IMG/VR virus record: IMGVR_UViG_3300019487_000024
Location: 36,410-100,409 of that record
Length of the DNA: 64,000 bases
Reading direction: 5' to 3' (one strand)
Source: a virus
Positions 1-64,000 of this stretch are shown piece by piece. How positions within the stretch are numbered: the first letter of the stretch is position 1; the number at the start of each line of letters is the position of its first letter. Below the pieces are notes generated by a model, which did no database searches, was not told the DNA's origin, and saw only the letters and a program-made list of their open reading frames with translations. Position numbers and translations under genes: made by a program.

Positions 1-173
1 GCTTCCCCACCCGAATTGGACAGAGTTTGTCCGCTCAAGGAAGAGCCAATGGGGTCTCCAAGGGAGTCGCAGCTTGTGCTGTAAGTGGTGTCGCACCAGA
101 TGGTTGGTTGGTGTGGCCATACCCAAGGTGGATTACCCGTATCCCACGGATCGTAGGGTGGATACGTCGGGCG
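1..173 (-). other. Open in-frame continuation beyond the TGA of the next gene
   Basis: Reading the minus strand past the TGA at 176-174 in the same frame stays open for 57 codons to the window edge. The residues continue the Pro/Tyr/Trp-rich character of the protein (YPPYDPWDTGNPPWVWP), followed by a Cys/Ser/Thr-rich stretch (TIWCDTTYSTSC). This looks like the tail of the same protein rather than noncoding DNA. The stop is followed by C (TGA C), a context known to favour readthrough. A sequencing error, a nonsense mutation or programmed readthrough would all explain it. Confidence 0.55.
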
Positions 174-599
174 TCATTTTGGATAGTGATGGTGATGAAT
201 TTCAACCGGGGGTGGAGGAAGGACGATCTTCTCATCAAAGAGACGAACGCCAATTACACCAACATTTTTCTCGGAGCCATCGCTCTTGGAAGCGGCGTAG
301 GATTGGTTCTTGTAGTCAAAAACGAACTTGGCAACTTTGTCATCAGAAACACGGAAGCCATCAAAGCGAGCCGAGTTGTTTCCACTGACAACATAACCGG
401 GACCGTCTTGTTTGGCGAGCTTTCCATTCAGAATGTCAAGCCCGTCAACAGAGCAGACTGCGAGAATGCGGCTCCAATTGTTGTTTTTGATTTCAATGGC
501 ATACTCAGAGCCTTCTTTGGCTTCGATGAAAGTTTTACCTTCAAAGAAGTATTTTTTGCAGGGATTTCCATTAACCAGTATATTTATTTTGTAGGACAT
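174..599 (-). CDS. Conserved phage protein of unknown function, His/Pro-rich C-terminus
   Basis: 141 aa up to the first stop. The N-terminal ~115 residues form a compact domain starting MSYKINILVNG, with a GSEKNVGVIGVRLF segment before a PPPP and HHHH run. I recall similar sequences from other large phages, but no function is known to me. The start is ATG with a strong Shine-Dalgarno sequence (AAAGAAAGGT) about 6 nt upstream. The frame continues past the TGA (see 1-173), so the real product may be about 200 aa or more and would run off the window. It is transcribed away from the HNH gene at 705. Confidence 0.75.
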   Translation of the reverse strand: MSYKINILVNGNPCKKYFFEGKTFIEAKEGSEYAIEIKNNNWSRILAVCSVDGLDILNGKLAKQDGPGYVVSGNNSARFDGFRVSDDKVAKFVFDYKNQSYAASKSDGSEKNVGVIGVRLFDEKIVLPPPPVEIHHHHYPK

Positions 600-667
600 A
601 GTATTTACCTTTCTTTAGTTAGAGTTAAAGATTTAGCCGCTCATACTGCGGATTTCATCTTGTTAAC

Positions 668-696
668 AATAAATACTATGTTACATTGAAAGTCAA
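668..696 (-). promoter_or_regulatory. Putative promoter for the minus-strand gene ending at 174
   Basis: On the minus strand TTGACT (696-691) is followed after 17 bp by TTTATT (673-668), which overlaps a TATTTATT element (675-668) like those found before many other genes here. The -35 part lies inside the 18-bp repeat 689-706. The leader would be about 60 nt. Confidence 0.4.
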
Positions 697-706
697 CTTT
701 TTATAT
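689..706. repeat. 18-bp direct repeat, left copy flanking the HNH gene
   Basis: AAAGTCAACTTTTTATAT at 689-706 is repeated exactly at 1378-1395. The left copy overlaps the ATG of the HNH gene (705) and the right copy overlaps its TAA (1377-1379), so the gene fills the space between the copies almost exactly. Confidence 0.85.
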
Positions 707-1379
707 GAAACTTGAAAAATCAAAAATCAAAAAATTGTATCAGGAAGAAAAAATGGATACGGCTGAGATTGCTAATTTACTAAACGTGAGTCAAAAAACG
801 GTATGGTATTTCATGGTTAAAAATGGAATACCCAGAAGAAACAAAAAACAAACGGGAGCAAGCGATCTTATTGGTAAACAAATCGGAGAGTTATTTGTTA
901 TTCGTCGAGCCGAAGAAGTAGAAACAAACCAAGGAACAATGTGGGAATGCAAATGTTCGTGTGGAAATACAAAGATAATTCGAGGAAGTAGTTTGACAAC
1001 GAAAAACGCAACCTCATGTGGATGTAAATGGAGGCGAGCGTCCTATGAAGAAATATCGGGGAGTTACTGGTGGGGGTTAAAGCGAAATGCCCAAAAGCGA
1101 AAGTTTGCGTTTGAAGTGACGCAACAAGAAATGTGGGAGTTGTTCTTAAAACAAAACAGACAATGTGCGTTGAGTGATGCTGAAATAGGGTTTGGAAAAG
1201 GGTTGAATAGAAATGGGCAAACGGCATCATTAGACAGGATCGATTCTTCTAAAGGTTATGTCATTGGAAATGTAAGATGGGTTCATAAAACGGTCAATCA
1301 AATGAAGTGGGATTTGTCTGACGAATCCTTTTTTCAATGGGTTCATAGAGTTGCTATGAAGTATGATATTGGAAGATAA
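705..1379 (+). CDS. Free-standing HNH homing-type endonuclease
   Basis: 224 aa. Residues 1-45 form a helix-turn-helix-like segment (TAEIANLLNVSQKTVWYFMV). Next comes a Cys-rich zinc-ribbon-like module (CKCSCG ... SCGC, about 87-112) of the type found in phage HNH homing enzymes. The C-terminal nuclease part has the LDRIDSSKGYVIGNVRWVH signature (about 180-200). The module order resembles the partial gene at 63553, but the paired Cys of the second zinc site seen there (CHYCG) reads CALSD here, so this copy may be weakened. It is bounded by an 18-bp direct repeat, consistent with recent insertion upstream of the helicase gene. The exact target is unknown. Confidence 0.8.
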   Translation: MKLEKSKIKKLYQEEKMDTAEIANLLNVSQKTVWYFMVKNGIPRRNKKQTGASDLIGKQIGELFVIRRAEEVETNQGTMWECKCSCGNTKIIRGSSLTTKNATSCGCKWRRASYEEISGSYWWGLKRNAQKRKFAFEVTQQEMWELFLKQNRQCALSDAEIGFGKGLNRNGQTASLDRIDSSKGYVIGNVRWVHKTVNQMKWDLSDESFFQWVHRVAMKYDIGR

Positions 1380-1395
1380 AGTCAACTTTTTATAT
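1378..1395. repeat. 18-bp direct repeat, right copy flanking the HNH gene
   Basis: Exact second copy of the sequence at 689-706. It begins one base into the TAA stop codon of the HNH gene. Confidence 0.85.
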
Positions 1396-1432
1396 CGAAA
1401 AACTTAAACCCGCAGTATCCCGTTTTCGATAT
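1392..1432. repeat. Inverted repeat in the helicase leader
   Basis: ATATCGAAAA (1392-1401) and its exact reverse complement TTTTCGATAT (1423-1432) are separated by 21 bp. A second pair, GCAGTATCC (1412-1420) and GGATACTGC (1464-1472), interleaves with it. The region between the HNH gene and the helicase (1380-1494) can therefore form alternative structures or bind dimeric regulators. No clear sigma70 promoter was found in it. Confidence 0.55.
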
Positions 1433-1494
1433 TATAAGTTTACACTCGGAACAAAATGAAGTAGGATACTGCACAACAAAACGAAGAAAAGAAT

Positions 1495-2901
1495 ATGGAA
1501 AATGGTCAAAACGAAGTGAACACACTAAAGAAGTTTGGAAACGTGTTCCAAGCCAAATGCATCGCAATCCTCATATCAGACAGAGCTTTCCTTGAACGAA
1601 TTTCGGACATTATCTCACCTGAATACTTTGAAACTGATGCCCACAAGTGGATCATCAAATTGATTGCTGAATACTTTCCTCAGTATCGTGAAATTCCTAC
1701 GATGGAAGTGTTCAAGGTTGAGATTCAAGGAATTCCCGACGAGGTTTTGAAGGCGGCAGTCTTTGAGCAAGTCAAGTCTGCTTACAAACATGTTTCCTCT
1801 ACCGACACTGAATACGTTAAGGAAACTTTCTTGGAATTCTGCCGTAACCAAAAATTGAAGAACGCAATTTGGGACGCACATGAATACTTGAAGCAAGGTG
1901 ATTACGACAACATTTGGAACGTAATCAATGAAGCATCCCGTGCCGGTATTGAGAGAAATCTCGGTCACAATTACTTTGATGACATTGAATCCCGTCACAC
2001 GGCTGCGGCTCGTGACACCATCAAGACGAATTGGACAATCATTGACACACACTTGGATGGTGGTCTTGGAAAGGGTGAACTTGGATTTATCGTTGCCCCC
2101 GCAGGTAGCGGAAAGTCTTGGTTGCTTGCTCGTCTCGGTGCCGAGGCGATGAAGCAGGGCAAAAACGTGATGCATATCACTTTGGAGTTGAACGAAAAGT
2201 ATGTCGGTCTTCGTTATGACGCCATTTTCTCTGGCATTGCATTCCAAGAAGTCCGAAAGAACGCTGATGTTGTCAAGAAACACATTGATGACATGAAGGC
2301 TCAGGGTGGTGGAAAGCTCTTCATTAAGTATTTCCCGATCAAGACCGCTTCTTCGGCAACAATCAAGATGCACATTGATCGTCTCCAATTGATTACGGGG
2401 ACAAAAATTGATTTGTTGGTCGTTGACTATGCCGATTTGCTACGTCCATTTGCCGCAGACAAAAACAGCAATTCTTACACTGAAGCAGGCGGCGTTTACG
2501 AAGAACTCCGTGGTGTATTGGGCGAACTTCAAATCCCCGGATGGACTGCTTCTCAATCAAATCGTGGTGCCCACGAAGAGGAAATCATTGAGGCACATAA
2601 CGTCGCCGACAGTTATCGCAAGATCATGACAGGTGATTTCATCATGTCGTTGTCCCGAAAGATGGAGGACAAGCTTGCGGGGACTGGACGCATCCACGTT
2701 ATGAAGAACCGCTTCGGTGCTGATGGTATTACTTACGTCTGTGAGTTTGATACGTCTTGTGGAAAGATCAACATCTTTGATTCAAAGTCCGTTGAAGGAA
2801 TGGAGATTTTGAGCAAAGCGAAATCCGAACAAGAAAACATCAAAGACATTCTCAAGAAGCGTTGGAAAGAAACGCATGGGAATGAAGATTCGTCAGAGTA
2901 A
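1495..2901 (+). CDS. Replicative DNA helicase, DnaB-like
   Basis: 468 aa. The N-terminal ~150 residues form a helical primase-interaction-type domain. A RecA-fold ATPase follows, with Walker A APAGSGKS (201-208) and Walker B LLVVDYADLL (D312), the pattern of hexameric 5'-3' replication fork helicases (DnaB, T4 gp41). It would unwind DNA ahead of the family-B polymerase encoded at 46054. The ATG at 1495 follows an A/G-rich GAAGAAAAGA stretch. It is the first gene of the left replication/nucleotide region, upstream of nrdJ. The C-terminal 30 residues are charged. DnaB-like rather than strictly gp41-like by impression only. Confidence 0.88.
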   Translation: MENGQNEVNTLKKFGNVFQAKCIAILISDRAFLERISDIISPEYFETDAHKWIIKLIAEYFPQYREIPTMEVFKVEIQGIPDEVLKAAVFEQVKSAYKHVSSTDTEYVKETFLEFCRNQKLKNAIWDAHEYLKQGDYDNIWNVINEASRAGIERNLGHNYFDDIESRHTAAARDTIKTNWTIIDTHLDGGLGKGELGFIVAPAGSGKSWLLARLGAEAMKQGKNVMHITLELNEKYVGLRYDAIFSGIAFQEVRKNADVVKKHIDDMKAQGGGKLFIKYFPIKTASSATIKMHIDRLQLITGTKIDLLVVDYADLLRPFAADKNSNSYTEAGGVYEELRGVLGELQIPGWTASQSNRGAHEEEIIEAHNVADSYRKIMTGDFIMSLSRKMEDKLAGTGRIHVMKNRFGADGITYVCEFDTSCGKINIFDSKSVEGMEILSKAKSEQENIKDILKKRWKETHGNEDSSE

Positions 2902-2928
2902 GTACAAACTTCTCAATTCATAAATCTG

Positions 2929-2957
2929 TCGGACAGGAAATTTTCATTCCTGTTCGA
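2929..2957. other. Hairpin between helicase and nrdJ
   Basis: TCGGACAGGAA (2929-2939) pairs with TTCCTGTTCGA (2947-2957) over 11 positions including one G-U pair, around a 7-nt loop. There is no U-tract after it, so it is not a normal intrinsic terminator. It lies about 60 nt before the nrdJ start and could be a processing, attenuation or protein-binding site. Confidence 0.55.
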
Positions 2958-3017
2958 GATTAGAAATATCTACTTATACCTACGGCAAAAACAGGCAGCG
3001 AAAGAATTTTGGTAATT

Positions 3018-5642
3018 ATGGAAACAAACCCGACACGTTTTGAAGATGTCAAAAAATTAACCACTGAAGAATACTTTCAAGGAAACGATTTCAGTGTTGA
3101 TGCATTTCACAAGAAGTACTCACTTACTCCAACTGAAACTTACGTACATGCGGTCAAACGTGTGTGTGATTTCATCGCTTCGGTAGAAAAGACAGAAGAG
3201 CTTCGTCAGTATTGGAGTGCAAGGTGGTTTGACGAAATCTTCAATGATTGGTGGCATCCCGCTGGCTCAATCATGCAAGGAGCGGGTTCTGGACGAAAAA
3301 TTTCTCTCGCAAATTGCACTACGATTTCTCTTGGTGCTCGTCGTGAAGACGAAGAGTGGGACAGTCTTGAGTCCATTATCAAAAACGCCTCATATACGAT
3401 TGCAAAGTGTGCCGCCTATCGTCAAGGGTTGGGGGTTGACTTCTCACGATTACGACCCAACGGAACTCAAGTATTGAACAGTGCCAATCAGAGTACCGGA
3501 GCGGTTCATTGGATGCAATTCCAAGACAAGATTGGATACTTCGTGGGACAAAAGGGACGTATTCCTGCCATGTTATTTAGTATCTCATGCGATCACCCTG
3601 ACGTTGAGGAGTTTATCCAAGTCAAGGGTGATTACACCAAGATTCAAAACGCCAACATCAGCGTGCAATGTTCGGAAAAGTTCTACAAGGCGGTGGAAAA
3701 TGATGCTGATTGGGAATTGTATTTTGAAATCCCTGCCATCAAACAAGGCGACAAAATCTACGTTGACGTTCACAGCGTTGACATGAATTGCACCAAGGAG
3801 AAAGAGACTGGTCGTTATTATAAGGTAGCCACACATGATCGCAAGAAAGAGGCATTTACGAAGACCGTGAAGGCTCGTAAGCTCATGGAATTGATTGCGA
3901 AGAACATGCATACCAACGCCGAGCCGGGAATTCAGAACATTGACATTGCTCGTAAGTACAGCAATAGTGATGCTTTGTACGACCCGAATGACGAATACGA
4001 TTCTCGCATTCTTTCTACCAATGCTTGCTCCGAGCAATATCTTTCTCGTGAATCTCTTTGCGTTCTAGCCTCCATCAACTGTGGCAAGTTTTCCCCAAAT
4101 GTTGAGACTTACATTCATCAACTTGAAAAGATTTCCAAGTCGGTTAACCGATTCTTGGACAACGTTAACGAATGTGAATTGGCATATCAAACTTTCGCCA
4201 CACCCCATCAAGAGTTGGCAATTCGTAAACTCCGTCGCACTGGAGCAGGTTTAACTAATATAGCTGCATGGTTGTTTCGTCAGAAGCTTTCGTATGGAAG
4301 CAAAGATGCCAACGATGCGACTGAAGAGTTCACCAAATGGTATAACTACTGGCTCTATGTTTCTACAGAAGAGCTTGGTAAAGAAAAGGGAGACTTCGGT
4401 CTATTCAACAAAGAGAAGTGGCAGAATGCTCCGTTTGTTTCTCGTATCATGAAGGAGTCTGAGAAGCTTCACGCCGCTCATGGTGTTCCCGTCCTGAAAG
4501 GAACCCATGCTCGAAATGTGACCGTCAGTTCTATTGCTCCAACCGGCACCTTGTCGTTGATGTTCAGGGACTTTGTGTTTAGCTATGGAATTGAACCTGC
4601 GTTCTTTCTCTATTACTGGAAACGCACTCGTATGGCAGGAAAGTATGAGTATTACTTCTGTGTCCCACGAGTTGTCCGTGAAATGTTTGAAGAAGCGGGA
4701 CACCCGATTCCAATCGCATCAGATACCATGCGTGATGATTGGGATGGAAGGAATGGCAGACCAATTGCTGCGTTCATCGATCAACACAAGGCAAAGTTCA
4801 ATTTCAAAGACTCAACCGAAATTGATCCGCTCCGCAAGCTTGAGCTTATGTCTCAGGTCATGAAGTGGGTGGACAGTTCCATTTCAGTCACTTACATGTT
4901 GCCAATTGGCTCTTCGTGGAAGGACGTTTACAACTTCATCATGGAAGCACATCGCAAGGAAGTGAAGAGCATCGCCGCATTCCCCGACAAGAAAATGTAT
5001 GGAATTGTCTCCAGCCTGTCTTTCAAAGACTTGGCATTCAAGTTGAAGGATGAAGGCGTCTCCATTCATCATCAAAATTTCTCGGACGATGAATTGAAGG
5101 TGTTGAACCTTTCTCGTGAAAGCATTGAGCCGCACTCACATTCTATTCCAAAGCGTCTTACCACGTTGGACGCAGACATTTACGTTGTGTCCGTCAAGGG
5201 AGAAAAGTATTGCGTTGTCGTTGGATTACAAAACGGACAGCCGTACGAAATTTTTGGCGGACATTTGAATGGGTTTGGATTTAAGTTCACTCATAAGAAA
5301 GGCAAAATCATCAAGATCAAGCAAGGACAGTATTCCTTGGAGTTTGATGATATTGCTATTGAAGACTTCTCCAAGCAATTCACTCCGACCGAACAAATTC
5401 TATTCCGAATGGCATCAATGTCATTGCGGCATGGTGTTCCAATTCAATTCGTTGTGGAACAACTTCAAAAAGCAACCAACGACATTACAAGCATGGCATC
5501 CGCTGCGTCACGCTGTCTGAAAAAGTATATTCAAGACGGCACTAAGATTACAAGTCAGAAATGCCCAAGTTGCGGAAAAGAGCTTGTTTACATTGAAGGA
5601 TGCTCTACCTGTACCTCATGCGGACATAGTAAATGTAGTTGA
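3018..5642 (+). CDS. nrdJ: Adenosylcobalamin-dependent (class II) ribonucleotide reductase
   Basis: 874 aa from the ATG at 3018; an upstream TTG in frame adds only three residues. It reduces ribonucleotides to deoxyribonucleotides using B12 and no small subunit. Visible features: redox Cys in SLANCTTIS (C100), the catalytic NxCxE motif (N335, C337, E339), the second redox Cys (C348), the APTGTLS loop, and a C-terminal Cys cluster (CPSCGK ... CSTCTSCGHSKC) that forms the reductant-facing tail or zinc ribbon of NrdJ-type enzymes. No NrdA/NrdB pair is present. It supplies dNTPs for the phage replisome along with the dNMP kinase (12980) and dUTPase (41565). It makes dNTP synthesis dependent on cobalamin in the host cell. 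Confidence 0.93.
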   Translation: METNPTRFEDVKKLTTEEYFQGNDFSVDAFHKKYSLTPTETYVHAVKRVCDFIASVEKTEELRQYWSARWFDEIFNDWWHPAGSIMQGAGSGRKISLANCTTISLGARREDEEWDSLESIIKNASYTIAKCAAYRQGLGVDFSRLRPNGTQVLNSANQSTGAVHWMQFQDKIGYFVGQKGRIPAMLFSISCDHPDVEEFIQVKGDYTKIQNANISVQCSEKFYKAVENDADWELYFEIPAIKQGDKIYVDVHSVDMNCTKEKETGRYYKVATHDRKKEAFTKTVKARKLMELIAKNMHTNAEPGIQNIDIARKYSNSDALYDPNDEYDSRILSTNACSEQYLSRESLCVLASINCGKFSPNVETYIHQLEKISKSVNRFLDNVNECELAYQTFATPHQELAIRKLRRTGAGLTNIAAWLFRQKLSYGSKDANDATEEFTKWYNYWLYVSTEELGKEKGDFGLFNKEKWQNAPFVSRIMKESEKLHAAHGVPVLKGTHARNVTVSSIAPTGTLSLMFRDFVFSYGIEPAFFLYYWKRTRMAGKYEYYFCVPRVVREMFEEAGHPIPIASDTMRDDWDGRNGRPIAAFIDQHKAKFNFKDSTEIDPLRKLELMSQVMKWVDSSISVTYMLPIGSSWKDVYNFIMEAHRKEVKSIAAFPDKKMYGIVSSLSFKDLAFKLKDEGVSIHHQNFSDDELKVLNLSRESIEPHSHSIPKRLTTLDADIYVVSVKGEKYCVVVGLQNGQPYEIFGGHLNGFGFKFTHKKGKIIKIKQGQYSLEFDDIAIEDFSKQFTPTEQILFRMASMSLRHGVPIQFVVEQLQKATNDITSMASAASRCLKKYIQDGTKITSQKCPSCGKELVYIEGCSTCTSCGHSKCS

Positions 5643-5678
5643 GAGTGAACTTTTTTTAAGTTTACTTATCTCATTTTA

Positions 5679-5686
5679 TATTTATT
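5679..5686 (+). promoter_or_regulatory. TATTTAT-type late-promoter-like element
   Basis: TATTTATT, 27 nt upstream of the ATG at 5714. It belongs to the recurrent TATTTAT(A/T) set listed under findings. Confidence 0.4.
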
Positions 5687-5713
5687 GGCATAACACTGCG
5701 TTCGTGTATTGCT

Positions 5714-6103
5714 ATGTTTGATTTAAGTATAATCATTACGGTCGTCCCACCCATTGTCACGGGCATTTTTGCCTATCTAGTTGCCCGCAAGAAAAACATT
5801 GTGGCTGAACGGATTAGCCGTGCTAAGGTTGATGCCGATGTCCAGACACAAGCCTTGGTTATTGTCCGACAAGTCATGAATGACATGCGGGACGATTTCC
5901 ATCGTGAGATGGCGGTTATGAGAACCGAGAATGAGAAACTCAGATCAGAGATTGAGGAGAACAAGTCCCGTCTTCAATCGCTCCAAGAACAGTTGTTGGC
6001 AAGTGACGAACTCATAGAAACGCTCAAATCCGAATTGTCAACCCTCAAAAAAACCTTGGCTTTGTACGAGGAAGAAATTGAACGGTTGCGAAAGGGAAGC
6101 TGA
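5714..6103 (+). CDS. Membrane-anchored coiled-coil protein
   Basis: 129 aa. An N-terminal hydrophobic segment (about 4-24, IIITVVPPIVTGIFAYLVA) is followed by basic residues (RKK) and then a long heptad-rich coiled coil (about 60-127, rich in Glu/Leu/Lys). This predicts one inner-membrane helix with a long helical domain. The topology resembles an i-spanin or a membrane organiser, but no partner o-spanin lipoprotein is adjacent (a lipoprotein occurs at 57111). Function unknown. It is preceded by a late-promoter-like element. Confidence 0.7.
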   Translation: MFDLSIIITVVPPIVTGIFAYLVARKKNIVAERISRAKVDADVQTQALVIVRQVMNDMRDDFHREMAVMRTENEKLRSEIEENKSRLQSLQEQLLASDELIETLKSELSTLKKTLALYEEEIERLRKGS

Positions 6104-6110
6104 AACAACT

Positions 6111-6425
6111 ATGACTGGTTTACTGATGAAAAAGTATCATATTGCCATTTTGGATAACGATGATGGGTTTGTTACAAAAGTGGTGGGAGCCTTAAAGCTG
6201 TGGTACAGTAACAAAATTGTGATTCAAACATACCGAGATACTCACTCCATGTTTGAAGCCGTAAGTCTTAACAAAGCCAAGAATAAGCCCTTTGATATGG
6301 CTGTGGTCAGCCCCGAACAAATGGCAGAGAGATTGATTCTTCAACGAGCCAATCCCGCTCTAAAAGTGGTCTGTTGTGAAGACGAACAAACTCTCAAAGC
6401 AGCAACCGCAAAGGTCTTGTTATAA
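6111..6425 (+). CDS. Small protein resembling a degenerate receiver domain
   Basis: 104 aa from the ATG at 6111, 7 nt after the upstream stop with a purine-rich AAGGGAAG before it. The strand pattern (YHIAILDNDDGF, FDMAVVSP, LKVVCCEDEQ) resembles a CheY-like receiver. The acidic pair is present (DNDD), but the residue where the phospho-acceptor Asp is expected is Val/Ser (AVVSP). If the fold assignment is right, it is a pseudo-receiver that cannot be phosphorylated in the usual way. It may form an operon with the membrane coiled-coil gene. Confidence 0.5.
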   Translation: MTGLLMKKYHIAILDNDDGFVTKVVGALKLWYSNKIVIQTYRDTHSMFEAVSLNKAKNKPFDMAVVSPEQMAERLILQRANPALKVVCCEDEQTLKAATAKVLL

Positions 6426-6450
6426 AATCACTTTTCCTTCATCGAAGCCA

Positions 6451-6478
6451 TATTTATAAGGGTAGCGATTTATAAATA
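6451..6478 (+). promoter_or_regulatory. Tandem late-promoter-like elements TATTTATA and TATAAATA
   Basis: TATTTATA at 6451-6458 and a perfect T4 late box TATAAATA at 6471-6478, both just upstream of the ATG at 6484. The canonical box would place the transcript start at about the ATG itself. The upstream one would give a leader of about 20 nt. Confidence 0.5.
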
Positions 6479-6483
6479 CGTCT

Positions 6484-7212
6484 ATGAACCCAGAAAATTT
6501 CCAAGGTCTGATTCGCCGCATTCTCAAAGAAGAAGTTGAGAAGCGTAGCGATACCAACAAGCCAACATATAGTCGTGTCCCCGAAGTGGTTCATGGCGAA
6601 GATTACCAGAAGAAAAAAATTTCTCCGCAGCCACGGGACACTATGACCAAGCAGGAGATGCTTGAGGACATGGACAAGGTAGTCAAAGCAATCAACAAGG
6701 AGTACATGGTCGTATGGGATGACCATGACGACATGTCAATTCATGCCAAAGACTTGTTCACGATTCGCATCATCCCCAAGTGGGAAAACAATTTCTGCAT
6801 TGAAGCAATGACCCGCAACGAAGATCGCATTTTCATCACTGGACAAAATTGGGATCAAGTCAAGGAATTCGTCAAGGTCAACTTGAAGGATGACAAGACT
6901 TCTCAAGAGATTGCTTACAACAAAGCCATTGCAAATGTCACTGGCAAGAATGACACCACTTCAAAAGCTGACAAGGATTTACCTCAGAAAGACAAACCAA
7001 AAACTTTACCGCTTACCAACGAACCTCCAAAGAAGGACAAGAACAAAGACAAGGATTACACGGAAGACTCGGTTAAGAAGGACGATGATTTGCCTGAGAA
7101 ACCAATGAAGGAAGTTAAGGATTTCGAGAAACAAATTGATCACAAAGTTAAAGACCCGGTTAAGCTTCGCCGTCGCAACCCCGACACCAAGTTGACAATT
7201 AAGCAGTCTTGA
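6484..7212 (+). CDS. Hypothetical protein with charged tail, possible virion or core protein
   Basis: 242 aa. The N-terminus (NFQGLIRRILKEEVEKR) resembles that of the gene at 58079 (LLEIIRAVVRETIKERK), so the two may share a targeting or assembly helix. Residues 60-135 look folded. Residues 140-242 are Lys/Asp/Pro-rich low complexity (many KD and DKDK runs). Late-promoter-like boxes in front and an intrinsic terminator right behind make it a single late transcription unit. The function is not recognisable; a scaffold, core or DNA-packaged protein is possible. Confidence 0.65.
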   Translation: MNPENFQGLIRRILKEEVEKRSDTNKPTYSRVPEVVHGEDYQKKKISPQPRDTMTKQEMLEDMDKVVKAINKEYMVVWDDHDDMSIHAKDLFTIRIIPKWENNFCIEAMTRNEDRIFITGQNWDQVKEFVKVNLKDDKTSQEIAYNKAIANVTGKNDTTSKADKDLPQKDKPKTLPLTNEPPKKDKNKDKDYTEDSVKKDDDLPEKPMKEVKDFEKQIDHKVKDPVKLRRRNPDTKLTIKQS

Positions 7213-7232
7213 TTTTGATTTTCTCCACTGAA

Positions 7233-7258
7233 GGCGAGACGCAAGTCTCGCCTTTTTT
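7233..7258 (+). terminator. Intrinsic terminator
   Basis: GGCGAGAC (7233-7240), tetraloop GCAA, GTCTCGCC (7245-7252), then TTTTTT. A perfect 8-bp GC-rich stem with a GNRA loop and a U-tract, 20 bp after the stop of the gene ending at 7212. Confidence 0.93.
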
Positions 7259-7259
7259 A

Positions 7260-7288
7260 TTGACTTTGGACGGCACATGTGCCATAAT
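7260..7288 (+). promoter_or_regulatory. Sigma70-like promoter for the MoxR/VWA pair
   Basis: TTGACT (7260-7265), 17-bp spacer, CATAAT (7283-7288), directly after the terminator. The predicted start of transcription (about 7295) coincides with the chosen ATG, so the mRNA would be nearly leaderless. Confidence 0.65.
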
Positions 7289-7294
7289 GCTAGA

Positions 7295-8197
7295 ATGATC
7301 AACATGGACTTTTCCAAGGCTTCCGACCTTAAACCCAAAGAGCTAATCATTAGCGATTTGAAGTGGAAGTACCTTGTCCGAGCAGTGATGCGTGCCAAGA
7401 ACATCATGATTATTGGACCTTCTGGCTGTGCAAAAACGATGGCGGCAAGGTGTGTGGCAACGGCTCTCAAACGTCCCTTTCAGAAGTTCAACATCGGTTC
7501 TACACAAGATGCCCGTGCAACTTTGATTGGCAACACGACCTACAACAAGGAGTCGGGCACCGTGTTTCATAAATCGGGGTTTGTTAAAGCAATCACTACT
7601 CCAAACACTATCGTTCTTCTTGACGAATTAACCCGTGGAACACACGACGCATGGAACATTCTCATGCCGGTTACTGATCCCACACAGCGTTGTCTTCAAT
7701 TAGACGAAGACGAAAATAGCACAGTAGTCAATGTTGCTGAAGGAGTATCGTTTATCGCCACAGCCAATATCGGCAATGAGTACACGGGAACCAAGGTGCT
7801 AGACAAAGCAAATTCTCGTCGGTTTCCAGTCAAACTTGAAATGAATCCATTGGAGCCAGACGAATTGAAAAATCTCTTTGGTATTCTTTTTAAGGATGCC
7901 ACAAGTCAACACAAAGCAACGATGAATGTTCTCGTTGAGATTTATGACGACATCATCAAGCAGTGTCAGTTAGAAGATGCGTCAATTTCTACGATTATCC
8001 CACCAGCCAACATGGTGGAAATGGCTGAACTTGTCATGGATAATTTTGACCTTGAAGAAATCGCAGAAGCGGCTATTTATCCCGAATATGGCGATGAAGG
8101 AGGGGCAGATAGCGAACGAGCGTTCGTCAAATCCATCTTGCAGAAATACTTTCCGAAAGATGTAAAGAGTCCAATCAAAGACCCTCGCCGAAAGTAA
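7295..8197 (+). CDS. MoxR-family AAA+ ATPase
   Basis: 300 aa from the ATG at 7295. A further ATG lies at 7304, and an earlier one at 7277 lies inside the promoter. Walker A GPSGCAKT (41-48), Walker B IVLLDELTR, sensor 1 SFIATANIG and an arginine-finger segment ANSRRFPVKL follow the MoxR/CbbQ order. These ATPases act as chaperones that remodel or load metal into a VWA-domain partner. The next gene, starting right after the stop codon, encodes exactly such a partner. The substrate in this phage is unknown. There is no Shine-Dalgarno sequence, consistent with the short leader. Confidence 0.85.
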   Translation: MINMDFSKASDLKPKELIISDLKWKYLVRAVMRAKNIMIIGPSGCAKTMAARCVATALKRPFQKFNIGSTQDARATLIGNTTYNKESGTVFHKSGFVKAITTPNTIVLLDELTRGTHDAWNILMPVTDPTQRCLQLDEDENSTVVNVAEGVSFIATANIGNEYTGTKVLDKANSRRFPVKLEMNPLEPDELKNLFGILFKDATSQHKATMNVLVEIYDDIIKQCQLEDASISTIIPPANMVEMAELVMDNFDLEEIAEAAIYPEYGDEGGADSERAFVKSILQKYFPKDVKSPIKDPRRK

Positions 8198-10504
8198 ATG
8201 AGCAAAGGTATATCACCAGCCGAAGCTGACTTCTGGTTGGATACTGATAAGTATGCCAACTTCTTTGAAGAGCAACTAGACCCAAATAAGGGTCTGGTCT
8301 TCAGCATAGATATGGTTCGCCTTTCATCCATCAGAAAGGCAATCTCCAACTTTGTTCGCATTCTCACCCGCAAAAACATCCCGGTCTATTTCAATGACAT
8401 GGACGCCAACGTCAACTTTGGTGGGAAGATCATCTATATCTCGGCGAAGATATTGAACAAGCAGGACTTTGATGTAGCAGTTGGACAAGCACTCCACGAA
8501 GCTGCCCACACCCTCAAGACCGATTTTGATACCGTAAAGCTGGCATGGACCAATATCCCACACAAGATATTTCAACTGTCCGACTCAAAAGGAATCCGCC
8601 GTGCATCATTGGAGAAATTCATTCACACCACTTGGAACGTCATTGAAGACCGCTACATTGATGACTACGTGTTCAATTCGGCACCGGGCTACCGTGGATA
8701 CTATGTCTCGCTCTATGACCGATTTTGGCACTGTCCAGAAGTAGATGAAAATCTCTTGAGTGATAAGTTTAGGTATCCTAGCTTGGATTCCTACATGTTC
8801 CGAATCATCAACTTCACCAATGATAACACGGATTTGCTTGCTCTTCCACGCTTGGATGAAATTGCCGACGTGATTGACATTGAGAACATAAGCCGATTAA
8901 AGACAACTCAAGACCGAGTTAAGACGGCGTTTGAAGTTGTTGAGATTGTCTTGAACTGTCTTGACGTAAATCCACCACAAGCAGGAAAAGGAACTCCAAA
9001 CAAAGGAAAGGGAAAGAACCTTGCTCGCCCCGAAGATTTTTTCGACTTTGATGGTGAAGAAGGCGAAGGAGACCCCCAAGAGTCCGATGGTTCTGGCAAA
9101 GAGTCCACCCCATCCGAAAGTCCACAAGAGGAAAAGGAAGTGGGGAATAATCCGAAGGATGAATCAAAGGATGTTGATGTTGGAAAGCAAATGGTAGAGG
9201 AAATTTCCGACGTAATGAGCGGGCGTGACCAGACACCGGAGATTCTCAAGGAGAACAAAGATGTCGTGAATAAGGTGTCCGAGGACGAGCTTTCCGATGG
9301 AGAAGTCAAAGAAATCAAGAACATGGTTGAACAGCAGAGGAAGTTTCTGCTTGGGGAATTGCCGAAGGAAGTCGTTACGCCAGAACAGAAACAGCTACTT
9401 GACTTAATTGAAAAGCATGGCATATTACTCGTGAAAGTTGATGCACCCACTCTCCTAGCAGGAGATGACAAGAACTTGAAAGTGGATTGTATTGTGGTTC
9501 AGAAGATGACCAAAGAACTCATATTGGCGGGACAAGAAGTATTCCCTCTCTGTGGAGTCATGAAGCTTGGAAATGAGACGCCCGACCCTCCCAAAGAAAA
9601 CGCCGAAGCAGTCAAAAAGGGCATAGTGCTTGGCACCAAGCTCGGTAGAAAACTTCAAATCCGAAACGAAATCAATCCCACCAAGACAATCCGAAAGAAG
9701 TGGGGAAAGATTCATCGTCGTCAACTTCATGAAGCAGCATTTGATGCGGAGGATTTGTTTTACAAAATCACCATTGACGAACATCAGAAGGCAACCCTCC
9801 ACATTACAGTTGACGCCAGCGGGTCTATGTCAAGAGGCAACAAGTGGACACAAACCATGATTGCCGTGGTTGCCATCTGCAAGGCGGCATCCATGATTGA
9901 CAATGTTCACGTCACGGTTTCATTCCGGTCCACACAGAATGTTGGAATGACTTGTTTGCCGCATATCATTCTCGCCTACGATTCAAAGGTGGATAAGTTC
10001 TCCAAAGTCCGAAACTTGTTCCCATATCTCAGTCCCAACGGCTATACGCCAGAAGGATTGGCATTCAGTGCCATCATGAATCTGTTTGAGAACATTACTC
10101 CCGACGAAACGGATCGTTATTTCCTCAATCTCTCCGATGGTGAGCCATGCTATGCTATCAAGGTCGCATCGACAGGAATGCACATTTCATATCAAGATGA
10201 AGTGGGCGTAACCCATACCAAGGGGCAGGTAGATAAAATAAGACGCCACGGAATTGAAATCCTGAGTTACTTCATTGATGAAGATTATGAAGGTCCATTG
10301 GGCAAGGTAAATAAAGAAACAAAGCCCGCAGACATTGCCAAGGCTAAAGAAACTCAGAAGGAATTGGACGAAACGCCACTACGAAAAAACTTCCGCAAAA
10401 TGTATGGTAAGAACGCACAATTCATCAATGTTGAAAGCATAGTTGACTTGGCTCGTACAATTAACCGACTTTTTTTAACAAAGCAAAATGAAAAAAGGAC
10501 TTGA
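8198..10504 (+). CDS. VWA-domain protein with N-terminal zincin-like HEAAH motif
   Basis: 768 aa. The N-terminal part contains HEAAH (100-104) in a helix context (VGQALHEAAHTLKTDF), as in metallopeptidase-like VWA proteins that partner MoxR ATPases. Residues ~265-340 are acidic/Ser/Pro low complexity (an unfolded linker). The C-terminal VWA domain has the MIDAS motif DASGS (539-543) plus a later TPEGLAFSAI and SDGEP, where the MIDAS Thr and Asp are expected. It lies directly downstream of the MoxR gene with no gap, so the two are almost certainly co-translated and interact. The role is not known; metal-dependent remodelling or proteolysis of a phage or host complex is plausible. Confidence 0.82.
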   Translation: MSKGISPAEADFWLDTDKYANFFEEQLDPNKGLVFSIDMVRLSSIRKAISNFVRILTRKNIPVYFNDMDANVNFGGKIIYISAKILNKQDFDVAVGQALHEAAHTLKTDFDTVKLAWTNIPHKIFQLSDSKGIRRASLEKFIHTTWNVIEDRYIDDYVFNSAPGYRGYYVSLYDRFWHCPEVDENLLSDKFRYPSLDSYMFRIINFTNDNTDLLALPRLDEIADVIDIENISRLKTTQDRVKTAFEVVEIVLNCLDVNPPQAGKGTPNKGKGKNLARPEDFFDFDGEEGEGDPQESDGSGKESTPSESPQEEKEVGNNPKDESKDVDVGKQMVEEISDVMSGRDQTPEILKENKDVVNKVSEDELSDGEVKEIKNMVEQQRKFLLGELPKEVVTPEQKQLLDLIEKHGILLVKVDAPTLLAGDDKNLKVDCIVVQKMTKELILAGQEVFPLCGVMKLGNETPDPPKENAEAVKKGIVLGTKLGRKLQIRNEINPTKTIRKKWGKIHRRQLHEAAFDAEDLFYKITIDEHQKATLHITVDASGSMSRGNKWTQTMIAVVAICKAASMIDNVHVTVSFRSTQNVGMTCLPHIILAYDSKVDKFSKVRNLFPYLSPNGYTPEGLAFSAIMNLFENITPDETDRYFLNLSDGEPCYAIKVASTGMHISYQDEVGVTHTKGQVDKIRRHGIEILSYFIDEDYEGPLGKVNKETKPADIAKAKETQKELDETPLRKNFRKMYGKNAQFINVESIVDLARTINRLFLTKQNEKRT

Positions 10505-10529
10505 CATTTTATACCAAATGGCGTATCCT
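10501..10529 (+). promoter_or_regulatory. Sigma70-like promoter
   Basis: TTGACA (10501-10506, perfect -35), 17-bp spacer, TATCCT (10524-10529). It overlaps the stop codon of the VWA gene and drives the gene at 10574, which also has an AAGGAG at 10555-10560. Confidence 0.75.
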
Positions 10530-10573
10530 TGCCCTCGATTCACCAAGGAGTGATCTCACTTCCTAGTTAAATT

Positions 10574-10948
10574 ATGAAACAAAATACTCGTAAGAACAAA
10601 ACCAATCAGTCGGTTACTTGGCCAACTACTGCGTACTTCACCATTGCCGACTTGCACAAGCTTAATCCAAAGTTCGTCAACATCACTTTGAGAGTTCGTC
10701 TCGCCAATGCGATTGAAGATGGCAAGGTTGCCGAAATTGGTTGGGTGCCCGGAGGAAAGGGTCGTCCACCAAAGGTTTTCTCGTTAACCCCCGTCCAACA
10801 AACAACCCTCAACAAAGCCAAGTCTGAGAACGTCAACTTGGTTGACAATGCCGAGAAGCTCGTCAATGTCATCAATGTCTCCACTCCGACCCCTGCCACG
10901 GTGCCTGCTTCCACAGTGCCCGACGCTGCGACTCCCGCAGTGAAGTAA
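10574..10948 (+). CDS. Small basic protein, possible winged-helix DNA binder
   Basis: 124 aa. Residues 15-75 (FTIADLHKLNPKFVNITLRVRL ... KGRPPKVF, shown in part) have the helix-helix-wing look of small DNA-binding domains, with GGKGRPPKVFS as a possible wing. The last 40 residues are Pro/Ala/Thr-rich and probably unstructured. It has its own strong sigma70-like promoter, so it may be an early regulator or nucleoid-type protein. The binding role is inference only. Confidence 0.6.
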   Translation: MKQNTRKNKTNQSVTWPTTAYFTIADLHKLNPKFVNITLRVRLANAIEDGKVAEIGWVPGGKGRPPKVFSLTPVQQTTLNKAKSENVNLVDNAEKLVNVINVSTPTPATVPASTVPDAATPAVK

Positions 10949-10995
10949 GGTCTGAGAATCAAATAGCCGTATATCGGCGTAATCTAGGGACAGTT

Positions 10996-11199
10996 ATGGC
11001 AAAGAAGAAGAGAACCAAGCAACAATTGTTGGACAAAATCAAACCCAAAGATTACCTGATATACGGCATTTTTGATTTCGAGAAACAGACGCTTGTATAT
11101 GTCCACATGGATTACGACCAAGTGGAAATGGAGTTTGAGTTGGAAGGATATTCCGAAGAGCGGTATGACATTGTTGAGTTCTACATCCGCTTGATTTAG
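10996..11199 (+). CDS. Small hypothetical protein
   Basis: 67 aa with a basic N-terminus (KKKRTKQQ) and an acidic C-terminal half. A Shine-Dalgarno-like AGGGA precedes the ATG by 8 nt. It ends tail-to-tail with the minus-strand gene at 11196, overlapping by 4 nt. The family is not recognised. Confidence 0.6.
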   Translation: MAKKKRTKQQLLDKIKPKDYLIYGIFDFEKQTLVYVHMDYDQVEMEFELEGYSEERYDIVEFYIRLI

Positions 11200-11504
11200 T
11201 AGCGTCGGATGTATTTCCCAATCGTTTCAATGGGACCGTTGTAGGTGTCGATGCGGCGGAAACCTTCTTGAGTCAAAATGTAGGAGTAGATACGAACTTT
11301 GGTGATGGGTTTCACTCCCATCAACTCGTCCAATTTTTTCACTTGCGTCATAACGACGTTTTTCGATCCCCAAATGATAGGTGTCTCAAAATCCCTGTCA
11401 AAAAGGATTGACGTGTTCGAGTCGGGATAAAATAAATGGAACACCGACCCCGCAATTTTCCCCTTCTTTTCTGGATTGATAACATTTTGTGCGAGCATAC
11501 TCAT
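11196..11504 (-). CDS. Hypothetical protein
   Basis: 102 aa from the ATG at 11504; a second ATG is at 11498. A TATTTAT element overlaps the start (TATTTATGAG), as at other genes with the late-type motif. The sequence has a beta-rich middle (TSILFDRDFETPIIW) and no motif I recognise. It is the only minus-strand gene inside the plus-strand block 705-13666. Confidence 0.6.
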   Translation of the reverse strand: MSMLAQNVINPEKKGKIAGSVFHLFYPDSNTSILFDRDFETPIIWGSKNVVMTQVKKLDELMGVKPITKVRIYSYILTQEGFRRIDTYNGPIETIGKYIRRY

Positions 11505-11522
11505 AAATAGAGATAAAATAAC

Positions 11523-11551
11523 TTGAACCACTATCTATACTGTGGTAATGT
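11523..11551 (+). promoter_or_regulatory. Possible sigma70-like promoter
   Basis: TTGAAC (11523-11528), 17-bp spacer, TAATGT (11546-11551), upstream of the ATG at 11578 and its AAGGAA ribosome-binding site. It is divergent from the gene ending at 11196. Confidence 0.4.
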
Positions 11552-11577
11552 GACCGTTGAACAAGGAAACCCGTAGT

Positions 11578-11745
11578 ATGGGCAAGACCTATAAACGAAA
11601 TGATCGCCATCTGAACAAAGATGGTAGGACTTTTACCAAACCACAGAAGAAAACGTCTGGCAAACAAGACTCTCAGGAAAACAAACAGCGATGGAAGTTT
11701 TCCGCTCGTGAAGAGGCTCAAATACTGGACGACATGAGATTATGA
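11578..11745 (+). CDS. Small basic hypothetical protein
   Basis: 55 aa starting MGKTYKRND, very rich in Lys/Arg/Gln. The start at 11578 is chosen because AAGGAAA lies 12 nt upstream. The stop overlaps the next ATG (ATGA), so the two genes are coupled. Function unknown; nucleic-acid binding is possible from the charge alone. Confidence 0.6.
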   Translation: MGKTYKRNDRHLNKDGRTFTKPQKKTSGKQDSQENKQRWKFSAREEAQILDDMRL

Positions 11746-11987
11746 TTTACGCCGTTATCGTTCTTTCCGTTTTAGTTATCTTGCTCGGTGTTTTGTTTTT
11801 CTTCCTTGAGAAGAGACAACAATCATTGCTCAAAGCATTCTCCGAGACATTGGAGCGGATTGAATTGATAGAGGACAACTGCCGAACGCTTCGTCAAAAT
11901 GATGACATTCTGGCAAATGACTTAAAAATGTTACTGCATGAGTTCAAAGGTGTCGAAAAGAAAGTCGTCAAGCCAGTCGCCAAGTGA
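11742..11987 (+). CDS. Small single-pass membrane protein
   Basis: 81 aa. The N-terminal hydrophobic helix (about 2-22, VIVLSVLVILLGVLFFFL) is followed by a charged helical domain. Start/stop overlap with the preceding small gene, and a 50-nt overlap with the following clamp-loader subunit gene. Function unknown. Confidence 0.65.
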   Translation: MIYAVIVLSVLVILLGVLFFFLEKRQQSLLKAFSETLERIELIEDNCRTLRQNDDILANDLKMLLHEFKGVEKKVVKPVAK

Positions 11988-12450
11988 CGGACCAAAGAGA
12001 CGTTCTCTCTTTGATCATGTGAAGCACATCCGGCAAGTCCAAGACCCGGATTACTACAACAATTTGTCTGAGGACGACCGCAAGTCGTTCAATCATTTCA
12101 TGATCATCCGTGCTCTCTCAATGGATGAAGAAATCCTTGAGACGATGGCACAGCTTTATCAGATTTTCGACAAGATTCCCTCGGCTCAGTTCTATAAGCT
12201 TCTCATTGCTCTCGTTCCAAAAAGCATGAGATTCTATCCGTGGATAAAATCCAAGAAGATGAAACACGACAAAGAGCTTTTGGCTCTGGTCGCAAAACGA
12301 TTTCAAGTCCCAAGCTATCAAGCCAATGATTACGTCAATCTTTTGCTTCGCACTGAGAACGGTCAAGCGGAACTGGTAAGCATTTGCAAGGCGTTTGGAC
12401 TTGAGGACAAAGAAGTGGAAGAACTTTTTGCGGAGAAGAAAGACGAATGA
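11938..12450 (+). CDS. Clamp-loader small subunit, T4 gp62-like
   Basis: 170 aa. From memory of T4 gp62, the core matches in pattern: FNHFMIIRALS, then FYKLLIALVPKSMRFYPWI (gp62 FNYLMAAVPRGKRYGKWA), then LLALVAKRFQV (gp62 IKLLAKRYQV) and an Asn-Asp-Tyr segment. The protein would complete a gp44/62-type clamp loader with the AAA+ subunit at 49439 and load the clamp at 48693. In T4 these genes are adjacent; here they are 36 kb apart. The ATG at 11938 lies inside the preceding gene and lacks a strong ribosome-binding site. Confidence 0.72.
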   Translation: MSSKVSKRKSSSQSPSDGPKRRSLFDHVKHIRQVQDPDYYNNLSEDDRKSFNHFMIIRALSMDEEILETMAQLYQIFDKIPSAQFYKLLIALVPKSMRFYPWIKSKKMKHDKELLALVAKRFQVPSYQANDYVNLLLRTENGQAELVSICKAFGLEDKEVEELFAEKKDE

Positions 12451-12983
12451 GAGGAAAAACTGCCAACGAATTGCCTCCAATGGACCCGAACACATTGGAA
12501 GATGATGATTTGTTAATCATTTGGGATAAGAGTGCATACGATCTGAGGGAGCATGTTATTCGATCAAAGGACGATGCTCCTCTTCCCTTTACAACAAAAC
12601 ACATTCGCCTTGGGGATTTGAAAGCATATCTTCAAAAGAAGCCTACACCAGTAAGTTCTGGATTTACTGCGGAGACTTTGAAAGAAATGTTTGAGTCTGC
12701 AAAGCGGGTTAAGGATGACGCTTTGGCGGCAGCAAAACAAGCATTGGAAGAGGCGTATGTAAAGTATCATCCGTCGTCTAGGAGCAAAGAATTTAACAAA
12801 TGGGCAGCAAGCTTTTTTTCTTGGGAAGACCCAACCCCCGAAAAAGATATTGAAGCCTGTGAGCTTGCATGGAATGCGTGCAAAAACCGAGTTTTGAAGA
12901 TTCTCGAAACCCCAATACAAAATCTTGACCTAAGCACCGAGGAAGTTGATCGACGCTTCATCGACAAAATCAAAGAGTTATGA
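12447..12983 (+). CDS. Hypothetical protein
   Basis: 178 aa, ATGA overlap with the clamp-loader gene before it and the kinase gene after it. The N-terminal ~50 residues (DPNTLEDDDLLIIWDKSAYDL) resemble the short folded modules at the front of phage tail or adaptor proteins. The rest is helical with Trp-rich patches (WAASFFSWED). No enzymatic motif is seen. Translational coupling places it in the replication/nucleotide operon. Confidence 0.6.
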   Translation: MRGKTANELPPMDPNTLEDDDLLIIWDKSAYDLREHVIRSKDDAPLPFTTKHIRLGDLKAYLQKKPTPVSSGFTAETLKEMFESAKRVKDDALAAAKQALEEAYVKYHPSSRSKEFNKWAASFFSWEDPTPEKDIEACELAWNACKNRVLKILETPIQNLDLSTEEVDRRFIDKIKEL

Positions 12984-13666
12984 AAGTAATCGGAGTTGGC
13001 GGATATGCCCGTTGTGGCAAGGATACCTTCGTTAGCATTGCGAAGAAGATTCTCACAAAGAACAATTACGAACCCCTTCGTGTGGCGTTCGCTGATACTT
13101 TGAAGAATGAAGTTCAAGCCATGTTGAAAGTCAACGACTTTCCGCTCGATGTTTACACCACCGATACAGTGGAAAAGACAAAAATTCGTCCGTTGCTTGT
13201 TTGGTGGGGTTGTGCGAGACGAGATTTGAGTGAAGATGGACTGTATTGGGTAAACGTAGTGGACAAACAACTTCGGTCGGTGAGTGCTACCGATTCAAGA
13301 GACGATGTTATTGTCTTGGTTTCTGATGTACGGTTCCCAAATGAGGCGGCGTGGATTCACAAGAGTTGGGGTGGAGAAGTGATTCATTTGAAACGCTATT
13401 CTGTCCATTGTAGTGCTTCGCCGGTATTTGATCCGGCGACTAAGACTTTTGGAAACTCCGCACCAATCAAGACATTTGATCCCGCTCCAAACGAAGAAGA
13501 ATCCAAAAATGATCCACTCGTTCAAGCAGTTGCAGACGTTTCCGTTTCTTGGGAAAGTCGTGGGATTCCTGCCGGTGGATGCGTTACCGAAGACACATAT
13601 CTTCAAGAGCAAGTTTTGAATGCTCTCAATTCTACTGGAGCATTTAACGGGAAACTATCACTATAA
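12980..13666 (+). CDS. Deoxynucleoside monophosphate kinase
   Basis: 228 aa. The P-loop GYARCGKDT (8-16), the FADTLKNEV segment and the downstream SDVRFPNEA motif are typical of phage dNMP kinases (T4 gp1 family), which phosphorylate dNMPs to dNDPs. It works with NrdJ and dUTPase to feed replication. Start/stop overlap (ATGA) with the gene before. It converges on the minus-strand block, overlapping the next gene by 23 nt tail-to-tail. Confidence 0.85.
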   Translation: MKVIGVGGYARCGKDTFVSIAKKILTKNNYEPLRVAFADTLKNEVQAMLKVNDFPLDVYTTDTVEKTKIRPLLVWWGCARRDLSEDGLYWVNVVDKQLRSVSATDSRDDVIVLVSDVRFPNEAAWIHKSWGGEVIHLKRYSVHCSASPVFDPATKTFGNSAPIKTFDPAPNEEESKNDPLVQAVADVSVSWESRGIPAGGCVTEDTYLQEQVLNALNSTGAFNGKLSL

Positions 13667-13937
13667 GTTGTCCAGCTTCGGTGTAAAAGATGAGTTGCCT
13701 GTCTGTTGTCTTAGATAGGAACTCGTTTTTTAGTCTTGGGACAATGTGTCTGGCTCCATCCAAGTAAAGCTTGGAGCATACAGCATAGAGTTTGGCTTTG
13801 TCTTCTTTTCGGAAGCAATTACAATCAACCGCATAGTCATTGATGCAGTTAATGAGTTGTGTGAAGGTGCTATCCAACCTTGATAATTCATGTGTGCTCA
13901 AGAACCGAGCAAACTCAGTTGGATTTCGGAACTCCAT
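13644..13937 (-). CDS. Hypothetical protein
   Basis: 97 aa. An N-terminal helical region and a central Cys pair (DCNCFRKEDK) are visible, with no recognised family. It is the last gene of the 31-kb minus-strand glycan block and follows a membrane protein gene by 3 nt. Confidence 0.6.
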   Translation of the reverse strand: MEFRNPTEFARFLSTHELSRLDSTFTQLINCINDYAVDCNCFRKEDKAKLYAVCSKLYLDGARHIVPRLKNEFLSKTTDRQLIFYTEAGQLIVIVSR

Positions 13938-13940
13938 GCG

Positions 13941-14291
13941 TTACCCCAACAATTTGTCTATGACTGCGTAGATGAACAGTCCTCCCAAGATCACAAGTGG
14001 TAATTGTGCAAACACCCCGATGGAAACCAAGAAGCCTTGAACACAGCACACCAATAAGCCTAGCCACACAGACAGACAAATCGGACAGCTAATCAAACGT
14101 ACGAAGAAGCAGTTGCGGTGCCTTAGAAGGTAAAGACGGTAGGTTAACGACACATCGTTGTATTTCTTATCGTCGTAGTCCTTGTAAAAGGATATAAAAT
14201 TGAGTCTCAGTAGGCGGCAGTATTCCACCCAAGCATCGGTTCTGAACCAAATCAGAAGGAGAAGACCTATAATGGAGATAGACAGTAACAT
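13941..14291 (-). CDS. Small membrane protein with CPIC motif (DUF1360-like)
   Basis: 116 aa from the ATG at 14291. There is an N-terminal transmembrane helix (LLSISIIGLLLLIWF), a basic cytosolic stretch, then CPICLSVWLG leading into one or two further hydrophobic segments. The CPxC-into-helix pattern matches small DUF1360-type membrane proteins seen in phages and bacteria. Function unknown. A TATTTATT element sits 4 nt upstream of the start. Confidence 0.7.
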   Translation of the reverse strand: MLLSISIIGLLLLIWFRTDAWVEYCRLLRLNFISFYKDYDDKKYNDVSLTYRLYLLRHRNCFFVRLISCPICLSVWLGLLVCCVQGFLVSIGVFAQLPLVILGGLFIYAVIDKLLG

Positions 14292-14295
14292 CAAC

Positions 14296-14303
14296 AATAA
14301 ATA
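14296..14303 (-). promoter_or_regulatory. TATTTAT-type element before a minus-strand gene
   Basis: Minus-strand TATTTATT ending 4 nt before the ATG at 14291, the same close spacing as at 58079 and 53394. Confidence 0.4.
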
Positions 14304-14306
14304 TCC

Positions 14307-15578
14307 TCAAAGGATAGTAAAGTTGATGTCGTCTATGGGAGGATTTTTTACAATCAGGCTGTCCTGAATGTGGTTTGTAATGCGATTGATGGTAAGAACT
14401 CCGTTGGCACATTCATACTGCCCCGGTTCGGCAGTGTGAATTATGTCATTCAGGTGAAGAATTGTTTGGTCGGTGAAAACATTCGGAGCGGCTTTGGAAA
14501 AATCCAAGTCCAATACGATTTCATCGTCAATTGCCGCCTCCACAAAAACATCTTCATCCAGTCGGTAATACTTTTTGTAAAGCTCCCATTGTAGCTGGTT
14601 AATATCCAAGAGTTGATTTGCAAACTCATGAAGTTGCTTCAATGATGCTTGAAGATTCTGTCGTATTTCTGGATTATCAACGAAAATCCGGCTGAAACGA
14701 AAGTGGTTTTGAAAAATTCCGCTTGCATCATTCCACTTCACGTTTTTGAGGTTTGCTGCTACGGGATATTTGTATTCCTTTGTGGCGTCAAATGCGGTGT
14801 CGTGTTTGAAATGTGGCCACTTTCGTAGAAAGCGAGTCATTTCTACCGTATCGGCTTGTTGTTGAAGCTGTGTGCGTGCTTTTGCCTTCTCAGTCCACCA
14901 TTCAATGCCACGAGAAGATGTGCAAGTGAAGTGATATACAATGGCATTCCACACTTGGTCAATTTTCACGCCCTTCATGGTGAAGCGATATAACAAGTCT
15001 GAATCTTCACGAGACCGGCGAAAGAAAGTGTCATGTCCCCCAATGTCCAACCAATCCTTTTTATACAAACTGAAGGGAGCAAACCAAAATTGGGTCACTC
15101 GGTCGGACTTTTTCTGCTCGGCAAACTTGGAAAAAGCATCCAAGTCAAATTTTTGAGGGTCTAGCCCGAAATCATGGGTAATTTTCTCTGGAGAAGGAGG
15201 ATGAAGCGGCGGTTCAATGCGGGTAGAGGAAACGATTCGTCCGGGAGCCAAATGCTTGCCCAATTCTAAATCATAAAGCGGTCCTATAACCATGTCTGAC
15301 TGCAAATACGACACAAAGTCCGTCTCAGCCATCTCAAACATCAAATTGATGTTTCGAGCATATCCAATAGGGACCGGAAGCGGGTTTATTATAACCTTCA
15401 GGTTAGGAAAGTGCTCTTTTTGAGTCTTGAGAAATCCAACGGTATCTTGATTGTCGTTTTCTACATAAACCAAGATGGGGTGGTTTCGGTGGGAGAGGTT
15501 TTTATAAAGAGAACGAAACAACAACTCTATGTGATGCCGTTCGTTCCTTGCTGTATTGATACAAAATGTGATGTTCAT
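14307..15578 (-). CDS. Family 2-like glycosyltransferase
   Basis: 423 aa. The GT-A fold is seen in the N-terminal half: NTARNERHHIELLFRSL nucleotide-binding start, GYARNINLMFE, and a QSDM segment (about 114-117) in the DxD position. The remainder is a helical C-terminal domain with no recognised acceptor signature. It overlaps the upstream epimerase gene (ATGA). It probably adds a sugar made by the neighbouring enzymes; donor and acceptor are unknown. Confidence 0.78.
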   Translation of the reverse strand: MNITFCINTARNERHHIELLFRSLYKNLSHRNHPILVYVENDNQDTVGFLKTQKEHFPNLKVIINPLPVPIGYARNINLMFEMAETDFVSYLQSDMVIGPLYDLELGKHLAPGRIVSSTRIEPPLHPPSPEKITHDFGLDPQKFDLDAFSKFAEQKKSDRVTQFWFAPFSLYKKDWLDIGGHDTFFRRSREDSDLLYRFTMKGVKIDQVWNAIVYHFTCTSSRGIEWWTEKAKARTQLQQQADTVEMTRFLRKWPHFKHDTAFDATKEYKYPVAANLKNVKWNDASGIFQNHFRFSRIFVDNPEIRQNLQASLKQLHEFANQLLDINQLQWELYKKYYRLDEDVFVEAAIDDEIVLDLDFSKAAPNVFTDQTILHLNDIIHTAEPGQYECANGVLTINRITNHIQDSLIVKNPPIDDINFTIL

Positions 15579-16441
15579 GCCAATGCTTCCACCATTCGCT
15601 TAATTCCGGCATCCATACCAATCAGGTTTAGGTTTTGACTTCTAAGTCTTCCACCGTCACCCGTGTAAGGATGGTCTTTTTCCACTTGCTTAACAACAAC
15701 ATTGATTGGAACGTTCATTGCCTTGCAAATCTTCGCACCAACGTCGGCAAGGGTTTCTTTATGCCCCATGTCTTGTTCATAAACCAGATTCATGTGACAA
15801 AGCTCTTTAGAGCGAGTTTTCAAAACGTGATCTATGACGACAGCAACATCATCCACAAAAAAGAAATCCATCTTCTTGTTTTTTTCAATCTCAATCGGAA
15901 GTCCTTCCTTTAGGCGAAGGATTGATCGCTTGATAAATCGAAAGTCGGGTTCATCTGGACCAAAACATCCAAACAACCGAAGAAGATATGGTTCGGACAA
16001 TTCCACTTCATCTTCGTTGTACTGTCCCATGCCCAAGGCTCGCTTTGCTATTATGTTTTTGGAGAGTCCGTATAAATCAACCGGCCAAGACTTGTAAAGT
16101 TCTTCTTCGTCCACTTGGTCTATATCAAAGCGTCTGTCAAATTCTGCCCCCGAACCAATAATGATGGTTGGTCTGTAATCATCAATCCAAGTGAGGACTT
16201 CATACATTTTGATGTTGTCCACAAAATCTTGATGTTGGTTTTGGGATGCAAAATGACCTTTGAATCCGGTGTGGACGATAGCAGTTGGGCAATGCTTATT
16301 GAGATACATCATGCATTTCCCAAGGTCGGTCATGTCCAATTCTTGACGGGTTGGTGCCAGAACATCATGCCCAAGACTTCTAAGAGCACGGGCGACGTTT
16401 CGACCAACAAATCCTCCCCCACCAGTGACTAATGTTCTCAT
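15575..16441 (-). CDS. NAD(P)-dependent SDR, GDP-fucose-synthase (WcaG)-like
   Basis: 288 aa. The Rossmann motif GGGGFVG (7-13), DMTD, and the YGLSKN active-site region (Y..SK) define an extended SDR. Overall length and APTRQELDMTD near the N-terminus resemble GDP-L-fucose synthase or GDP-6-deoxy-heptose reductase (WcaG/MlghC type), which reduce a 4-keto sugar after epimerisation. With the GMD-like dehydratase (28551) and RmlC-like epimerase (23636) it would complete a 6-deoxysugar pathway. The substrate is inferred. Confidence 0.75.
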   Translation of the reverse strand: MRTLVTGGGGFVGRNVARALRSLGHDVLAPTRQELDMTDLGKCMMYLNKHCPTAIVHTGFKGHFASQNQHQDFVDNIKMYEVLTWIDDYRPTIIIGSGAEFDRRFDIDQVDEEELYKSWPVDLYGLSKNIIAKRALGMGQYNEDEVELSEPYLLRLFGCFGPDEPDFRFIKRSILRLKEGLPIEIEKNKKMDFFFVDDVAVVIDHVLKTRSKELCHMNLVYEQDMGHKETLADVGAKICKAMNVPINVVVKQVEKDHPYTGDGGRLRSQNLNLIGMDAGIKRMVEALA

Positions 16442-16914
16442 TTTACAAGGTTCATGTAAGACGGACGACCGTTGAACAGGTAATGGTGCAGCAAATTTTG
16501 CATATCAACCTCGGTGGTCGGCTTGAATAATACCAAATTCTGAAAAGGAGTCAACACCGAAATATCTTCTTCTGCCCAATGGGTATATCCAAGGTATCCG
16601 TAGTCACGATCACGCCCTCCACCGGCAATTTTGATGGGCAAAGACTCGTATTGCATGAAGTTTCGGATGAATTCAAACGGACGAAAGACTGCAAATGAGG
16701 AAATGGAATAGCAAACTGGAAGTTTTCCTTCCATTGCCATACCCGCTGCACAAGCAATCATCAATTGTTCGGCTGAACCTACGTTAAAAAAGCGATTTGG
16801 ATAGGTATCACGAACTTTGTCCCATAAACCATAGCCCATGTCGGCAGTGATAAGCACGATGGAATCGTTCTCACCCATCTTTGTCAGTAATGCGTCAGCA
16901 AATGCACGTCTCAT
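16438..16914 (-). CDS. Transketolase C-half: pyrimidine-binding domain only
   Basis: 158 aa from the ATG at 16914. The open frame extends further upstream only because it overlaps the nuclease gene. VLITADMGYG, FNVGSAEQLMIACAAGMAMEG and the following segment are the Transketolase_pyr domain; the motif around SAEQ carries the Glu that activates thiamine diphosphate. The usual C-terminal transketolase domain (about 120 aa) is absent, unlike the second pair at 26852. It is paired with the N-half at 17703 but separated from it by a homing-nuclease gene whose TGA overlaps this ATG. Confidence 0.8.
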   Translation of the reverse strand: MRRAFADALLTKMGENDSIVLITADMGYGLWDKVRDTYPNRFFNVGSAEQLMIACAAGMAMEGKLPVCYSISSFAVFRPFEFIRNFMQYESLPIKIAGGGRDRDYGYLGYTHWAEEDISVLTPFQNLVLFKPTTEVDMQNLLHHYLFNGRPSYMNLVK

Positions 16915-17639
16915 AAAACTTGATATATTAAAGGAATGGTATGAACTCCTCGTTTGAATTTTCTCCAATCATTCTCCCAAATATATTTTACTTTGTACCC
17001 AAGAGATTTCATTTTGGTTAGTTTCTCGTATGTTTTCTTTAACAAGATTCCATATTTCAATTTGGTGTCAGGATTTAGGTCTGTTTGTTTGTATATTTCG
17101 GGATTTCCGTGCCAATAATCACCAAGAAATTCATAAACCGTATTGTTTTCCCGATCATATCCATCCACTTTCTTCTTTTTCCATTTTGGAAGCGAGTAGT
17201 TTGTAGTTTTAATTCCCATCCACAATAAAAAGTCACGTTCAAGTCTTGAAATTTTATGTAAACAAGTAGGACACTTACTACCACGCAAATGATGATATGG
17301 ACTTTGAATAAACGTGCCATGTTTATGACAGATTATTTTTACCTTGTGGTGAGAATGAATATAGTTGACCTTAGAATAATTATATTCATTTTTATGAACT
17401 TTGTTTGCCTTAGTTATAAATTCATAGTTTGAATACAAATATCTTCCGGAACATTTGATACAACCTTTCCCCATTAAATGGTCATTTGGTCTTTGAGAAA
17501 ACATGTGTTGACATGCATTACATTTAATGTCCACTTTTTCTCTGCTTGATTTGTACAACACATGAGAATAATCATATTTTTTGCCATGAATTTTTATGGC
17601 TTTTTCGATAAATTCTTTTGTGTTAGAAAACTTTGGCAT
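16911..17639 (-). CDS. Homing endonuclease with DUF723-type repeats, inserted between transketolase halves
   Basis: 242 aa. Two repeats of about 60 aa (FIEKAIKIHGKKYDYSHV ... and FITKANKVHKNEYNYSKV ..., each with CxxC ... CxxC zinc pairs) match the DUF723 DNA-binding repeats of phage homing enzymes. The C-terminal part (VYEFLGDYWHGNPEIY ... VKYIWENDW) looks like a Vsr/PD-(D/E)XK-type nuclease core. The gene is A/T-richer than its neighbours. It fills the gap between the two transketolase genes almost exactly, leaving both intact. It probably spreads by cutting alleles of this locus that lack it. Confidence 0.8.
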   Translation of the reverse strand: MPKFSNTKEFIEKAIKIHGKKYDYSHVLYKSSREKVDIKCNACQHMFSQRPNDHLMGKGCIKCSGRYLYSNYEFITKANKVHKNEYNYSKVNYIHSHHKVKIICHKHGTFIQSPYHHLRGSKCPTCLHKISRLERDFLLWMGIKTTNYSLPKWKKKKVDGYDRENNTVYEFLGDYWHGNPEIYKQTDLNPDTKLKYGILLKKTYEKLTKMKSLGYKVKYIWENDWRKFKRGVHTIPLIYQVL

Positions 17640-17702
17640 TACAATGGTTCCATTTATCCAAGTGAGTTTTTACGAAAACTTCCTTACTATCTTTGAATAA
17701 TT

Positions 17703-18344
17703 TTACTTCAGAATTTCAAGTGCAACTGCATATTCTTCCGGGCACATTATTTTGTAGTGAGCATTTTGACCTTTGAGAAACGAAAATTCCTCAGTAGCTT
17801 GTTGTGTGTCTCCAATGCAGGCAATGTTTCCGATGGAAAATGCTGCCAAACGTTTTTGAAGCTTATCATATGGGATTTCGCAATATGCTCCATATCCATT
17901 ATGAACCACGTAAACCTTGATGTTCTTCACGGGATGGTCCGCAATGAATCGAAGGGCTTCCCAAATGACTCCTTCGGCACATTCGCCATCACTTACCATC
18001 ACATGCACGCCACGATTGGGGTTTGCAAGTGCCCGACCTACAGCGGCGGCTAATCCCATACCCAAACTTCCCGTTGAACACCAAAGATGATTCGCTTCGT
18101 CCAGATGTGGGTGCCCGCCATGCTTCTTGAACAACTCCTCAGCATTATGTCCGTGATGTTTTTCCAGCACGACGTATTGTGCCAAAGAAGCATGTCCGTT
18201 AGAAAGGATGAAAATGTCATCCACAGGCTTGTTTCTGAAAATCCAGTCAATGATGTCCACACAGGACAAATAGCTCCCCAAGTGAGAGAGTTTGTTCTTG
18301 TAGGCAATCTCAATGATGCGTTTCTTTAGGTCTTTGTTTACCAT
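17703..18344 (-). CDS. Transketolase N-half: thiamine diphosphate-binding domain
   Basis: 213 aa. SNGHASLAQYV, GGHPHL, STGSLGMGLAAAVG and the ThDP motif GDG-like SDGECAEGVIWE ... VVHNGY are diagnostic of the transketolase N-terminal domain. The GDG is SDG here, a conservative change. Together with 16438 it would form a split transketolase-like enzyme that moves two-carbon units onto or from a sugar. The bacterial split enzymes of surface-sugar clusters are usually of this kind. It overlaps the SDR gene upstream by 7 nt. Confidence 0.83.
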   Translation of the reverse strand: MVNKDLKKRIIEIAYKNKLSHLGSYLSCVDIIDWIFRNKPVDDIFILSNGHASLAQYVVLEKHHGHNAEELFKKHGGHPHLDEANHLWCSTGSLGMGLAAAVGRALANPNRGVHVMVSDGECAEGVIWEALRFIADHPVKNIKVYVVHNGYGAYCEIPYDKLQKRLAAFSIGNIACIGDTQQATEEFSFLKGQNAHYKIMCPEEYAVALEILK

Positions 18345-19315
18345 ACGAAATTCTTCTTGTAGTATTCCACAATCTCAGGAAGTTTTTGATCTAGGGAACA
18401 TTGATTCTTCCACCCAAGCTTTTTCAGCTTACTATCATCCAAGCTATAACGTACGTCTTGTCCGTCACGGGAATATGTGAAGTCACAGAATTCCAACAAT
18501 CGGTCCATGTCGTTGTCGGGATTGAAATCAACGGTTGACGGATGGAACGTGAGAGCATAGACCTTCTTCACAATGTCAATGTTGAAACATTCTTCTGGAC
18601 CGGAAATGTTGTAAATTTCATTCGTCACACCGGCATCAATGATGGTCATGACAGCATCGGCAGTGTCTTGAGCATGAAGCCATACACGTCTTGGCGATCC
18701 TCCATTGTGCAATGGAACCTTGCTTTCCAAATGAAAGCACTTGCATGTTTTTGGAATGAGTTTTTCGACGTATTGTCCAACACCATAGTTGTTCGTGGGT
18801 CGGACAATAACATACGGAACCTTGAAAGTCCGTGCCCAAGCGAGAATCAACATGTCAGCCGCAGCTTTCGTAGCCGAGTAGGGATTGCTTGGCTTCAACA
18901 AGTCGGTTTCCGTATGAGACCCCGATTCAATGTCTCCATATACTTCATCGGTACTGAAATGAAGCAGGGTGGGCATCTTTAACCGTTTGGTACGGATAAG
19001 ATCGAGAAGGTGCTTTACTCCATTGACATTTGAGTGAAGAAAGGCATCGCTGTTGGTTATGGAATTGTCAACGTGGCTTTCGGCGGCAGTATTGATGACA
19101 TAATCACAATCATAGAGGCTTTCCAAATTGCAAATGTCTTCCTTGATAAACTTGAAGTTTGGACCGTAGCAATGAAAGTCAATCAATCGGTGTGGTTGAG
19201 CCGCATAGGTTACTTTATCGACGCCAATGACATACCACCCACGACGAAGGCAGGCTTCGGTCACATAGGCTCCGATGAATCCAAGGCATCCCGTAACGTA
19301 AACGATTTTTTTCAT
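18338..19315 (-). CDS. Sugar-nucleotide 4,6-dehydratase, RmlB-like SDR
   Basis: 325 aa. GCLGFIGAYV (Rossmann), AAESHVDNSI, STDEVYG, YSATKAAAD and RPTNNYG are the hallmark motifs of dTDP-glucose/CDP-glucose 4,6-dehydratases. The catalytic Asp/Glu pair (S-T-D-E) and YxxxK are present. It makes a 4-keto-6-deoxy sugar nucleotide that the 3-dehydratase-like enzyme at 19966 could use. The nucleotide carried by the substrate cannot be read from sequence alone. Confidence 0.87.
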   Translation of the reverse strand: MKKIVYVTGCLGFIGAYVTEACLRRGWYVIGVDKVTYAAQPHRLIDFHCYGPNFKFIKEDICNLESLYDCDYVINTAAESHVDNSITNSDAFLHSNVNGVKHLLDLIRTKRLKMPTLLHFSTDEVYGDIESGSHTETDLLKPSNPYSATKAAADMLILAWARTFKVPYVIVRPTNNYGVGQYVEKLIPKTCKCFHLESKVPLHNGGSPRRVWLHAQDTADAVMTIIDAGVTNEIYNISGPEECFNIDIVKKVYALTFHPSTVDFNPDNDMDRLLEFCDFTYSRDGQDVRYSLDDSKLKKLGWKNQCSLDQKLPEIVEYYKKNFVW

Positions 19316-19318
19316 AAC

Positions 19319-19969
19319 TTATTGGTAGTTGGCTTCCAGCTCTTCCTGCGTATAAGTATAAGGCAGTTTCTTCACAAACACTTGCCATCCACCATGCAAA
19401 ACTTGAGTGTGTCCGTCATACGCTGTAAGAAAACTGTCCACGGCGAGCTTCGGCTTCTGCTTTTCGTCTGTAGTATGAGCACCCCATCCATAATCATCAA
19501 AAATCAGGATGCCGTTGTCCTTGAGGATGTACCAAGCGAGCACGGCATCTTGCATAACATCAATTGCCAAGTGAGAGCCATCAATGTAAACATAGTCGGC
19601 GAACCCTTTGGTTTGACCGTTATGAGTCAACGAACGGAGAACATCGTAGGAGCTTCCCTTGATGAAATGGATGTTGGGGAAGGAACCAATGTTATGGCGA
19701 AGGCATTCGTTATCATTGATGTCAATGGCATAGTGAACGCTTCCCGGACCATTGGCAATTCTCTGAGCACAAAACACGGCACAGTCGCCATGCAAGACTC
19801 CAATCTCAACACCAACCACGTTTGGTCTGCCTGCAATGAAGGCAAGATGGTTTTGCCAGTCGGGAATCCACTTCTCAAAGAAATTTGAGCCGAAGAACCC
19901 TTCGGGGCGTTTCATGAAGGCTGGATATGTGTAACTTGTGATGTCTCGTTTAAGTGTGTATTCGCTCAT
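19319..19969 (-). CDS. Class I SAM-dependent methyltransferase-like protein
   Basis: 216 aa. VVGVEIGVLHGDCAVF (motif I, E-x-G), YAIDIND (motif II acidic) and DYVYIDGSHL followed by LKDNGILIFDDYGW match the Methyltransf_24-type enzymes common in surface-polysaccharide clusters. It probably O-methylates a sugar. Overlap of 4 nt with the aminotransferase-fold gene upstream. Confidence 0.75.
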   Translation of the reverse strand: MSEYTLKRDITSYTYPAFMKRPEGFFGSNFFEKWIPDWQNHLAFIAGRPNVVGVEIGVLHGDCAVFCAQRIANGPGSVHYAIDINDNECLRHNIGSFPNIHFIKGSSYDVLRSLTHNGQTKGFADYVYIDGSHLAIDVMQDAVLAWYILKDNGILIFDDYGWGAHTTDEKQKPKLAVDSFLTAYDGHTQVLHGGWQVFVKKLPYTYTQEELEANYQ

Positions 19970-21321
19970 AACGTTTTGAAGAAGTTGTCAACCTGTTCCT
20001 TTACATAGTCCAATTGAACGGGAGTTATCACTGGACTTGTGCCCAAGAAAAAGGTGTCTGTTGTGACCTTGGTCGCCGCACTAAACAATTGTTTGGCAAC
20101 GTGTTGTGATTTATGGAATTCGCCATACATATCCATCCATTTGATGTCATTGTATGCTGGCTGCAATAAGAGATTGCCGCCGAAATAGTTTCGAGTCTGA
20201 ATCTTACGATCCTCAAGATACGCAGTGAACTTGGAACGTTTGAAGACAGATGGATTCTTTACAGTAACGGGGAACGCAAACCACGAAGGGTCAGAGTTCT
20301 CGGTTGCTTTATGAACAATGAAAAACTCTTCATAGGGAGCGAAGATTTCTGTCAGTATCTTGTGATTTCTCCTTCTGAGAGAATGAATCTCGTCCAACTT
20401 ATTCAGTTGAACAACTCCCATTGAGCATTGCAACTCGATTGGTTTCAAGTTGTAGCCCACATTGTCATAGACATACTTGTGATCGAAAATTTCATCGGGA
20501 ATGGCGGGGAGCCAATTGCTGAAGCGGCATCCACAAGAACCCTTGATTGAAAGATTTGCCTTTCGTCCCACGCAGTAGCATCCACGACCCCACTCACGGA
20601 AGCTTCGTGCTACTTTTTCTTGTTCGGCTGTTTTGCAAGCCACGAATCCGCCTTCACCCATTGTCATATGGTGGGCGGGATAGAAAGAGCACGTTGCCAT
20701 GTCACCATCGGTTCCGACAGGCTTTCCATCGTAGGTTGAACCAAGGGCGTCACAACAATCTTCCAAGAGAATGATGTCTGGGCGAAGCTCTTTGATTATC
20801 TCTTTGAGCTTCTTCATGTTCGGAGGGTTTCCGAGAACATGGGCAAAGGTAATGACACGGGCATCGGTGTTTCTGAGGGCTGTAGCAACTTGCTCCAGAT
20901 TCAAATTGAGAGAATCCAGTTCAATGTCAACAAAGACAGGCGTAAGTCCACATTGAAGAACCGGATTGACTGTTGTTGGGAAGCCAGCAACAGGAACGAT
21001 GACTTTCTCTTCGTCTTTCAGACCATAGAGACGTTTGGCAGTCTCCATCATTAAAAGATTGGAGCTTGACCCGCTGTTGGTCACTATTCCATATTGTTTT
21101 CCAAGAAGGGGTGGGAAGTTCTTTTCAAACTTCATGGCATCTTCCCCAAGGACAAGCCATTCGTTTAGCAAAGCATTTGTAGCTGCCACAAACTCAGCCG
21201 AATCAAAGTATGGACCAGCATATTGAACCCAATCTTTTCCGGGGGTCCATGTCTTTGCTGCGTGCTTTTCCCCAATGTATTCGGAGACAAGCTTCAGGAT
21301 GTCTTCTTTGCTGACTGGCAT
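19966..21321 (-). CDS. PLP 3-dehydratase with [2Fe-2S] cysteines, RfbH/E1-like
   Basis: 451 aa from the ATG at 21321, 1 nt after the upstream stop; the frame is open further upstream but only over the neighbour. It has the DegT/AHBA fold. The residue that is the PLP-binding Lys in aminotransferases is His in FYPAHHMTMGEGG (H218), as in CDP-4-keto-6-deoxyglucose-3-dehydrase (RfbH, AscC) and ColD. A Cys cluster GCYC ... SCGC (C248, C250, C263, C265) corresponds to the [2Fe-2S] site of RfbH/E1. It would remove the 3-hydroxyl to give a 3,6-dideoxy sugar. A dedicated reductase (E3/RfbI) is not seen here. Confidence 0.85.
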   Translation of the reverse strand: MPVSKEDILKLVSEYIGEKHAAKTWTPGKDWVQYAGPYFDSAEFVAATNALLNEWLVLGEDAMKFEKNFPPLLGKQYGIVTNSGSSSNLLMMETAKRLYGLKDEEKVIVPVAGFPTTVNPVLQCGLTPVFVDIELDSLNLNLEQVATALRNTDARVITFAHVLGNPPNMKKLKEIIKELRPDIILLEDCCDALGSTYDGKPVGTDGDMATCSFYPAHHMTMGEGGFVACKTAEQEKVARSFREWGRGCYCVGRKANLSIKGSCGCRFSNWLPAIPDEIFDHKYVYDNVGYNLKPIELQCSMGVVQLNKLDEIHSLRRRNHKILTEIFAPYEEFFIVHKATENSDPSWFAFPVTVKNPSVFKRSKFTAYLEDRKIQTRNYFGGNLLLQPAYNDIKWMDMYGEFHKSQHVAKQLFSAATKVTTDTFFLGTSPVITPVQLDYVKEQVDNFFKTL

Positions 21322-21322
21322 A

Positions 21323-22270
21323 TCAAATGTCGGAGAACGGGCAATTGGTGTTCTTAATGATTGGGCAAGCCGCAAGAACTTCACGAATAGAATCATCCAA
21401 TGAAAATTGGGGTCTCCACCCAAGCGATTCCAACTTGTCATTTGAGACAATGTAGTTTCTTTGGTCGGGGTCTTTGTTGATTTCCGATGTAGTGATGAAA
21501 AAGTCGGGTACTTGTTTCTTGATGGCGAGACAGAGTTCCATTTTGTTTACGTTGGCACTGGTATTGCCGACGTTATAGACTTGTCCTTGCATTGAAGGAG
21601 TTTTGAGAGCCAATGACATAGCACTTACTACGTCTCGGATGTGTACGAAGTTTCTAGCGAAGTGGGATTCAAATAAGACAATGAACTTGTCGTTCCATGC
21701 TCTCCAAGTGAAATCATTGACGAGCAAATCCATACGCATTTTGCGGGAGACTCCCATTACTGTAGCCAAACGAAATGACGTTGCATTTCCATTTTGCATG
21801 AGAGCCTTTTCAGCCGCACATTTGGTTTCACCATAAAGAGAAATTGGTCTTAATGGAGTCTCTTCCGTGCAGAAGATGGCTTTTCCATCCGAATGCTCTC
21901 CCAATCCATATCCAGAATTGGTTGTGGCATAAATGACGATTTGATCCTTGCTAACCTTGCTGGCTAGAAACTCCGAACTCTCTTGGTTTACCTGTTTGGT
22001 TTCGATGGGGAATCGGTTGCAAAGGGGCATTCCAACGTAGGCGGCGAGATTGATGATTGCATCGTGTTGGGAAATTAAAAAGGAATAGCGGGCTGTATCA
22101 CGAACATCGCCATAAACAAATCTGAAGTTAGGATTGGAACAGTTTTCCAAAATCCCATGTTGACGATGAATCAGATTGTCCAACACCGTGACCGAATAAC
22201 CTTGGTCAAGAAGATTGGGAGCCAATATGTTTCCAATGTAGCCAGCACCACCAGCGATCAGTATTCTCAT
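21323..22270 (-). CDS. NAD-dependent sugar-nucleotide epimerase/dehydratase (SDR)
   Basis: 315 aa. GGAGYIG (Rossmann), LAAYVGMPLC, TTNSGYG in the position of the usual SS/ST-x-x-Y motif, and YGETKCAAE (YxxxK) define an extended SDR. The exact reaction cannot be assigned; C-2/C-4 epimerase, dehydratase or reductase are all possible. It overlaps the nucleotidyltransferase gene upstream by 4 nt. Confidence 0.78.
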   Translation of the reverse strand: MRILIAGGAGYIGNILAPNLLDQGYSVTVLDNLIHRQHGILENCSNPNFRFVYGDVRDTARYSFLISQHDAIINLAAYVGMPLCNRFPIETKQVNQESSEFLASKVSKDQIVIYATTNSGYGLGEHSDGKAIFCTEETPLRPISLYGETKCAAEKALMQNGNATSFRLATVMGVSRKMRMDLLVNDFTWRAWNDKFIVLFESHFARNFVHIRDVVSAMSLALKTPSMQGQVYNVGNTSANVNKMELCLAIKKQVPDFFITTSEINKDPDQRNYIVSNDKLESLGWRPQFSLDDSIREVLAACPIIKNTNCPFSDI

Positions 22271-22689
22271 AGTTTCTCTAAAAGTTTGCTTGAAGCATAC
22301 AACTTTGGAAGAGAAATTGCAACATATTTTATTCCCAATTCTTTACACAATATGACTTCAGCAGACTCGGCGTTGATTCCTACACGGTCTCCGCTGTTAA
22401 AAAAATACATCTCGTCATCAGGAAACTCTTTCCTGACCTTTTTTATACTCTCACAGACCGTTTTGTCCTTGTCCACAGAAATCCACGCCTCGCTAATCGG
22501 TTTGAGGGTCGCAACGATGTTTCGGCGGTGATCTTGGTCCATGAACACTCTGGAACCCTTGACCGTTACTTGATGGTCATTATTTATGATAGCAATTAAG
22601 TAATTGCATTGATCCTTGGCGGCTAGGAAGTACTGAATGTGCCCGTAGTGCAAGGGATTGAAATAACCCGATACGATTCCAATTTTCAT
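22267..22689 (-). CDS. Small nucleotidyltransferase of the HxGH (TagD/HldE-C) type
   Basis: 140 aa. SGYFNPLHYGHIQYF contains the HxGH signature (HYGH). The late ISxx-type segment is replaced by the YFFNSGDR stretch. It transfers AMP or CMP to a phosphorylated sugar or alcohol. Its ATGA overlap with the GHMP heptose kinase (22686) suggests the two act in sequence, as kinase then nucleotidyltransferase, to activate a heptose or related sugar-1-phosphate. Confidence 0.78.
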   Translation of the reverse strand: MKIGIVSGYFNPLHYGHIQYFLAAKDQCNYLIAIINNDHQVTVKGSRVFMDQDHRRNIVATLKPISEAWISVDKDKTVCESIKKVRKEFPDDEMYFFNSGDRVGINAESAEVILCKELGIKYVAISLPKLYASSKLLEKL

Positions 22690-23639
22690 GAGTGGATTCT
22701 GGATACTCCGGTGGATTCAAACTTGAACGGAAGAACATCGTCTCCAAACACTTCAAGTAGTTTGGCTTTGGTGTGTGGGGTGCAGATAGCCAAAACAAAT
22801 CCACATCCTCCGCTGCCAAGTAACTTAGCACCATACGCACCGTTATCCATTACAGTCTTGACAGTATGGTCAACTTTTGGGGTAGAAATCAATGGTGACA
22901 AGTCTTTCTTCTGTCTCCACGTTTCATATAGAAGGTTCCCAATACCCTCAATGTCTTCTTCGACGAAGCGGTCATATGCTTCACGAGCAAGCGACAAGAT
23001 TTGCATCTTATCTTTGTGGTTATGAGATTTGGCAATCTCTTCTTGGCTTCTTTGCTCGTTGGTGTAAATTAGAACCATTGAGTCTTCAAGCTCTTGCTTG
23101 AAATCCTCGGTGATGGGGAGCGGCTTGACCGAAAAGTCGCCCGTGGAGTGAATCTCAATTGAGTTGAGTCCACCGTAAGCTGGCCAAATTGAGTCTTGAA
23201 TACCTCCCGCCTCTTTCAAGATTTCTCTTTCTACCTTGATGGCATCATATACCAACTTCTTTTTGTCTATGGGGCGTCCATAGAGTTGATTGATTAGATA
23301 GAGAAGTCCAACACAGTAGGAAGAAGACCCACCAAGACCCGTCCTTGATGGAATGTCGGCAAAGGAGAAGAGTTCCACGAAATCTTTGACATCACCATAC
23401 TTCAAAGTTTCACGAATGAGTGGGTTTTGGATAGAATCAAATTCCTTGACATAATCCATCTTGGAATAAACGACCAATGTCTCTTTGGATAGAATCTTGG
23501 GACGAAACCGCATTGACAAGTAGGAATACTTGTCGATTGTGGTGCCAATCAAAAACGAACCGTGTTCTTTGTAAAACGATTCATAATCAGTTGACCCACC
23601 AAACAGGGAAATGCGTAATGGCGTCTTGGCGATTATCAT
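22686..23639 (-). CDS. GHMP kinase, D-glycero-alpha-D-manno-heptose-7-phosphate kinase-like
   Basis: 317 aa. It begins with TPLRISLFGGSTDY and has the GHMP ATP-binding motif PSRTGLGGSSS, plus the AGGIQDSIWPAYGG segment typical of HddA. HddA phosphorylates heptose-7-phosphate at C1 on the route to GDP-heptose. Related fucose or mannose kinases share these motifs, so the substrate is inferred. It overlaps both neighbours by 4 nt. Confidence 0.82.
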   Translation of the reverse strand: MIIAKTPLRISLFGGSTDYESFYKEHGSFLIGTTIDKYSYLSMRFRPKILSKETLVVYSKMDYVKEFDSIQNPLIRETLKYGDVKDFVELFSFADIPSRTGLGGSSSYCVGLLYLINQLYGRPIDKKKLVYDAIKVEREILKEAGGIQDSIWPAYGGLNSIEIHSTGDFSVKPLPITEDFKQELEDSMVLIYTNEQRSQEEIAKSHNHKDKMQILSLAREAYDRFVEEDIEGIGNLLYETWRQKKDLSPLISTPKVDHTVKTVMDNGAYGAKLLGSGGCGFVLAICTPHTKAKLLEVFGDDVLPFKFESTGVSRIHS

Positions 23640-24151
23640 TGGTCACGTTTGGAAAGAATTGGAGTTTGAGTTGGCCAGATTAGATTGAACAATGGGTCGT
23701 TCCACTTAACCGACAACTGGTCCGATTGGGGAGTGAATCCATGACTCAGGCGATAGTGAAACAAAGCATCGTCGCTCATTACGCAATGACCATTGACACA
23801 GCCGGGAGGAAGAAAGGCTTGAAATCGGTTTCCGGCAGTCAGCACGACTTCTTCTTTCCCCTTATATGTTGAAGACTTGGGGTTCATGTCTATCACCACA
23901 AAGTAAACTTCTCCATGTAACACTTCGATGAGTTTCCAATTGGTGAAGTCACCATGTAATCCCCGCAAAACGTTCTTAGTAGAATGAGCATACGAATCCA
24001 CTAGGAAATCAATTTCTCGCCCAAACAGTTGGTTGTAAACCTCTTTGTTGTAGGCTTCGTAGTTGTAGCCCCGATGATCGGAGAATGCTTCGGTACGAAT
24101 GAGAAGAAAGTCATGTATCTTCTCGCTTTTATACTCTACTTTCGGATTCAT
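23636..24151 (-). CDS. Sugar-nucleotide 3,5-epimerase, RmlC-like cupin
   Basis: 171 aa. SDHRGYNYEAY, NVLRGLHGDFTNWKL (catalytic HG motif), GEVYFVVIDMNP and PPGCVNGHCV follow the RmlC order. Such enzymes epimerise 4-keto-6-deoxy sugar nucleotides at C3 and/or C5 (RmlC; MlghB in heptose pathways). It sits between the kinase and the ColD-like dehydratase, in the same overlapping gene string. Confidence 0.85.
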   Translation of the reverse strand: MNPKVEYKSEKIHDFLLIRTEAFSDHRGYNYEAYNKEVYNQLFGREIDFLVDSYAHSTKNVLRGLHGDFTNWKLIEVLHGEVYFVVIDMNPKSSTYKGKEEVVLTAGNRFQAFLPPGCVNGHCVMSDDALFHYRLSHGFTPQSDQLSVKWNDPLFNLIWPTQTPILSKRDQ

Positions 24152-25314
24152 ATGCTGTTCAAGATTTGACAGAGTTCCAAGATTTTACTGTGTTCCAGTT
24201 CTGGATAGTTTCCAATATACCATCCGAAATGATGGACGAAATTGCAGACTGGATAACTCAGATATTCATTTCCATAAAGCTTTCGCAAATAGGGTTGGGC
24301 AAGTTGATTGCCTCCACCAGACATACCACGGCGGAATTCAATTACGTTTTGTGAAAGAACTTCTTCAACGTAGTTTCTCTTTGCAACGTCGGGAGAAGCC
24401 AACAAAAGGGTGAACGCATAGTTGCTATTTCCTTCACGATCAAAGTCGGTGTAATACTTGGTCTTATCAAGGTTGTCCAAGAATACATCCAAGTTTTCCT
24501 TACGCTTCACGTTATTTTCGTCCAAGCGTTTCAATTGATTCAGTGCCATGACTGCATTGATTTCTGTAGAACGCATGTTATAGGAAGCAGCAAGGAAGAT
24601 GAAATCCTTATTCAATTCGGGATTGGCAGCAACGATGTTGTTTTTCATCACTACATCGTCCATTTCCCGTGCCATAGAATGAGAGCGAAGCGAACGACAA
24701 AAGTCGTAGAACAATGGGTCGTTGGTGCAAATCATTCCTCCTTCAATCGAAGTCATATGATGTGCGTAATAGAACGAGAAATTGGATGCATATCCAAAGG
24801 AACCTAGTTTCCGACCATTGAAAGTGGCTCCATGAGATTCACACACGTCTTCAATGATTTTGATGCCTTGATTTTCGCATACATCCAACAACTTTTGTGA
24901 CAAGCCATTGTATCCGAGGATATGAGTCAACAAAATCGCCTTTGTTCTTGGGGTGATCTTCTTGATAATCTCGTCCACATCCGCCGCCAAGTTCTTTTGG
25001 TTAATGTCCACAAACACCGGCGTAAATCGGGCATGAAGAATTGCCGCTACGTCGGAAACCCATCCCAAAGGAGAGGTAATAATTTCTCCATCACCATAAA
25101 GTTCCTTCAAGGCAAGGAGAGTCAATATGTTTGCAGAACTTCCAGAGTTAACGAACACCGAATACTTGACGCCCAACCATTTACTCCATTCTTCCTCAAA
25201 TTCCCGAACCTTCTTACCATTGGTAAGAATGGGGATGGGGCGTTGAGATAGGAACTGTACAAGGACATCCATATCCGACTCTACAATGTTGTTATGCATC
25301 AGTGGCCAATTCAT
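24148..25314 (-). CDS. PLP-dependent 3-dehydratase-like enzyme (ColD-type, His for Lys)
   Basis: 388 aa from the ATG at 25314, preceded by TTGGAGA; an ATG at 25326 lies inside the upstream gene. DegT/AHBA fold with NSGSSANIL and EDVCESHGA. The PLP-Lys position reads FYYAHHMTSIEGG, with His (H185/H186) as in GDP-4-keto-6-deoxymannose 3-dehydratase (ColD) and in RfbH. The iron-sulphur Cys cluster of the other copy (19966) is absent, which fits the ColD subgroup. It probably produces a 3,6-dideoxy-4-keto sugar. Confidence 0.82.
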   Translation of the reverse strand: MNWPLMHNNIVESDMDVLVQFLSQRPIPILTNGKKVREFEEEWSKWLGVKYSVFVNSGSSANILTLLALKELYGDGEIITSPLGWVSDVAAILHARFTPVFVDINQKNLAADVDEIIKKITPRTKAILLTHILGYNGLSQKLLDVCENQGIKIIEDVCESHGATFNGRKLGSFGYASNFSFYYAHHMTSIEGGMICTNDPLFYDFCRSLRSHSMAREMDDVVMKNNIVAANPELNKDFIFLAASYNMRSTEINAVMALNQLKRLDENNVKRKENLDVFLDNLDKTKYYTDFDREGNSNYAFTLLLASPDVAKRNYVEEVLSQNVIEFRRGMSGGGNQLAQPYLRKLYGNEYLSYPVCNFVHHFGWYIGNYPELEHSKILELCQILNSI

Positions 25315-25315
25315 A

Positions 25316-26848
25316 TCAATCTCCAAGAATCTTTCTCTTTAGTTTGATTTTGGTCATTTCCAAAATGTTCTTTGCTTCCTCGGCACCAAAGATTCTTTCA
25401 ATCCTCGCCAAGAATGCCGGATCAGTGTGATACTTCACAAATGCTTCATCACGGAACTTTAGAACCTCGGCAGCAGTCAAGTGCTTGGTTGGCATCGGAA
25501 CCGTTGTATAGGAGTGGAATGAGTATCCTGAATACTCCTTCGGCAATTCATATCCATTCTCCAAGGCATCCTTGTAGAGCTTACTACCGGGGAATGGCAT
25601 AACTGCATAGGCATTCCACCCCGACGTACAAAGCTCAAGGCTAAGATCAAGTGTTTTCTGCATTGATGCCATATCGTCTTCAGGAAGCCCGAAGAGATAG
25701 TTGGCAAGGACTTCAATACCCGCCTCTTGAACGGATTCAATTACTCGGCGAATGTCGGTGTCTTCAAACTTTCCTTTGGAGACTTCCAAACGGACATTAC
25801 GGTCTCCGCTTTCAATTCCGAGGCAGAGCCAACGGAAGCCTGCTCTACGCAAGAGCTTCAAAAGTTCTGGATTTTTACCAACCGTGTCAACACGAGAATA
25901 AGCCCAAATGAGAACCTTGTCGGCATATGGTTTTGCTGCCAATGCTTCACAGATTGGGACGTAGTTCGCAGGACTGAGCAAAAACATTTCGTCGGTGATA
26001 CGAATGGTGTAAACACCCGCAGCGACTAGCTTGTCAATCTGATTGACAACAAATTCGGTGGACCAGTGACGCATCACACGATAATTGCTTGCGACACCGA
26101 TTGGATCGTTGTCTGTACGGTTTAGGATGTTAATCATACAGAAGTCACATCCGAACTTACATCCAAGCGATGTATAGAGCGTAGCATACGGACTGCGTTT
26201 AGCAGGGTCGTAATTAGCGTGCCACATTGGAGAGCGGTACAAATCAAATGGACGTTCCTTCTGAGGAAGCAAGTCCCACGCATATCCCGGCAAATCCTTA
26301 TCCAAAAGAATCTGAGGAACCAAACGCTCGGCGGGAGTCAGCGTAGGAACACCGTTTTTGCGAAAGCCGATCCCCTTGATGTTATCCATATTGGTTACAT
26401 CAATGGATGGCTCCTTGAGCAAGTTATGAAGAGCATAGACACCTTCATTGGTAAATACAAAGTCCACGTTCTTTTCATCTTCCAATGTTTGAAGTGGGAG
26501 AGCTTGCATGTAAGACCCCAAGAACCCAAGAGGGATGGTTACGCCTGCACCCTTGATGTCATTGGCAAGCTTTACGGCACCGCTCATACTGACAGAGCCA
26601 GCGTTGACGTTCTGCCCATAAACAACAAAGCACAAAAGGCGTGGGTTGAGTTGGTTGATCCGCTCAATGATTTTGGAATTTGGAAGCTTTTCAGCATTCA
26701 CGTCAATCAATCCAACTTTGAATCCTTTACTGCGGCAAGATTCGGCTAGTAAGAGTGCCCAAGTTGGTGGTTCGATGGATGAATAGCTGGTTGCCAAATC
26801 TTGATAGATTTCGGAGGCATTGCCGGGAGCGATGAATAAAACGTCCAT
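25316..26848 (-). CDS. B12-binding radical SAM protein
   Basis: 510 aa. The N-terminal ~150 residues have the fold pattern of a cobalamin-binding domain (MDVLFIAPGN ... PPTWALLLAE). The radical SAM core starts with CKFGCDFC (C230, C234, C237), the 4Fe-4S site. The family includes methylases and other enzymes that modify unreactive carbons. In this cluster it could C-methylate a sugar or lipid-linked intermediate. It shares the junction CCAATAAGTTATG with the SDR at 18338. A classical DxHxxG cobalamin loop is not obvious, so B12 may be bound base-on-free. Confidence 0.82.
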   Translation of the reverse strand: MDVLFIAPGNASEIYQDLATSYSSIEPPTWALLLAESCRSKGFKVGLIDVNAEKLPNSKIIERINQLNPRLLCFVVYGQNVNAGSVSMSGAVKLANDIKGAGVTIPLGFLGSYMQALPLQTLEDEKNVDFVFTNEGVYALHNLLKEPSIDVTNMDNIKGIGFRKNGVPTLTPAERLVPQILLDKDLPGYAWDLLPQKERPFDLYRSPMWHANYDPAKRSPYATLYTSLGCKFGCDFCMINILNRTDNDPIGVASNYRVMRHWSTEFVVNQIDKLVAAGVYTIRITDEMFLLSPANYVPICEALAAKPYADKVLIWAYSRVDTVGKNPELLKLLRRAGFRWLCLGIESGDRNVRLEVSKGKFEDTDIRRVIESVQEAGIEVLANYLFGLPEDDMASMQKTLDLSLELCTSGWNAYAVMPFPGSKLYKDALENGYELPKEYSGYSFHSYTTVPMPTKHLTAAEVLKFRDEAFVKYHTDPAFLARIERIFGAEEAKNILEMTKIKLKRKILGD

Positions 26849-26851
26849 AAC

Positions 26852-27793
26852 TTATTGGTTGAGGAACGAAACGATTCGTTCGTGTAACTGAGGCACCGAA
26901 AGACCGTTCATATCAAGAACTTCCTCTCGTGTGCCGTTATCAAATATGTATCGTTCAGGAAGCCCCAAACGCAAAATTTTGTGGTTCAGTCCAAGGTCAC
27001 ATACAACCTCACAAACCGAAGAACCAAATCCACCGGAAAGTGTTTGTTCTTCGAGGGTTATGACGTGTGAGTACGGATTAAAAGTATTCACAAAGACCTG
27101 AAGATCGATGGGTTTAATCTTCCAAAGGTCAACTACACCCACGTCTAAATTGTGACTTTCCTTCAAACTGTCACGGAGCTTTAAGGCTCGTGGCAATAGG
27201 TGTCCACTGGTCGTAATACATACTTTGTGACCTTGATGTAAGGTACACATGCCACGTTCCACCGTGTCTGTCGTGGCATCCTTGTAGAAATCCACACAGG
27301 ATTTGTCGGTGCCACGCTCCAAACGAACATAGCGGAACTTTGGCTTGTCCAAGGTCAACTTGACCAACGGACGAATGAGATTGTTGTTGGCGGGAGAGTG
27401 AATCTCCAAACCAAGTAGCGAACGCATGTAAGCAATGTCTTCGTTTGGCTCATGGGCAGGACCGGACGGAACATATCCGAGACCGACACCACATGCCAAG
27501 AAGGTGATTGGATTGTTTGCCATTGCACAGGAGTAACGCATCTGCTCAAAGCATCGTGCCGCCCACGAACCCATCGTATAAACATAGACTTTGTATCCAC
27601 GGGATGCAAGACCAGCACCAAAATTGATGGTGTTCTGTTCGGCGATACCCGTTTGAAATACTTGGCGGGGGACTTCCTTACGCCAGAGGTCTAGCGTAGG
27701 TGCTCCCATGTCTGCTGACAAAACGATAACTTTGTCGTTCTTACGTGCTTCTACAAGCAACTCACTCAGAAATTCATCTCTTGGTGCGTTCAT
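26852..27793 (-). CDS. Transketolase C-half (second pair), full length
   Basis: 313 aa from the ATG at 27793, which overlaps the stop of the N-half (GCATGA). VIVLSADMGAPT, FQTGIAEQNTINFGAGLAS (catalytic Glu) and the following segments form the pyrimidine-binding domain. Residues ~190-313 (VCITTSGHLLP ... VVDLWKIKPID ... SGGFGSSVCEV) form the Transketolase_C domain. This pair is complete, unlike the pair at 16438/17703. It likely makes or rearranges keto-sugars for the glycan pathway. Confidence 0.87.
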   Translation of the reverse strand: MNAPRDEFLSELLVEARKNDKVIVLSADMGAPTLDLWRKEVPRQVFQTGIAEQNTINFGAGLASRGYKVYVYTMGSWAARCFEQMRYSCAMANNPITFLACGVGLGYVPSGPAHEPNEDIAYMRSLLGLEIHSPANNNLIRPLVKLTLDKPKFRYVRLERGTDKSCVDFYKDATTDTVERGMCTLHQGHKVCITTSGHLLPRALKLRDSLKESHNLDVGVVDLWKIKPIDLQVFVNTFNPYSHVITLEEQTLSGGFGSSVCEVVCDLGLNHKILRLGLPERYIFDNGTREEVLDMNGLSVPQLHERIVSFLNQ

Positions 27794-28554
27794 GCTAATT
27801 CTTCCTTTCCAGTCTTGATAAGGTCTGCCGTTTTTGGAATGATGGTGTGGTACTGCCACTTTCCTTCCATATAGCTTACGCCCTTGCCCTTAACGGTATT
27901 GGCAATCACAACTTCCGGTTGGTCGTCCATCGTAGAGAACGCTGCCCGAAGTTGATCAAAGTCATGTCCATCCACTTCGGTTACTTTGAACCCGAAGCTT
28001 TCAAACTTGGCACGCAATGGTTCTAAGCGAAGCAATTCTTCCGTTCCTCCAAGGATGCACAGTTGGTTTCTGTCCACAATCAACTTCATGTTGTTGAGCT
28101 TGTGGTGAGCGATGAATGTGAGGGTTTCCCACACAGAGCCTTCATACAGTTCTCCGTCTCCGAGGATGACGAAAACCTTCTTGTCATTATCATATGCGAG
28201 TCCAGCGGCATAACCAATACCATTGCCGAGAGAACCACCTACGAAATGACATCCGGGGATGCTTGCGTCAGAGTGAAGACGAAGGATTCCACCCTTGCGG
28301 CAATACTTGTCCAGTTCTTCCGCAGGCACCAAGCCACGGTCCACCAAGATAGGATAAATGGCGGGCGACCCATGTGCTTTGCTGAAGATTAGGATGTCAC
28401 TGTCGGGGTTGAAGACAGTCTTGTCATAATGCAAGGACACCAATACATCCACAGTGGACAACGAACTTGCTAAGTGACCGACTCCCGATGATGTTTTGAA
28501 ATCAAAGATTCGGCGTCTGACAGACTTTGCTATTTCTTTCAATTTTTCGTTCAT
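27790..28554 (-). CDS. Transketolase N-half (second pair)
   Basis: 254 aa. GVGHLASSLSTVDVL, SKAHGSPAIYPIL, GGSLGNGIGYAAGLAYD and the ThDP motif LGDGELYEGSVWE ... VDRNQL are clear transketolase N-terminal motifs (GDG ... N). It overlaps the C-half gene by 4 nt, so the two subunits are made in a coupled way. A second diverged pair lies 9 kb away (16438/17703). Confidence 0.9.
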   Translation of the reverse strand: MNEKLKEIAKSVRRRIFDFKTSSGVGHLASSLSTVDVLVSLHYDKTVFNPDSDILIFSKAHGSPAIYPILVDRGLVPAEELDKYCRKGGILRLHSDASIPGCHFVGGSLGNGIGYAAGLAYDNDKKVFVILGDGELYEGSVWETLTFIAHHKLNNMKLIVDRNQLCILGGTEELLRLEPLRAKFESFGFKVTEVDGHDFDQLRAAFSTMDDQPEVVIANTVKGKGVSYMEGKWQYHTIIPKTADLIKTGKEELA

Positions 28555-29507
28555 ACGATTTTCTCTCTGTAGTGTTGCAACAAAAATTCAATGCTCTCGT
28601 CCAATGTTCGAGTAGCTTTCCATCCTGTTTGGTTCTTGAACTTGGATACGTCAGGAATTTGCATAGTTACGTCCACGGGACGCAGTAAGGACTTGTCCAA
28701 TTCAGTTGGAACAGGAACCTTAGCGTGGTCAACGAGCTTCTGCAAAAATTGTCCAACGGTAAGATACTCCGTTCCACCGATGTTGTACTCTTCTCCATGC
28801 ACGCAATTGATTGCGGCTTGCCAATAGGCTTCCATAATGTCTCTGACATCAATGATGGTTCTTGTGGAGTCCAAGTTGCCATGTGTAATGACTTTCCTCT
28901 TACTTTTTTCAATCTCAACGACTTGACGAGCAAAGGCACTTGAGAAAATATCAGGTCGGCGAGGATTGATGTAAGTGAACGCCCTCGTCAGGACCACGGG
29001 AATACCATATGAAAGCCAATAGGACTTGCATAGCTTCTCTTGAGCCAGCTTGCTAATCGCATAGACATTCACGGGGTCAATCTTCTGGCTCTCCTTGATG
29101 GGAGTATCCTCTACTCGCACTTGTCCATAGACTTCGGATGTGCCACAAAATTGAATCACTGGCTTCATCTTCAGAATACGAACTGCTTCAAGCAAGTTAA
29201 GTGTTCCATTGACATTGTTATTGAAAATGGAACTAGGATTTACAAAGCAAAGCCTCACGTTGGCATGTGATGCCATGTGGAAGATGTAATCTGGCTGTGC
29301 TTCTTCCAGTGCCCGAATTACCGCACCCATATCGGTCAAATCACACTCAAATAGCTTTACCTTATCTTGGACTTTCTCAAGATTGGATGAACGGTCGGTG
29401 TGCCATCGAGTAATACCTTGAACTTCAAGGTTTTCTTTCGTAACCAAGTGCTCGGCAAGATAACTTGCCCCGCTACCATTGATTCCTGTAATCAGTGCTT
29501 TCTTCAT
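28551..29507 (-). CDS. GDP-mannose 4,6-dehydratase-family SDR
   Basis: 318 aa. GINGSGASYLAE (Rossmann), HMASHANVRLCFVNP, CGTSEVYGQV (catalytic T-x-E pattern), YAISKLAQE (YxxxK) and NPRRPDIFSSAFARQ match the GMD family. Products are 4-keto-6-deoxy sugar nucleotides. In Campylobacter and Yersinia, relatives act on GDP-heptose, which fits the HddA-like kinase here. ATGA overlap with the fucosyltransferase-like gene upstream. Confidence 0.85.
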   Translation of the reverse strand: MKKALITGINGSGASYLAEHLVTKENLEVQGITRWHTDRSSNLEKVQDKVKLFECDLTDMGAVIRALEEAQPDYIFHMASHANVRLCFVNPSSIFNNNVNGTLNLLEAVRILKMKPVIQFCGTSEVYGQVRVEDTPIKESQKIDPVNVYAISKLAQEKLCKSYWLSYGIPVVLTRAFTYINPRRPDIFSSAFARQVVEIEKSKRKVITHGNLDSTRTIIDVRDIMEAYWQAAINCVHGEEYNIGGTEYLTVGQFLQKLVDHAKVPVPTELDKSLLRPVDVTMQIPDVSKFKNQTGWKATRTLDESIEFLLQHYREKIV

Positions 29508-30370
29508 AGAGTTTCAAGAAATGCTTTCTTGTGGTTGAACAACCAATTTACAGTGCCGGTATATTCTGCGGCTCTTTTTTGATTGTCTATGACCGCTTCC
29601 ATCTTGGAGTTGTAAAGCTCAAGGCTCAATCCGTTAATGATTCCTTCCAATTGATCCACGGTCTCAAATTGAATGATGCCATCCATGTTGAAGTGTTTCT
29701 TCACTCCATCTGTGCCCCGATAGATTGGAATGGTTCCAAGAACTAAGGCATCGGTCAGTTGTTCCGAAAAGAAGTCGTCTATCTTCGTGTTTGGAACGAC
29801 AATGGTAAAACAATAGGGTGCCAAGGCAATAACTTTTCCAAATGCACCTTGCTTGTTGATGATGTCGTTGTATCCACTGCCATAGACATCAATCTTTCCC
29901 TGAAATCGGTTGATGATTTCATGACGCATTCTATGACCCTCGGTCCAGTTTTTGAAAGATGCGATGGCGGACAGCAATCGTTCTTTTTCGTACAGACCAA
30001 AGTCTTTTTGATCGATGAAACAATCTTGAGCGGGTACCCAAGTAAATTTGGATTCTCCAACCAAATCTTTGAGGCACAAGAACGGACTCATGATGTGGTC
30101 AAAGTGTTGGTGATTGTCTTTCAGCCATTCGTATGGATGAAACAAGTGCGGATTGCACGCCTTGGCATTGTCATAGATGGTAGGAACTTCAACCACCAGA
30201 GCAACCTTCTTTCCGCTGACCTGAGTATGTGTAGTAAGAAGTGTGTCTTCAAAAATATGAAGATCACCATTGGGGTTTCCACAATACCATGCCCATGCTT
30301 CTGGCGTTGGGGCTACCGTATTGATGTAGTCCTCAAACTTCTTGGTTGTGTGTGCTGTAACCGTGTTCAT
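29504..30370 (-). CDS. GT10-family (alpha-1,3-fucosyltransferase-like) glycosyltransferase
   Basis: 288 aa from the ATG at 30370, overlapping the upstream TGA. The C-terminal half carries the GT10 pattern: DVYGSGYND, LAPYCFTIVVPNT, DDFFSEQLTDALVLGTIPIY (Glu of the donor site and the G-T-x-P-x-Y element). GT10 enzymes transfer fucose from GDP-fucose; the actual donor here may be a related 6-deoxy sugar. It is adjacent to a GT11 fusion gene, so two fucosyltransferase-type enzymes act together. Confidence 0.8.
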   Translation of the reverse strand: MNTVTAHTTKKFEDYINTVAPTPEAWAWYCGNPNGDLHIFEDTLLTTHTQVSGKKVALVVEVPTIYDNAKACNPHLFHPYEWLKDNHQHFDHIMSPFLCLKDLVGESKFTWVPAQDCFIDQKDFGLYEKERLLSAIASFKNWTEGHRMRHEIINRFQGKIDVYGSGYNDIINKQGAFGKVIALAPYCFTIVVPNTKIDDFFSEQLTDALVLGTIPIYRGTDGVKKHFNMDGIIQFETVDQLEGIINGLSLELYNSKMEAVIDNQKRAAEYTGTVNWLFNHKKAFLETL

Positions 30371-31905
30371 ATTCTGATCCAACTGTCGAGAATTAAGTCT
30401 TCGTAAAGAAATCCATCCGCAATCAATGCCGGTCCAAACCATGTGGACGGAACTATAACCTTAGCATCGGGCATTCGGTGCAGATATGCTGCCCACCATC
30501 CGAAGCTACTATTGGAGATAATGATGTTCTTGCAACTGGCAATTGTGTACAGTTCGCAATAGTCCTCATCTTTTATGTATTGGACATTACGGTCAAATTT
30601 CAAATTTTCCTTACACCACTCGATGTCATCGCTGAAAATGTAGATATTTGGAGTATCCGTCAATTCCACCGCCTTTTTATAGTATTCGGAAGTGAGCATT
30701 GGGTGGTGATCTGGAAACTTTTTGTAATCCCCTCGACGAACCTGAATAGCCGTTGCTTCGGTCGTCATTCGGTAGTGAGAATCAACCAATGTATCTACGG
30801 TGTTCTTGTCCCAAAACAAATCACGGATGTAATCCTGATTGTGATGGAAGTACTTGTAGGATTGATAATGTCCGCCCAGCTTGACGTTGGGTTGGAATGG
30901 AATTTCTTTGTATCCAATCTTATCCCAAGAGTAACGAGTCTTTAGGGGTGGGTTCTTATCAAGATGAATCTTTGAAAAGACGTTGGCAACGTAGTTGTTT
31001 ACGTTCCTACCTTGATTTGGAAGAATATGCTCATTGGGATTAACGACCAATAGAGCATTGTTATCCTTTGCTAACGAAGCCGCAGCCGCAACTTCAAACA
31101 TTTGATTCCCCAAGCCCCCGGCTAAGGTAGGTGATACGATGGCTAGTTCGTTGTATTTTGGTCGGCGGCGAATTTCATTTTCATAAATCACGCCGATATT
31201 GTTCACCTTGTTCTCAATGCAGCCACGGCTTGCGTTAGCATTGGCGTTGTTCCAAATGTAAATATGTTGATCAACTCGGAAAATCTTATCCGAAGGACAC
31301 ATCTCAAGAAAAGCGTACATCAAAACCAAGTCTTCCAAGGTCATGTACTCACCATCGGTCGTTGAAATAAGGTCTTTCTTGTTCACCTTTTTCCACAGGA
31401 ACCCACGGCAAGTGCGAAAGTGTGAATATCTCCACAGGTCTTGGCGATAGAGCTTGTGCAACTTGACTTCTGCGGGGGCTTCGGAGTTCTGTGGGAAAGC
31501 TTCTTGGGTGCTATCCCCTCCATTCCACACAATCATGCCGCCATACGTCATCCAACAGTCGGTTTTGTTGTAAACCTCGTTGAGATAGTTCAAGACTTCT
31601 TCGTTGGCGAGAAAATCATCACCATCAAGAACACACACGATGTCGTTGTCGTTGATTTGTTCCCAATTCTCCACATCAGCCAAGAACCAAGACTTCAAAT
31701 GACGTTCTGGACTTGTATGCAAAGAGACACGAGCGTCAGTATCAGCGTACTTTTGGACAATCTCCCCCGTTTTGTCGGTGGAGCAAGCGTTGTAGTAAAT
31801 GATCTTGAAGTTCTTATGAGTCTGTGTAAGCACAGATTCAACGTTCTGAGCAGCCCATTGCTCATTGTTATAACTTCCTATGAGTATTATGAACCTGTTA
31901 TTCAC
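30367..31905 (-). CDS. Bifunctional glycosyltransferase: GT2 domain fused to GT11
   Basis: 512 aa, GTG start at 31905 just after the upstream stop. Residues 1-235 are a GT2 domain (ILIGSYNNEQWAAQNVESVL, then VLDGDDF at 92-98 as DxD). Residues ~258-512 are a GT11 alpha-1,2-fucosyltransferase domain (AGGLGNQMFEVA at 262-273, VRRGDY, IFSDDIEWCKENL, SNSSFGWWAAYL). The fusion implies two successive sugars are added by one polypeptide. GT11 enzymes use GDP-fucose or a relative. Confidence 0.87.
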   Translation of the reverse strand: MNNRFIILIGSYNNEQWAAQNVESVLTQTHKNFKIIYYNACSTDKTGEIVQKYADTDARVSLHTSPERHLKSWFLADVENWEQINDNDIVCVLDGDDFLANEEVLNYLNEVYNKTDCWMTYGGMIVWNGGDSTQEAFPQNSEAPAEVKLHKLYRQDLWRYSHFRTCRGFLWKKVNKKDLISTTDGEYMTLEDLVLMYAFLEMCPSDKIFRVDQHIYIWNNANANASRGCIENKVNNIGVIYENEIRRRPKYNELAIVSPTLAGGLGNQMFEVAAAASLAKDNNALLVVNPNEHILPNQGRNVNNYVANVFSKIHLDKNPPLKTRYSWDKIGYKEIPFQPNVKLGGHYQSYKYFHHNQDYIRDLFWDKNTVDTLVDSHYRMTTEATAIQVRRGDYKKFPDHHPMLTSEYYKKAVELTDTPNIYIFSDDIEWCKENLKFDRNVQYIKDEDYCELYTIASCKNIIISNSSFGWWAAYLHRMPDAKVIVPSTWFGPALIADGFLYEDLILDSWIRI

Positions 31906-32884
31906 CTAATACTCCTTTCACATGAGTAAGCCATCGGGCTTGGTCCAAATAGAAGCTTTGCTTTAGTCCTAGTCTAGCATGAGCACTAACATGGTCATAG
32001 AATCCCTTATCTGAGCGAAGTTGAATCGCAAGGTGTCTAGCCATATGAATGTCATTCACGTCAACGCTCAGTTCGGGGAACAAGAATGCTTGGGTGTCAA
32101 CCTTTTCGTTGCCTATGCATGGAATGCCGAAATATGCACAGTTCATGCTGAAAGTGCCTGCGGCAACGGTGGGCATGAGATTGACTGCATATTTGAAAGT
32201 AGAAAGCTGTGTCATCCAATCATTCCACATGACCCACGGCAAATGCGTCAGTCCGGGAACTTGTTCTTCACCCGCACGTTTACAATGAGACGCAGGCACA
32301 AAAAGAGGAACTTGAAATTCTGTTGCTACGACGTAGCTCTGAAACCCACCATACCACCGGGCAAAGTTCCCGCCTACAATTGCCTTTTCTTCGGGGGCAG
32401 GAGGCACATTGATTGAAAGCATCAAGGAAGGAATGACTGCAACTTTAGTTTGCGGGAATAGTCCCTTATAGAAATGAGTATCATATTCGTTATGGGCGAA
32501 CAGTACGTCACATTCCGAGAGATGGTTATAGAAATTGAACTGAGTAGGTAAATCGTACTCATTAAAGAACCAAGACGGACCTTCTTGAACATTGCATACC
32601 TTTTGGTTGTTCTTCTTGAGGGTTTCAACTATTGGTTTGGCATAGATGCTGATGTCCTTATCGGCACCGGGAGTACTCATTTCAACTCCGACCGTATTGA
32701 GCTTTACGGTCGCCTTGGGGAATATGATGAATACTGCGTCGTAGCCTTTAACCTTCTCGAATTGATGTATGTTGTAATGATCTGCGTCAAGCGTATTCAT
32801 CCACGCAAATTCCGTTCGCATGTTTGTATGATCATGAGGAATTTTCCCCATGAATGGCATTTCTGTAAGGAACGCTGACTTCAT
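31898..32884 (-). CDS. GT-B-type glycosyltransferase
   Basis: 328 aa from the ATG at 32884. It has a GT-B-like order: N-terminal alpha/beta half (VFIIFPKATV, CDVLFAHNEYD), a linker near IPSLMLSINV, then a C-terminal half with GNFARWYGG and AAGTFSMNCAYFGIPCIGNEK, which resembles the nucleotide-binding region of GT4-like enzymes. The family is not certain. It is part of the overlapping string of glycosyltransferase genes. Confidence 0.65.
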   Translation of the reverse strand: MKSAFLTEMPFMGKIPHDHTNMRTEFAWMNTLDADHYNIHQFEKVKGYDAVFIIFPKATVKLNTVGVEMSTPGADKDISIYAKPIVETLKKNNQKVCNVQEGPSWFFNEYDLPTQFNFYNHLSECDVLFAHNEYDTHFYKGLFPQTKVAVIPSLMLSINVPPAPEEKAIVGGNFARWYGGFQSYVVATEFQVPLFVPASHCKRAGEEQVPGLTHLPWVMWNDWMTQLSTFKYAVNLMPTVAAGTFSMNCAYFGIPCIGNEKVDTQAFLFPELSVDVNDIHMARHLAIQLRSDKGFYDHVSAHARLGLKQSFYLDQARWLTHVKGVLGE

Positions 32885-33336
32885 TTGTAATTCACGATGT
32901 AATCGGAACAGATTCCAAGGCACTTCTTCAGTTGTGCCTTTGTGTATTTCGCTCTCTCAGGAAGCACACAGATTGAAATGCTTGTTAATGGTTTACCGGG
33001 GAATGTACATAGGATTCCGGGGTGACTCGTCATGGCATGAGTATCCGTTTCATGCCAAAAGAATGTGGGAGTGGGAAGAAAATTCAGTTTATTGACTGAC
33101 AGAGTAACCATTGCTGTGGAATTCTTACAATGCACCCACAAATTCGGAGTAAGATAAACGAAGCTTTGATCGATCTTGTATTGTGGCTTGTCGTGCCCCA
33201 ACCACCATCCACGCTCATACCACACATCAATCTCCACGGCGAACTTTTTGTTCAACGCCTCAAGGATATACGAAGGATGATTCTCCCGCTTTGGGTTTGG
33301 TCCGGTGAGATTTCCTCTATGTGAAATGAGTATCAT
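32881..33336 (-). CDS. Short GDPD/PLC-superfamily-like protein
   Basis: 151 aa from the ATG at 33336; longer frames upstream lack support. MILISHRGN, FAVEIDVWYERG and LGHDKPQY match the start of glycerophosphodiester phosphodiesterase-type TIM barrels (HRG, ExD, HD). The family is normally 230 aa or more, so this is a minimal or truncated version. It could act on a phosphodiester-linked glycan or lipid. A TTGACG-18-TATAAT promoter lies upstream. Confidence 0.68.
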   Translation of the reverse strand: MILISHRGNLTGPNPKRENHPSYILEALNKKFAVEIDVWYERGWWLGHDKPQYKIDQSFVYLTPNLWVHCKNSTAMVTLSVNKLNFLPTPTFFWHETDTHAMTSHPGILCTFPGKPLTSISICVLPERAKYTKAQLKKCLGICSDYIVNYK

Positions 33337-33375
33337 TTTTCCAATAATACTACATTGGAAGGCATAGATCAACTT

Positions 33376-33405
33376 ATTATAAGTGAAACAATCAACCTGC
33401 GTCAA
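33376..33405 (-). promoter_or_regulatory. Sigma70-like promoter inside the glycan block
   Basis: On the minus strand: TTGACG (33405-33400), 18-bp spacer, TATAAT (33381-33376, perfect -10). The start codon at 33336 follows after about 33 nt of leader. It overlaps the 3' end of the gene at 33392, so it can restart transcription within the long minus-strand operon. Confidence 0.7.
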
Positions 33406-33655
33406 AAAAGTATCCCGAATCCCGTGGGGAATCGCCGGGAGACTCACTTTTGAGCGGTTTTGTTGGGTCTGGAAGGGTTCCTTCCCACTTGAACTTAGGG
33501 CGGAAATCTCCATCACCATCAGAAAATATACCTACGGGACGTGATGACCCCATTCCACCAAGCTGTTCCATTTTCTTTAACATACCGAGAAAGTGCGGCA
33601 CCCATCGGGATTTCATTTCGCACTCAATGGTGAATTTTGTCGTCTCTTTGCTCAT
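33392..33655 (-). CDS. Small hypothetical protein
   Basis: 87 aa. The N-terminal helix region (EMKSRWVPHFLGMLKKMEQL) is followed by a Gly/Asp/Pro-rich tail that ends SGYFFDAG. There is no recognised family. It starts 1 nt after the methyltransferase-like gene ending at 33657, so it is in the same transcript. Confidence 0.6.
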   Translation of the reverse strand: MSKETTKFTIECEMKSRWVPHFLGMLKKMEQLGGMGSSRPVGIFSDGDGDFRPKFKWEGTLPDPTKPLKSESPGDSPRDSGYFFDAG

Positions 33656-33656
33656 A

Positions 33657-34388
33657 TCAGTAAGTCAGGCTAACTGCGTTATCCATTACCATGTTTTTGT
33701 GGTAATTGGCGTCGTTCCACTCTTCAAAGTCCCACTTAACAGTCTTGAGGTTATCAAAGAACTGACGGACTTCGTTCAAACGAGAATCCCACACGTTGTC
33801 AATAACAATTACAGTGTCTTTGTGGGCAACTCGGAGTGCCATGTTGAAGTCTTCGTTGGCACCGTCAAATGAATGATCGCCGTCAACGAAGATAAGGTCA
33901 TACGTCCCACCGAAGTCTTTGGCTCGTTCGGTGAGGATTTCAAAGTTCTTTTCACGCACCTGTTCATAAGTCATGTTCTTGAACTCAGGAAACACAATCA
34001 AGGGGTCGTTGTACTTCCAAGGGTCTGCGTAGGTTGGGAAGGAATACCAATATCCGGGACGAACACGCTTATTGGTTGGTACACGATTGACTTCGCCGGT
34101 ATAACCACCACGCTTGATGTCGAATGAATCAACAATCCCCGAAGTATCCACTCCATAGATTTCATCCATAGCTCTTCCCATTGAGTCGGAGCTTTCATAA
34201 TGCATGGAACCGATTTCAAGGCAGTTCTTGGGCTTCAGCATCTTAACGAGAGTGTACAGACAGTTGCGAGCATGAGTTGCAGCACCGGCATACTTGGTGC
34301 CTTGAAGGATGCCATTCTCTGGACCTTTGTCCACGTAGTTGTTTTTGAATTCGGCTTTGATGAATTCGATTTGATTGGCGTAGTTCAT
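33657..34388 (-). CDS. Class I SAM-dependent methyltransferase-like protein
   Basis: 243 aa. CLEIGSMHYESSDSM (motif I with E-x-G), DSFDIKRGG, and YDLIFVDGDHSFDGANEDFNMA are typical of small-molecule/sugar methyltransferases in surface-glycan clusters. The catalytic DGDHS block is intact. Substrate unknown. ATGA overlap with the SGNH gene upstream. Confidence 0.72.
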   Translation of the reverse strand: MNYANQIEFIKAEFKNNYVDKGPENGILQGTKYAGAATHARNCLYTLVKMLKPKNCLEIGSMHYESSDSMGRAMDEIYGVDTSGIVDSFDIKRGGYTGEVNRVPTNKRVRPGYWYSFPTYADPWKYNDPLIVFPEFKNMTYEQVREKNFEILTERAKDFGGTYDLIFVDGDHSFDGANEDFNMALRVAHKDTVIVIDNVWDSRLNEVRQFFDNLKTVKWDFEEWNDANYHKNMVMDNAVSLTY

Positions 34389-35023
34389 AATAGTCCTAGT
34401 TGTCTAAATTGTTCTGTCACCGATGGTAAAAGCTTCTTGGAATCCAAATGACAATAGTCTTTGTAGTATTCCATTTTGGTTAATCCATCCCCGTCAATTA
34501 AATCACGAACAATTGACGTAAAGCCAATTCCATGTTGCTTGCACAGGGTTTCCAAGTAATCATTCCATCTCAATGAGATTTTATTGCGAGTAAGGCAATC
34601 TCCAAATACTGGTTCGCTTGGGTTGTCATCGTGTCCACGAGTTGTTGATGGATGCCCGCCCCAAGCAAGGACATTGTATCCATTTTCTTGCAAGTGTTTG
34701 TGTGCTCGAAAGAAACGGTCTAGGCATTCATCTACAACTGTTTCTACAGGACGCTTTTGAGCATCTGCTTGCTTTGGCAAATGCCATCGGCAATCTACTT
34801 CTCCCACGGCAATCATTACATAGTCTCGTGGAGTAACAGGAAGTCCGTTAAGCATTCCAATCATGGTTGGATAGTGATGCTCAAAGAAATTGTATGCAAT
34901 CACCGGACCAAGTGAGAAAGATTGAAAGTGCTCATTTTCATTTTCATTTTCTCCTTTTCCAAACCTTGCGGGTGTAGAATCGGTGAAGAAATGAGCATGG
35001 CTGTTTCCAAAGACGTAAATCAT
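34385..35023 (-). CDS. SGNH-like esterase/acyltransferase
   Basis: 212 aa from the ATG at 35023. The GNSHAHFF start (block I, G-x-S), IAVGEVDCRW (block III region) and DYCHLDSKKLLP near the C-terminus (D-x-x-H, catalytic Asp/His) fit an SGNH hydrolase. The AWGGHPSTT segment lies between. It may add or remove an O-acyl group on a glycan. No signal peptide, so it acts in the cytoplasm. Overlaps the small gene upstream by 4 nt. Confidence 0.68.
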   Translation of the reverse strand: MIYVFGNSHAHFFTDSTPARFGKGENENENEHFQSFSLGPVIAYNFFEHHYPTMIGMLNGLPVTPRDYVMIAVGEVDCRWHLPKQADAQKRPVETVVDECLDRFFRAHKHLQENGYNVLAWGGHPSTTRGHDDNPSEPVFGDCLTRNKISLRWNDYLETLCKQHGIGFTSIVRDLIDGDGLTKMEYYKDYCHLDSKKLLPSVTEQFRQLGLL

Positions 35024-35268
35024 AATGTTCGTTTGTGTAAATCTTTTGAACCCAGCAATTTCAAGACTGAAAGCCACTTCTCTTTTGAATCATACTCGGT
35101 TTCTATGAGTCCCGACCTCAGAGTAAATTCTATAAAATACAAGGTTTCGTGTTCTATCCATGATTGAATCCCAATCAGTTCATCTTTCTTAATAGAGACG
35201 TGTGGAACTCCATTGATCAAGATAGAAATGGTGTACGCCGTAACCTTTATCTCATAGACATCTTTCAT
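35020..35268 (-). CDS. Small hypothetical protein
   Basis: 82 aa, beta-strand-rich (YEIKVTAYTISILINGVP), with no recognised motif. It overlaps the SGNH gene downstream and the cupin gene upstream (4 nt each), so it is translated as part of the glycan operon. Confidence 0.6.
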   Translation of the reverse strand: MKDVYEIKVTAYTISILINGVPHVSIKKDELIGIQSWIEHETLYFIEFTLRSGLIETEYDSKEKWLSVLKLLGSKDLHKRTL

Positions 35269-35585
35269 ACAAGATACTTGTCCCCTTTCACACTTGGAGT
35301 TTTAATGACACATGTAACCGCATCCGTAAGAGCCGAAAAACTAGCAGTTTCTCCCCGCTTGATTCTTATTACATCGTCAGCATTGTGTACAATTCCATTC
35401 AATACAACTGTTCCAGATACCACGATGGTAATCTCTTCGGCTTCTTTGTGATAGTGAGTTGTATCTACATCACCGGCCTTGTAACGCTTAACGGCTACTT
35501 CAAAGTCTTTGGTTTTTAGAAGCGACGGGTCAAAGTCTCCGACAACCCATCCACCAACAAAGTTATTGAGATTGTAGGTTAACAT
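35265..35585 (-). CDS. Small cupin-fold protein
   Basis: 106 aa. The metal-binding cupin motif is seen as HYHKEAEEITIVVSG (two His and Glu), with the second half (VIRIKRGETASFSAL) less typical. It is similar in type to small sugar isomerases/FdtA-like cupins and to ectoine-type proteins. The neighbourhood suggests a sugar or sugar-nucleotide substrate. Confidence 0.7.
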   Translation of the reverse strand: MLTYNLNNFVGGWVVGDFDPSLLKTKDFEVAVKRYKAGDVDTTHYHKEAEEITIVVSGTVVLNGIVHNADDVIRIKRGETASFSALTDAVTCVIKTPSVKGDKYLV

Positions 35586-36255
35586 AATCTTGCATTTGCT
35601 TTAGCTTCTCAGGTGTAATGGCACTAAACACAGGGTCTTTTGGTTTCAAAAGCTTTGCTTGTGAATGCGTATTGATAGAAAAGTTGTAATGCTCTCGAAC
35701 TTGACGGGACCACACAACATCCTCGCTTTCACCCCAAGACAAACGCTCATCCAACGGAAACCTTTGCATGACAGCACGTTTTGCAACCCAATATGCTCCT
35801 GAGATGTACATACACTTCGTCAAATTGGTGACTGTGTATGGAAGTAGTCGGCCTCGGTTGTATCGGTCGGGGTCATCATCCGAAATCCAAATAGTCCAAT
35901 CACGGAAGCGACTCCCATCCGCATTCAAGATTGGTGTCATGCAAATGTCAAAATCGTTACCAAACTTTTTGAATCCATCATACCATCCGGGGACAAGTGT
36001 CACATAGTCATGGAAATATACTACGTTCTCATACTTGGCTGTTTCCGTGATGATGTTCTTCTTCCGAGTAATCCACATCGGCTTTTTGGATTCATCAAAC
36101 GGAATAACTTGCATTACATCGTTCTTGTGGGCTTCGTTTCCACCAACGATGATGATTTCAAACTCTGGAATGTTTTCGTCACAGATTATATCAACAATCT
36201 GTTGTAAGAACCCGCTACTGCCGGGAGAAGTTATGATTCCAAAGGTAAAGTTCAT
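35563..36255 (-). CDS. GT2-like glycosyltransferase
   Basis: 230 aa. GT-A features: FTFGIITSPGSSGFL, FEIIIVGG, VVYFHDYVTLVPGW (in the DxD position, F-H-D), and RRFPLDERLSWGESEDV-like end (FPLDERLSWGESEDVVW) that corresponds to the catalytic base ED. The overlap with the cupin gene is 23 nt. Acceptor unknown. Confidence 0.7.
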   Translation of the reverse strand: MNFTFGIITSPGSSGFLQQIVDIICDENIPEFEIIIVGGNEAHKNDVMQVIPFDESKKPMWITRKKNIITETAKYENVVYFHDYVTLVPGWYDGFKKFGNDFDICMTPILNADGSRFRDWTIWISDDDPDRYNRGRLLPYTVTNLTKCMYISGAYWVAKRAVMQRFPLDERLSWGESEDVVWSRQVREHYNFSINTHSQAKLLKPKDPVFSAITPEKLKQMQDYVNLQSQ

Positions 36256-36971
36256 TTGAAATGGTCTTGAAAATACGTCAAGTCTTCAGGAGTGCCAAGA
36301 CCCCACATTTTATTGATGTGGAATATCTTCACTTTCTTTCCATCGCCGATTGCTTCATTATACACCGGAGCCACATAGAACTCGTTGTTAACTCGCACGT
36401 TCTTGGCAATCATTTGTTCGGCATACTTGACATAATCCGAACCTTTGCTCCAATAATAAATTCCAACTGTGGCTTCGTTACTAATGACTTCCTTTTCCTT
36501 CACTTCTGTCACGAATCCATTGTCATCCAATCTCACATAGCTCCACTTAGGATGGCTGTTGTTGAAGGTAAGAATACCACCATCAATCTTGTCTCCTTGC
36601 ATGGAATACATGAACTTATTCCAATCGAAATTTTCAATATATTGGTCTGAATTTGCAATTAACAATGGTTCATCATTATTGATGAATTTCTTGGCGAGTA
36701 GGGTTGTGCAAGCAGCACCCTCAGTTAAATGGTCAACCTCAACGATATTACATTTAGCGATTCTGTTTAGCAATTGTTTGAAATGATATTGCTGAGTATG
36801 TTCTTTTCTGACTATAAATGTATGAATGGCGGGAATACCAAGGTTTTCAACAACAACTTGTATCATTGGTTTATCATTAAAATTCTTAACAGCAATCAAA
36901 GGTTTTGGAAAAGAATAACCTGCCTTTTCAAACCTACTGCCTGCTCCTGCACATGGTATTAAGACTTGCAT
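36252..36971 (-). CDS. Sugar-1-phosphate nucleotidyltransferase
   Basis: 239 aa. The LIPCAGAGSRF signature (G-x-G-x-R), FPKPLIAV (catalytic Lys region), ANSDQYIENF (in the place of the usual D-G-D) and a C-terminal GLGTPEDL define a short NTP_transferase of the RmlA/HddC type. It would activate a sugar-1-phosphate, for example the product of the GHMP kinase at 22686. It overlaps the HAD-HNH gene by 13 nt. Confidence 0.82.
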   Translation of the reverse strand: MQVLIPCAGAGSRFEKAGYSFPKPLIAVKNFNDKPMIQVVVENLGIPAIHTFIVRKEHTQQYHFKQLLNRIAKCNIVEVDHLTEGAACTTLLAKKFINNDEPLLIANSDQYIENFDWNKFMYSMQGDKIDGGILTFNNSHPKWSYVRLDDNGFVTEVKEKEVISNEATVGIYYWSKGSDYVKYAEQMIAKNVRVNNEFYVAPVYNEAIGDGKKVKIFHINKMWGLGTPEDLTYFQDHFK

Positions 36972-38155
36972 ATTTGTTTCTTTAGTCGTTCAAGTTCAGT
37001 TTTTGTTTCTTGCCACAATTGATAAAAGTCGTCACCATGTCCGGGATGATGTTGTTTTGTGGTCAACAGTTTTAGATTTTCTAGGCGATTGTCATCTTTT
37101 TTTCCATTCTTATGGTGGACAATCTCATGTTTTTCGAGTGCTCGGCGTAGATGAAGCGACATAACTAATCTATGTTCAAAAACATATTCGGGTTTTCCTT
37201 CACTTTTCCACGAAATCTTGTGGGCTATTTCTTTTTGTTCGTATGGTAATTCGGAAACATTTAATACAACGTATCCATGTGTGGAACGTTTATTTGGGTT
37301 GTATAAAATGTGTTTTTTTCCATGTTGGAATGCAGACGGACAACAAGATTGACATTTTCCCGTGAATACTCCTTTTTGAATTTGAGTTATAATGTTGTGA
37401 TTATTGACGAATCTTGATGTATTGCAGGATGGACATAAAACTGTTGATTGGTAATGTCCTTTGGCTTGATTGGAATTTTTTTGAAGAAGCAATTCTGAAA
37501 ATTGAGAATACTTCTGCATACATTCATAAAGTTTATTGATAGCCTCAATAAACCGCCCCACTCTTGTCAAATTGACATCGGAGGGAGACTGTATAATCAT
37601 TACTTCCGCTCCACTATTCGTGGCTGCGGCGATACCGTTAGGAGAGTCTTCCAAAATCAAAACTTCAGATGGTTGAAGGTTCAAAGTCCGAATAGCCGAA
37701 ATATAAATCTCTGGATTTGGTTTTGGTTGTTGGACTTGTTCGTTTGTTAAAACAATGTCAAATATATTTGCACAGTGTAATTTTTCAAGAAGAATGTTCG
37801 TTGTTTTTTGAATACTATTTGTGCAAAGTCCAACTTTCAATCCTCGATCACGCAAATTACAAATAACCTTTTTTATTCGGCTGTCACATTTGATATTTGC
37901 AAGTAATTTTTCAGTTAGTTCTTGTTTTCTATGTTCTATTTGAGAATTCCATTCTGATGGAAGTCCTTTGTATAAGTTTAGAAATTCGAGTTTTTTCTTC
38001 GTGGATAATCCTTCGTAGGTTTTCGTTTGTTCTGAGGGAGTGATGACATATGACGAGGAATACTCTGATAGTGCATAATTCAATGCTGTAAAGTGGAGTT
38101 CTTTTGTTGAAGAAATCAATACTCCATCAAGGTCGAATAAAATGGCTTTAATCAT
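36959..38155 (-). CDS. HAD phosphatase fused to an HNH endonuclease
   Basis: 398 aa. Residues 1-215 form a complete HAD-superfamily phosphatase: FDLDGVL (D8, D10), LCTNS (about 110-114), KPNPEIY with the Lys, and EDSPNGIAAA (169-178). It resembles beta-phosphoglucomutase/phosphoglycolate phosphatase. Residues 238-398 carry zinc pairs (C241/C244, C268/C271), then an HNH nuclease-like end with EHRL (H328), HHKNGKKDDNRLENLKLL (H347/H348, N360). The nuclease part looks like a homing enzyme attached in frame to the 3' end of the HAD gene. The phosphatase could serve the heptose pathway (GmhB-like role). Confidence 0.85.
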   Translation of the reverse strand: MIKAILFDLDGVLISSTKELHFTALNYALSEYSSSYVITPSEQTKTYEGLSTKKKLEFLNLYKGLPSEWNSQIEHRKQELTEKLLANIKCDSRIKKVICNLRDRGLKVGLCTNSIQKTTNILLEKLHCANIFDIVLTNEQVQQPKPNPEIYISAIRTLNLQPSEVLILEDSPNGIAAATNSGAEVMIIQSPSDVNLTRVGRFIEAINKLYECMQKYSQFSELLLQKNSNQAKGHYQSTVLCPSCNTSRFVNNHNIITQIQKGVFTGKCQSCCPSAFQHGKKHILYNPNKRSTHGYVVLNVSELPYEQKEIAHKISWKSEGKPEYVFEHRLVMSLHLRRALEKHEIVHHKNGKKDDNRLENLKLLTTKQHHPGHGDDFYQLWQETKTELERLKKQICKS

Positions 38156-38213
38156 ACTCTGCTACTATCGTGTTAGATATAAGTAGAGTTAAGAATTGAG
38201 AAAATCATTTATT

Positions 38214-38930
38214 TTATTTGAATACCGAATGTCCTTGATTTTCTGCTTGGGTGAAAACTTGATTGTATCTCAAATTGGTTTTGACTTGAGTCTCAATAGT
38301 TTTGTCATGATAGAGAGCATATTCTTCGTCTTGTGGCAAACAGACATAGGTAAGGTATCCTTCAATTTTCTCGTGCAGTCTTCGGTTGAAACTGATACGA
38401 GGATACTCTCGTTTGAATATGCGAAATTGAAAATCCGGGTAGTTCACCACAGGACGCTTGAAAGTAGGAGAAACAGTCAGCTTCCAACCCCATTGGGCTG
38501 CGTGTTGTGGAGTAACTCCCCGGAAATCGTTTATGCGTGGAACGGCATAGGCTTCCATCGTTGGATTTGCCTCAAGAAGAGCGTGGAGATTCTCTCCTAT
38601 TAAGGCATCGGGAGGATATTCGTCTCCATCTATCTGGAAAATGAAGTCTCCCGACGATCTTTCTATACCAAAGTTCTTGTGGGCACCGTAATTGCGGTCT
38701 AATGGATGTTCGAGAACCTTGCAGGTTTTCTTTTCAATCATCTCATAGCCCATTTTGACGGCAAACTCTGAGAGAATGTTCTTTGTCTCTTGGTTATCCT
38801 TCGCCTCACTGTCAATCAATACAATCACTTCGTCGTCAGAGTTTTTGACGACCGTGCCGACGATGCTAAGAAGTTTTCTCAGCGTATCCGTCTCTGTACT
38901 AACAGTTATTAAGTACGATACTTTTGGCAT
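38214..38930 (-). CDS. GT2 glycosyltransferase (WaaE-like)
   Basis: 238 aa. SYLITVSTETDTLRKLL, VLIDSEAKDNQET, RNYGAHKNFGIERSSGDFIF, then QIDGDEYPPDAL (DxD at about 100-102) and FKREYPRISFNRRLHEKI are those of the WaaE/KdtX-type GT2 enzymes that add a sugar to LPS core. The 5' end overlaps the nuclease gene upstream by 32 nt, without damage to the reading frame. Confidence 0.82.
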   Translation of the reverse strand: MPKVSYLITVSTETDTLRKLLSIVGTVVKNSDDEVIVLIDSEAKDNQETKNILSEFAVKMGYEMIEKKTCKVLEHPLDRNYGAHKNFGIERSSGDFIFQIDGDEYPPDALIGENLHALLEANPTMEAYAVPRINDFRGVTPQHAAQWGWKLTVSPTFKRPVVNYPDFQFRIFKREYPRISFNRRLHEKIEGYLTYVCLPQDEEYALYHDKTIETQVKTNLRYNQVFTQAENQGHSVFK

Positions 38931-39618
38931 AACTAAAATTGGATTTGTCCGGTATTCGTATGAACTTACACTTGAGAAGGGCTTTTATGTTTTCTTCACG
39001 AACAATGTCTTTTTTTACCCGCTCTTTGTTTTTGAAATGGTGTGTTCTTTCATCCCACTCAATTACCATGTTTTTTGATGATTCGTAGTAATCTACCCAA
39101 TATCCATATTCAGATATGTAGAACTCACCACCATTTAAGGCATGAACGCCATTCCATCCCATTTCCGAGTTCAAATAATCAAAAAACTGACAGGCAAGTT
39201 TGTTGTAGTTTGGTCTATACTTTCCATCATTTCCCATCAACATTCGCATCTTTCGTATTGACTCCGTTCTTTTTCTGATACATTCTTGTCCTCGTTCTGT
39301 TTTGTGAAAGTTAATCAATGCAGTTGAATGGGATTTTCTTCGTGCATTAGACCACACTCTTCCTAAATTATAAGTGTTTCCTGTATTTACTCTTTTGAGA
39401 GTTTCCAAATTTGCACATGGTTTCCCTTTTCTATGACTTCTATTACCACTATGAGCACAACTTTTACATGGATGGTTATATTGTTTTGCTCTCCACAAAT
39501 TTTGTGATGAAGAGTATTCTACAACTCTATTACAATCTGGACAATTTCTGCTCCATCTCTTTTTGTTTGTAGTATTTTTTAAGTTTGTCTCGCTTGATTT
39601 TTTTACTATGTCGGTCAT
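38899..39618 (-). CDS. Putative homing endonuclease, zinc-ribbon plus Vsr-like core
   Basis: 239 aa. The N-terminal zinc site (CPDCNRVV ... HPCKSCAHSG) is followed by a NUMOD3-like segment (NLGRVWSNARRKSHSTALI). The C-terminal part (GYWVDYYESSKNMVIEWDE ... CKFIRI, shown in part) resembles a Vsr/PD-(D/E)XK-type nuclease core with Asp/Glu residues in the right order. A/T-rich compared to the flanking glycosyltransferase genes. It overlaps the start of the GT2 gene downstream and a small frame upstream, consistent with late insertion. Confidence 0.72.
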   Translation of the reverse strand: MTDIVKKSSETNLKNTTNKKRWSRNCPDCNRVVEYSSSQNLWRAKQYNHPCKSCAHSGNRSHRKGKPCANLETLKRVNTGNTYNLGRVWSNARRKSHSTALINFHKTERGQECIRKRTESIRKMRMLMGNDGKYRPNYNKLACQFFDYLNSEMGWNGVHALNGGEFYISEYGYWVDYYESSKNMVIEWDERTHHFKNKERVKKDIVREENIKALLKCKFIRIPDKSNFSYAKSIVLNNC

Positions 39619-39691
39619 AAAATCTCCTCTGACGAATTCGACTTTGTTCCCGAAGCTCTTCTTCGGTTCGATTTAGTCGTTCTCGTCCCAT
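39530..39691 (-). CDS. Small basic ORF overlapping the homing-nuclease start
   Basis: 53 aa beginning MGRERLNRTEEELREQSRI, very rich in Arg/Lys/Glu. It reads in another frame across the first 89 bp of the nuclease gene (start at 39618). A TATTTATT element lies 4 nt upstream of its ATG, as at other genes. The shape (basic, Tyr-Tyr-Lys repeats) recalls the N-terminal spacer of phage HNH proteins. It may be a 5' remnant of a gene into which the nuclease was inserted, or a short leader gene. Confidence 0.45.
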   Translation of the reverse strand: MGRERLNRTEEELREQSRIRQRRFYDRHSKKIKRDKLKKYYKQKEMEQKLSRL

Positions 39692-39694
39692 AGT

Positions 39695-39702
39695 AATAAA
39701 TA
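39695..39702 (-). promoter_or_regulatory. TATTTAT-type element before the small ORF and nuclease gene
   Basis: Minus-strand TATTTATT (39702-39695), 3 nt before the ATG at 39691. It could serve the homing nuclease gene as a late-type promoter. Confidence 0.38.
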
Positions 39703-39730
39703 GTTCGTTAGGATATAAAACGTTAGGAAA

Positions 39731-41350
39731 TTACAGAAGTTGGAATGTCTCTTCCAATGTTTTTTGAATATCAATTATGGGCATTTCTGTATTAAACATC
39801 ATCTTAGATGCTTTCACATTAGATAGATTTGAATCAAGTCGGCTCATAATTATAGTTTTCCCTCGCAATTGTGAAGCTATATCCTTCAAATTTTCAAATT
39901 TGATACTTTTCTTTTCTTCTCCTGTATTTTCAAATTTTATATTTACGGGAGACTTGTTAATAGCAACAATGGTTGTTTGGGAAGTTTCTTTTTCCTTAGC
40001 AGGTTCGGCCTGTTTGATAGGAACATTCTGTCCATTTGGAGCAGTTGCTCCCGGCAAGTTCAGCTTCTTCAATTTCGGAAGAACTATGGTTTGTTCTGTG
40101 GCGAACTTTGGAACATACTTGTCCAAAAGAGGATGAAAAATCTTGTCCATTGCCTCGTTGCTGAATTTCTCAGCGTTTTCGGCACGAAGCTTTTCAGCAT
40201 CTTCCAGAATCTTGCCGTTGTAATTGTTGAAGTAATGCTTCATCTTCAATTGGGCAGCGGCATAATCCACATCAAACCAACGAGCATCCTTCACAAACCA
40301 ATCGTTAACCGCTTCATCTGGAATTGGAACCAAGTTACCTTCAAAGAACTTGGCATACTTAGGATTCAAGAAATCCAAGTGCCCGCTCCAATTTGGAGCA
40401 AGCAACGGCTTACCACTCAAGGTAGAAAGCAACAGCGGATGCCCATAGCCTTCGCCGTGAGTAAAGCTGGCATGAACCTTGACCTTATCGTGGTTGAATA
40501 AGGCATTCATTTCCACGTCATCAAGCTCTCCGTGGAGAAGATAGACGTTTGGTAGGGTTGCGTTTGGAAGTTGTGATTTGACCATGTTCGTTACGTCGTT
40601 GATCTTGTTGATGCAATCGTAACGGTCCATAATGCAAATTTGTGCTCCGCTCGTCTTGAGAACCAAGCAGGGAGGATTCGAAACATTGGCAAATGCTTTC
40701 AAGAAGGTTTCAATCAAATGTCCGATAGCCTTTCGGTCAGCACGCATGTTTCCGTTCGTCCATTGACCGACAAACAAGAAGGCAAATGACTCTGGAATGG
40801 ATTGCAATGCTTCTTCCACAGATGCAACCTTTTCGTCGGTCTTTTTGTAAATGCGAGTGTCGGCTCCCCACGGAACAATTTCCATAGGAGTGCGAACAAC
40901 CAATTCTTCTGCCGCACCATTGGGAAGTCGTTTGTTGTAATTTGCGTGAGCAAACACGTCCTTGACGTGCTTGGATAGAACAAAGTTCACATTCATGCGG
41001 TTCAATCCCTCAATCCATTCTGGGCGTGGAACGGTAGTCTCAATACCAGCAGTCATTCCGATGTTGAACTTGGCGGGATTGGCATATTCATTCGGAATGG
41101 TCATTTGAATGAAGACTTCTGGTTGACGAGACAATGGACCTTTGAGAATCTTGTCCAATAGTGCCTTGCCTTCGGGGTCTCTTACTTCCGAGTCCAAATT
41201 CTTCTTGCTGCAAGCACCCCAAACTGTCGGGGCAATGTGCAAGTCAAACTTGTCGTAACGATAAAGACTCTTGGCAACAGATAGTGCCCAATCGCCATAA
41301 CCAGAACGGGTCCAAATAGGACTTTGTAATACACAGATAGGTTTGCTCAT
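39731..41350 (-). CDS. GT4-like glycosyltransferase with C-terminal extension
   Basis: 539 aa. Residues ~1-410 have the GT-B order: SGYGDWALSVAKSL, VPWGADTRIY hinge, FLFVGQW, and the donor-site region HASFTHGEGYGHPLLLSTLSGKPLL (E-x7-E type). Residues 415-539 are Pro/Lys-rich, then a repeated VNIKFENTGEEKKSIKFENL segment; the role of this extension is unknown. Paired in the block with a second GT4 gene at 42225, separated by the dUTPase. Its closest neighbour genes suggest DNA- or virion-glycosylation rather than capsule synthesis, but this is not shown. Confidence 0.8.
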   Translation of the reverse strand: MSKPICVLQSPIWTRSGYGDWALSVAKSLYRYDKFDLHIAPTVWGACSKKNLDSEVRDPEGKALLDKILKGPLSRQPEVFIQMTIPNEYANPAKFNIGMTAGIETTVPRPEWIEGLNRMNVNFVLSKHVKDVFAHANYNKRLPNGAAEELVVRTPMEIVPWGADTRIYKKTDEKVASVEEALQSIPESFAFLFVGQWTNGNMRADRKAIGHLIETFLKAFANVSNPPCLVLKTSGAQICIMDRYDCINKINDVTNMVKSQLPNATLPNVYLLHGELDDVEMNALFNHDKVKVHASFTHGEGYGHPLLLSTLSGKPLLAPNWSGHLDFLNPKYAKFFEGNLVPIPDEAVNDWFVKDARWFDVDYAAAQLKMKHYFNNYNGKILEDAEKLRAENAEKFSNEAMDKIFHPLLDKYVPKFATEQTIVLPKLKKLNLPGATAPNGQNVPIKQAEPAKEKETSQTTIVAINKSPVNIKFENTGEEKKSIKFENLKDIASQLRGKTIIMSRLDSNLSNVKASKMMFNTEMPIIDIQKTLEETFQLL

Positions 41351-41568
41351 ATTTCTAATTCTCTTGGTTCAACTCCAAAATTGTCTTTCAACAGCTTGAA
41401 CACATTGGTCAAGCATTCATCGCACAAGTGAACTTCTACACCAGTCAAGTCGTGGGAACTTCCATACCAACTTGCTGTTTTGAGTTCGGAAAAGCATTCT
41501 CTTTCAGGATGTTTATCACAGAGATACTTGGCATCTTCCAAAACTCCTTGTGTGATCACTTTCTTCAT
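41347..41568 (-). CDS. Small Cys-containing protein
   Basis: 73 aa. Possible zinc ligands: YLCDKHPERECF and HLCDECL. The overlap (ATGA) with both the GT4 gene and the dUTPase gene means it is translated with them. No recognised family. Confidence 0.65.
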   Translation of the reverse strand: MKKVITQGVLEDAKYLCDKHPERECFSELKTASWYGSSHDLTGVEVHLCDECLTNVFKLLKDNFGVEPRELEI

Positions 41569-42155
41569 TGTCCTTGCTTTTCCTTCATTTCTTCGCTGTA
41601 ACGCTTCTTGATAGGAATCCCACCGCCCTTGTTGTAAAGTTCGGTAATAGATGCTCCCGGAATTCCTTCCACGATGGTCTTGAAGGCATTCAGTGCTCCA
41701 TCAGCAGTAGAAACCTGTGGAACTGGTTTCTTGACATCGGTGCTTCCAAATCCACCTTCGGAACGAACACTTGCGGGAAGTTCTTCGGCATCTTGGAAAC
41801 CAGCCGCCGTGTAGTTCTCAAAGATGATTTGAGCAATCTTATCTCCCACGGCAATCTTCTTATCGACATTGCCAAGATTGATAAGGATAACACCTACGTC
41901 GCCACGATAATCTTCATCAATGACTCCTGCCATTGTATCAAGACCGTCTTTGTAAGCTAGACCACTGCGAGGAGCAATGCGTCCATAAAGACCAGAAGGG
42001 ATAGCGACTGAGATTCCAGTTTTGAAGAGTTTTCGTTCAAGCGGCTTCAACGTGTATTCTTCAATTGAATACAAGTCATAGCCTGCCGCAAAGTCACTTC
42101 CACGAGTAGGAGTCTTTGCTAACGGATTCGTTTTCTTGATCGGAATTGTAACCAT
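41565..42155 (-). CDS. dut: dUTPase with C-terminal extension
   Basis: 196 aa from the ATG at 42155, chosen because the sigma70-like promoter lies immediately upstream; the frame is open further. Motif 1 AGYDLYS, motif 2 PRSGLAYK, motif 3 GVIDEDYRGDVGV, motif 4 (GDKIAQIIFE) and motif 5 GGFGSTD are all present. It hydrolyses dUTP to dUMP. About 65 residues follow motif 5, which is normally the C-terminus, so the extension is unusual. It works with NrdJ and the dNMP kinase. Confidence 0.93.
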   Translation of the reverse strand: MVTIPIKKTNPLAKTPTRGSDFAAGYDLYSIEEYTLKPLERKLFKTGISVAIPSGLYGRIAPRSGLAYKDGLDTMAGVIDEDYRGDVGVILINLGNVDKKIAVGDKIAQIIFENYTAAGFQDAEELPASVRSEGGFGSTDVKKPVPQVSTADGALNAFKTIVEGIPGASITELYNKGGGIPIKKRYSEEMKEKQGQ

Positions 42156-42168
42156 AAGTTTGCCCACA

Positions 42169-42197
42169 ATACTATCAGAACTTATCCAATAGTGCAA
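42169..42197 (-). promoter_or_regulatory. Sigma70-like promoter for dut
   Basis: Minus strand: TTGCAC (42197-42192), 17-bp spacer, TAGTAT (42174-42169). The dut ATG follows 13 nt after the -10 box, leaving a leader of only about 6 nt. Confidence 0.65.
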
Positions 42198-42224
42198 CTT
42201 TTTATACGACTTTGTAGTCTTTTT

Positions 42225-43715
42225 TTATACCAAGACTGCATCCGCTCGTTTTTGAAGAGCATCCTTGTCAATCTTGGGAATTTCAAAGCCCATGCCATCT
42301 TTCATTGTGTTGCCGACATAATCTTTGACCGAGAACACACTGAACTTCTTGGGCTTCGTCCAGTTCTTGAAAACGTATTCCATGCCAGTGATGAAAGTCT
42401 CACCCATGTTCTTGGCATTCAATCCACCTTCGCCAAGTGCCCAATCACGACCTACTTGACCGCACTTGGTTCGTTTTTCGTCGCCCATAAGATACCAATA
42501 CATGAATCCCTCAGCACAATCTTCCCACTTAGCCAAGTCATCAAAGATGTAAGGCGTAGGAATGCTTCCTTGAATAAGACGAGTTACCGGCCACACAGGA
42601 TATGCCCATGCACCACACGTTTTATACTTTCCAACATTGTTGCTGCCAAAGTCAGCAGAGAACTCCACGGGCTTGCCTTCGTCGTCCACCTGACCAATTT
42701 GATCTTGAAGACCACCCGTGACCGTAGCAATGATGGGCGTGCCGCACATGATACTTTCCGCAATGGAAAGACCAAATCCTTCGTTGGAAGAAAGATTGAC
42801 TGTTACGTCGGCAACGTTATACATCAAATTCATTTCTTGAGGAATTAACTTGCCCGGTGAGAAGATGATGTTATATTCGGGGCAAAGAGCTTCCTTGACA
42901 GCCAATAGATTGGTGCCAGCTTCGTGCATGATTTCGGTGTGAAGAACCAAAGTGCATTGAGCAGCTTCTTCTTTTGGCAGGTTGTCGCAGAACTGACGAT
43001 ATGCCAACATAATGTTGCTCGTGCGTTTGCGATGAACGTTGCGGCTGTTATAGAAGATGACGAACTTGGCTTCTTTCTTTCCATTGAATAGACGCTTCTT
43101 GAATTCAACCAATTTTGGGTCGTCTTTTGCAATCGGGAAGAATGTCTCAGCATCAATTCCATGCGGAACATAATGTATCAAAGAACGTTCGTTCATCGGT
43201 CCTTCGTCATTCACGGTGACACAGTTCTTTGGAGACAAGACATATTTGTTGATGTTCATCGTCTGCTTACTGATTGAAAAGAGAGCGTCGCAGCTTTCAT
43301 AAAACGGACGATTGTACATTGGGTATGGCACGTCATCCCAAATGTTCAAGTAAGTCAGTGGCATGGCAGAACGCACTTGTTTTTCCAGTGCATAGAGCCA
43401 TCCCCAAAAGCGAGGGTCGGTAAAGTGAAGAATGGCATTTGGCTTTTCCATAGCAATGACTTGGAAGAGCAACTGCTCATTGCCATATCCGTCAATTGGA
43501 TACAGCTTGACATAGGCATCCTTCATCTTTTTCAGTTCATTGGTGGACTGAGAAAGATCGAATACCTTTCCTTTTTCTGGATGGCTAATGGCACCGGCAA
43601 GCTGACACCAGTCATACTTGTGAACCGTGCTAAGAACCAACTCACGGGACATCGTTGCGATGCCCGAATTCATACGAAGATCATCCGACAGAAGAAGAAT
43701 TTTTGGCTTTGCCAT
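42225..43715 (-). CDS. GT4-like glycosyltransferase
   Basis: 496 aa. GT-B signatures: LSDDLRMNSGIATMSREL (N-terminal donor/acceptor loop), VPHGIDAETFFPI hinge, FVIFYNSRNVHRKRT and NLSSNEGFGLSIAESIMCGTPIIAT (E-x7-E, with E and E spaced as in GT4 retaining enzymes). The ATG has a strong AAAGAAAGG ribosome-binding site. The start of the minus-strand string of large glycan genes after the small regulator gene at 43744. Confidence 0.87.
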   Translation of the reverse strand: MAKPKILLLSDDLRMNSGIATMSRELVLSTVHKYDWCQLAGAISHPEKGKVFDLSQSTNELKKMKDAYVKLYPIDGYGNEQLLFQVIAMEKPNAILHFTDPRFWGWLYALEKQVRSAMPLTYLNIWDDVPYPMYNRPFYESCDALFSISKQTMNINKYVLSPKNCVTVNDEGPMNERSLIHYVPHGIDAETFFPIAKDDPKLVEFKKRLFNGKKEAKFVIFYNSRNVHRKRTSNIMLAYRQFCDNLPKEEAAQCTLVLHTEIMHEAGTNLLAVKEALCPEYNIIFSPGKLIPQEMNLMYNVADVTVNLSSNEGFGLSIAESIMCGTPIIATVTGGLQDQIGQVDDEGKPVEFSADFGSNNVGKYKTCGAWAYPVWPVTRLIQGSIPTPYIFDDLAKWEDCAEGFMYWYLMGDEKRTKCGQVGRDWALGEGGLNAKNMGETFITGMEYVFKNWTKPKKFSVFSVKDYVGNTMKDGMGFEIPKIDKDALQKRADAVLV

Positions 43716-43743
43716 AGTGATGTAACCTTTCTTTGGGTGGGGA

Positions 43744-43947
43744 TTAAGCTAACGAGGAAGATGTTGCAGAAACGGGAAGAACGAAACTGTTGATTTCGTC
43801 TCGGAACGTGTCTTCGTTGACATAACGATAGACAGTTTTTTCTACAAGACCTTGCAATGTAAGCTTATGGCGAATGCCGAGAATCTTGAACTGATCGTAC
43901 AAAGTGTGCTCCACTTTGACTGTTGTTGCGACTTTTTTCGTGCTCAT
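43744..43947 (-). CDS. Small ribbon-helix-helix-like regulator
   Basis: 67 aa. The N-terminal STKKVATTVKVEHTLYDQFKILGIRH (shown in part) has the beta-strand-helix-helix pattern of RHH/Arc-type DNA-binding proteins; the rest is short and ends with Ser-rich residues. It lies directly upstream of the first GT4 gene and may control the block. Dimerisation and DNA target are unknown. Confidence 0.65.
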   Translation of the reverse strand: MSTKKVATTVKVEHTLYDQFKILGIRHKLTLQGLVEKTVYRYVNEDTFRDEINSFVLPVSATSSSLA

Positions 43948-44023
43948 ATATGTAAGTATCCGCTTATCTACGGGAATACATATAGTGATTTTTCCGAAAA
44001 AGTCGAGCGATTTGTTTTTTTAT

Positions 44024-44920
44024 TTAGAAGATAACTGCGTCCGCCACACCATCACATTTTTTGTTCTTCAGGTATGGGCAATACTTGCAGTTCTTCTTGT
44101 TTTTGCCGGGGATTTTGGGGTAGGAAATGGTTGTGTTATGCTGACCTTCAGTTGTGAAACAGGTGTCAACAAACTTGCCAAATTCTTGAATGACTTGAAG
44201 AACATCCGATTGAAACGAGCTTGGCTTGAAAACTTGGAGACGAGACTGAGCATATTGGGCGTTCTCGTAAAGCTTCCGCTTCAAGATGATAAATTCAACG
44301 TTGATCTTGGTGAGTGGAATGTTGTTTTGTTTGCTATACAAAGCCTTGTAAAGAACCAATTGGCTTGTCTTGGTGAAATCTTCCTTCTGAGTATTCGTCC
44401 AACCGTTAGTACTGGTTTTGAAGTCAATGATACGAATGTTGCCCGTGGCTTTCTCACGCATTACCAAGTCCAGCTTGCCATTGAGCATGACATTGTTACG
44501 AATCTCAACATTGAGTTCATCTTCAATCGCCAGAAGTTCCCACTTCGCCCGTGGGAAATGCATGAGAATGTTGGCGGGGTCAAGAAACTCGTTCAAGATG
44601 TTTTCTCCATCTTCAACGAAGCCATCAAACTCTGGTTGGGTGAATGGAATCTTTTTCTTCTCAACTTCCTTTTTGAAGGCAGCAACGAAAAACTCCTTGT
44701 TGTCAATCTTCTTAGCCGCCTCTTCACTCTCATGAAAAAGGACTTTCAGATAGTTTTGGACAGTTTCGTGGATGGCAGTTCCGAAAGACATAATGAGGTT
44801 GTCCTCAAACTGTTTTTCGTGGAGAATGTAATCTCTATACCATTTGTGGGAGCAAGTGAACCAATTGGTGAATTGAGAAAAACTTACTATCTTCTTCTTT
44901 TTCTTGACTTCTTCGCTCAT
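44024..44920 (-). CDS. PD-(D/E)XK nuclease with Fe-S cluster cysteines (Cas4/RecB-like)
   Basis: 298 aa. Nuclease motifs: GTAIHE (H51), GKLD (D151), IIDFKTS (D166, K168) and SQLVLY (Q187, Y191). Cysteines C23 plus C278, C281 and C289 near the C-terminus form the pattern of 4Fe-4S nucleases such as Cas4 and AddB. It probably acts as a 5'-3' exonuclease or end-processing enzyme in phage recombination or replication. It is divergent from the signal-peptide gene at 44971. Confidence 0.87.
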   Translation of the reverse strand: MSEEVKKKKKIVSFSQFTNWFTCSHKWYRDYILHEKQFEDNLIMSFGTAIHETVQNYLKVLFHESEEAAKKIDNKEFFVAAFKKEVEKKKIPFTQPEFDGFVEDGENILNEFLDPANILMHFPRAKWELLAIEDELNVEIRNNVMLNGKLDLVMREKATGNIRIIDFKTSTNGWTNTQKEDFTKTSQLVLYKALYSKQNNIPLTKINVEFIILKRKLYENAQYAQSRLQVFKPSSFQSDVLQVIQEFGKFVDTCFTTEGQHNTTISYPKIPGKNKKNCKYCPYLKNKKCDGVADAVIF

Positions 44921-44951
44921 TGTCCCTATACTTTAACAGAAAGAGGGACAT
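44921..44951. repeat. Inverted repeat in the divergent intergenic region
   Basis: TGTCCCT (44921-44927) and AGGGACA (44945-44951) lie in the 50-bp gap between the nuclease gene and the FecR-like gene, with TGTCC again at 44954. The left arm supplies the AGGGA ribosome-binding site of the minus-strand gene. It could be an operator or only a hairpin. Confidence 0.35.
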
Positions 44952-44970
44952 CTGTCCATTTATTATAAGA

Positions 44971-45717
44971 ATGAAAGCAATTTTGGCATCTATCTTGTTG
45001 GTCGTTTCGTCCGCATTTGCGTTCGGAGCAGAGTTGACGAATGGCGTCTTCTATCTTGACACTCCCACCGAAGCCCATCTGATTGCACAGAATGGTGCCG
45101 CCCGCACCAATCATCTGATCGCAGGCAAGACCTACATGGTTGACGATGTGATTGTTGAGTTTGAATCAACCAACAAGACGATGTTCTACCTTTCGGGCGG
45201 ACCAATCGTCGAAGCTTCCTCCCATTACTCTTTCAGCGTAAATGTTTTTGACCAAGAAGTCAAGAATTTTGATCTTCAGCCCCGCCAAGCAGATTTTGGA
45301 ATTCACAACATCAATATCACATTCACGAAGGGCGACTTTGTTGTCATTTATCCAAACGCAAGTCCAGATTCCTCCTTGGTCGTCAGTACTCCCTATGCAA
45401 CGTATCAACTTGGTGCTGGGCGATATTTCTTCCGTGTAACCGAGAAGTCCGTTGTCGTTTTTGTTTTGGAAGGTATGATGATGGTGCATGGCGATAAGAA
45501 TCGTGTTGAGAAGACGGACAAGGGAAAACTTTCCATTGCGGTGCCTTTATCCGATCCTCTTAGTGGAGTGGATGACCGATGGGTTATGAGCATGAAGAAC
45601 TTGAAACAAGAAGAGATTGACAGGTTCGGCTCGCCGATTCTTCTGGCAGAAAGACGCCTTCAAAACATTCGCTTCGTGGTAATCAACGGACGAGTCATTG
45701 GTGTCCTGTTAAAATAA
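44971..45717 (+). CDS. Exported FecR-like protein
   Basis: 248 aa from the ATG at 44971. A signal peptide is clear (MKAILASILLVVSSAFAFGA, cleavage after AFG-A). Residues ~125-200 (SSLVVSTPYATYQLGAGRYF, then VFVLEGMMMVHGD and KGK) resemble a FecR-type beta domain. It is therefore likely periplasmic. Its role is unknown; a sensor, an exclusion protein or an envelope modifier are options. A phage-encoded exported FecR-like protein is uncommon. Confidence 0.7.
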   Translation: MKAILASILLVVSSAFAFGAELTNGVFYLDTPTEAHLIAQNGAARTNHLIAGKTYMVDDVIVEFESTNKTMFYLSGGPIVEASSHYSFSVNVFDQEVKNFDLQPRQADFGIHNINITFTKGDFVVIYPNASPDSSLVVSTPYATYQLGAGRYFFRVTEKSVVVFVLEGMMMVHGDKNRVEKTDKGKLSIAVPLSDPLSGVDDRWVMSMKNLKQEEIDRFGSPILLAERRLQNIRFVVINGRVIGVLLK

Positions 45718-45718
45718 G

Positions 45719-45747
45719 TTGTGGGAAGCTTGATTTTGGTGTATGAT
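45719..45747 (+). promoter_or_regulatory. Sigma70-like promoter before the polymerase operon
   Basis: TTGTGG (45719-45724), 17-bp spacer, TATGAT (45742-45747). The ATG at 45756 is 8 nt after the -10 box, so the transcript is predicted to be leaderless or nearly so. Confidence 0.55.
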
Positions 45748-45755
45748 TGCTGGAA

Positions 45756-46076
45756 ATGACGTTTCAGCAATTACACAGTTTGACCGAAGAAGAGCTTTCC
45801 ATCTGCTTGTATGTTGTTGGAGTTCTTGATCCTGTAACGTTTCCTCCGATAGAAATTACCGACCCAAAGCAACTCATTTCTTTCAGAAACGATGTTCTGA
45901 TTCAGAAATTGATGAATGCTGCACCACGGCTCAACGAACAAGGAATTCCAATCTTTATTTCGTTGATGGCAAAGCTTGGAGTCAAAGTTGAAGTCAAGCC
46001 CGTAGAACCGGCAACTGCACCCGTAAGTGCATCAACCGAACAAACATCTTCCAATGTATCAGAACATATTCGTTGA
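45756..46076 (+). CDS. Hypothetical protein upstream of DNA polymerase
   Basis: 106 aa from the ATG at 45756. It has a helical N-terminal part (FQQLHSLTEEELSICLYVVG) and a Pro/Val/Thr-rich end. It overlaps the polymerase gene by 23 nt, so it is translated with it. No recognised motif. Confidence 0.6.
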   Translation: MTFQQLHSLTEEELSICLYVVGVLDPVTFPPIEITDPKQLISFRNDVLIQKLMNAAPRLNEQGIPIFISLMAKLGVKVEVKPVEPATAPVSASTEQTSSNVSEHIR

Positions 46077-48624
46077 CAAAAAGGAGTGGGTAGTTCACCT
46101 GTGGGACGATACACACGGATACACTTCGTTTCCGTATCCAAGATATGCATACCGTCGCAAGCCGTGCGGCAAGTTCAAGTCATTGTATGGTGACGAGCTT
46201 GAGAAAATTTTCAATTACGACGAACGTGAGCCAAACCTGTTTGAATCGGACGTTAGTCCTGAAATGCGTGTCTTGATTGATGCCTATGACGATTCGGACG
46301 AACCTTCAAAGGGTCATCGGGTCTTGGTAATTGACATTGAGACGAGCACGGAAGGTGGATTCCCCGATATTACTCAAGGCGACAAGACCATTACGGCTAT
46401 TGCCTTGTATGACCAAGCTGGCAACACGTATTACTCATATGTTCTGGATGCTGATGGCAAAATCCCTTGCAGTCATGTCGGGAATGTCGTCACCGAATCT
46501 TTCCGTTGCGAAGAAAACCTTCTCACTACGTTCTTGAACAAGTGGGAAGAAATTCGGCCAACCATTGTGACAGGTTGGAACACCAATTACTTTGACTTGC
46601 CGTACATCTTCCATCGCCTTCGTGCTGTGCTCGGCAAGGCTGCGGGCTATAAGCTCTCTCCAATCGGAACTGCCTACCAGAACAAGTTCAACAAAAGGAT
46701 GATTATTGCGGGCGTGGCGTGCTTGGATTATCTTGACCTATACAAGAAGTTCCTCGGTGTCATGAAGCCATCATATGCTTTGGCAAACGTTGCAAAGGAC
46801 GAAGAGTTGAAGCAGCAGAAGCTCACTTATAAAGGCAACTTGATGGACTTGTATAAGAATGACATCCATCGCTTTGTTGAGTATAACTTGGCGGACGTTA
46901 AGGTCGTCGTAGAGCTTGACAAGAAGTATGACTTTATCAATCTCGCCCAAGCCGTTTGTCATAAAGGGCATGTTCCATACGAATGGTTTCAAATGTCAAG
47001 TCGTTGGATTGATGGAGCTATCTTGATGTATCTCCGTCGCCATGACCAAGTGGCTCCGAACAAGCCCGTTGGTGGTCGTGAAGAGTACGAAGAAATGCAG
47101 GAGGCAGGCGAAGACGGATTCACAGGTGCATTCGTCAAAGAGCCTGTTCCCGGTCTCTACGATTGGATTTACTCCGCAGACATTACGTCGCTGTATCCTT
47201 CAACGATCATGTCGTTGAACATTTCTCCCGAAACCAAGATTGGCAAGATTGAGGGATGGGATAGAGCCAAGTATGACCGTGGTGAAATGAGTGTCATTCG
47301 TGTGGGCGACCAAGCATATTCGTTGAGTGATTTTCAAGAACTAATTGCCAACCATGCATTCTCCATTTCAAGTAACGGAGTTCTCTATAGGCAAGACAAG
47401 ATGGGTGTCGTTCCCACGATTCTTGATACTTGGTTCGCCGAACGTGTTGAATACCGCAAGCAAGAAATGGAATACAGCAAGTCGGGAGATAAGGAGAAGG
47501 AAGGATTCTTCAAGCGTCGTCAATTGAGGCAGAAAATCTTCCTCAACTCAGTTTATGGTGTGTTGGGGTTGCCTATCTTCCGATTCTACGACCGAGACAA
47601 CGCCGAAGCCACGACGATTTCTGGTCAGACCATCATTCGCAACGCCGAGTCGTTGGTGAATGACATGTACAAGAAGCGATACGACAGCAAGGGCGTTCCC
47701 GCTCCGGTCCCCGACTTTGTTAAATACATTGATACCGACTCCTTGTATGTCTCGGCACAACCACTAGCAGATTTGGAAGGAAATGTTGAGGACATGAAGA
47801 AGTTCACAATTCAACTCGTGACCGAAGTGGCAGATTACATCAACAAGTTCTACAGCTACATGGTTCCTCGCATTTTCAATGTAGCTCCCGCCAATAACCG
47901 TATCAAAATCGTTCCCGACGTGGTAGCCAAGAAAGCTCTGTGGGTTGCCAAGAAGCGTTATGCCATGCTCAAGGTGTTTGACATGGAAAAGATGAAAGAC
48001 GTTAAGGACAAGGATGGTCGTGAAGGAAAGCTTGAAGTCAAGGGTATTGATACCGTTCGTTCAAGCTTCCCACAAGCGTTTCGCAAATTTGCCGGTGACA
48101 TCCTTGACAATCTTCTGCGTGGTACGTCTCGTGAAATCTTGGACGAAAAAATCATGGCATTTGAAGAAGAGATTGATAAGCATAGCATTATTGATTTGTC
48201 CAAGACGAGTTCTGCTAATTTCATATCCAGAAGTGGAAATGAAAACTACAATCCATCAGGAAGAAAGCCATTTCAATTCGTTAAGGGAACTCCTGTCGCA
48301 GTCAAAGCAGCACTGGCATACAATGACTTTTTGAAGGCGTGGGGGATGGAGAAGCAAGTTGAGACTATCAAGACTGGTTCCAAAATCAAGTGGATTTATC
48401 TTCTTCCAAACGATTTCTATGTAGAACAATTGGCTATGAAAGCCGATGACACCGACCCCGACCGACTTTTGGAGTTTGTTGCGGCTCATGTTGACCGCAA
48501 AGGAATGTACAACAGTGAACTTCATAGCAAGCTTGAGGAAATTTATCACTGCGTCGGTTGGAAGTATCCAAACCGAGGCTCCCAGCTTGCAGCCAAGGTC
48601 TTTAACTTTGAGGAAGCGTGGTAA
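46054..48624 (+). CDS. DNA polymerase, family B (T4 gp43-like)
   Basis: 856 aa from the ATG at 46054 (MYQNIFVDKKEW). The 3'-5' exonuclease domain has DIET (D94, E96), NTNYFDLPYI (D181) and YNLAD (Y277, D281). The polymerase domain has motif A DITSLYPS (376-383), motif B KIFLNSVYGVLG (494-505) and motif C YIDTDS (D560, D562). It copies the phage genome with the clamp and clamp loader encoded next to it. The order polymerase, clamp, clamp-loader resembles the T4 core, but with the small clamp-loader subunit moved elsewhere (11938). Confidence 0.97.
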   Translation: MYQNIFVDKKEWVVHLWDDTHGYTSFPYPRYAYRRKPCGKFKSLYGDELEKIFNYDEREPNLFESDVSPEMRVLIDAYDDSDEPSKGHRVLVIDIETSTEGGFPDITQGDKTITAIALYDQAGNTYYSYVLDADGKIPCSHVGNVVTESFRCEENLLTTFLNKWEEIRPTIVTGWNTNYFDLPYIFHRLRAVLGKAAGYKLSPIGTAYQNKFNKRMIIAGVACLDYLDLYKKFLGVMKPSYALANVAKDEELKQQKLTYKGNLMDLYKNDIHRFVEYNLADVKVVVELDKKYDFINLAQAVCHKGHVPYEWFQMSSRWIDGAILMYLRRHDQVAPNKPVGGREEYEEMQEAGEDGFTGAFVKEPVPGLYDWIYSADITSLYPSTIMSLNISPETKIGKIEGWDRAKYDRGEMSVIRVGDQAYSLSDFQELIANHAFSISSNGVLYRQDKMGVVPTILDTWFAERVEYRKQEMEYSKSGDKEKEGFFKRRQLRQKIFLNSVYGVLGLPIFRFYDRDNAEATTISGQTIIRNAESLVNDMYKKRYDSKGVPAPVPDFVKYIDTDSLYVSAQPLADLEGNVEDMKKFTIQLVTEVADYINKFYSYMVPRIFNVAPANNRIKIVPDVVAKKALWVAKKRYAMLKVFDMEKMKDVKDKDGREGKLEVKGIDTVRSSFPQAFRKFAGDILDNLLRGTSREILDEKIMAFEEEIDKHSIIDLSKTSSANFISRSGNENYNPSGRKPFQFVKGTPVAVKAALAYNDFLKAWGMEKQVETIKTGSKIKWIYLLPNDFYVEQLAMKADDTDPDRLLEFVAAHVDRKGMYNSELHSKLEEIYHCVGWKYPNRGSQLAAKVFNFEEAW

Positions 48625-48653
48625 TTTGAAGACTGCCCGTAAGTTAAAATAAC

Positions 48654-48681
48654 TAGACAAAAAGCCGCATTGTGATACAAT
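48654..48681 (+). promoter_or_regulatory. Sigma70-like promoter for the sliding clamp
   Basis: TAGACA (48654-48659), 16-bp spacer, TACAAT (48676-48681). The ATG at 48693 follows 11 nt later, giving a very short leader with no Shine-Dalgarno sequence. Confidence 0.6.
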
Positions 48682-48692
48682 GCACGTTACGA

Positions 48693-49436
48693 ATGAAAAA
48701 AGAGACTCTTGAGACATTTATCCGCCGTTACACGTTGGGGAATTTGATTCCCAAAGTGAAGTGGAAGTACACTGCAAAGGAAAAGACCTTGCATACTCGT
48801 GCGGTTGCCGACAATCGGTGTTTCGTCGCCGACGTGGTAATGAGCGAGTTCACCGATTTTGGTGATAATGACACCGTGGTATGCATCGGTGACACCGAAA
48901 AGGTCAAAGCAATGATGTCTCCTTTCGGCGATGACATTGCAGTTTCAATCAACAAAAATGGGGATCGTGTTCTTGGATTTACCGTTTCGGATGCCGATTG
49001 TGAAAGTTATTGCACAGCAGCCGACCCCACGGCAATCGATCCCGTCCCCAAAAACCTTCAAGACGTTCCAGAGTATCATGTTGTCATTCCCCTTACTGAA
49101 GATTTCCTTGAGAAGTTTTTGAAGGCTCGCAATGCTCTGAATGACGTTGAAACCTTTTCTGTGGGAATGAACAAGAAGGGAGTCTTTGAGATTGTGATTG
49201 GTTACACAACGGCAAACTCCAACCGCATTCGCTTTTCTCCACAAACAACTCCCGACAAGAACAAGATTGAAGCGGCTCTTTCGTTTCCAATCAAGAATCT
49301 TGCAGCAGTATTCAAGGCGAATGCTGACATTCCTGATGGTGTGTTGTCCATCAATTCCAACGGCATCATTCGGGTCTATTTCAAGAACGACAAGTATGCT
49401 TGTTCATACTATCAGTTCGCCAACAAGAAGTCATAA
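48693..49436 (+). CDS. Sliding clamp (T4 gp45-like)
   Basis: 247 aa from the ATG at 48693. It lies between the polymerase and the clamp-loader gene, the T4 gp43/gp45/gp44 neighbourhood. The sequence shows the two-domain clamp pattern: an N-terminal half with RAVADNRCFVADV, and a second half from YHVVIPLTEDFLEKFLKA, ending in beta strands (GIIRVYFKNDKYACSYY). The length is close to gp45 (228 aa). The assignment rests on position and general pattern rather than on a signature motif. Confidence 0.8.
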   Translation: MKKETLETFIRRYTLGNLIPKVKWKYTAKEKTLHTRAVADNRCFVADVVMSEFTDFGDNDTVVCIGDTEKVKAMMSPFGDDIAVSINKNGDRVLGFTVSDADCESYCTAADPTAIDPVPKNLQDVPEYHVVIPLTEDFLEKFLKARNALNDVETFSVGMNKKGVFEIVIGYTTANSNRIRFSPQTTPDKNKIEAALSFPIKNLAAVFKANADIPDGVLSINSNGIIRVYFKNDKYACSYYQFANKKS

Positions 49437-49438
49437 TT

Positions 49439-50407
49439 ATGTCATTTGACCCAAATACGTTTTTCGAGATGGATGCTCCCAACGAAGTTCCAGACCACAG
49501 TTTGTGGGTTGAACGGTATCGTCCAAAGACTGTTGAAGAATTGATTGCGAGTCCCGCAGTCAAAGAAACCCTTCAACTATGGTTGAAGAATAAAGACATT
49601 CCACATTTGCTGTTCTTCAGTTCTCCGGGCACGGGCAAGACTTCAATTGGTAAGATTCTGATTAAGCACATTCCATGTGACAGCCTATTGATCAATGCCT
49701 CGGACGAGAATGGTGTGGATAGCATTCGCAACAAGGTGCAAGACTTTTGTATGACGATGGGAGCACAACCGCTCAAGGTGATGTTCTTGGACGAAGCAGA
49801 CCGTTTGACGCCGGACGCACAGGGTATTCTCCGCAATCTCATGGAGACTTATTCGGAGAGCACACGCTTTATTCTCACTTGCAACTACCAAGAGAAAATT
49901 ATTCCCGCCATTAAGTCTCGTAGCCAAAGCTTTGAAATCAAGCCACTTTCAAAGCCAGAAGCGATGAAACATTTAGTGACCATTCTAACGAAGGAGAAAG
50001 TTACGTTCAAGCCCGAAGACGTTGCCTTCATCGTAGCGAGCTATTTCCCCGACCTTCGCAAGATTATCAACTTTGCTCAACAATCATCCATTACTGGAGA
50101 ATTGAAGATTGCTAAGGCTAACACAGCAGACCAAGACTTCAAGATGAAGCTTATTGGATTGCTCAAGACGCCAAAGACTCCCGGCGTTTTCAATGATATT
50201 CGTCAGCTTGTTGCTGATGCAGCATTTTCCAACTACGAAGAGGTTTACAAGTTTCTCTTCGATCATGTTGACGAGTATTCCAATGGAAAACAAGCTGAAG
50301 TAATTCTTCATCTGGCTGATGCCACATATCAATCTGCATTAGTCTTTGAGCGTGAAATCACGTTTGTTGCAGCAATGCATAAGCTCTTAACCGTGCTTAA
50401 AAGCTAA
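49439..50407 (+). CDS. Clamp-loader AAA+ subunit (T4 gp44/RFC-like)
   Basis: 322 aa from the ATG at 49439. LWVERYRPKTVEELIA (RFC box), Walker A SSPGTGKTS, Walker B VMFLDEADRL, sensor 1 FILTCNY and the arginine finger IKSRSQ are as in gp44 and RFC small subunits. It loads the sliding clamp with the gp62-like protein at 11938. Confidence 0.93.
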   Translation: MSFDPNTFFEMDAPNEVPDHSLWVERYRPKTVEELIASPAVKETLQLWLKNKDIPHLLFFSSPGTGKTSIGKILIKHIPCDSLLINASDENGVDSIRNKVQDFCMTMGAQPLKVMFLDEADRLTPDAQGILRNLMETYSESTRFILTCNYQEKIIPAIKSRSQSFEIKPLSKPEAMKHLVTILTKEKVTFKPEDVAFIVASYFPDLRKIINFAQQSSITGELKIAKANTADQDFKMKLIGLLKTPKTPGVFNDIRQLVADAAFSNYEEVYKFLFDHVDEYSNGKQAEVILHLADATYQSALVFEREITFVAAMHKLLTVLKS

Positions 50408-50410
50408 TAT

Positions 50411-50587
50411 ATGATTTGGTTCAACAAAGACAAAACCGCTTGCCTAAATACCTCCTTGATAGCTTTCTGGACATTCAAGAACGGCGAGCTTAACGTCTAT
50501 ATTGGTTCCACAGACCCCATTGTCTTCAATGGCACTGACGCAGAGGAGATTTATAATATGTTGACTTTGCGTAAAGAGATACTATAA
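50411..50587 (+). CDS. Small hypothetical protein
   Basis: 58 aa (MIWFNKDKTACLNTS to LRKEIL), starting 3 nt after the clamp-loader stop. The codons look normal for this genome, and it fills the gap before the next gene. No motif is recognised. Confidence 0.6.
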   Translation: MIWFNKDKTACLNTSLIAFWTFKNGELNVYIGSTDPIVFNGTDAEEIYNMLTLRKEIL

Positions 50588-50609
50588 TAACCGCATACCA
50601 AGGAAACTT

Positions 50610-50849
50610 ATGACAGAACAAGACCGCAACAAAATCCTCTCAGAAACAGTTCGCCGCTTCGGACGCCAAGAATGGTTTCGTGACGCTGTTGTTTACAACA
50701 GCCATCCAACATCGGGAGTCCCAACTCTTGAACTCAAAGTGAACTATGTTCCCATCTTTGAACGCAAGATCGTTATGGACTTCGCACAAGGATTCAATTT
50801 GACTGAACGCTTCACCGTCGTTGACAAAGACGGAAAGCCAGTTGACTAA
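50610..50849 (+). CDS. Small hypothetical protein
   Basis: 79 aa with an AAGGAAA ribosome-binding site 3-9 nt upstream of the ATG. Mixed alpha/beta with RRFGRQEWFRDAVVY near the start. It ends 1 nt before the next ATG. No recognised family. Confidence 0.62.
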   Translation: MTEQDRNKILSETVRRFGRQEWFRDAVVYNSHPTSGVPTLELKVNYVPIFERKIVMDFAQGFNLTERFTVVDKDGKPVD

Positions 50850-50850
50850 G

Positions 50851-51438
50851 ATGAAACGACAATCCAAAACTGTGACAACTCCGTCCACCGACAATAAGAA
50901 TCTCTTACGGAAGACTCGCTGTTACCTTATCGGACACATGCAGTATGCCGATGGTAGGGGATGGCGTGACACCGTAAAGGATGAACTCAAAGATACTGGC
51001 GTCGTTTTCTACGACCCATATCACAAGCCGTTTGTCCATGACATTCCAGAAGATGAAAACAGCAGAGCAGAAATGCTTCATTGGATGGAAACGGGACAAT
51101 TTGATCTCGTTGCCCAACGAATGAAAGAAGTTCGTGGGTACGACCTTCGTCTTTGTGACATTTGCGACTGGTTCATTGCTGTAATTAAGCCAACCGTTGC
51201 ATCGTGGGGCAGTGCCGAAGAAATCACAACCATCATTCGTGAAAAGAAGCCTCTCTTTCTCGTCATTGACGACCCAAAGGGAAAGAAAGCTTGTCCTTTA
51301 TGGCTTTTGGGTGTTCTTCCTCACAAGTATGTCTATGACAATCTTGAGGAAGCCATTCAGACCATCAAAGGTATTGATAATGGCATTGTTCGCATGAGCA
51401 GTGACCGTTGGAAACTTCTCTTGCCGGAATTACGATGA
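50851..51438 (+). CDS. Nucleoside 2-deoxyribosyltransferase-like protein
   Basis: 195 aa from the ATG at 50851. CYLIGHMQYADGRGWRDTV, then VVFYDPY, CDWFIAVIKPTVASWGSAEEI and LFLVIDD follow the order of the NDT-fold family (nucleotide-sugar hydrolases/transferases that share the Rossmann-like fold). The catalytic Glu may lie in GSAEE. Related genes occur near phage nucleotide metabolism; see also the DUF1937-like gene at 52506. Confidence 0.68.
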   Translation: MKRQSKTVTTPSTDNKNLLRKTRCYLIGHMQYADGRGWRDTVKDELKDTGVVFYDPYHKPFVHDIPEDENSRAEMLHWMETGQFDLVAQRMKEVRGYDLRLCDICDWFIAVIKPTVASWGSAEEITTIIREKKPLFLVIDDPKGKKACPLWLLGVLPHKYVYDNLEEAIQTIKGIDNGIVRMSSDRWKLLLPELR

Positions 51439-51638
51439 ATTCTGTAGTCACGCTCACCAGTGGTAAAACATTGGACGTGAAATTGGTGAAGTCCTACGTT
51501 GTAGATGCACCAATCGGTAAACCCGCAGAAGTCCTCGTAACTCTCAAGAGTGGTAAAACGTTGAAGGTAACACTCCAAGATTTGGATTGTATTGAAACCT
51601 TCCGTCGTGAACTGAATGAAATCAAAAACGAGGAGTAA
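51435..51638 (+). CDS. Small protein with internal beta repeat
   Basis: 67 aa from the ATG at 51435, overlapping the previous TGA (ATGA). It contains two similar strand pairs, LTSGKTLDVKLVKSY and LKSGKTLKVTLQDL, the look of a small SH3-like or PilZ-like barrel. Function unknown. Confidence 0.62.
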   Translation: MNSVVTLTSGKTLDVKLVKSYVVDAPIGKPAEVLVTLKSGKTLKVTLQDLDCIETFRRELNEIKNEE

Positions 51639-51640
51639 CT

Positions 51641-51967
51641 ATGCCGTGGGAACAAGTTTGGGTGCCAAACCCGTCTGACGAAAACATTCCTCTCCACAAA
51701 AATCCACCTGATAACTTCCAACAATATGAAGGGTGGGGGTGTAAGATGGCTCGTCGCTCAGTTGAGTCGTTAATTGAAGACCATAAACAAGGCAAAGAGC
51801 TTGACCATCGAACATATTACTACTGCCGAGAATGTAAAGGATGGATTGAAGGAAAGCCGACCGAATATCATGAAGATAACATCGGACCTTTATGTGGAAG
51901 GCGAGGAACAGTAACAGCGTGCATTCGCTGTGGCGATGAAATTGGTTTCTGTGGAATGGTTAGTTAA
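51641..51967 (+). CDS. Zinc-ribbon-like small protein
   Basis: 108 aa. Cys pairs YYCREC and CIRCGDEIGFC suggest one or two zinc sites in the C-terminal half. Starts 2 nt after the upstream stop and overlaps the next start by 1 nt, so it is in the same operon. Function unknown. Confidence 0.62.
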   Translation: MPWEQVWVPNPSDENIPLHKNPPDNFQQYEGWGCKMARRSVESLIEDHKQGKELDHRTYYYCRECKGWIEGKPTEYHEDNIGPLCGRRGTVTACIRCGDEIGFCGMVS

Positions 51968-52230
51968 TGAAAAAGAGATTCAATAAATACATTGAACTTG
52001 GAGGATTGGATCGCAAGGAAGCAGAAATCCTTCTCCCTCTGATTCCAAAGACTGACGGCTTCAAATATCTTCGCCAACAGATACAAACCGAGTTGTCTGT
52101 TCGTTATGAGTACGTTGTAGAATGCACTGATTGTCCCCGTAAATTCACCGTTGAATCACTAACCCCAATCCCAAAGGAAAAGATAGCCGAGGGCGGAATC
52201 TGTTCCAATTGTAGCGATGACTACAAGTAA
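51967..52230 (+). CDS. Small protein with CxxC pairs
   Basis: 87 aa. The N-terminal 40 residues are helical. ECTDCPRK and ICSNCSDD form a likely zinc ribbon at the C-terminus. Adjacent to another zinc-ribbon-like gene. Function unknown. Confidence 0.62.
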   Translation: MKKRFNKYIELGGLDRKEAEILLPLIPKTDGFKYLRQQIQTELSVRYEYVVECTDCPRKFTVESLTPIPKEKIAEGGICSNCSDDYK

Positions 52231-52233
52231 GTT

Positions 52234-52509
52234 ATGCCATACATCAAACAAGAAGACCGAAGTCAATACGATTCTCTCGTAGAAGATGTTGTTGATGCTC
52301 TAACCGACCACGGGTTCAAACCCGCAGACGTTGGACATGTCAATTACGTAGTTTCAAGCATCATATGGAAACTTTTTGATTCCAACAAGAAATATGCTAA
52401 TGCAAACAGTCTTGCAGGAGTGTTGTCTTGCGTTGATAAAGAATTCTACCGACGCAAGGTAGCTCCATATGAAGACGAGAAGATTCAAGAGAATGGAGAT
52501 TTGAAATGA
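52234..52509 (+). CDS. Conserved DUF6899-like phage protein
   Basis: 91 aa. The start MPYIKQEDRSQYDSL and the end EFYRRKVAPYEDEKIQENGD are the ends I recall for a conserved small family found in many phages and bacteria (DUF6899-like). No activity is known. It overlaps the next gene by 4 nt. Confidence 0.72.
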   Translation: MPYIKQEDRSQYDSLVEDVVDALTDHGFKPADVGHVNYVVSSIIWKLFDSNKKYANANSLAGVLSCVDKEFYRRKVAPYEDEKIQENGDLK

Positions 52510-52856
52510 ATCAACTGATTTACTTGGCGGTTCCCTATTCCTATAAAGACTCCGATCCAGCAAAGGTTATGGCGGTCAAAGAGGAACGATTTCAAGCGGT
52601 CAACAAAGTTGCAGCCAAATTGATGGCAGAGGGTAATTATATCTTCTCACCCATCAGTCATACGCATCCAATTGCCTTGGCGGGGTCACTTCCGGGGGAT
52701 TGGCAGTATTGGGAGGGGTATGATCGATGTATTTTGTCCTCTTGCAAGAAGCTTATGGTCCTAAGACTACCGGGATGGGAGACTTCCACCGGCGTTACCG
52801 AGGAACGTAAGATTGCCGAGGAACTTGGCATCCCCGTTGAGTTCATAGACCCATAA
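52506..52856 (+). CDS. DUF1937-like protein (nucleoside deoxyribosyltransferase fold)
   Basis: 116 aa. YLAVPYSYKD, FSPISHTHPIA, W-x-x-W-E region (DWQYWEGYDRCIL) and GWETSTGVTEERKIAEELG match the DUF1937/NDT-like proteins of phages. The Glu in STGVTEE is placed like the catalytic Glu of that fold. It ends the plus-strand operon 20 nt before an intrinsic terminator. Confidence 0.8.
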   Translation: MNQLIYLAVPYSYKDSDPAKVMAVKEERFQAVNKVAAKLMAEGNYIFSPISHTHPIALAGSLPGDWQYWEGYDRCILSSCKKLMVLRLPGWETSTGVTEERKIAEELGIPVEFIDP

Positions 52857-52878
52857 TTTAGGATTTCATAATAAAAGA

Positions 52879-52900
52879 AAACCTCCATTCGGAGGTTTTT
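52879..52900 (+). terminator. Intrinsic terminator
   Basis: AACCTCC (52880-52886), loop ATTC, GGAGGTT (52891-52897), followed by TTT. A 7-bp perfect stem with A-run before and T-run after, closing the polymerase-to-DUF1937 operon. Confidence 0.9.
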
Positions 52901-52925
52901 GTGTTTTCATAGATATGTATTTCAC

Positions 52926-53358
52926 ATGAAATTGTGGAAATTTATCATTGGAAATGAAAAATATGAAGTATCTTCGGATGGAGAAGTTAAAAATAGTTGC
53001 ACCGGAAGAATTCTTCGTCAATTTTTAAGACGGGACTATCCATCCGTCGAATTGTACAAGGAAGGAGATGGAGTCATATATTATGTTCATCGTCTAGTTG
53101 CCGCAGCTTTTATTGATAATCCAACAGGAAAGCCGTGTATAAATCAATGGAATAAAAACCGATAATAATATTGAAAATTTAGAATGGTGTTCATCAGAAG
53201 AAAACATTGAACATTTTTATATTCAATTAGCAAAAAAACATCTTTGTGATACTGCGTTTAAGTTTTTAACCGAAAATTTCAATCAAGATAAATTAACTTC
53301 AAGCGAATGGGTAAATAAATTTGGGGAGTTCATAAAAACCAAGGATAGTAATAGATAA
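52926..53358 (+). pseudogene. Frameshifted HNH homing endonuclease remnant
   Basis: From the ATG at 52926 the frame gives a NUMOD4-like start (FIIGNEKYEVSSDGEVKNS), then VHRLVAAAFIDNPTGKPCIN. It ends at 53165, just where the HNH motif should follow. The other frame continues from ~53162 with DNNIENLEWCSSEENIEHF, the normal HNH continuation, to a stop at 53358. A single indel near 53155-53162 therefore splits the gene. The first HNH His also reads Gln (INQW). It is decaying but recognisable. Confidence 0.82.
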
Positions 53359-53382
53359 TTGTTTTTAAGGCGGCTATTTTAC

Positions 53383-53390
53383 TATTTATA
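53383..53390 (+). promoter_or_regulatory. TATTTAT-type late-promoter-like element
   Basis: TATTTATA, 3 nt upstream of the ATG at 53394. If it is the promoter core, the transcript would start at or inside the start codon, or the true motif sits differently relative to the start. Confidence 0.4.
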
Positions 53391-53393
53391 TCC

Positions 53394-53999
53394 ATGCATA
53401 AGTCGTCTATCCAAGAAAATGAGTTCTCACCCGCACCGGGAGGACTTGGTAGCGTCGTAAGTCAGCCGGGGATTGGTACATTTGCGTCTCCCGAAGTCTC
53501 ACAAAACAGTGCAAACTTTGCACATAGCGATAACAACAAGTCAGTTGGGTCGCATAGCAATACTCGCAAAGAGAATCCCGATTCTGGATCGATGGCAAAC
53601 GATTTTCAAGCTATTTTCTGCAAGAAAGACACTCCTTCTCCAGATGAAATTGTAGCTGGCATCAATTACGAACTTGGTCAGCAAATCAAAAAGGATAAAC
53701 AGGTAGCAAAGCAAGCAGTCCTCACTAATTTGAAAAAAGACCCACACTTCTATAGCAAGCTGAAGATGCTTAACATAGACGATGAAAGCATGGTAAACAA
53801 TATGAGCGAAACAAAACAACACCCCAACGATAACCCTCTCCGAGAAAAAGTTGAAGCCAATGTCGAAGAGACGAAGAAGATTTTTGAGGAACTGGCTGCG
53901 GAGAAGGACCAAAAGTATGTCGTCAACTCTGGAATTTCCGCCGTGATGAAAGAGATGTGGGCACAAAAGCGTGCTCGCAACGCTTGGAAGAACGTTTGA
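53394..53999 (+). CDS. Putative late/virion protein, paralogue-like to the gene at 54908
   Basis: 201 aa. The first ~75 residues are Ser/Asn/Gly-rich and probably disordered. A conserved-looking segment (SPDEIVAGINYELGQQIKKD, then LKKDPHFYSKL) resembles NLKD/DDKFYSRL in the protein at 54908, so the two may be related. A coiled-coil-like C-terminal part follows. Late-type element directly upstream. Function unknown; a scaffold or capsid-associated role is possible. Confidence 0.62.
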   Translation: MHKSSIQENEFSPAPGGLGSVVSQPGIGTFASPEVSQNSANFAHSDNNKSVGSHSNTRKENPDSGSMANDFQAIFCKKDTPSPDEIVAGINYELGQQIKKDKQVAKQAVLTNLKKDPHFYSKLKMLNIDDESMVNNMSETKQHPNDNPLREKVEANVEETKKIFEELAAEKDQKYVVNSGISAVMKEMWAQKRARNAWKNV

Positions 54000-54042
54000 T
54001 GATTCATATATGAGTCGGTAAACACATTTAATAACTCATCCA

Positions 54043-54696
54043 TTAGAGTTTGCTTCTTCGTAGTTTTCGTGCTGTCTTATATTTTGGAATGTCTTTCGAT
54101 GGAACTTTCGATGTGAGTGTTATCTCCAATCCAAGGTTGTCAATAATGTTGAAAACGGTCGAAAGACTAATGTTTGGATTTCCTTTGAAAAGTCTCCATA
54201 CAGTATCTCTGCTTGTGTTTACGTCTTTACAAAGCCGTTCTTCTTTTAGATTTATCTTTTGACGGTGTAAATTTAATACCGTCCCAATATCTTTTAAGGT
54301 TTTAATAGGATATTCGCAATAAGTTTGGCGTTCTTTTTCAGAAGGGAAAACATTGTTTATTATTATGTCTTCAACTTCTTGTGGTGTTGTTAGAAACCAT
54401 TCATCACCAACAACATTGGTTGTTCGTGGAAGTTTGAACCGATACAATGCTTTGTGGAGTTGGGATTCAACATAATATCCACATGGAGTTTTAATCAAAA
54501 GTCCTATGATTGGTTCTTTGGCCATTGAAGTCTGAACTCCTTGGGATATTATACGTTGAATTGGCTCGGTAGATGAGAATCCTATTTTACATTCCCATCT
54601 TTTTTTGTTTTCCAACTCTGCAAGACGCTTGTCATTTTCATTGTAATAAACATACACATATTCATTACCAATCCCTATTTCTTTTTCGATCTTCAT
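54043..54696 (-). CDS. T5orf172 (GIY-YIG-type) nuclease domain fused to an HTH
   Basis: 217 aa from the ATG at 54696. Residues ~12-110 have the T5orf172/Mug113 pattern, a GIY-YIG relative: YVYVYYNEND, WECKIGFSS (the K-x-G equivalent), RIISQGVQTSM, VESQLHKALYRF (Glu-x-x-x-H) and GDEWFLTT. Residues ~125-205 form an XRE-like HTH (DIGTVLNLHRQKI ... DVNTSRDTVWRLFKGN). It is the only minus-strand gene in this stretch, with its own upstream repeats (54706-54783). A homing-type enzyme that represses its own gene is the most likely reading. Confidence 0.78.
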   Translation of the reverse strand: MKIEKEIGIGNEYVYVYYNENDKRLAELENKKRWECKIGFSSTEPIQRIISQGVQTSMAKEPIIGLLIKTPCGYYVESQLHKALYRFKLPRTTNVVGDEWFLTTPQEVEDIIINNVFPSEKERQTYCEYPIKTLKDIGTVLNLHRQKINLKEERLCKDVNTSRDTVWRLFKGNPNISLSTVFNIIDNLGLEITLTSKVPSKDIPKYKTARKLRRSKL

Positions 54697-54705
54697 ATGC
54701 AATAC

Positions 54706-54783
54706 ATATCTGACATTAACCTAAAATCACAGATTTATTTTTTGATATATCAGACATTTTCATTGTCTTCAATATCGGACATT
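54706..54783. promoter_or_regulatory. Three operator-like direct repeats upstream of the HTH nuclease gene
   Basis: ATATC-N-GACATT occurs at 54706-54717 (N=T), 54747-54758 (N=A) and 54772-54783 (N=G), identical except for the middle base, with spacing 41 and 25 bp. They fill the region directly upstream of the minus-strand XRE-type gene. A weaker inverted relative lies at 54884-54895 (ATTGTCGGTTAT). They probably are binding sites for that gene's own HTH. Confidence 0.7.
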
Positions 54784-54890
54784 ATTTTGAATGGAAGTAT
54801 TGATTTTCAAGAAAACTGTAAAGGATAATGGTATTATTGTCTTCTATATCAATCACAAAAGTAAGTTGTCTTCTTCCACATTGTCGGTTA

Positions 54891-54898
54891 TATTTATA
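54891..54898 (+). promoter_or_regulatory. TATTTAT-type late-promoter-like element
   Basis: TATTTATA, 9 nt before the ATG at 54908. Confidence 0.42.
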
Positions 54899-54907
54899 AT
54901 CAAACCT

Positions 54908-55885
54908 ATGAGTGACTACAAAAACCATATCGCCCGTGAACTCGGAGTGAAGATTAAAGTCAAAATCTCCGAAGACGTTGACCCCGACGAATTGGGGCGG
55001 GGAATTGAAGATGAACGTTCACAAACGGGCGACGACGATGAACTTGCCAAGAAGATTGCACAGAGCCATCTGAAAGATGATGATAAGTTCTACAGCCGTC
55101 TTAGTAGCCAGTCAGTCTCGCCAAGTCCTCGTGATCGTGTCCTTTCACCAACCGCAGTTATGCCACAAGTATTGGCTGTCGCAGTTCGTGGAAGTAATAC
55201 TGGTGGTCTTCCATCTGGAAATAACATGAGCCGAGGCAAGCTTGGCGGCTATGAACCAATTCCAACAGCAAAACAGAATTCGTTGGTGGTTGACAAGACT
55301 CCTGAAAGTAATGTGATTGAAAATCCGGCACCTATTGCCACTGATGGAGGGGTTGAAACTACTCCGGGTGAGGAACATCCTCATCAAACCCAAAACGATG
55401 CCGACCAACCTCCACAAGCCGTTACTGGTGCATCAACAGATGACACTGACAGTTCTATGTTAAAGGCAGCATTGCCTCAAGGAATTGATGTTGATGTTGC
55501 GGAAGATTGTAGTTGTGAACATGAAGAGGAACCGAAAGAAGATCACGCTGCCGCCATGAATGAAATTAAGGGTATTCCGACTAATCGCCTCTATGCTGTG
55601 CGTAAGTCTCTCCAAGAGAAGGCACAAAAGGGCACCATGACCAAAAAGGAAAGTGAAGTTTTCAGTTGCATTACTGAAGTTCTTCAGAAACGTGGTCTTG
55701 GTCTTGAACAAAAGATGTTCGGAAAAAAGACGATGTTGGAAACTGCCGGTGTTTCTTCAAAAGAAAAAATGGATGACAAATTGGCTAAGTTGAAGGATAA
55801 AAAGGACGACGAAAAAGCAAGGCGAGATCATAAGTCAGTTATGAAGAAGCTTGAGGCTGACGTTCGCCGTGATGATTTAGCATAA
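54908..55885 (+). CDS. Putative late/virion protein with disordered middle
   Basis: 325 aa from the ATG at 54908; an upstream in-frame ATG lies in the promoter region. The N-terminal ~70 residues end LKDDDKFYSRL, similar to the gene at 53394. The middle (80-210) is Pro/Ser/Thr/Gly-rich. Residues ~215-325 are charged and helical with an N-terminal ECSCEHE-like acidic stretch and a Lys-rich end. No enzymatic motif. Probably structural or scaffold. Confidence 0.62.
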   Translation: MSDYKNHIARELGVKIKVKISEDVDPDELGRGIEDERSQTGDDDELAKKIAQSHLKDDDKFYSRLSSQSVSPSPRDRVLSPTAVMPQVLAVAVRGSNTGGLPSGNNMSRGKLGGYEPIPTAKQNSLVVDKTPESNVIENPAPIATDGGVETTPGEEHPHQTQNDADQPPQAVTGASTDDTDSSMLKAALPQGIDVDVAEDCSCEHEEEPKEDHAAAMNEIKGIPTNRLYAVRKSLQEKAQKGTMTKKESEVFSCITEVLQKRGLGLEQKMFGKKTMLETAGVSSKEKMDDKLAKLKDKKDDEKARRDHKSVMKKLEADVRRDDLA

Positions 55886-55893
55886 CTGTTGTT

Positions 55894-56622
55894 ATGGACC
55901 TTTCGAATGAAAAAGATAAACCGATTTTTATGGTTCGTAAAGACGATCTTAGGGTCCGTCTTGCTTCTCTTTATTCATATCTTGCTTCTAAACTTCAGAT
56001 TCGGGAAGTTCCTAAAGTTGTTCTAACCAAGAACAAACAGAACTCGGAAAATCCATTCGGATTGACGGGATACTACGACCCCGATTCAAAGACAATTCGT
56101 CTTTATGTCACCGACCGACATGACACGGATATTCTTCGTTCGTTTGCCCATGAAGTGATTCATCACTGGCAAAATGAGAATGGAACTCTCCATGCAAATG
56201 GAAACGAGCCAGAAACCAAGGCTCATTACGCACAGAATGATGAAAATCTTCGCAAGCGTGAAATGGAAGCATATCTCTTCGGCAACATTCTATTTCGAGA
56301 CTGGCAAGATGAAAATCGCTATGGTCCGCCAGAAAAGCAACCATTGATGCCTCAGCCTATCAATGAAAATCTTCGCATTGTTCATTCCAACAAAGTCAAA
56401 GAAGCTTTGAAAGCTTTGCTATATGACTTGGTGAAGAGTGGCACAATCATTTCATACAACCGCCCACTGAGTTCCGGTCCTATGAATCCAAATGACTTCG
56501 TAGAAGACTTGGCAAACAAACTTACAAGCTCTTTGAATGATGTGGTTCAGACTATCAACAATCGTGGTAATTGGGAAAATCAGAGCGACATGATTAAAGA
56601 AGAGGACATCGCCCATGAGTGA
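55894..56622 (+). CDS. HExxH zinc-metalloprotease-like protein
   Basis: 242 aa. FAHEVIHHWQNE supplies HEVIH (zinc ligands H and H with catalytic E), and REMEAYLFGN, ~40 residues on, gives the third ligand region E. This is the SprT/gluzincin-like pattern. The preceding strand (LTGYYDPDSKTIRLYV) also fits the zincin fold. The C-terminal ~90 residues are helical and unassigned. It is between late/virion-like genes, so a maturation protease is possible but not shown. Confidence 0.75.
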   Translation: MDLSNEKDKPIFMVRKDDLRVRLASLYSYLASKLQIREVPKVVLTKNKQNSENPFGLTGYYDPDSKTIRLYVTDRHDTDILRSFAHEVIHHWQNENGTLHANGNEPETKAHYAQNDENLRKREMEAYLFGNILFRDWQDENRYGPPEKQPLMPQPINENLRIVHSNKVKEALKALLYDLVKSGTIISYNRPLSSGPMNPNDFVEDLANKLTSSLNDVVQTINNRGNWENQSDMIKEEDIAHE

Positions 56623-57046
56623 AGAATTTCGTCAACTACCCGACATGGCGTCTATGTTAGCACAGAGGATTGCTATGAAGAAAGCCGATGGAAATGGTGC
56701 AACTCCTGCTCCCGGCACCTTTGATCCATATCAAGCCATGTTGAAAAAGAAAAGCGGAGAGACACAACCAGTTGATCCATCTACTGTTCAAACTTGGCCG
56801 GAAGAAGATATTAAGAAACTTCAGGAGTATTGCCAAAAGATGGGAATTGTTGGATTTAGCTCTGGTCGCATGAGTCCTATTGCGGCACTTGCGATGTTGA
56901 AACAGAAGTTTGGAGAAGATTTTTCTAACGTTCCTATTCAAGAGCGAGTTCCACAAGGATATGAGAAGATGGGCACCAAGTCCACCTACGGACCAAATTA
57001 TCCTTACGAAGAAGCCATGCGTAGGAAGCAGATTCTACACGGCTAA
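56615..57046 (+). CDS. Hypothetical protein
   Basis: 143 aa. ATG overlaps the end of the protease gene by 8 nt. Residues 60-110 (WPEEDIKKLQEYCQKMGIVGF ..., shown in part) look like a small helical domain. No recognised family. Expressed with the metalloprotease gene. Confidence 0.6.
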   Translation: MSEEFRQLPDMASMLAQRIAMKKADGNGATPAPGTFDPYQAMLKKKSGETQPVDPSTVQTWPEEDIKKLQEYCQKMGIVGFSSGRMSPIAALAMLKQKFGEDFSNVPIQERVPQGYEKMGTKSTYGPNYPYEEAMRRKQILHG

Positions 57047-57082
57047 TTTGGTTATAAATAAGCCTTTCCCTATCCCGCCGAA

Positions 57083-57090
57083 TATTTATA
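57083..57090 (+). promoter_or_regulatory. TATTTAT-type element before the lipoprotein gene
   Basis: TATTTATA at 57083-57090, 20 nt before the ATG at 57111. A canonical TATAAATA also lies at 57053-57060. The leader contains GTACGTA repeats. Confidence 0.45.
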
Positions 57091-57110
57091 CGTACTAATA
57101 CTCTGTACGT

Positions 57111-58061
57111 ATGAAAAAAGGAATCATCGCCATCATCGCAGCACTTAGTATGGTCCTCTTACTGACCAGTTGTGCTGTTTTCACTCAAAAAGGTCGTGCA
57201 TCCAAGGCAGAAGAAGCTGGTCGTACTAAAATCAACAACGTTGATGCTCGAATCAACTCCAATCTCGCCGACAAGATGGACGCCATTGCCAGCCTTGCGT
57301 ACGGAACCGATTACGCCCTCAGTAAAATCAACGAACCTACACGAGAAGTTCAGGTTGCTCGTGATATTAACAAACGTGTAGAGTCTTTGGCTGGCAGTCC
57401 GACGCTTGACCAGATGAAAGAGATGCAGGCGACCATTGATAAGCTTACTTCTATGCTCGCAACTGAGCGTGAAGAAGGTAAACAGAAACTTTCCGAAAAA
57501 GATCAAACGATCAGCAATCTTCAAAACGAAACCAAGGCTCTTGTTGTAGCCAAGGAAACCGAGATTCGCAAATATATGGCTGTAGCTCAAGAAGCAGCAG
57601 CCGCAGCCGATGCTTACAAAGTAGAACTTGATAAGATGAATCGTTGGTTTGGTTTGGGTGCAGTATTTTACGGCTTGAAGAAGTTCATCATCAGTTCTAT
57701 GTGGATTCTCGGAATCGGTGGTATTCTCTTCATTGTTCTCCGCATTGCTTCGGCAGGAAATCCTGCTTGTGCAGCAATCTTCAGTTTGTTCAGCACTATG
57801 GCAAGCTGGGTTATTCGTGCGGTTGAAACTCTCTTCCCGAAGGCAATCGCCTTTGCAGGACACACCGCAAATAACGTCCTCAACGCCTATAAGAGTACTT
57901 TGTGGAAAATCGTGGACAACATTCAAGTGGTTAAGGACCGTGCCGCCGCCCGTGGCGAGAAGCCTAACCTAGACGAAGTTCTGGATGAAGTTGCCAAGTC
58001 AATGAACTCAGACGAAAAGGCTATCGTTGAGGAAATTAAGAAGGCACTTCACTGGAAGTAA
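57111..58061 (+). CDS. Lipoprotein with coiled coil and membrane segment
   Basis: 316 aa. A lipoprotein signal (AALSMVLLLTSC, Cys21) is followed by residues 60-200, a long coiled coil (DQMKEMQATIDKLTSML, EKDQTISNLQNETKALVV), then a hydrophobic segment (about 200-235, FIISSMWILGIGGILFIVLR). The end is charged. This predicts an envelope lipoprotein with an extra transmembrane stretch. Possible roles: lysis, superinfection exclusion or envelope attachment. Which one cannot be decided from the sequence. Confidence 0.75.
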   Translation: MKKGIIAIIAALSMVLLLTSCAVFTQKGRASKAEEAGRTKINNVDARINSNLADKMDAIASLAYGTDYALSKINEPTREVQVARDINKRVESLAGSPTLDQMKEMQATIDKLTSMLATEREEGKQKLSEKDQTISNLQNETKALVVAKETEIRKYMAVAQEAAAAADAYKVELDKMNRWFGLGAVFYGLKKFIISSMWILGIGGILFIVLRIASAGNPACAAIFSLFSTMASWVIRAVETLFPKAIAFAGHTANNVLNAYKSTLWKIVDNIQVVKDRAAARGEKPNLDEVLDEVAKSMNSDEKAIVEEIKKALHWK

Positions 58062-58065
58062 CCCA

Positions 58066-58073
58066 TATTTATA
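58066..58073 (+). promoter_or_regulatory. TATTTAT-type late-promoter-like element
   Basis: TATTTATA at 58066-58073, 5 nt before the ATG at 58079. Confidence 0.45.
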
Positions 58074-58078
58074 CAGAT

Positions 58079-58831
58079 ATGCAAAACATCAAGAAATCAC
58101 AACTTTTGGAAATCATCCGTGCAGTCGTTCGTGAAACCATCAAAGAACGCAAGGACAAGTGGATTCAGAAGGCGGTGGACCCAAAACATAAGGGTTATTG
58201 CACTCCAATGACAAAAGATACTTGCACTCCTCGCCGCAAAGCTCTCGCTCAGAGATTCAAGAGGGGGGATTTGTCTGAGGCCGGATTAACCAGTGAAGAC
58301 GGGGAACAATCTACTCCGCTATCAAATATCCGAACCATGTTGAAAAACATCCAAGCCAATCTTTACAGTGAAGAGGCAGTTAAAAAGTTTACACATGAGC
58401 AAGCAATATATGTCTTGTTGAAAATAAAAAAGATTATTGATGTATTGGCAGATGAAAGTATGAAAGAATCTGCCCATAAGGTCGTATCTCCAAACCAAAC
58501 CGACACCGCCAAGGAAGACAAGGCTCGTACGATTCAGACAGACCCAACGGTCAATGAGGCTTCGTACAAAGTTGTGGCACCACACGCCTATGAAGTCCAA
58601 ATGGACAACAAGGCACTGACTATTCAAACCGAACCAGAAATCAATGAGGCTTCTTATAAAGTTGTCGCTGCTCGACAGGCACGAGTTCAAAAAGATGACC
58701 ACGCCCGCAAAGTTCAGTCCGACCCCAAAGTGACCGAAAATCACAAGGTTCAGGCTCGCTCTGCAAAGACGGTTCAGGACTTGGACAATGACCCAAAGAA
58801 CGTCCGAGACCCCGAAGTTCCGCAAGCGTAA
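58079..58831 (+). CDS. Protein with ~30-residue tandem repeats, possible virion protein
   Basis: 250 aa. The N-terminal helix (LLEIIRAVVRETIKERK) is followed by a Cys/Lys-rich segment (KGYCTPMTKDTCTPRRKAL). Residues ~130-235 consist of about 3.5 tandem repeats of 30-31 residues with the core ASYKVVAP ... KA-x-TIQT-x-P-x-x-NE. Such repeats suggest a structural or binding role. The N-terminus is similar to that of the protein at 6484. Late-type element 5 nt before the start. Confidence 0.72.
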   Translation: MQNIKKSQLLEIIRAVVRETIKERKDKWIQKAVDPKHKGYCTPMTKDTCTPRRKALAQRFKRGDLSEAGLTSEDGEQSTPLSNIRTMLKNIQANLYSEEAVKKFTHEQAIYVLLKIKKIIDVLADESMKESAHKVVSPNQTDTAKEDKARTIQTDPTVNEASYKVVAPHAYEVQMDNKALTIQTEPEINEASYKVVAARQARVQKDDHARKVQSDPKVTENHKVQARSAKTVQDLDNDPKNVRDPEVPQA

Positions 58832-58855
58832 GTTATAATTACTCGATAAAATAAG

Positions 58856-58884
58856 TTGCATTTTCATTGAATTTGTCTCATAAT
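58856..58884 (+). promoter_or_regulatory. Sigma70-like promoter
   Basis: TTGCAT (58856-58861), 17-bp spacer, CATAAT (58879-58884), upstream of the gene at 58946, leader about 55 nt with AAGGAAA before the ATG. Confidence 0.65.
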
Positions 58885-58945
58885 GCTTGACGTGATAGAG
58901 TGTTATGAGTCGAAGCGACAAAACACATACACAAGAAGGAAACCT

Positions 58946-59254
58946 ATGCAATACTACGTTGTAGATACAACCCTGAATCCGCCACAAGAAAAGCGATTCA
59001 CTGAATATGGACATGTTGTTCAATACCTTGAACAAATGTCTGTCAGAGCATTTGGTCAATCTCGTAAACAGAGAATGATCATGCTTGAAGAGATTGGTCA
59101 CGGACACGATGACTCAAGCTCTGTTAATTTCGTTCGTTCAATGGCTGAAAAATTCAATATGGGAGTTCTCCGTGATGGAGTATTCCGTAATGAAAGGATG
59201 CGATGTGACATTACGTCTGTCGCCCTCTTCCAACGGGAAGAATTCGGTAGTTGA
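58946..59254 (+). CDS. Small hypothetical protein
   Basis: 102 aa from the ATG at 58946, with AGAAGGAAAC just upstream. The sequence has a helical middle (RKQRMIMLEEIGHGHDD). No recognised family. It is transcribed with the SF2 helicase gene that follows after 16 nt. Confidence 0.62.
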   Translation: MQYYVVDTTLNPPQEKRFTEYGHVVQYLEQMSVRAFGQSRKQRMIMLEEIGHGHDDSSSVNFVRSMAEKFNMGVLRDGVFRNERMRCDITSVALFQREEFGS

Positions 59255-59270
59255 AAAGACGAAAAGAGTT

Positions 59271-61934
59271 ATGTTGAATATCCGGTGGAGTTCACCCTAT
59301 GTCGTAAAAGACGGTGCCAAATCTAAATGGCGTCGGGAGTGGTCCATTCCCCCGGAAATGGCTAATGGCTTCTTTGTCTTCTGGAAAAAGAACCGATTCA
59401 AACTTCTAGCCGATGGCTTCTCCGTAAGTAAGAGTGAACGCACGGGTAAATGGTATCTATTTGAAACCAAAGACCACGCTGCTTTATTCAAGAATTTCTC
59501 CGACGCTCCCCCGGCGAATGCACCCGAAGACAACTTCGTTCTTCCCGAATACACCATCCAAGACTCAAGTGGTCTGCGTCTGTGGCAAGTTGATGCGGCG
59601 GGCAAGTTGGTTTCTGCTATCCGCTCATGGAACGCTGCTATTGATGGCTCTGACACGGGCACTGGAAAATGTCTAATTGCGGGAACACCTGTTAAACTGT
59701 ATGATGGTCGGACAAAAAATGTAGAGGATATTGTAGTTGGCGATTGTTTGATGGGAGATGATTCAACTCATAGAGAAGTCTTATCCTTAGCAAGAGGACA
59801 AGATATATTGTATAAAATTAAACCAACACAATATGGTGAAGAATGGGGATGTAATTCCGAGCATATTTTGGTATTGTACAACACTCGAATAAAAGAACTT
59901 GGAGAATTTACAGTAAAAGAATATCTCAAAAAAGCAGAAAAATCAACTCGTTTCAAAAATGAATGGAAATTGATCCGTACTGCGGTCGAATATCCATCTT
60001 ATCATGTAAACGTGTCTCCATATTTAATGGGATTGTGGATTGGTGATGGAACTTGGAATTCATTGTCAATTACTGCGTCTCGATATGAAAAGGAGATTAT
60101 TGATTTTCTATACTCATATGCTAAAGAACATAACGCCCGAATTGCCGAGAGTAAACTGCGGGATGGTTCCAATTCGATTACATTTTATATTCGTGGGTTA
60201 ACTCATGGAAAAAATGAACAATGGGATTTTTTCAAACATTATCAACTTGGTAATTCAAGAGAAAAGTTTATTCCAAAAGCATATTTACTTAATGACCGTT
60301 CTACTCGACTTTTATTATTGGCTGGTATCATAGATTCTGATGGATCATGGGGTAGTAATGGTTGTTATGAAGTAACAACCAAATGGAACAGGTTGAAAAC
60401 AGATATTGTTGAATTATGTCGCTCTTTAGGATATGGTGTTTCTTATGTTCAACGAGAAATTTTGAAAGAAGATAATAATTTTGGGTTTGAAGGAAAATAC
60501 TGGAGAATTTATATTTCTGGTGCTCATGATATTCCATGTAAACTTGAACGTAAGAAATCAACCCCACGCAAACAACCTAAATCGGTGTTAGTTTCGTCAT
60601 TCTCCGTCGAACGAATTGGGTACGGAAATTATTATGGATTTGAAATTTCGGGAAATCGCCGGTTTTTGTTGGGAGATTTCACAATCACGCATAATACTTA
60701 TACCGCATGTGCAGTAGCAAGGGATTTGGGATACAACATTGTGGTCGTATGTCCAAAAGCAGTCATAAAGTCATGGAATAAAGTCATTCGCAAGCATTTC
60801 AAGATGGGTGACAAATGCTTGGGCATCATTAACTATGAAAAGCTCAAGACAGGTAAGAAGGATAATGCTATTGCATCTTATGTCCTAAGCCGATCCTCCA
60901 AACGAAACGTATTTACGTGGAAACTTCCCAAGAAGACATTGATTGTTTGGGATGAATCTCAAAAACTCAAGAACTACAAGACAAAGAATGCCAAGATGTG
61001 CGTCCAAGCCATCAAAGAAGGCTATCCAATGCTGTTCTGCTCGGCAACCAATGCAACCAATCCGCTTGAAATGCGTGCAGTTGGTCAAGCATTGAAGATG
61101 TTCAAGGGGAGTGCCAAGTCCTACTACGATTGGGCAAGAGCACATGGAGCATATGATGGAACGTGGGGATTGGAGTTTAACAATGATCCCGCCGTTCTCA
61201 AAAAGCTTCACAAAGACATCTTTGAAAAGCGTGGCATTCGTCTTCGCCGTGATACTATTCCAAACTTTCCCGCCAGTGAAATCATCTCTGAAGTGTACAA
61301 CATGGATGAAGAGGATGCAAAACGCATCAATGAAATCCATGAAGAGATGGAAGCCGAGTTGAAGCGTCTTGAGAAAATCAAGAAAGGCGACGGGCAGAGT
61401 GAATTGGTCATTCAACTGCGTGCTAGACAGCAAATTGAGCTTATCAAGGTTCCATTGTTTGTAGAAATGGTGGAAGACGCTCTTGAGCAAGGATTTTCAA
61501 TTGCGGTATTCATCAATTTCACAGATACTCTTATTGCTTTGGCTACCCGCCTCGGCACAAAATGCATTTTTGATGGTAAAACTCCCGACAAAGTTCGAGA
61601 CCAAAATGTAGAAGATTTTCAAGATGATAAGGAGAGGGTTATCCTTGTCAACGTTCAATCCGGGGGTGCCGGATTGAATTTACATGACCTAACCGGCAAA
61701 TTTCCTCGCATGTCTTTGATTTCTCCGACCTACTCACCAGTATTTATGAGACAGGCATTAGGAAGGATATGGAGGGATGACGCCAAAACCAAGAGCATTC
61801 AGAAAATTGTCTGTGTTGCCAACACAGTAGAAGAGAACGTATGTAGAAACGTACAATTGAAACTAGACAATCTTGATATGCTTAATGACGGAGACCTCAC
61901 CTATGCGAAAAACTATGAAATCATCAGCGATTAA
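59271..61934 (+). CDS. SF2 (SNF2-like) helicase interrupted by an intein
   Basis: 887 aa from the ATG at 59271; 545 aa after removal of the 342-aa intein. Helicase motifs: Walker A GSDTGTGK (split from its Thr by the intein at codon 134), motif II VWDESQ, motif III CSATN, motif VI QALGRIWRDD, and LVNVQSGGAGLNLHDL, all in SNF2/UvsW-like order. The likely role is remodelling of replication or recombination intermediates, as for UvsW in T4. The intein sits exactly between the Walker A Lys and the Thr. Confidence 0.88.
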   Translation: MLNIRWSSPYVVKDGAKSKWRREWSIPPEMANGFFVFWKKNRFKLLADGFSVSKSERTGKWYLFETKDHAALFKNFSDAPPANAPEDNFVLPEYTIQDSSGLRLWQVDAAGKLVSAIRSWNAAIDGSDTGTGKCLIAGTPVKLYDGRTKNVEDIVVGDCLMGDDSTHREVLSLARGQDILYKIKPTQYGEEWGCNSEHILVLYNTRIKELGEFTVKEYLKKAEKSTRFKNEWKLIRTAVEYPSYHVNVSPYLMGLWIGDGTWNSLSITASRYEKEIIDFLYSYAKEHNARIAESKLRDGSNSITFYIRGLTHGKNEQWDFFKHYQLGNSREKFIPKAYLLNDRSTRLLLLAGIIDSDGSWGSNGCYEVTTKWNRLKTDIVELCRSLGYGVSYVQREILKEDNNFGFEGKYWRIYISGAHDIPCKLERKKSTPRKQPKSVLVSSFSVERIGYGNYYGFEISGNRRFLLGDFTITHNTYTACAVARDLGYNIVVVCPKAVIKSWNKVIRKHFKMGDKCLGIINYEKLKTGKKDNAIASYVLSRSSKRNVFTWKLPKKTLIVWDESQKLKNYKTKNAKMCVQAIKEGYPMLFCSATNATNPLEMRAVGQALKMFKGSAKSYYDWARAHGAYDGTWGLEFNNDPAVLKKLHKDIFEKRGIRLRRDTIPNFPASEIISEVYNMDEEDAKRINEIHEEMEAELKRLEKIKKGDGQSELVIQLRARQQIELIKVPLFVEMVEDALEQGFSIAVFINFTDTLIALATRLGTKCIFDGKTPDKVRDQNVEDFQDDKERVILVNVQSGGAGLNLHDLTGKFPRMSLISPTYSPVFMRQALGRIWRDDAKTKSIQKIVCVANTVEENVCRNVQLKLDNLDMLNDGDLTYAKNYEIISD
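59670..60695 (+). mobile_element. Intein with LAGLIDADG homing endonuclease
   Basis: 342 aa inserted after GSDTGTGK. The first residue is Cys (CLIAGTPVKLYDG); the end is FLLGDFTITHN followed by Thr as the +1 residue. Block B is seen as NSEHILVL. Two dodecapeptides of the LAGLIDADG type are present (LMGLWIGDGTW and LLAGIIDSDGSW). Insertion in the P-loop of an ATPase is a common intein site. It seems complete and active by motif. Confidence 0.93.
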
Positions 61935-62253
61935 AACAGTTGTTGTATCTTTAACCGCCGATAACGTATCTGAGTTCGAGATTAACACAGATGTTTTCGA
62001 TGATCCATTCTTGGAAGCGGCGACACGAGCGGTAGAAAAGTGTCGCAAACTAAAAGGAGCTATTGTTCGTCCCATTACTACTTGCTGGGAAAAGAAAACT
62101 CCAAAGAAGGTTCAGATGTATAACTCATACTGGATTCTTGTGAACGCTGGTTGCTATGCAAAGGCAGAGCAACTCAGAGAAAAAATCAAGATGCAGCATG
62201 ACGTGGACCTCAAAAATGAACCGTTACATGGCAGAGACGTTGGATCAAAATAA
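61903..62253 (+). CDS. Small hypothetical protein
   Basis: 116 aa from the ATG at 61903, chosen because GGAG lies 10 nt upstream; it overlaps the helicase gene by 32 nt. FDDPFLEAATRAVEKCRK and a YWILVNAGCYAKAE segment suggest a small helical fold. No recognised family. It overlaps the following HNH gene by 38 nt. Confidence 0.6.
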   Translation: MRKTMKSSAIKTVVVSLTADNVSEFEINTDVFDDPFLEAATRAVEKCRKLKGAIVRPITTCWEKKTPKKVQMYNSYWILVNAGCYAKAEQLREKIKMQHDVDLKNEPLHGRDVGSK

Positions 62254-62995
62254 TGCTTCGCCAAGCGGTTCCTGCGAAGCACCGAAAAGCCTTGACTATT
62301 CGACCCAAGGCGACGATAGACATATCGCCATCCTCTATCGCACGGTAGAACAACTTCAACAAAAAGTTAATGAGCTTGAGACCAAGAAGATTCTTGATGA
62401 AACTCAACTCCCACCCGAACTTCTTGAGCAGAACGGTCTTCTCCCCCATCAACCAAAGAAACTGAAGCGTGGTCGTGGCTTCCGTCCTTTGCTAATGAGC
62501 GAGATAGAAGACGCCAAGAAACAATCTCCATTCGCCGCAGCACAAGCCCGTTGGTTAGGTGTCCATATCAGCACTTACAAAAAGTATGCAAGGCTGTATG
62601 GCATTTATGAACCAAAGCCCAATGAAAAGGGCAAGCGGAACATGTTTGACCCTCAACGTGGAAAGTATCCTCTCACCGAAATTCTTGAAGGAAAACACCC
62701 TAATGTTTCCGACTGGATGGTTAAGGACAAACTCATTCGTAGCGGCACTTTTCCACCAAAATGCAATATGTGCGGCTACGACAAACGACGAATCGTGGAC
62801 CACAAAATTTGTTTATTGGTGGATCACAAAGACGGAGACAAAACGAATTTCAAGTTGGATAATTTGCAGTTGCTATGCTTGAACTGCACATTTGAATGTG
62901 GACGTGGATACATACGTAGAGGCAATCATATGTTTGACCCTGATTGGATGCAGGGAGCACAGACAGATGAAATTGATAAACAGAATCGGTGGTGA
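62216..62995 (+). CDS. HNH endonuclease-domain protein
   Basis: 259 aa from the ATG at 62216 (another at 62228). Residues 35-60 are coiled coil. A helix-turn-helix-like part (AAAQARWLGVHISTYKKYARLYG) comes in the middle. The C-terminal HNH module has CNMCGYDKR, LVDHKDGDKTNFKLDNL and CLNC, with the H/N/H residues intact. Unlike the invading homing genes here, its base composition and overlaps fit the neighbours, so it may be a resident phage gene (packaging or recombination). Confidence 0.78.
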   Translation: MNRYMAETLDQNNASPSGSCEAPKSLDYSTQGDDRHIAILYRTVEQLQQKVNELETKKILDETQLPPELLEQNGLLPHQPKKLKRGRGFRPLLMSEIEDAKKQSPFAAAQARWLGVHISTYKKYARLYGIYEPKPNEKGKRNMFDPQRGKYPLTEILEGKHPNVSDWMVKDKLIRSGTFPPKCNMCGYDKRRIVDHKICLLVDHKDGDKTNFKLDNLQLLCLNCTFECGRGYIRRGNHMFDPDWMQGAQTDEIDKQNRW

Positions 62996-63003
62996 TATTT
63001 ATT
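62996..63003 (+). promoter_or_regulatory. TATTTAT-type late-promoter-like element
   Basis: TATTTATT at 62996-63003, 16 nt upstream of the ATG at 63020, which also has a GGAGA ribosome-binding site. Confidence 0.42.
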
Positions 63004-63019
63004 ACTGGAGAGTCTGACT

Positions 63020-63484
63020 ATGACAAAACCAATTCATATTCTAAATCAACTTGGCGTCCTAGCTTCATTTTCAGTAGCGAAGAAAATCACGGAAGAGGAC
63101 ATCCAAAAGTATTTCAACAAACAGAAAAAGACTGGCAAGTCTGAAAAACAAATTGGTGACATGCTTCATGCGAAAATTTTGAATGACATTCAGGACGCCC
63201 TGATCAAAAATGAAATACCGGGGCTAATAGGTTCTCAGGAAATTGCCAAACAGTTAGGTTTGGACCAATCGGTTGTTGATAAAGTACCAGAACTGAATCG
63301 GTTGGTTATGCTATTGGCTCATAAACTGGCTGAGAAGAAATATGACAAAATGTCCCTCTGTTACTTCATCAATTCTCTCGTCAACGGTCTCGGACTCACA
63401 GAGCGAGACTTCGAGAAGTTTCACAGAAACAACCGAGAAGACGAAGACGAAGACCGATTCAACGACAGCGACAGCGACGAATGA
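63020..63484 (+). CDS. Hypothetical protein with acidic tail
   Basis: 154 aa. Helical, with a Lys-rich region (KYFNKQKKTGKSEKQIG) and a very acidic Asp/Glu end (EDEDEDRFNDSDSDE). No recognised family. Probably a late gene by its promoter element; a scaffold-like or chaperone role would fit its composition. Confidence 0.62.
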   Translation: MTKPIHILNQLGVLASFSVAKKITEEDIQKYFNKQKKTGKSEKQIGDMLHAKILNDIQDALIKNEIPGLIGSQEIAKQLGLDQSVVDKVPELNRLVMLLAHKLAEKKYDKMSLCYFINSLVNGLGLTERDFEKFHRNNREDEDEDRFNDSDSDE

Positions 63485-63552
63485 AAACTGGTGGGAATCC
63501 AACGTGAAATATAAATATGTCTTTATCTCACCACGGAGATATTTATCATTGT

Positions 63553-64000
63553 ATGAACGTAATTCCAAATCAAAAATTCGGCCATTTGATGACGATAAAG
63601 AGATTAAGTGGAAGTCATCAAAAACATGCTTTATGGAAGTGTCAATGTGATTGTGGGAAAATAGTTTCAACTCGTCCATATTATCTTATTAGTGGAAGAA
63701 AGAAACATTGTGGATGTCTTACAAATGCTCATAGATTTCATAAGAAACCATATTTTCATCTTTATACAACTTTGAAGAGAACATCAAAACATAGAGGCAT
63801 AAAGTGTGATTTAACGTTTGATGAATTTTTGACATTTACAACTGAAAGAAAATGTCATTATTGTGGAACAACAATTATTTGGAATGAACGTTCTAAGGAT
63901 GGTATGTCTGGTCCATATAATTTGGATCGTAAAGACCCTACAAAAACTTATGTGTTTTCCAATTGTGTTGTTTCGTGCTGGTTATGCAACTATACTAAAA
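63553..64000 (+). CDS. HNH homing endonuclease, partial at window edge
   Basis: 149 codons are visible before the sequence ends. Zinc modules WKCQCDCGK ... HCGCL and the HNH-like CHYCG ... NLDRKDPTKTYVFSNCVVSCWLC are both intact. It has the same modular order as the HNH gene at 705, but keeps the paired Cys residues. The region is A/T-richer than the gene before. A TATTTATC element lies 5 nt upstream of the ATG and TATAAATA at 63510-63517. Confidence 0.82.
   Translation, partial: MNVIPNQKFGHLMTIKRLSGSHQKHALWKCQCDCGKIVSTRPYYLISGRKKHCGCLTNAHRFHKKPYFHLYTTLKRTSKHRGIKCDLTFDEFLTFTTERKCHYCGTTIIWNERSKDGMSGPYNLDRKDPTKTYVFSNCVVSCWLCNYTK

Follow-up and report, generated by a model that had tools for sequence, protein, structure and literature searches.

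We identify in a virus genome a glycan island of about 30 kb that probably, as far as its genes can be read, builds rare seven-carbon-based sugars and attaches them to the phage's own product. Cyanophages have long been known to carry large sugar clusters, whose products are unknown and for which a role as 'stuffer DNA' was considered (PMC3037559); what is probably new here is the enzyme set, which by its family assignments would combine heptose oxidation, 3-deoxygenation, probable C2 branching and a radical step. We found no earlier description of this module in the literature searched, which had few subscription papers. The window, the whole stretch of DNA analysed (64,000 bases), covers positions 36410–100409 of a 100,409-base virus record, whose remainder was also examined. 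The source, by its gene content, is a large contractile-tailed phage: the record encodes a tail sheath, DnaB-like helicase, ribonucleotide reductase, T4-like family B DNA polymerase (PolB) and clamp loader, with polymerase kinship to Microcystis phage Mel-JY01 (40%, the nearest annotated phage by polymerase) and to a closer relative, the 368,758-base virus record G002 (54%, with the same surroundings). DNA-level relatives were absent from the phage collection searched, and psbA, whose presence would have pointed to a cyanobacterial host, is missing from the 16 records examined.

The island spans 14307–43715 on the minus strand, with mostly overlapping genes in operon-like order, and comprises eight known or probable glycosyltransferases and three sugar-gene sets (A, 21323–29507; B, 15575–21450; C, 32881–38155). 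An earlier note on this DNA had drawn a glycan block at 13644–44920; the block stands, with revised limits. Its outermost gene (44024–44920, minus strand) encodes a PD-(D/E)XK nuclease (PF12705, 72 bits) that serves as a syntenic anchor and is no sugar gene, and neither is the dUTPase (41565–42197) between two glycosyltransferases. A dNMP-kinase-like gene (12980–13666) lies just outside. The inventory given in that note (kinase, two nucleotidyltransferases, HAD phosphatase, RmlC-like epimerase, two ColD/RfbH-like dehydratases, SDRs, methyltransferases and two transketolases) is borne out by our family assignments, to which we add a radical-SAM gene that it lacked. The grouping goes beyond chance, since eight set A genes occur together again, in a different order, in G002. 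Every gene located below is on the minus strand.

Set A begins with a Cj1427-like NDP-heptose C4-dehydrogenase of the SDR family (21323–22270), 51% identical to the GDP-heptose C4-dehydrogenase Cj1427 of Campylobacter and matching structure 6VO6 at 324 bits, the next structure scoring 81. There follow a small HldE-C/TagD-like nucleotidyltransferase (22267–22689; PF01467; TIGR02199, 42 bits) and an HddA-like GHMP sugar-1-kinase (22686–23639), whose best structure matches are HddA-type kinases (4N3O, 112 bits) and which reaches 130 bits against the NF049969 equivalog cut-off of 600. The RmlC-like C3/C5 epimerase (23636–24151) scores 106 bits with a GDP-4-keto-heptose 3,5-epimerase (8DCO) and 104.5 with RmlC. 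Next is a ColD-like PLP-dependent C3-dehydratase (24148–25326; ColD 2GMS, 150 bits), which falls short of the RfbH equivalog cut-off (190.9 versus 423). Its ColD-like His-His stands where aminotransferases have lysine, so it is predicted to strip a 4-keto sugar of its C3 oxygen; within the family drawn from 103 loci the pair is conserved to at least 95%, and histidine likewise replaces the PLP-binding lysine of DegT proteins in the RfbH of set B (HH in each). A B12-domain radical-SAM enzyme, a split transketolase-like pair and a GMD/RMD-like SDR (28551–29507) complete the set, the last being a 4-reductase or 4,6-dehydratase (RMD reductase 2PK3, 185 bits; GDP-heptose 4,6-dehydratase 7US5, 160 bits).

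The Campylobacter heptose logic proposed in the earlier note gains support from this dehydrogenase, kinase and epimerase, and from HddC-like and GmhA genes beside bacterial copies of the module. As in the C. jejuni GDP-heptose pathways (HS:2, with Cj1427, and HS:5), C4-dehydrogenase, HddA-like kinase, 3/5-epimerase-like and C3-dehydratase-like proteins are all present. Cj1427 mixed in vitro with a C3-dehydratase yields GDP-3-deoxy-4-keto-heptose (PMC10680097), and because the phage module encodes this combination together, unlike C. jejuni, NDP-3-deoxy-4-keto-heptose is the probable intermediate. The phage island differs further in its additional ThDP pair and radical-SAM gene and in lacking GmhA, GmhB and a clear HddC. 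The GmhA-like isomerase that the note proposed to look for outside the window was not found, no SIS_2 domain occurring in the 30 virus records searched; this function may come from the host. No GmhB-type enzyme was recognized in the island, and the set C nucleotidyltransferase (36252–36971) scores 35 bits to HddC and 44.5 to RmlA, that at 22267 belonging to a different family. Since the kinase, epimerase and 36252 nucleotidyltransferase lie below equivalog cut-offs, the sugar could be other than a heptose.

That the product is instead a GDP-6-deoxy-heptose, with the 28551 protein as 4,6-dehydratase and the transketolases supplying sedoheptulose-7-phosphate, was the proposal of the earlier note, and we consider it quite unlikely. 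The heptose-like kinase and epimerase suit it, as do the 7US5 match and the natural 3,6-dideoxyheptose of C. jejuni HS:5, in which C3 dehydration follows a 4,6-dehydratase (PMC10440746). However, the 28551 protein is closer to the reductase RMD, is present in only 9 of 68 viral module loci and is no core member, whereas the conserved oxidizing enzyme is the C4-dehydrogenase. With a core of C4-dehydrogenase and C3-dehydratase, a 3-deoxy heptose fits the module better than a 6-deoxy one.

The proposed transketolase role fares no better. The set A pair is split into a C-terminal half (26852–27859; PF02779, PF02780) and an amino-terminal ThDP-binding half (27790–28554; PF00456, with a GDG...N motif). 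Of the 105 loci described below, 11 viral and 10 bacterial ones have a transketolase-type pair, 33 and 11 have an E1-type pair, and none has both (0/105); the 40 loci with neither include some that end at a contig edge. Two loci (L041 and L020) have identical gene order, with the transketolase-type pair exchanged for the E1-type. Because the E1-type enzyme fills the same slot and is not expected to form sedoheptulose-7-phosphate, two-carbon transfer would be the shared role, and supply of that heptose phosphate is disfavoured. By analogy, the pair probably adds a two-carbon branch to a ketone: for αKADH2 and split-gene transketolase pairs, branching of keto sugars has been demonstrated or proposed (PMC12247030). 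Those systems likewise place a two-subunit ThDP enzyme within a deoxy-keto-sugar gene set; here, unlike there, heptose-type enzymes accompany the pair, which occurs in phages and Gram-negative bacteria, and carboligation to the 4-keto sugar is a prediction supported by the slot exchange.

The radical-SAM gene (25316–26848; PF04055, PF02310) encodes an invariant CxxxCxxC motif. Its best family score is to HpnJ (104 bits versus a cut-off of 577.6), which makes a cyclitol ether out of a hopanoid that bears glucosamine (PMC12583986). The AlphaFold model (pLDDT 91.5) has AprD4 as its top fold match (TM 0.67, 18% identity). AprD4 is a sugar diol dehydratase. The reaction may be a dehydration, a ring closure or a C-methylation.

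Set B encodes a WcaG-like SDR (15575–16441; PF01370, 81 bits; no equivalog match), a candidate 4-reductase, and a second split transketolase-like pair. One half (16438–16968; PF02779) has the pyrimidine domain without the C-terminal domain and has three relatives of 283–343 residues; the N-domain half (17703–18344; PF00456) carries SDG in place of GDG. Between them sits a homing-endonuclease-like gene with a DUF4379 zinc finger (16911–17639; PF14311, 38.7 bits). An RmlB-like NDP-hexose 4,6-dehydratase (18338–19315; TIGR01181, 280 bits, cut-off 365) and a methyltransferase (Methyltransf_24; 19319–19969; PF13578) precede RfbH (19966–21450), a 3-dehydratase with histidine replacing lysine that scores 427.7 bits with NF011936, above the curated equivalog cut-off of 423. 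Canonical RfbH proteins hold their [2Fe-2S] cluster with C-X57-C-X-C-X7-C; here C233-X57-C291-X-C293 is kept and the fourth cysteine lies at another spacing.

Set C is partly common to the Synechococcus cyanophage Bellamy. Besides unassigned genes, it contains a methyltransferase (33657–34388; PF13578), a cupin (35265–35585; PF07883, 21.5 bits, cut-off 27.2), the sugar-1-phosphate nucleotidyltransferase (PF00483, 44.7 bits; below all NCBIfam equivalog cut-offs) and a β-PGM-like HAD phosphatase with a C-terminal HNH extension (36959–38155; PF13419, PF13392). An unassigned protein (32881–33519; phrog_34507) is 51% matched in the Bellamy sugar cluster, where the kinase and nucleotidyltransferase correspond at 28% and 39%. 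The LPS-type clusters of the T4-like cyanophages P-SSM2 and S-SSM7 (PMC3037559) and that of Bellamy are, like this island, large phage-borne sets of SDRs, kinase, nucleotidyltransferase and glycosyltransferases. The difference lies in the Cj1427-like, ColD-like and radical-SAM proteins, for which 50,697 phage records yielded no close relative (best matches 33%, 38% and 23%, respectively).

A conserved module of HddA-like kinase, Cj1427-like C4-dehydrogenase, ColD-like C3-dehydratase and radical-SAM enzyme recurs elsewhere. Searching with the ColD-like protein recovered 68 viral and 37 bacterial loci, counts that take in near-identical contigs (81 distinct ColD-like sequences from 103 loci). 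Near ColD we find the Cj1427-like SDR in 60/68 viral and 31/37 bacterial loci, the kinase in 62/68 and 29/37, and the radical-SAM gene in 58/68 and 21/37. The bacterial loci come from Pelagibacter, a betaproteobacterium, Bradyrhizobium, Cohaesibacter and others; HddC-like genes in 23 and GmhA in 12 of these 37 clusters support a heptose substrate. No NTP_transferase was found in the relatives, save a sub-threshold match in one (G008). In a quick tree of ColD-like proteins, with long branches present, six other viral sequences cluster with the window protein, and three virus/bacterium changes are needed, of which well-supported branches force at least two, suggesting that the gene entered viruses repeatedly or was exchanged. 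A defined module, its catalytic motifs intact, is shared by unrelated viruses and by several bacterial phyla. It yields a concrete reaction sequence open to assay and predicts a natural source for 3-deoxy-heptoses so far made by mixing enzymes in vitro.

The count of at least eight glycosyltransferases in the earlier note is fair if weakly supported members are included, there being eight in all. HMM support exists for three: a two-domain GT2 and GT11 enzyme (30367–31905; PF00535, 45.9 bits; PF01531, 78.8 bits), a GT2 (38214–38930; PF00535, 36.6 bits; syntenic in Mel-JY01, Flavobacterium phage immuto and G002) and a GT4 (42225–43715; PF00534, 46.6 bits; 47% to immuto, 45% to Mel-JY01). Three are called on sub-cut-off scores or homology only: 14307–15578 at the far island end (PF00535, 19.7 bits; 32% to an immuto glycosyltransferase, 31% to G002), a GT10-like gene (29504–30442; PF00852, 22.8 bits, cut-off 23.9) and 39731–41350 (phrog_2170; 38% in Mel-JY01 and immuto). 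The others, called by homology or inspection only, are a probable GT-B (31898–32923; 52% to G002, 22% to an annotated immuto mannosyltransferase) and a probable GT-A (35563–36255; translation inspected, without HMM support). In the Mel-JY01 and immuto islands, as here, the nuclease is followed by relatives of the conserved 42225, 39731 and 38214 glycosyltransferases in the same order, and immuto has a 14307-like gene at the opposite end. Unlike here, their variable middle carries other sugar genes, with no 3-deoxy-heptose module seen. Mel-JY01 and immuto, from Microcystis and Flavobacterium, are cultured phages, which makes them suitable for tracing the acceptor on which the conserved glycosyltransferases act.

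The earlier note saw no Wzy, Wzx or exporter and concluded that the sugar probably decorates a phage product or DNA. We confirm and extend the absence: Wzx, Wzy, ABC-2 exporter and initiating transferase families have no match in the 100-kb record, window and remainder alike, or in the 369-kb G002 (both possibly incomplete), and the proteins of the 100-kb record have at most three predicted transmembrane segments each. This favours the phage-directed part of the conclusion. Virion glycosylation is known in mycobacteriophages from work cited in PMC12619734. A somewhat unlikely alternative is a change of the host surface, in which the sugars would modify O-antigen or capsule through the host's own flippase and polymerase and so block superinfection. 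A superinfection-blocking role has been proposed for the LPS-type genes of pelagimyophages (PMC7029224), and in bacteria the module probably contributes to surface glycans; against it stand the missing initiation and export genes and the presence of the conserved island glycosyltransferases in phages of cyanobacteria and Flavobacterium, hosts of different phyla. Attachment to phage DNA bases is very improbable. The dUTPase among the glycosyltransferases and the neighbouring dNMP-kinase-like gene would be in keeping with it, as would a weak GT4-conflict match of the 42225 protein, but a search covering the thymidylate-synthase-family route of hydroxylation found no such hydroxymethylase in this and five related records, and the DNA part of the note's conclusion loses ground.

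The synteny of the end glycosyltransferases and the differing middle genes fit best with a fixed transfer apparatus and swappable cassettes acting on a phage product, a reading to which we give roughly an even chance. From gene content, families, catalytic motifs, co-conservation and the absence of export genes in the searched records, we infer substrate, step order, branching, radical step and acceptor as follows. The end glycosyltransferases would act in the cytosol, placing sugars on a product of the phage that is most likely a virion protein, and exchangeable sugar-building cassettes between them would decide which sugar is used. In the main cassette (21323–28554), a host heptose phosphate would be phosphorylated at C1 by the HddA-like kinase and activated to an NDP-heptose whose nucleotide may be GDP, ADP or CDP; the Cj1427-like SDR would oxidize C4, the RmlC-like enzyme may epimerize C3/C5 and the ColD-like enzyme would deoxygenate C3. 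The split ThDP enzyme would then attach a two-carbon unit at the C4 ketone, the radical-SAM enzyme would change the sugar further and a reductase may complete it. The second cassette (15575–21450), with its RmlB-like enzyme, RfbH, second ThDP pair, SDR and methyltransferase, would give a 3,6-dideoxyhexose analogue. A bolder extension, which we think unlikely, is that the module makes a new class of 3-deoxy, C4-branched higher-carbon (at least C9) NDP-sugar, perhaps carbocyclized by the radical-SAM enzyme, with which phages vary their virion glycan. Such branched-sugar chemistry could underlie bacterial caryose (3,9-dideoxy-4,8-cyclo-nonose) or bradyrhizose.

Homing-endonuclease-like genes or extensions lie within the minus-strand sugar and glycosyltransferase island: a DUF4379 zinc-finger gene (window 16911–17639; relative present at locus L002) that separates two transketolase halves, a HAD gene with an HNH extension (36959–38155) and a zinc-finger-like gene (38899–39618), with no family assigned, that adjoins a GT2. 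In G002, the virus record of a closer relative, the radical-SAM orthologue (L009:15737–18265) is a frame of 843 amino acids, whose HNH domain apparently belongs to an intein inserted directly ahead of the third Cys of the CxxxCxxC motif. An 880-residue open frame on the same record (G002:215872–218472; L134/L137) holds the orthologue of the GT4 glycosyltransferase at window 42225–43715, the match being broken in two near residue 310, which suggests another in-frame insertion.

At the island end, a small protein with three predicted transmembrane segments (window 13941–14297) has a G002 counterpart at 46% identity. Locus coordinates L001:905–4021 comprise three tandem paralogues, each of about 335–360 residues and starting with the common 'DSGAPxLxGxxGSL..LDAVLVNGYG', with a tail sheath gene downstream. 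Loci carrying the sugar-building module, both viral and Pelagibacter, frequently include a very small two-subunit E1-type ThDP enzyme (L086:7907–9033 and L106:7865–9006; subunits of about 199 and 176–181 residues).

Follow-up and report, generated by a model that had tools for sequence, protein, structure and literature searches.

An inserted gene on the opposite strand

The window analysed here, a 64,000-nucleotide stretch comprising bases 36410-100409 of the 100,409-base virus record of an uncultured phage, carries a minus-strand gene for a 217-amino-acid protein with an N-terminal GIY-YIG nuclease domain and a putative C-terminal HTH (Table 1). This gene and its leader are the sole contents of a 908-bp gap between two conserved phage genes. 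The minus-strand frame proposed in the first-pass annotation stands, but the limits given there fit a TTG at 54702, a possible earlier start, rather than the ATG at 54696. That annotation also described the gene as the only one on the minus strand locally, which is borne out: from about 44.9 kb to the end of the window, the other substantial open reading frames lie on the plus strand, and no second convincing minus-strand gene is present.

Table 1. Coordinates of the features at the nuclease-HTH locus (window numbering)
Feature	Position	Strand	Remarks
Insert separating two conserved phage genes (both plus strand)	54000..54907		Approximate ends; site empty in relatives; low G+C
Left flanking phage gene	53394..53999	plus	35-36% identical in L015/L016
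Right flanking phage gene	54908..55885	plus	Homologue directly follows the left one in relatives
Nuclease-HTH gene, 217 aa	54043-54696	minus	Open frame, ATG at 54696
GIY-YIG (T5orf172/MUG113) domain, residues 12-112	54361..54663	minus	Pfam matches above cut-off
XRE/HipB/Y4mF-like HTH, residues ~135-196, C-terminal	54109..54294	minus	Sub-threshold profile matches
Putative operator copy 1, ATATCTGACATT	54706..54717	plus	10-21 bp upstream of ATG
Putative operator copy 2, ATATCAGACATT	54747..54758	plus	Differs from the others at the central base only
Putative operator copy 3, ATATCGGACATT	54772..54783	plus	Overlaps end of promoter-like -10
Sigma-70-like promoter candidate, TTGAAA-18-AATAAT	54781..54810	minus	10/12 match; ends on operator 3

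Related phages lack the gene at this position. A polymerase search returned eleven related contigs, two of which (L015 and L016) reach the region in synteny, and using the left flanking gene as the query added three more relatives (L025, L026 and L027). Each of the five has the flanking-gene homologues next to one another in the same orientation, and the gaps, which measure 3, -4, 198, 213 and 73 bp, hold no gene. The locus has one feature expected of a free-standing homing gene, an insert at an intergenic site that is empty in relatives. These relatives are distant (24-36% identity over the flanking proteins), and the insert could therefore be old. In Microcystis phage Mel-JY01, the nearest phage by polymerase, there are no flanking genes near the polymerase and no T5orf172 match.

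The insert also has a foreign base composition, with a G+C content of 33% versus 44-45% in the flanking genes. At third codon positions, the nuclease-HTH gene has a G+C fraction (GC3) of 0.28; the values are 0.29-0.34 for three other nuclease-like genes of the window and 0.37-0.53 for eight phage genes.

Other endonuclease-related sequences in the window are consistent with a homing-type insert. At 52929-53360, a NUMOD4 open frame (52899-53165) ends prematurely and is followed in another frame by an HNH-like continuation (NNIENLEWCSSEENIEHF); this remnant adjoining the insert is probably a decayed homing endonuclease, or else an assembly error. An SNF2-type helicase (59085-61934) contains an intein in which Hint and homing endonuclease domains are recognised, the L015 homologue lacking this intein, and a HAD hydrolase shares its open frame (36962-38155) with an HNH_3 endonuclease domain. 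In a sugar gene cluster, an epimerase/dehydratase-like protein (28554-29507) is 70% identical to a protein from a Candidatus Parcubacteria MAG, a possible hint of the host or of gene transfer.

Domain composition of the encoded protein

The nuclease domain matches two Pfam families over its whole length and above their curated cut-offs, MUG113 (E 2e-6, 28.6 bits against 22.3) and T5orf172 (E 5e-6, 27.3 bits against 20), which confirms the GIY-YIG-type nuclease called in the first-pass annotation and places it in the T5orf172/MUG113 family. An alignment of the 217-residue protein with five single-domain relatives from kindred phages shows Y13, Y15, K37, G39, E77, E99 and W100 to be invariant, and both the KIG at residues 37-39 and the EW at 99-100 are kept. 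R48 occupies the expected position of the catalytic arginine, as judged by eye, one column off the arginine of the other sequences; with this placement, the GIY-YIG catalytic residues, arginine and glutamate included, are all present.

The C-terminal region is predicted to form an XRE-type HTH of the HipB kind. Several profile libraries agree on this resemblance: TIGR03070 matches over its full model at E 5.6e-5, though at 23 bits against a cut-off of 71.65; Pfam HTH_3 reaches 15.7 bits against a cut-off of 23; phrog_1373 (1.7e-5) and phrog_8522 (4.8e-5) cover the same region, as does the PDB entry for HipB(Lp) at E 0.01. Every curated cut-off is missed, so the XRE HTH claimed in the first-pass annotation is retained as a resemblance to XRE/HipB-like proteins and falls short of family assignment. 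AlphaFold runs without an alignment gave no usable model for the whole protein or for the HTH alone (pLDDT 38 and 45), and the failure of the former makes the Foldseek result obtained with it meaningless. The HTH is therefore a supported prediction, weaker than the insert, the nuclease domain and the operator-like triplet.

The fusion of the two domains has no counterpart in the databases covered, where the scans reached mostly close relatives and sampled genomes. Scans of viral contigs, phages, plasmids and genomes found no homologue of the two-domain protein, protein searches yielding either nothing or matches to the HTH only, and an alignment-based scan likewise returned none. In 380 genomes from the phylum of a Parcubacteria MAG, nine of the ten protein matches covered only the HTH, and the tenth was weak and partial (37-161) and lay inside a longer frame. 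Among 399 genomes from the phylum of bacterium 1XD42-1, T5orf172 was found in 13 proteins, none of which, on reading the sequences, had a HipB-like C-terminus. The T5orf172 proteins of the relatives were considered as homologues and set aside, being small, single-domain and encoded at another locus. Five loci with paired operators in viral contigs were also rejected: none has a T5orf172-HTH gene, and the sequence there is repetitive or otherwise unrelated. Neither the literature searched nor the databases scanned contained a T5orf172 nuclease joined to a HipB-like domain and accompanied by its own three-site array.

In several related phages (L021, L022, L032, L033 and L034), a small single-domain T5orf172 protein is encoded directly before an HNH protein, and in four of these five loci (L022 and L032-L034) a ClpP-like protease precedes it. 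This arrangement represents a conserved cluster and is not homing-like.

Repeats and promoter candidates in the leader

As the first-pass annotation had noted, the leader of the nuclease-HTH gene contains three 12-mers of the form ATATC-N-GACATT that are identical except for the central base. The copies start at 54706, 54747 and 54772, 41 and 25 bp apart. The annotation had overlooked that each repeat is a near-dyad, ATATC-N-GACAT, centred on the variable base. These three copies are the only exact occurrences in the whole 100,409-base record, and within the window the relaxed dyad ATRTC-N-GAYAT is confined to the same three places. In 2000 dinucleotide shuffles of the 211-bp leader, no set of three 12-mers varying at a single fixed position was obtained, nor does any other segment of that length in the window contain one. 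None of the empty junctions in the relatives contains the sites, indicating that the repeats arrived with the insert, and only one single site turned up in 15 related records.

A sigma-70-like promoter candidate ends on operator 3, and operator 1 lies 10-21 bp ahead of the ATG, an arrangement consistent with the encoded HTH acting as repressor. The promoter assignment itself is weak, since seven sigma-70-like sites were found compared with 4.0 +/- 1.8 in shuffled sequence, and this consensus may not be that of the host. This leader also lies upstream of the divergently oriented plus-strand gene at 54908.

The motif TATAAATA at 54891 on the minus strand was also considered, as a T4-like late promoter of the gene. 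On the plus strand it is part of ATATTTAT(A), a motif that precedes several plus-strand genes, and it was dropped for this reason. ATATTTAT(A) occurs at positions 5678, 6450, 54890, 57082, 58065, 62995 and 63539 of the window, where it precedes the ATG start codons of several plus-strand genes by some 10-35 bp, and represents a candidate phage promoter motif. TATAAATA occurs eight times in the window versus 1.3 expected, and over the whole record it shows no enrichment over a reversed control.

A candidate self-repressed homing gene

The first-pass annotation proposed an autonomous, self-repressed selfish gene. That reading is strengthened by the finding that gene and leader form a single insert missing from five relatives, by the foreign base composition and by the operators abutting a promoter-like site. 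Self-repression is a step that we infer, since the searches gave no homologue for checking whether the repeats are conserved. For the phage-phage interference module offered as another option, no specific evidence emerged. The most likely identity of the gene is a free-standing homing-type nuclease insert, and it plausibly, indeed probably, represses itself through its own HTH. Taken as a whole, the reading in which such a gene inserted between co-directional phage genes and is autorepressed by its HTH via the three leader sites has about an even chance of being correct.

Binding, repression, cutting and homing are activities that we infer for the protein from its domains and setting. The N-terminal GIY-YIG domain would cut the cognate locus in a co-infecting phage without the gene, which that phage would then acquire by recombination. 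The C-terminal HipB-like HTH would be the DNA-binding part, probably acting as a dimer, and would in addition occupy the three near-palindromic leader sites and block a promoter there. Nuclease would then be made in a short burst and shut off, as we propose.

Among the closest parallels is I-TevI of T4, an intron-encoded GIY-YIG enzyme with a C-terminal HTH, which has been proven to repress its own late promoter via an operator (PMC2988022). Both have a GIY-YIG nuclease domain and a C-terminal HTH, the latter predicted in the window protein; I-TevI binds an operator over its own promoter, and the window gene has putative sites beside a weak promoter candidate. The window gene differs in being free-standing, in belonging to another GIY-YIG subfamily and in having an XRE/HipB-like HTH in place of the I-TevI domain; its leader has three short near-palindromes, whereas I-TevI has one operator that resembles its homing site. 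T4 also carries 12 intergenic homing endonucleases that are free-standing (PMC2988022), and T5orf172 genes are described as an abundant phage homing family present in ICP1, T5-like phages and others (PMC10448857). Of 229 published T5orf172 genes, 200 carry CapR, DUF723 or DUF4397 zinc fingers and a few carry RepA_N. The window gene shares with them the nuclease family, the position between phage genes and a separate DNA-binding domain, but neither an XRE-type HTH nor an operator array is described in the passages considered (PMC10448857), suggesting that the combination seen here is a variant of a mostly zinc-finger-bearing family.

HipB/Y4mF antitoxins possess the HTH type closest to that of the window gene, and HipB acts as the repressor of its own operon at four operators of the form TATCC-N8-GGATA (PMC3376134). 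Here, no toxin partner is seen, the HTH is fused to a nuclease, and the operators differ in sequence and spacing. The half-sites of each repeat lie 6 bp apart centre to centre, compared with 13 bp for HipB, which makes binding of each 12-mer by a classical dimer uncertain. This spacing, together with the failure to find a fusion homologue for comparing the repeats, would speak for a plain homing endonuclease without autorepression, in which the repeats are promoter elements or remnants of the insertion. We consider that unlikely: the repeats are confined to this leader, the relatives' empty sites lack them, their one variable position is the dyad centre, and a promoter-like site adjoins them. 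A further possibility, put forward tentatively, is that a homing nuclease gained an antitoxin-type (HipB-like) XRE domain and three operators, making a single small protein both gene drive and its own repressor, or that the nuclease has been re-aimed at the operators of another element.

Re-aiming has a precedent in Odn (Gp88) of ICP1, which joins T5orf172 to a RepA_N domain from another replicon, a satellite, and requires three semi-palindromic iterons for cutting (PMC8263062). By analogy, the window protein could be a domesticated nuclease with an HTH taken from the repressor or antitoxin of another element, whose operators or origin it would cut during infection, the leader repeats being only an autoregulatory copy. 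The antitoxin type of the HTH would suit such an origin, and further T5orf172-RepA_N proteins are reported (PMC10448857). The Odn repeats, however, lie in the enemy origin and those of the window gene in its own leader, and the two proteins differ in domain type and order. The searches revealed no element carrying paired sites of this sequence, since the matches to such pairs in viral contigs are the five rejected above, and a single site appeared only once in the 15 related records, which leaves this explanation improbable. The XRE-type HTH, the operator array and the divergently shared leader would suit a transcription regulator of phage genes with a vestigial or structural nuclease domain, the sites controlling its own gene and perhaps its neighbour at 54908. 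Against that role, the GIY-YIG catalytic positions are kept, the relatives manage without the gene, and the 100-kb record has no further copies of the sites, so that no wider regulon is visible; this too is improbable, and the self-repressed homing gene is the reading we prefer.

How free-standing homing endonucleases control their toxicity is a largely unanswered question, the demonstrated autorepression in T4 being that of the intron-encoded I-TevI (PMC2988022). A compact 0.9-kb unit of gene, HTH and operators would open free-standing autorepression to a direct test that needs just a single protein and a single short DNA. A repressor-type domain in this protein would also extend the range of DNA-binding modules picked up by T5orf172 nucleases.
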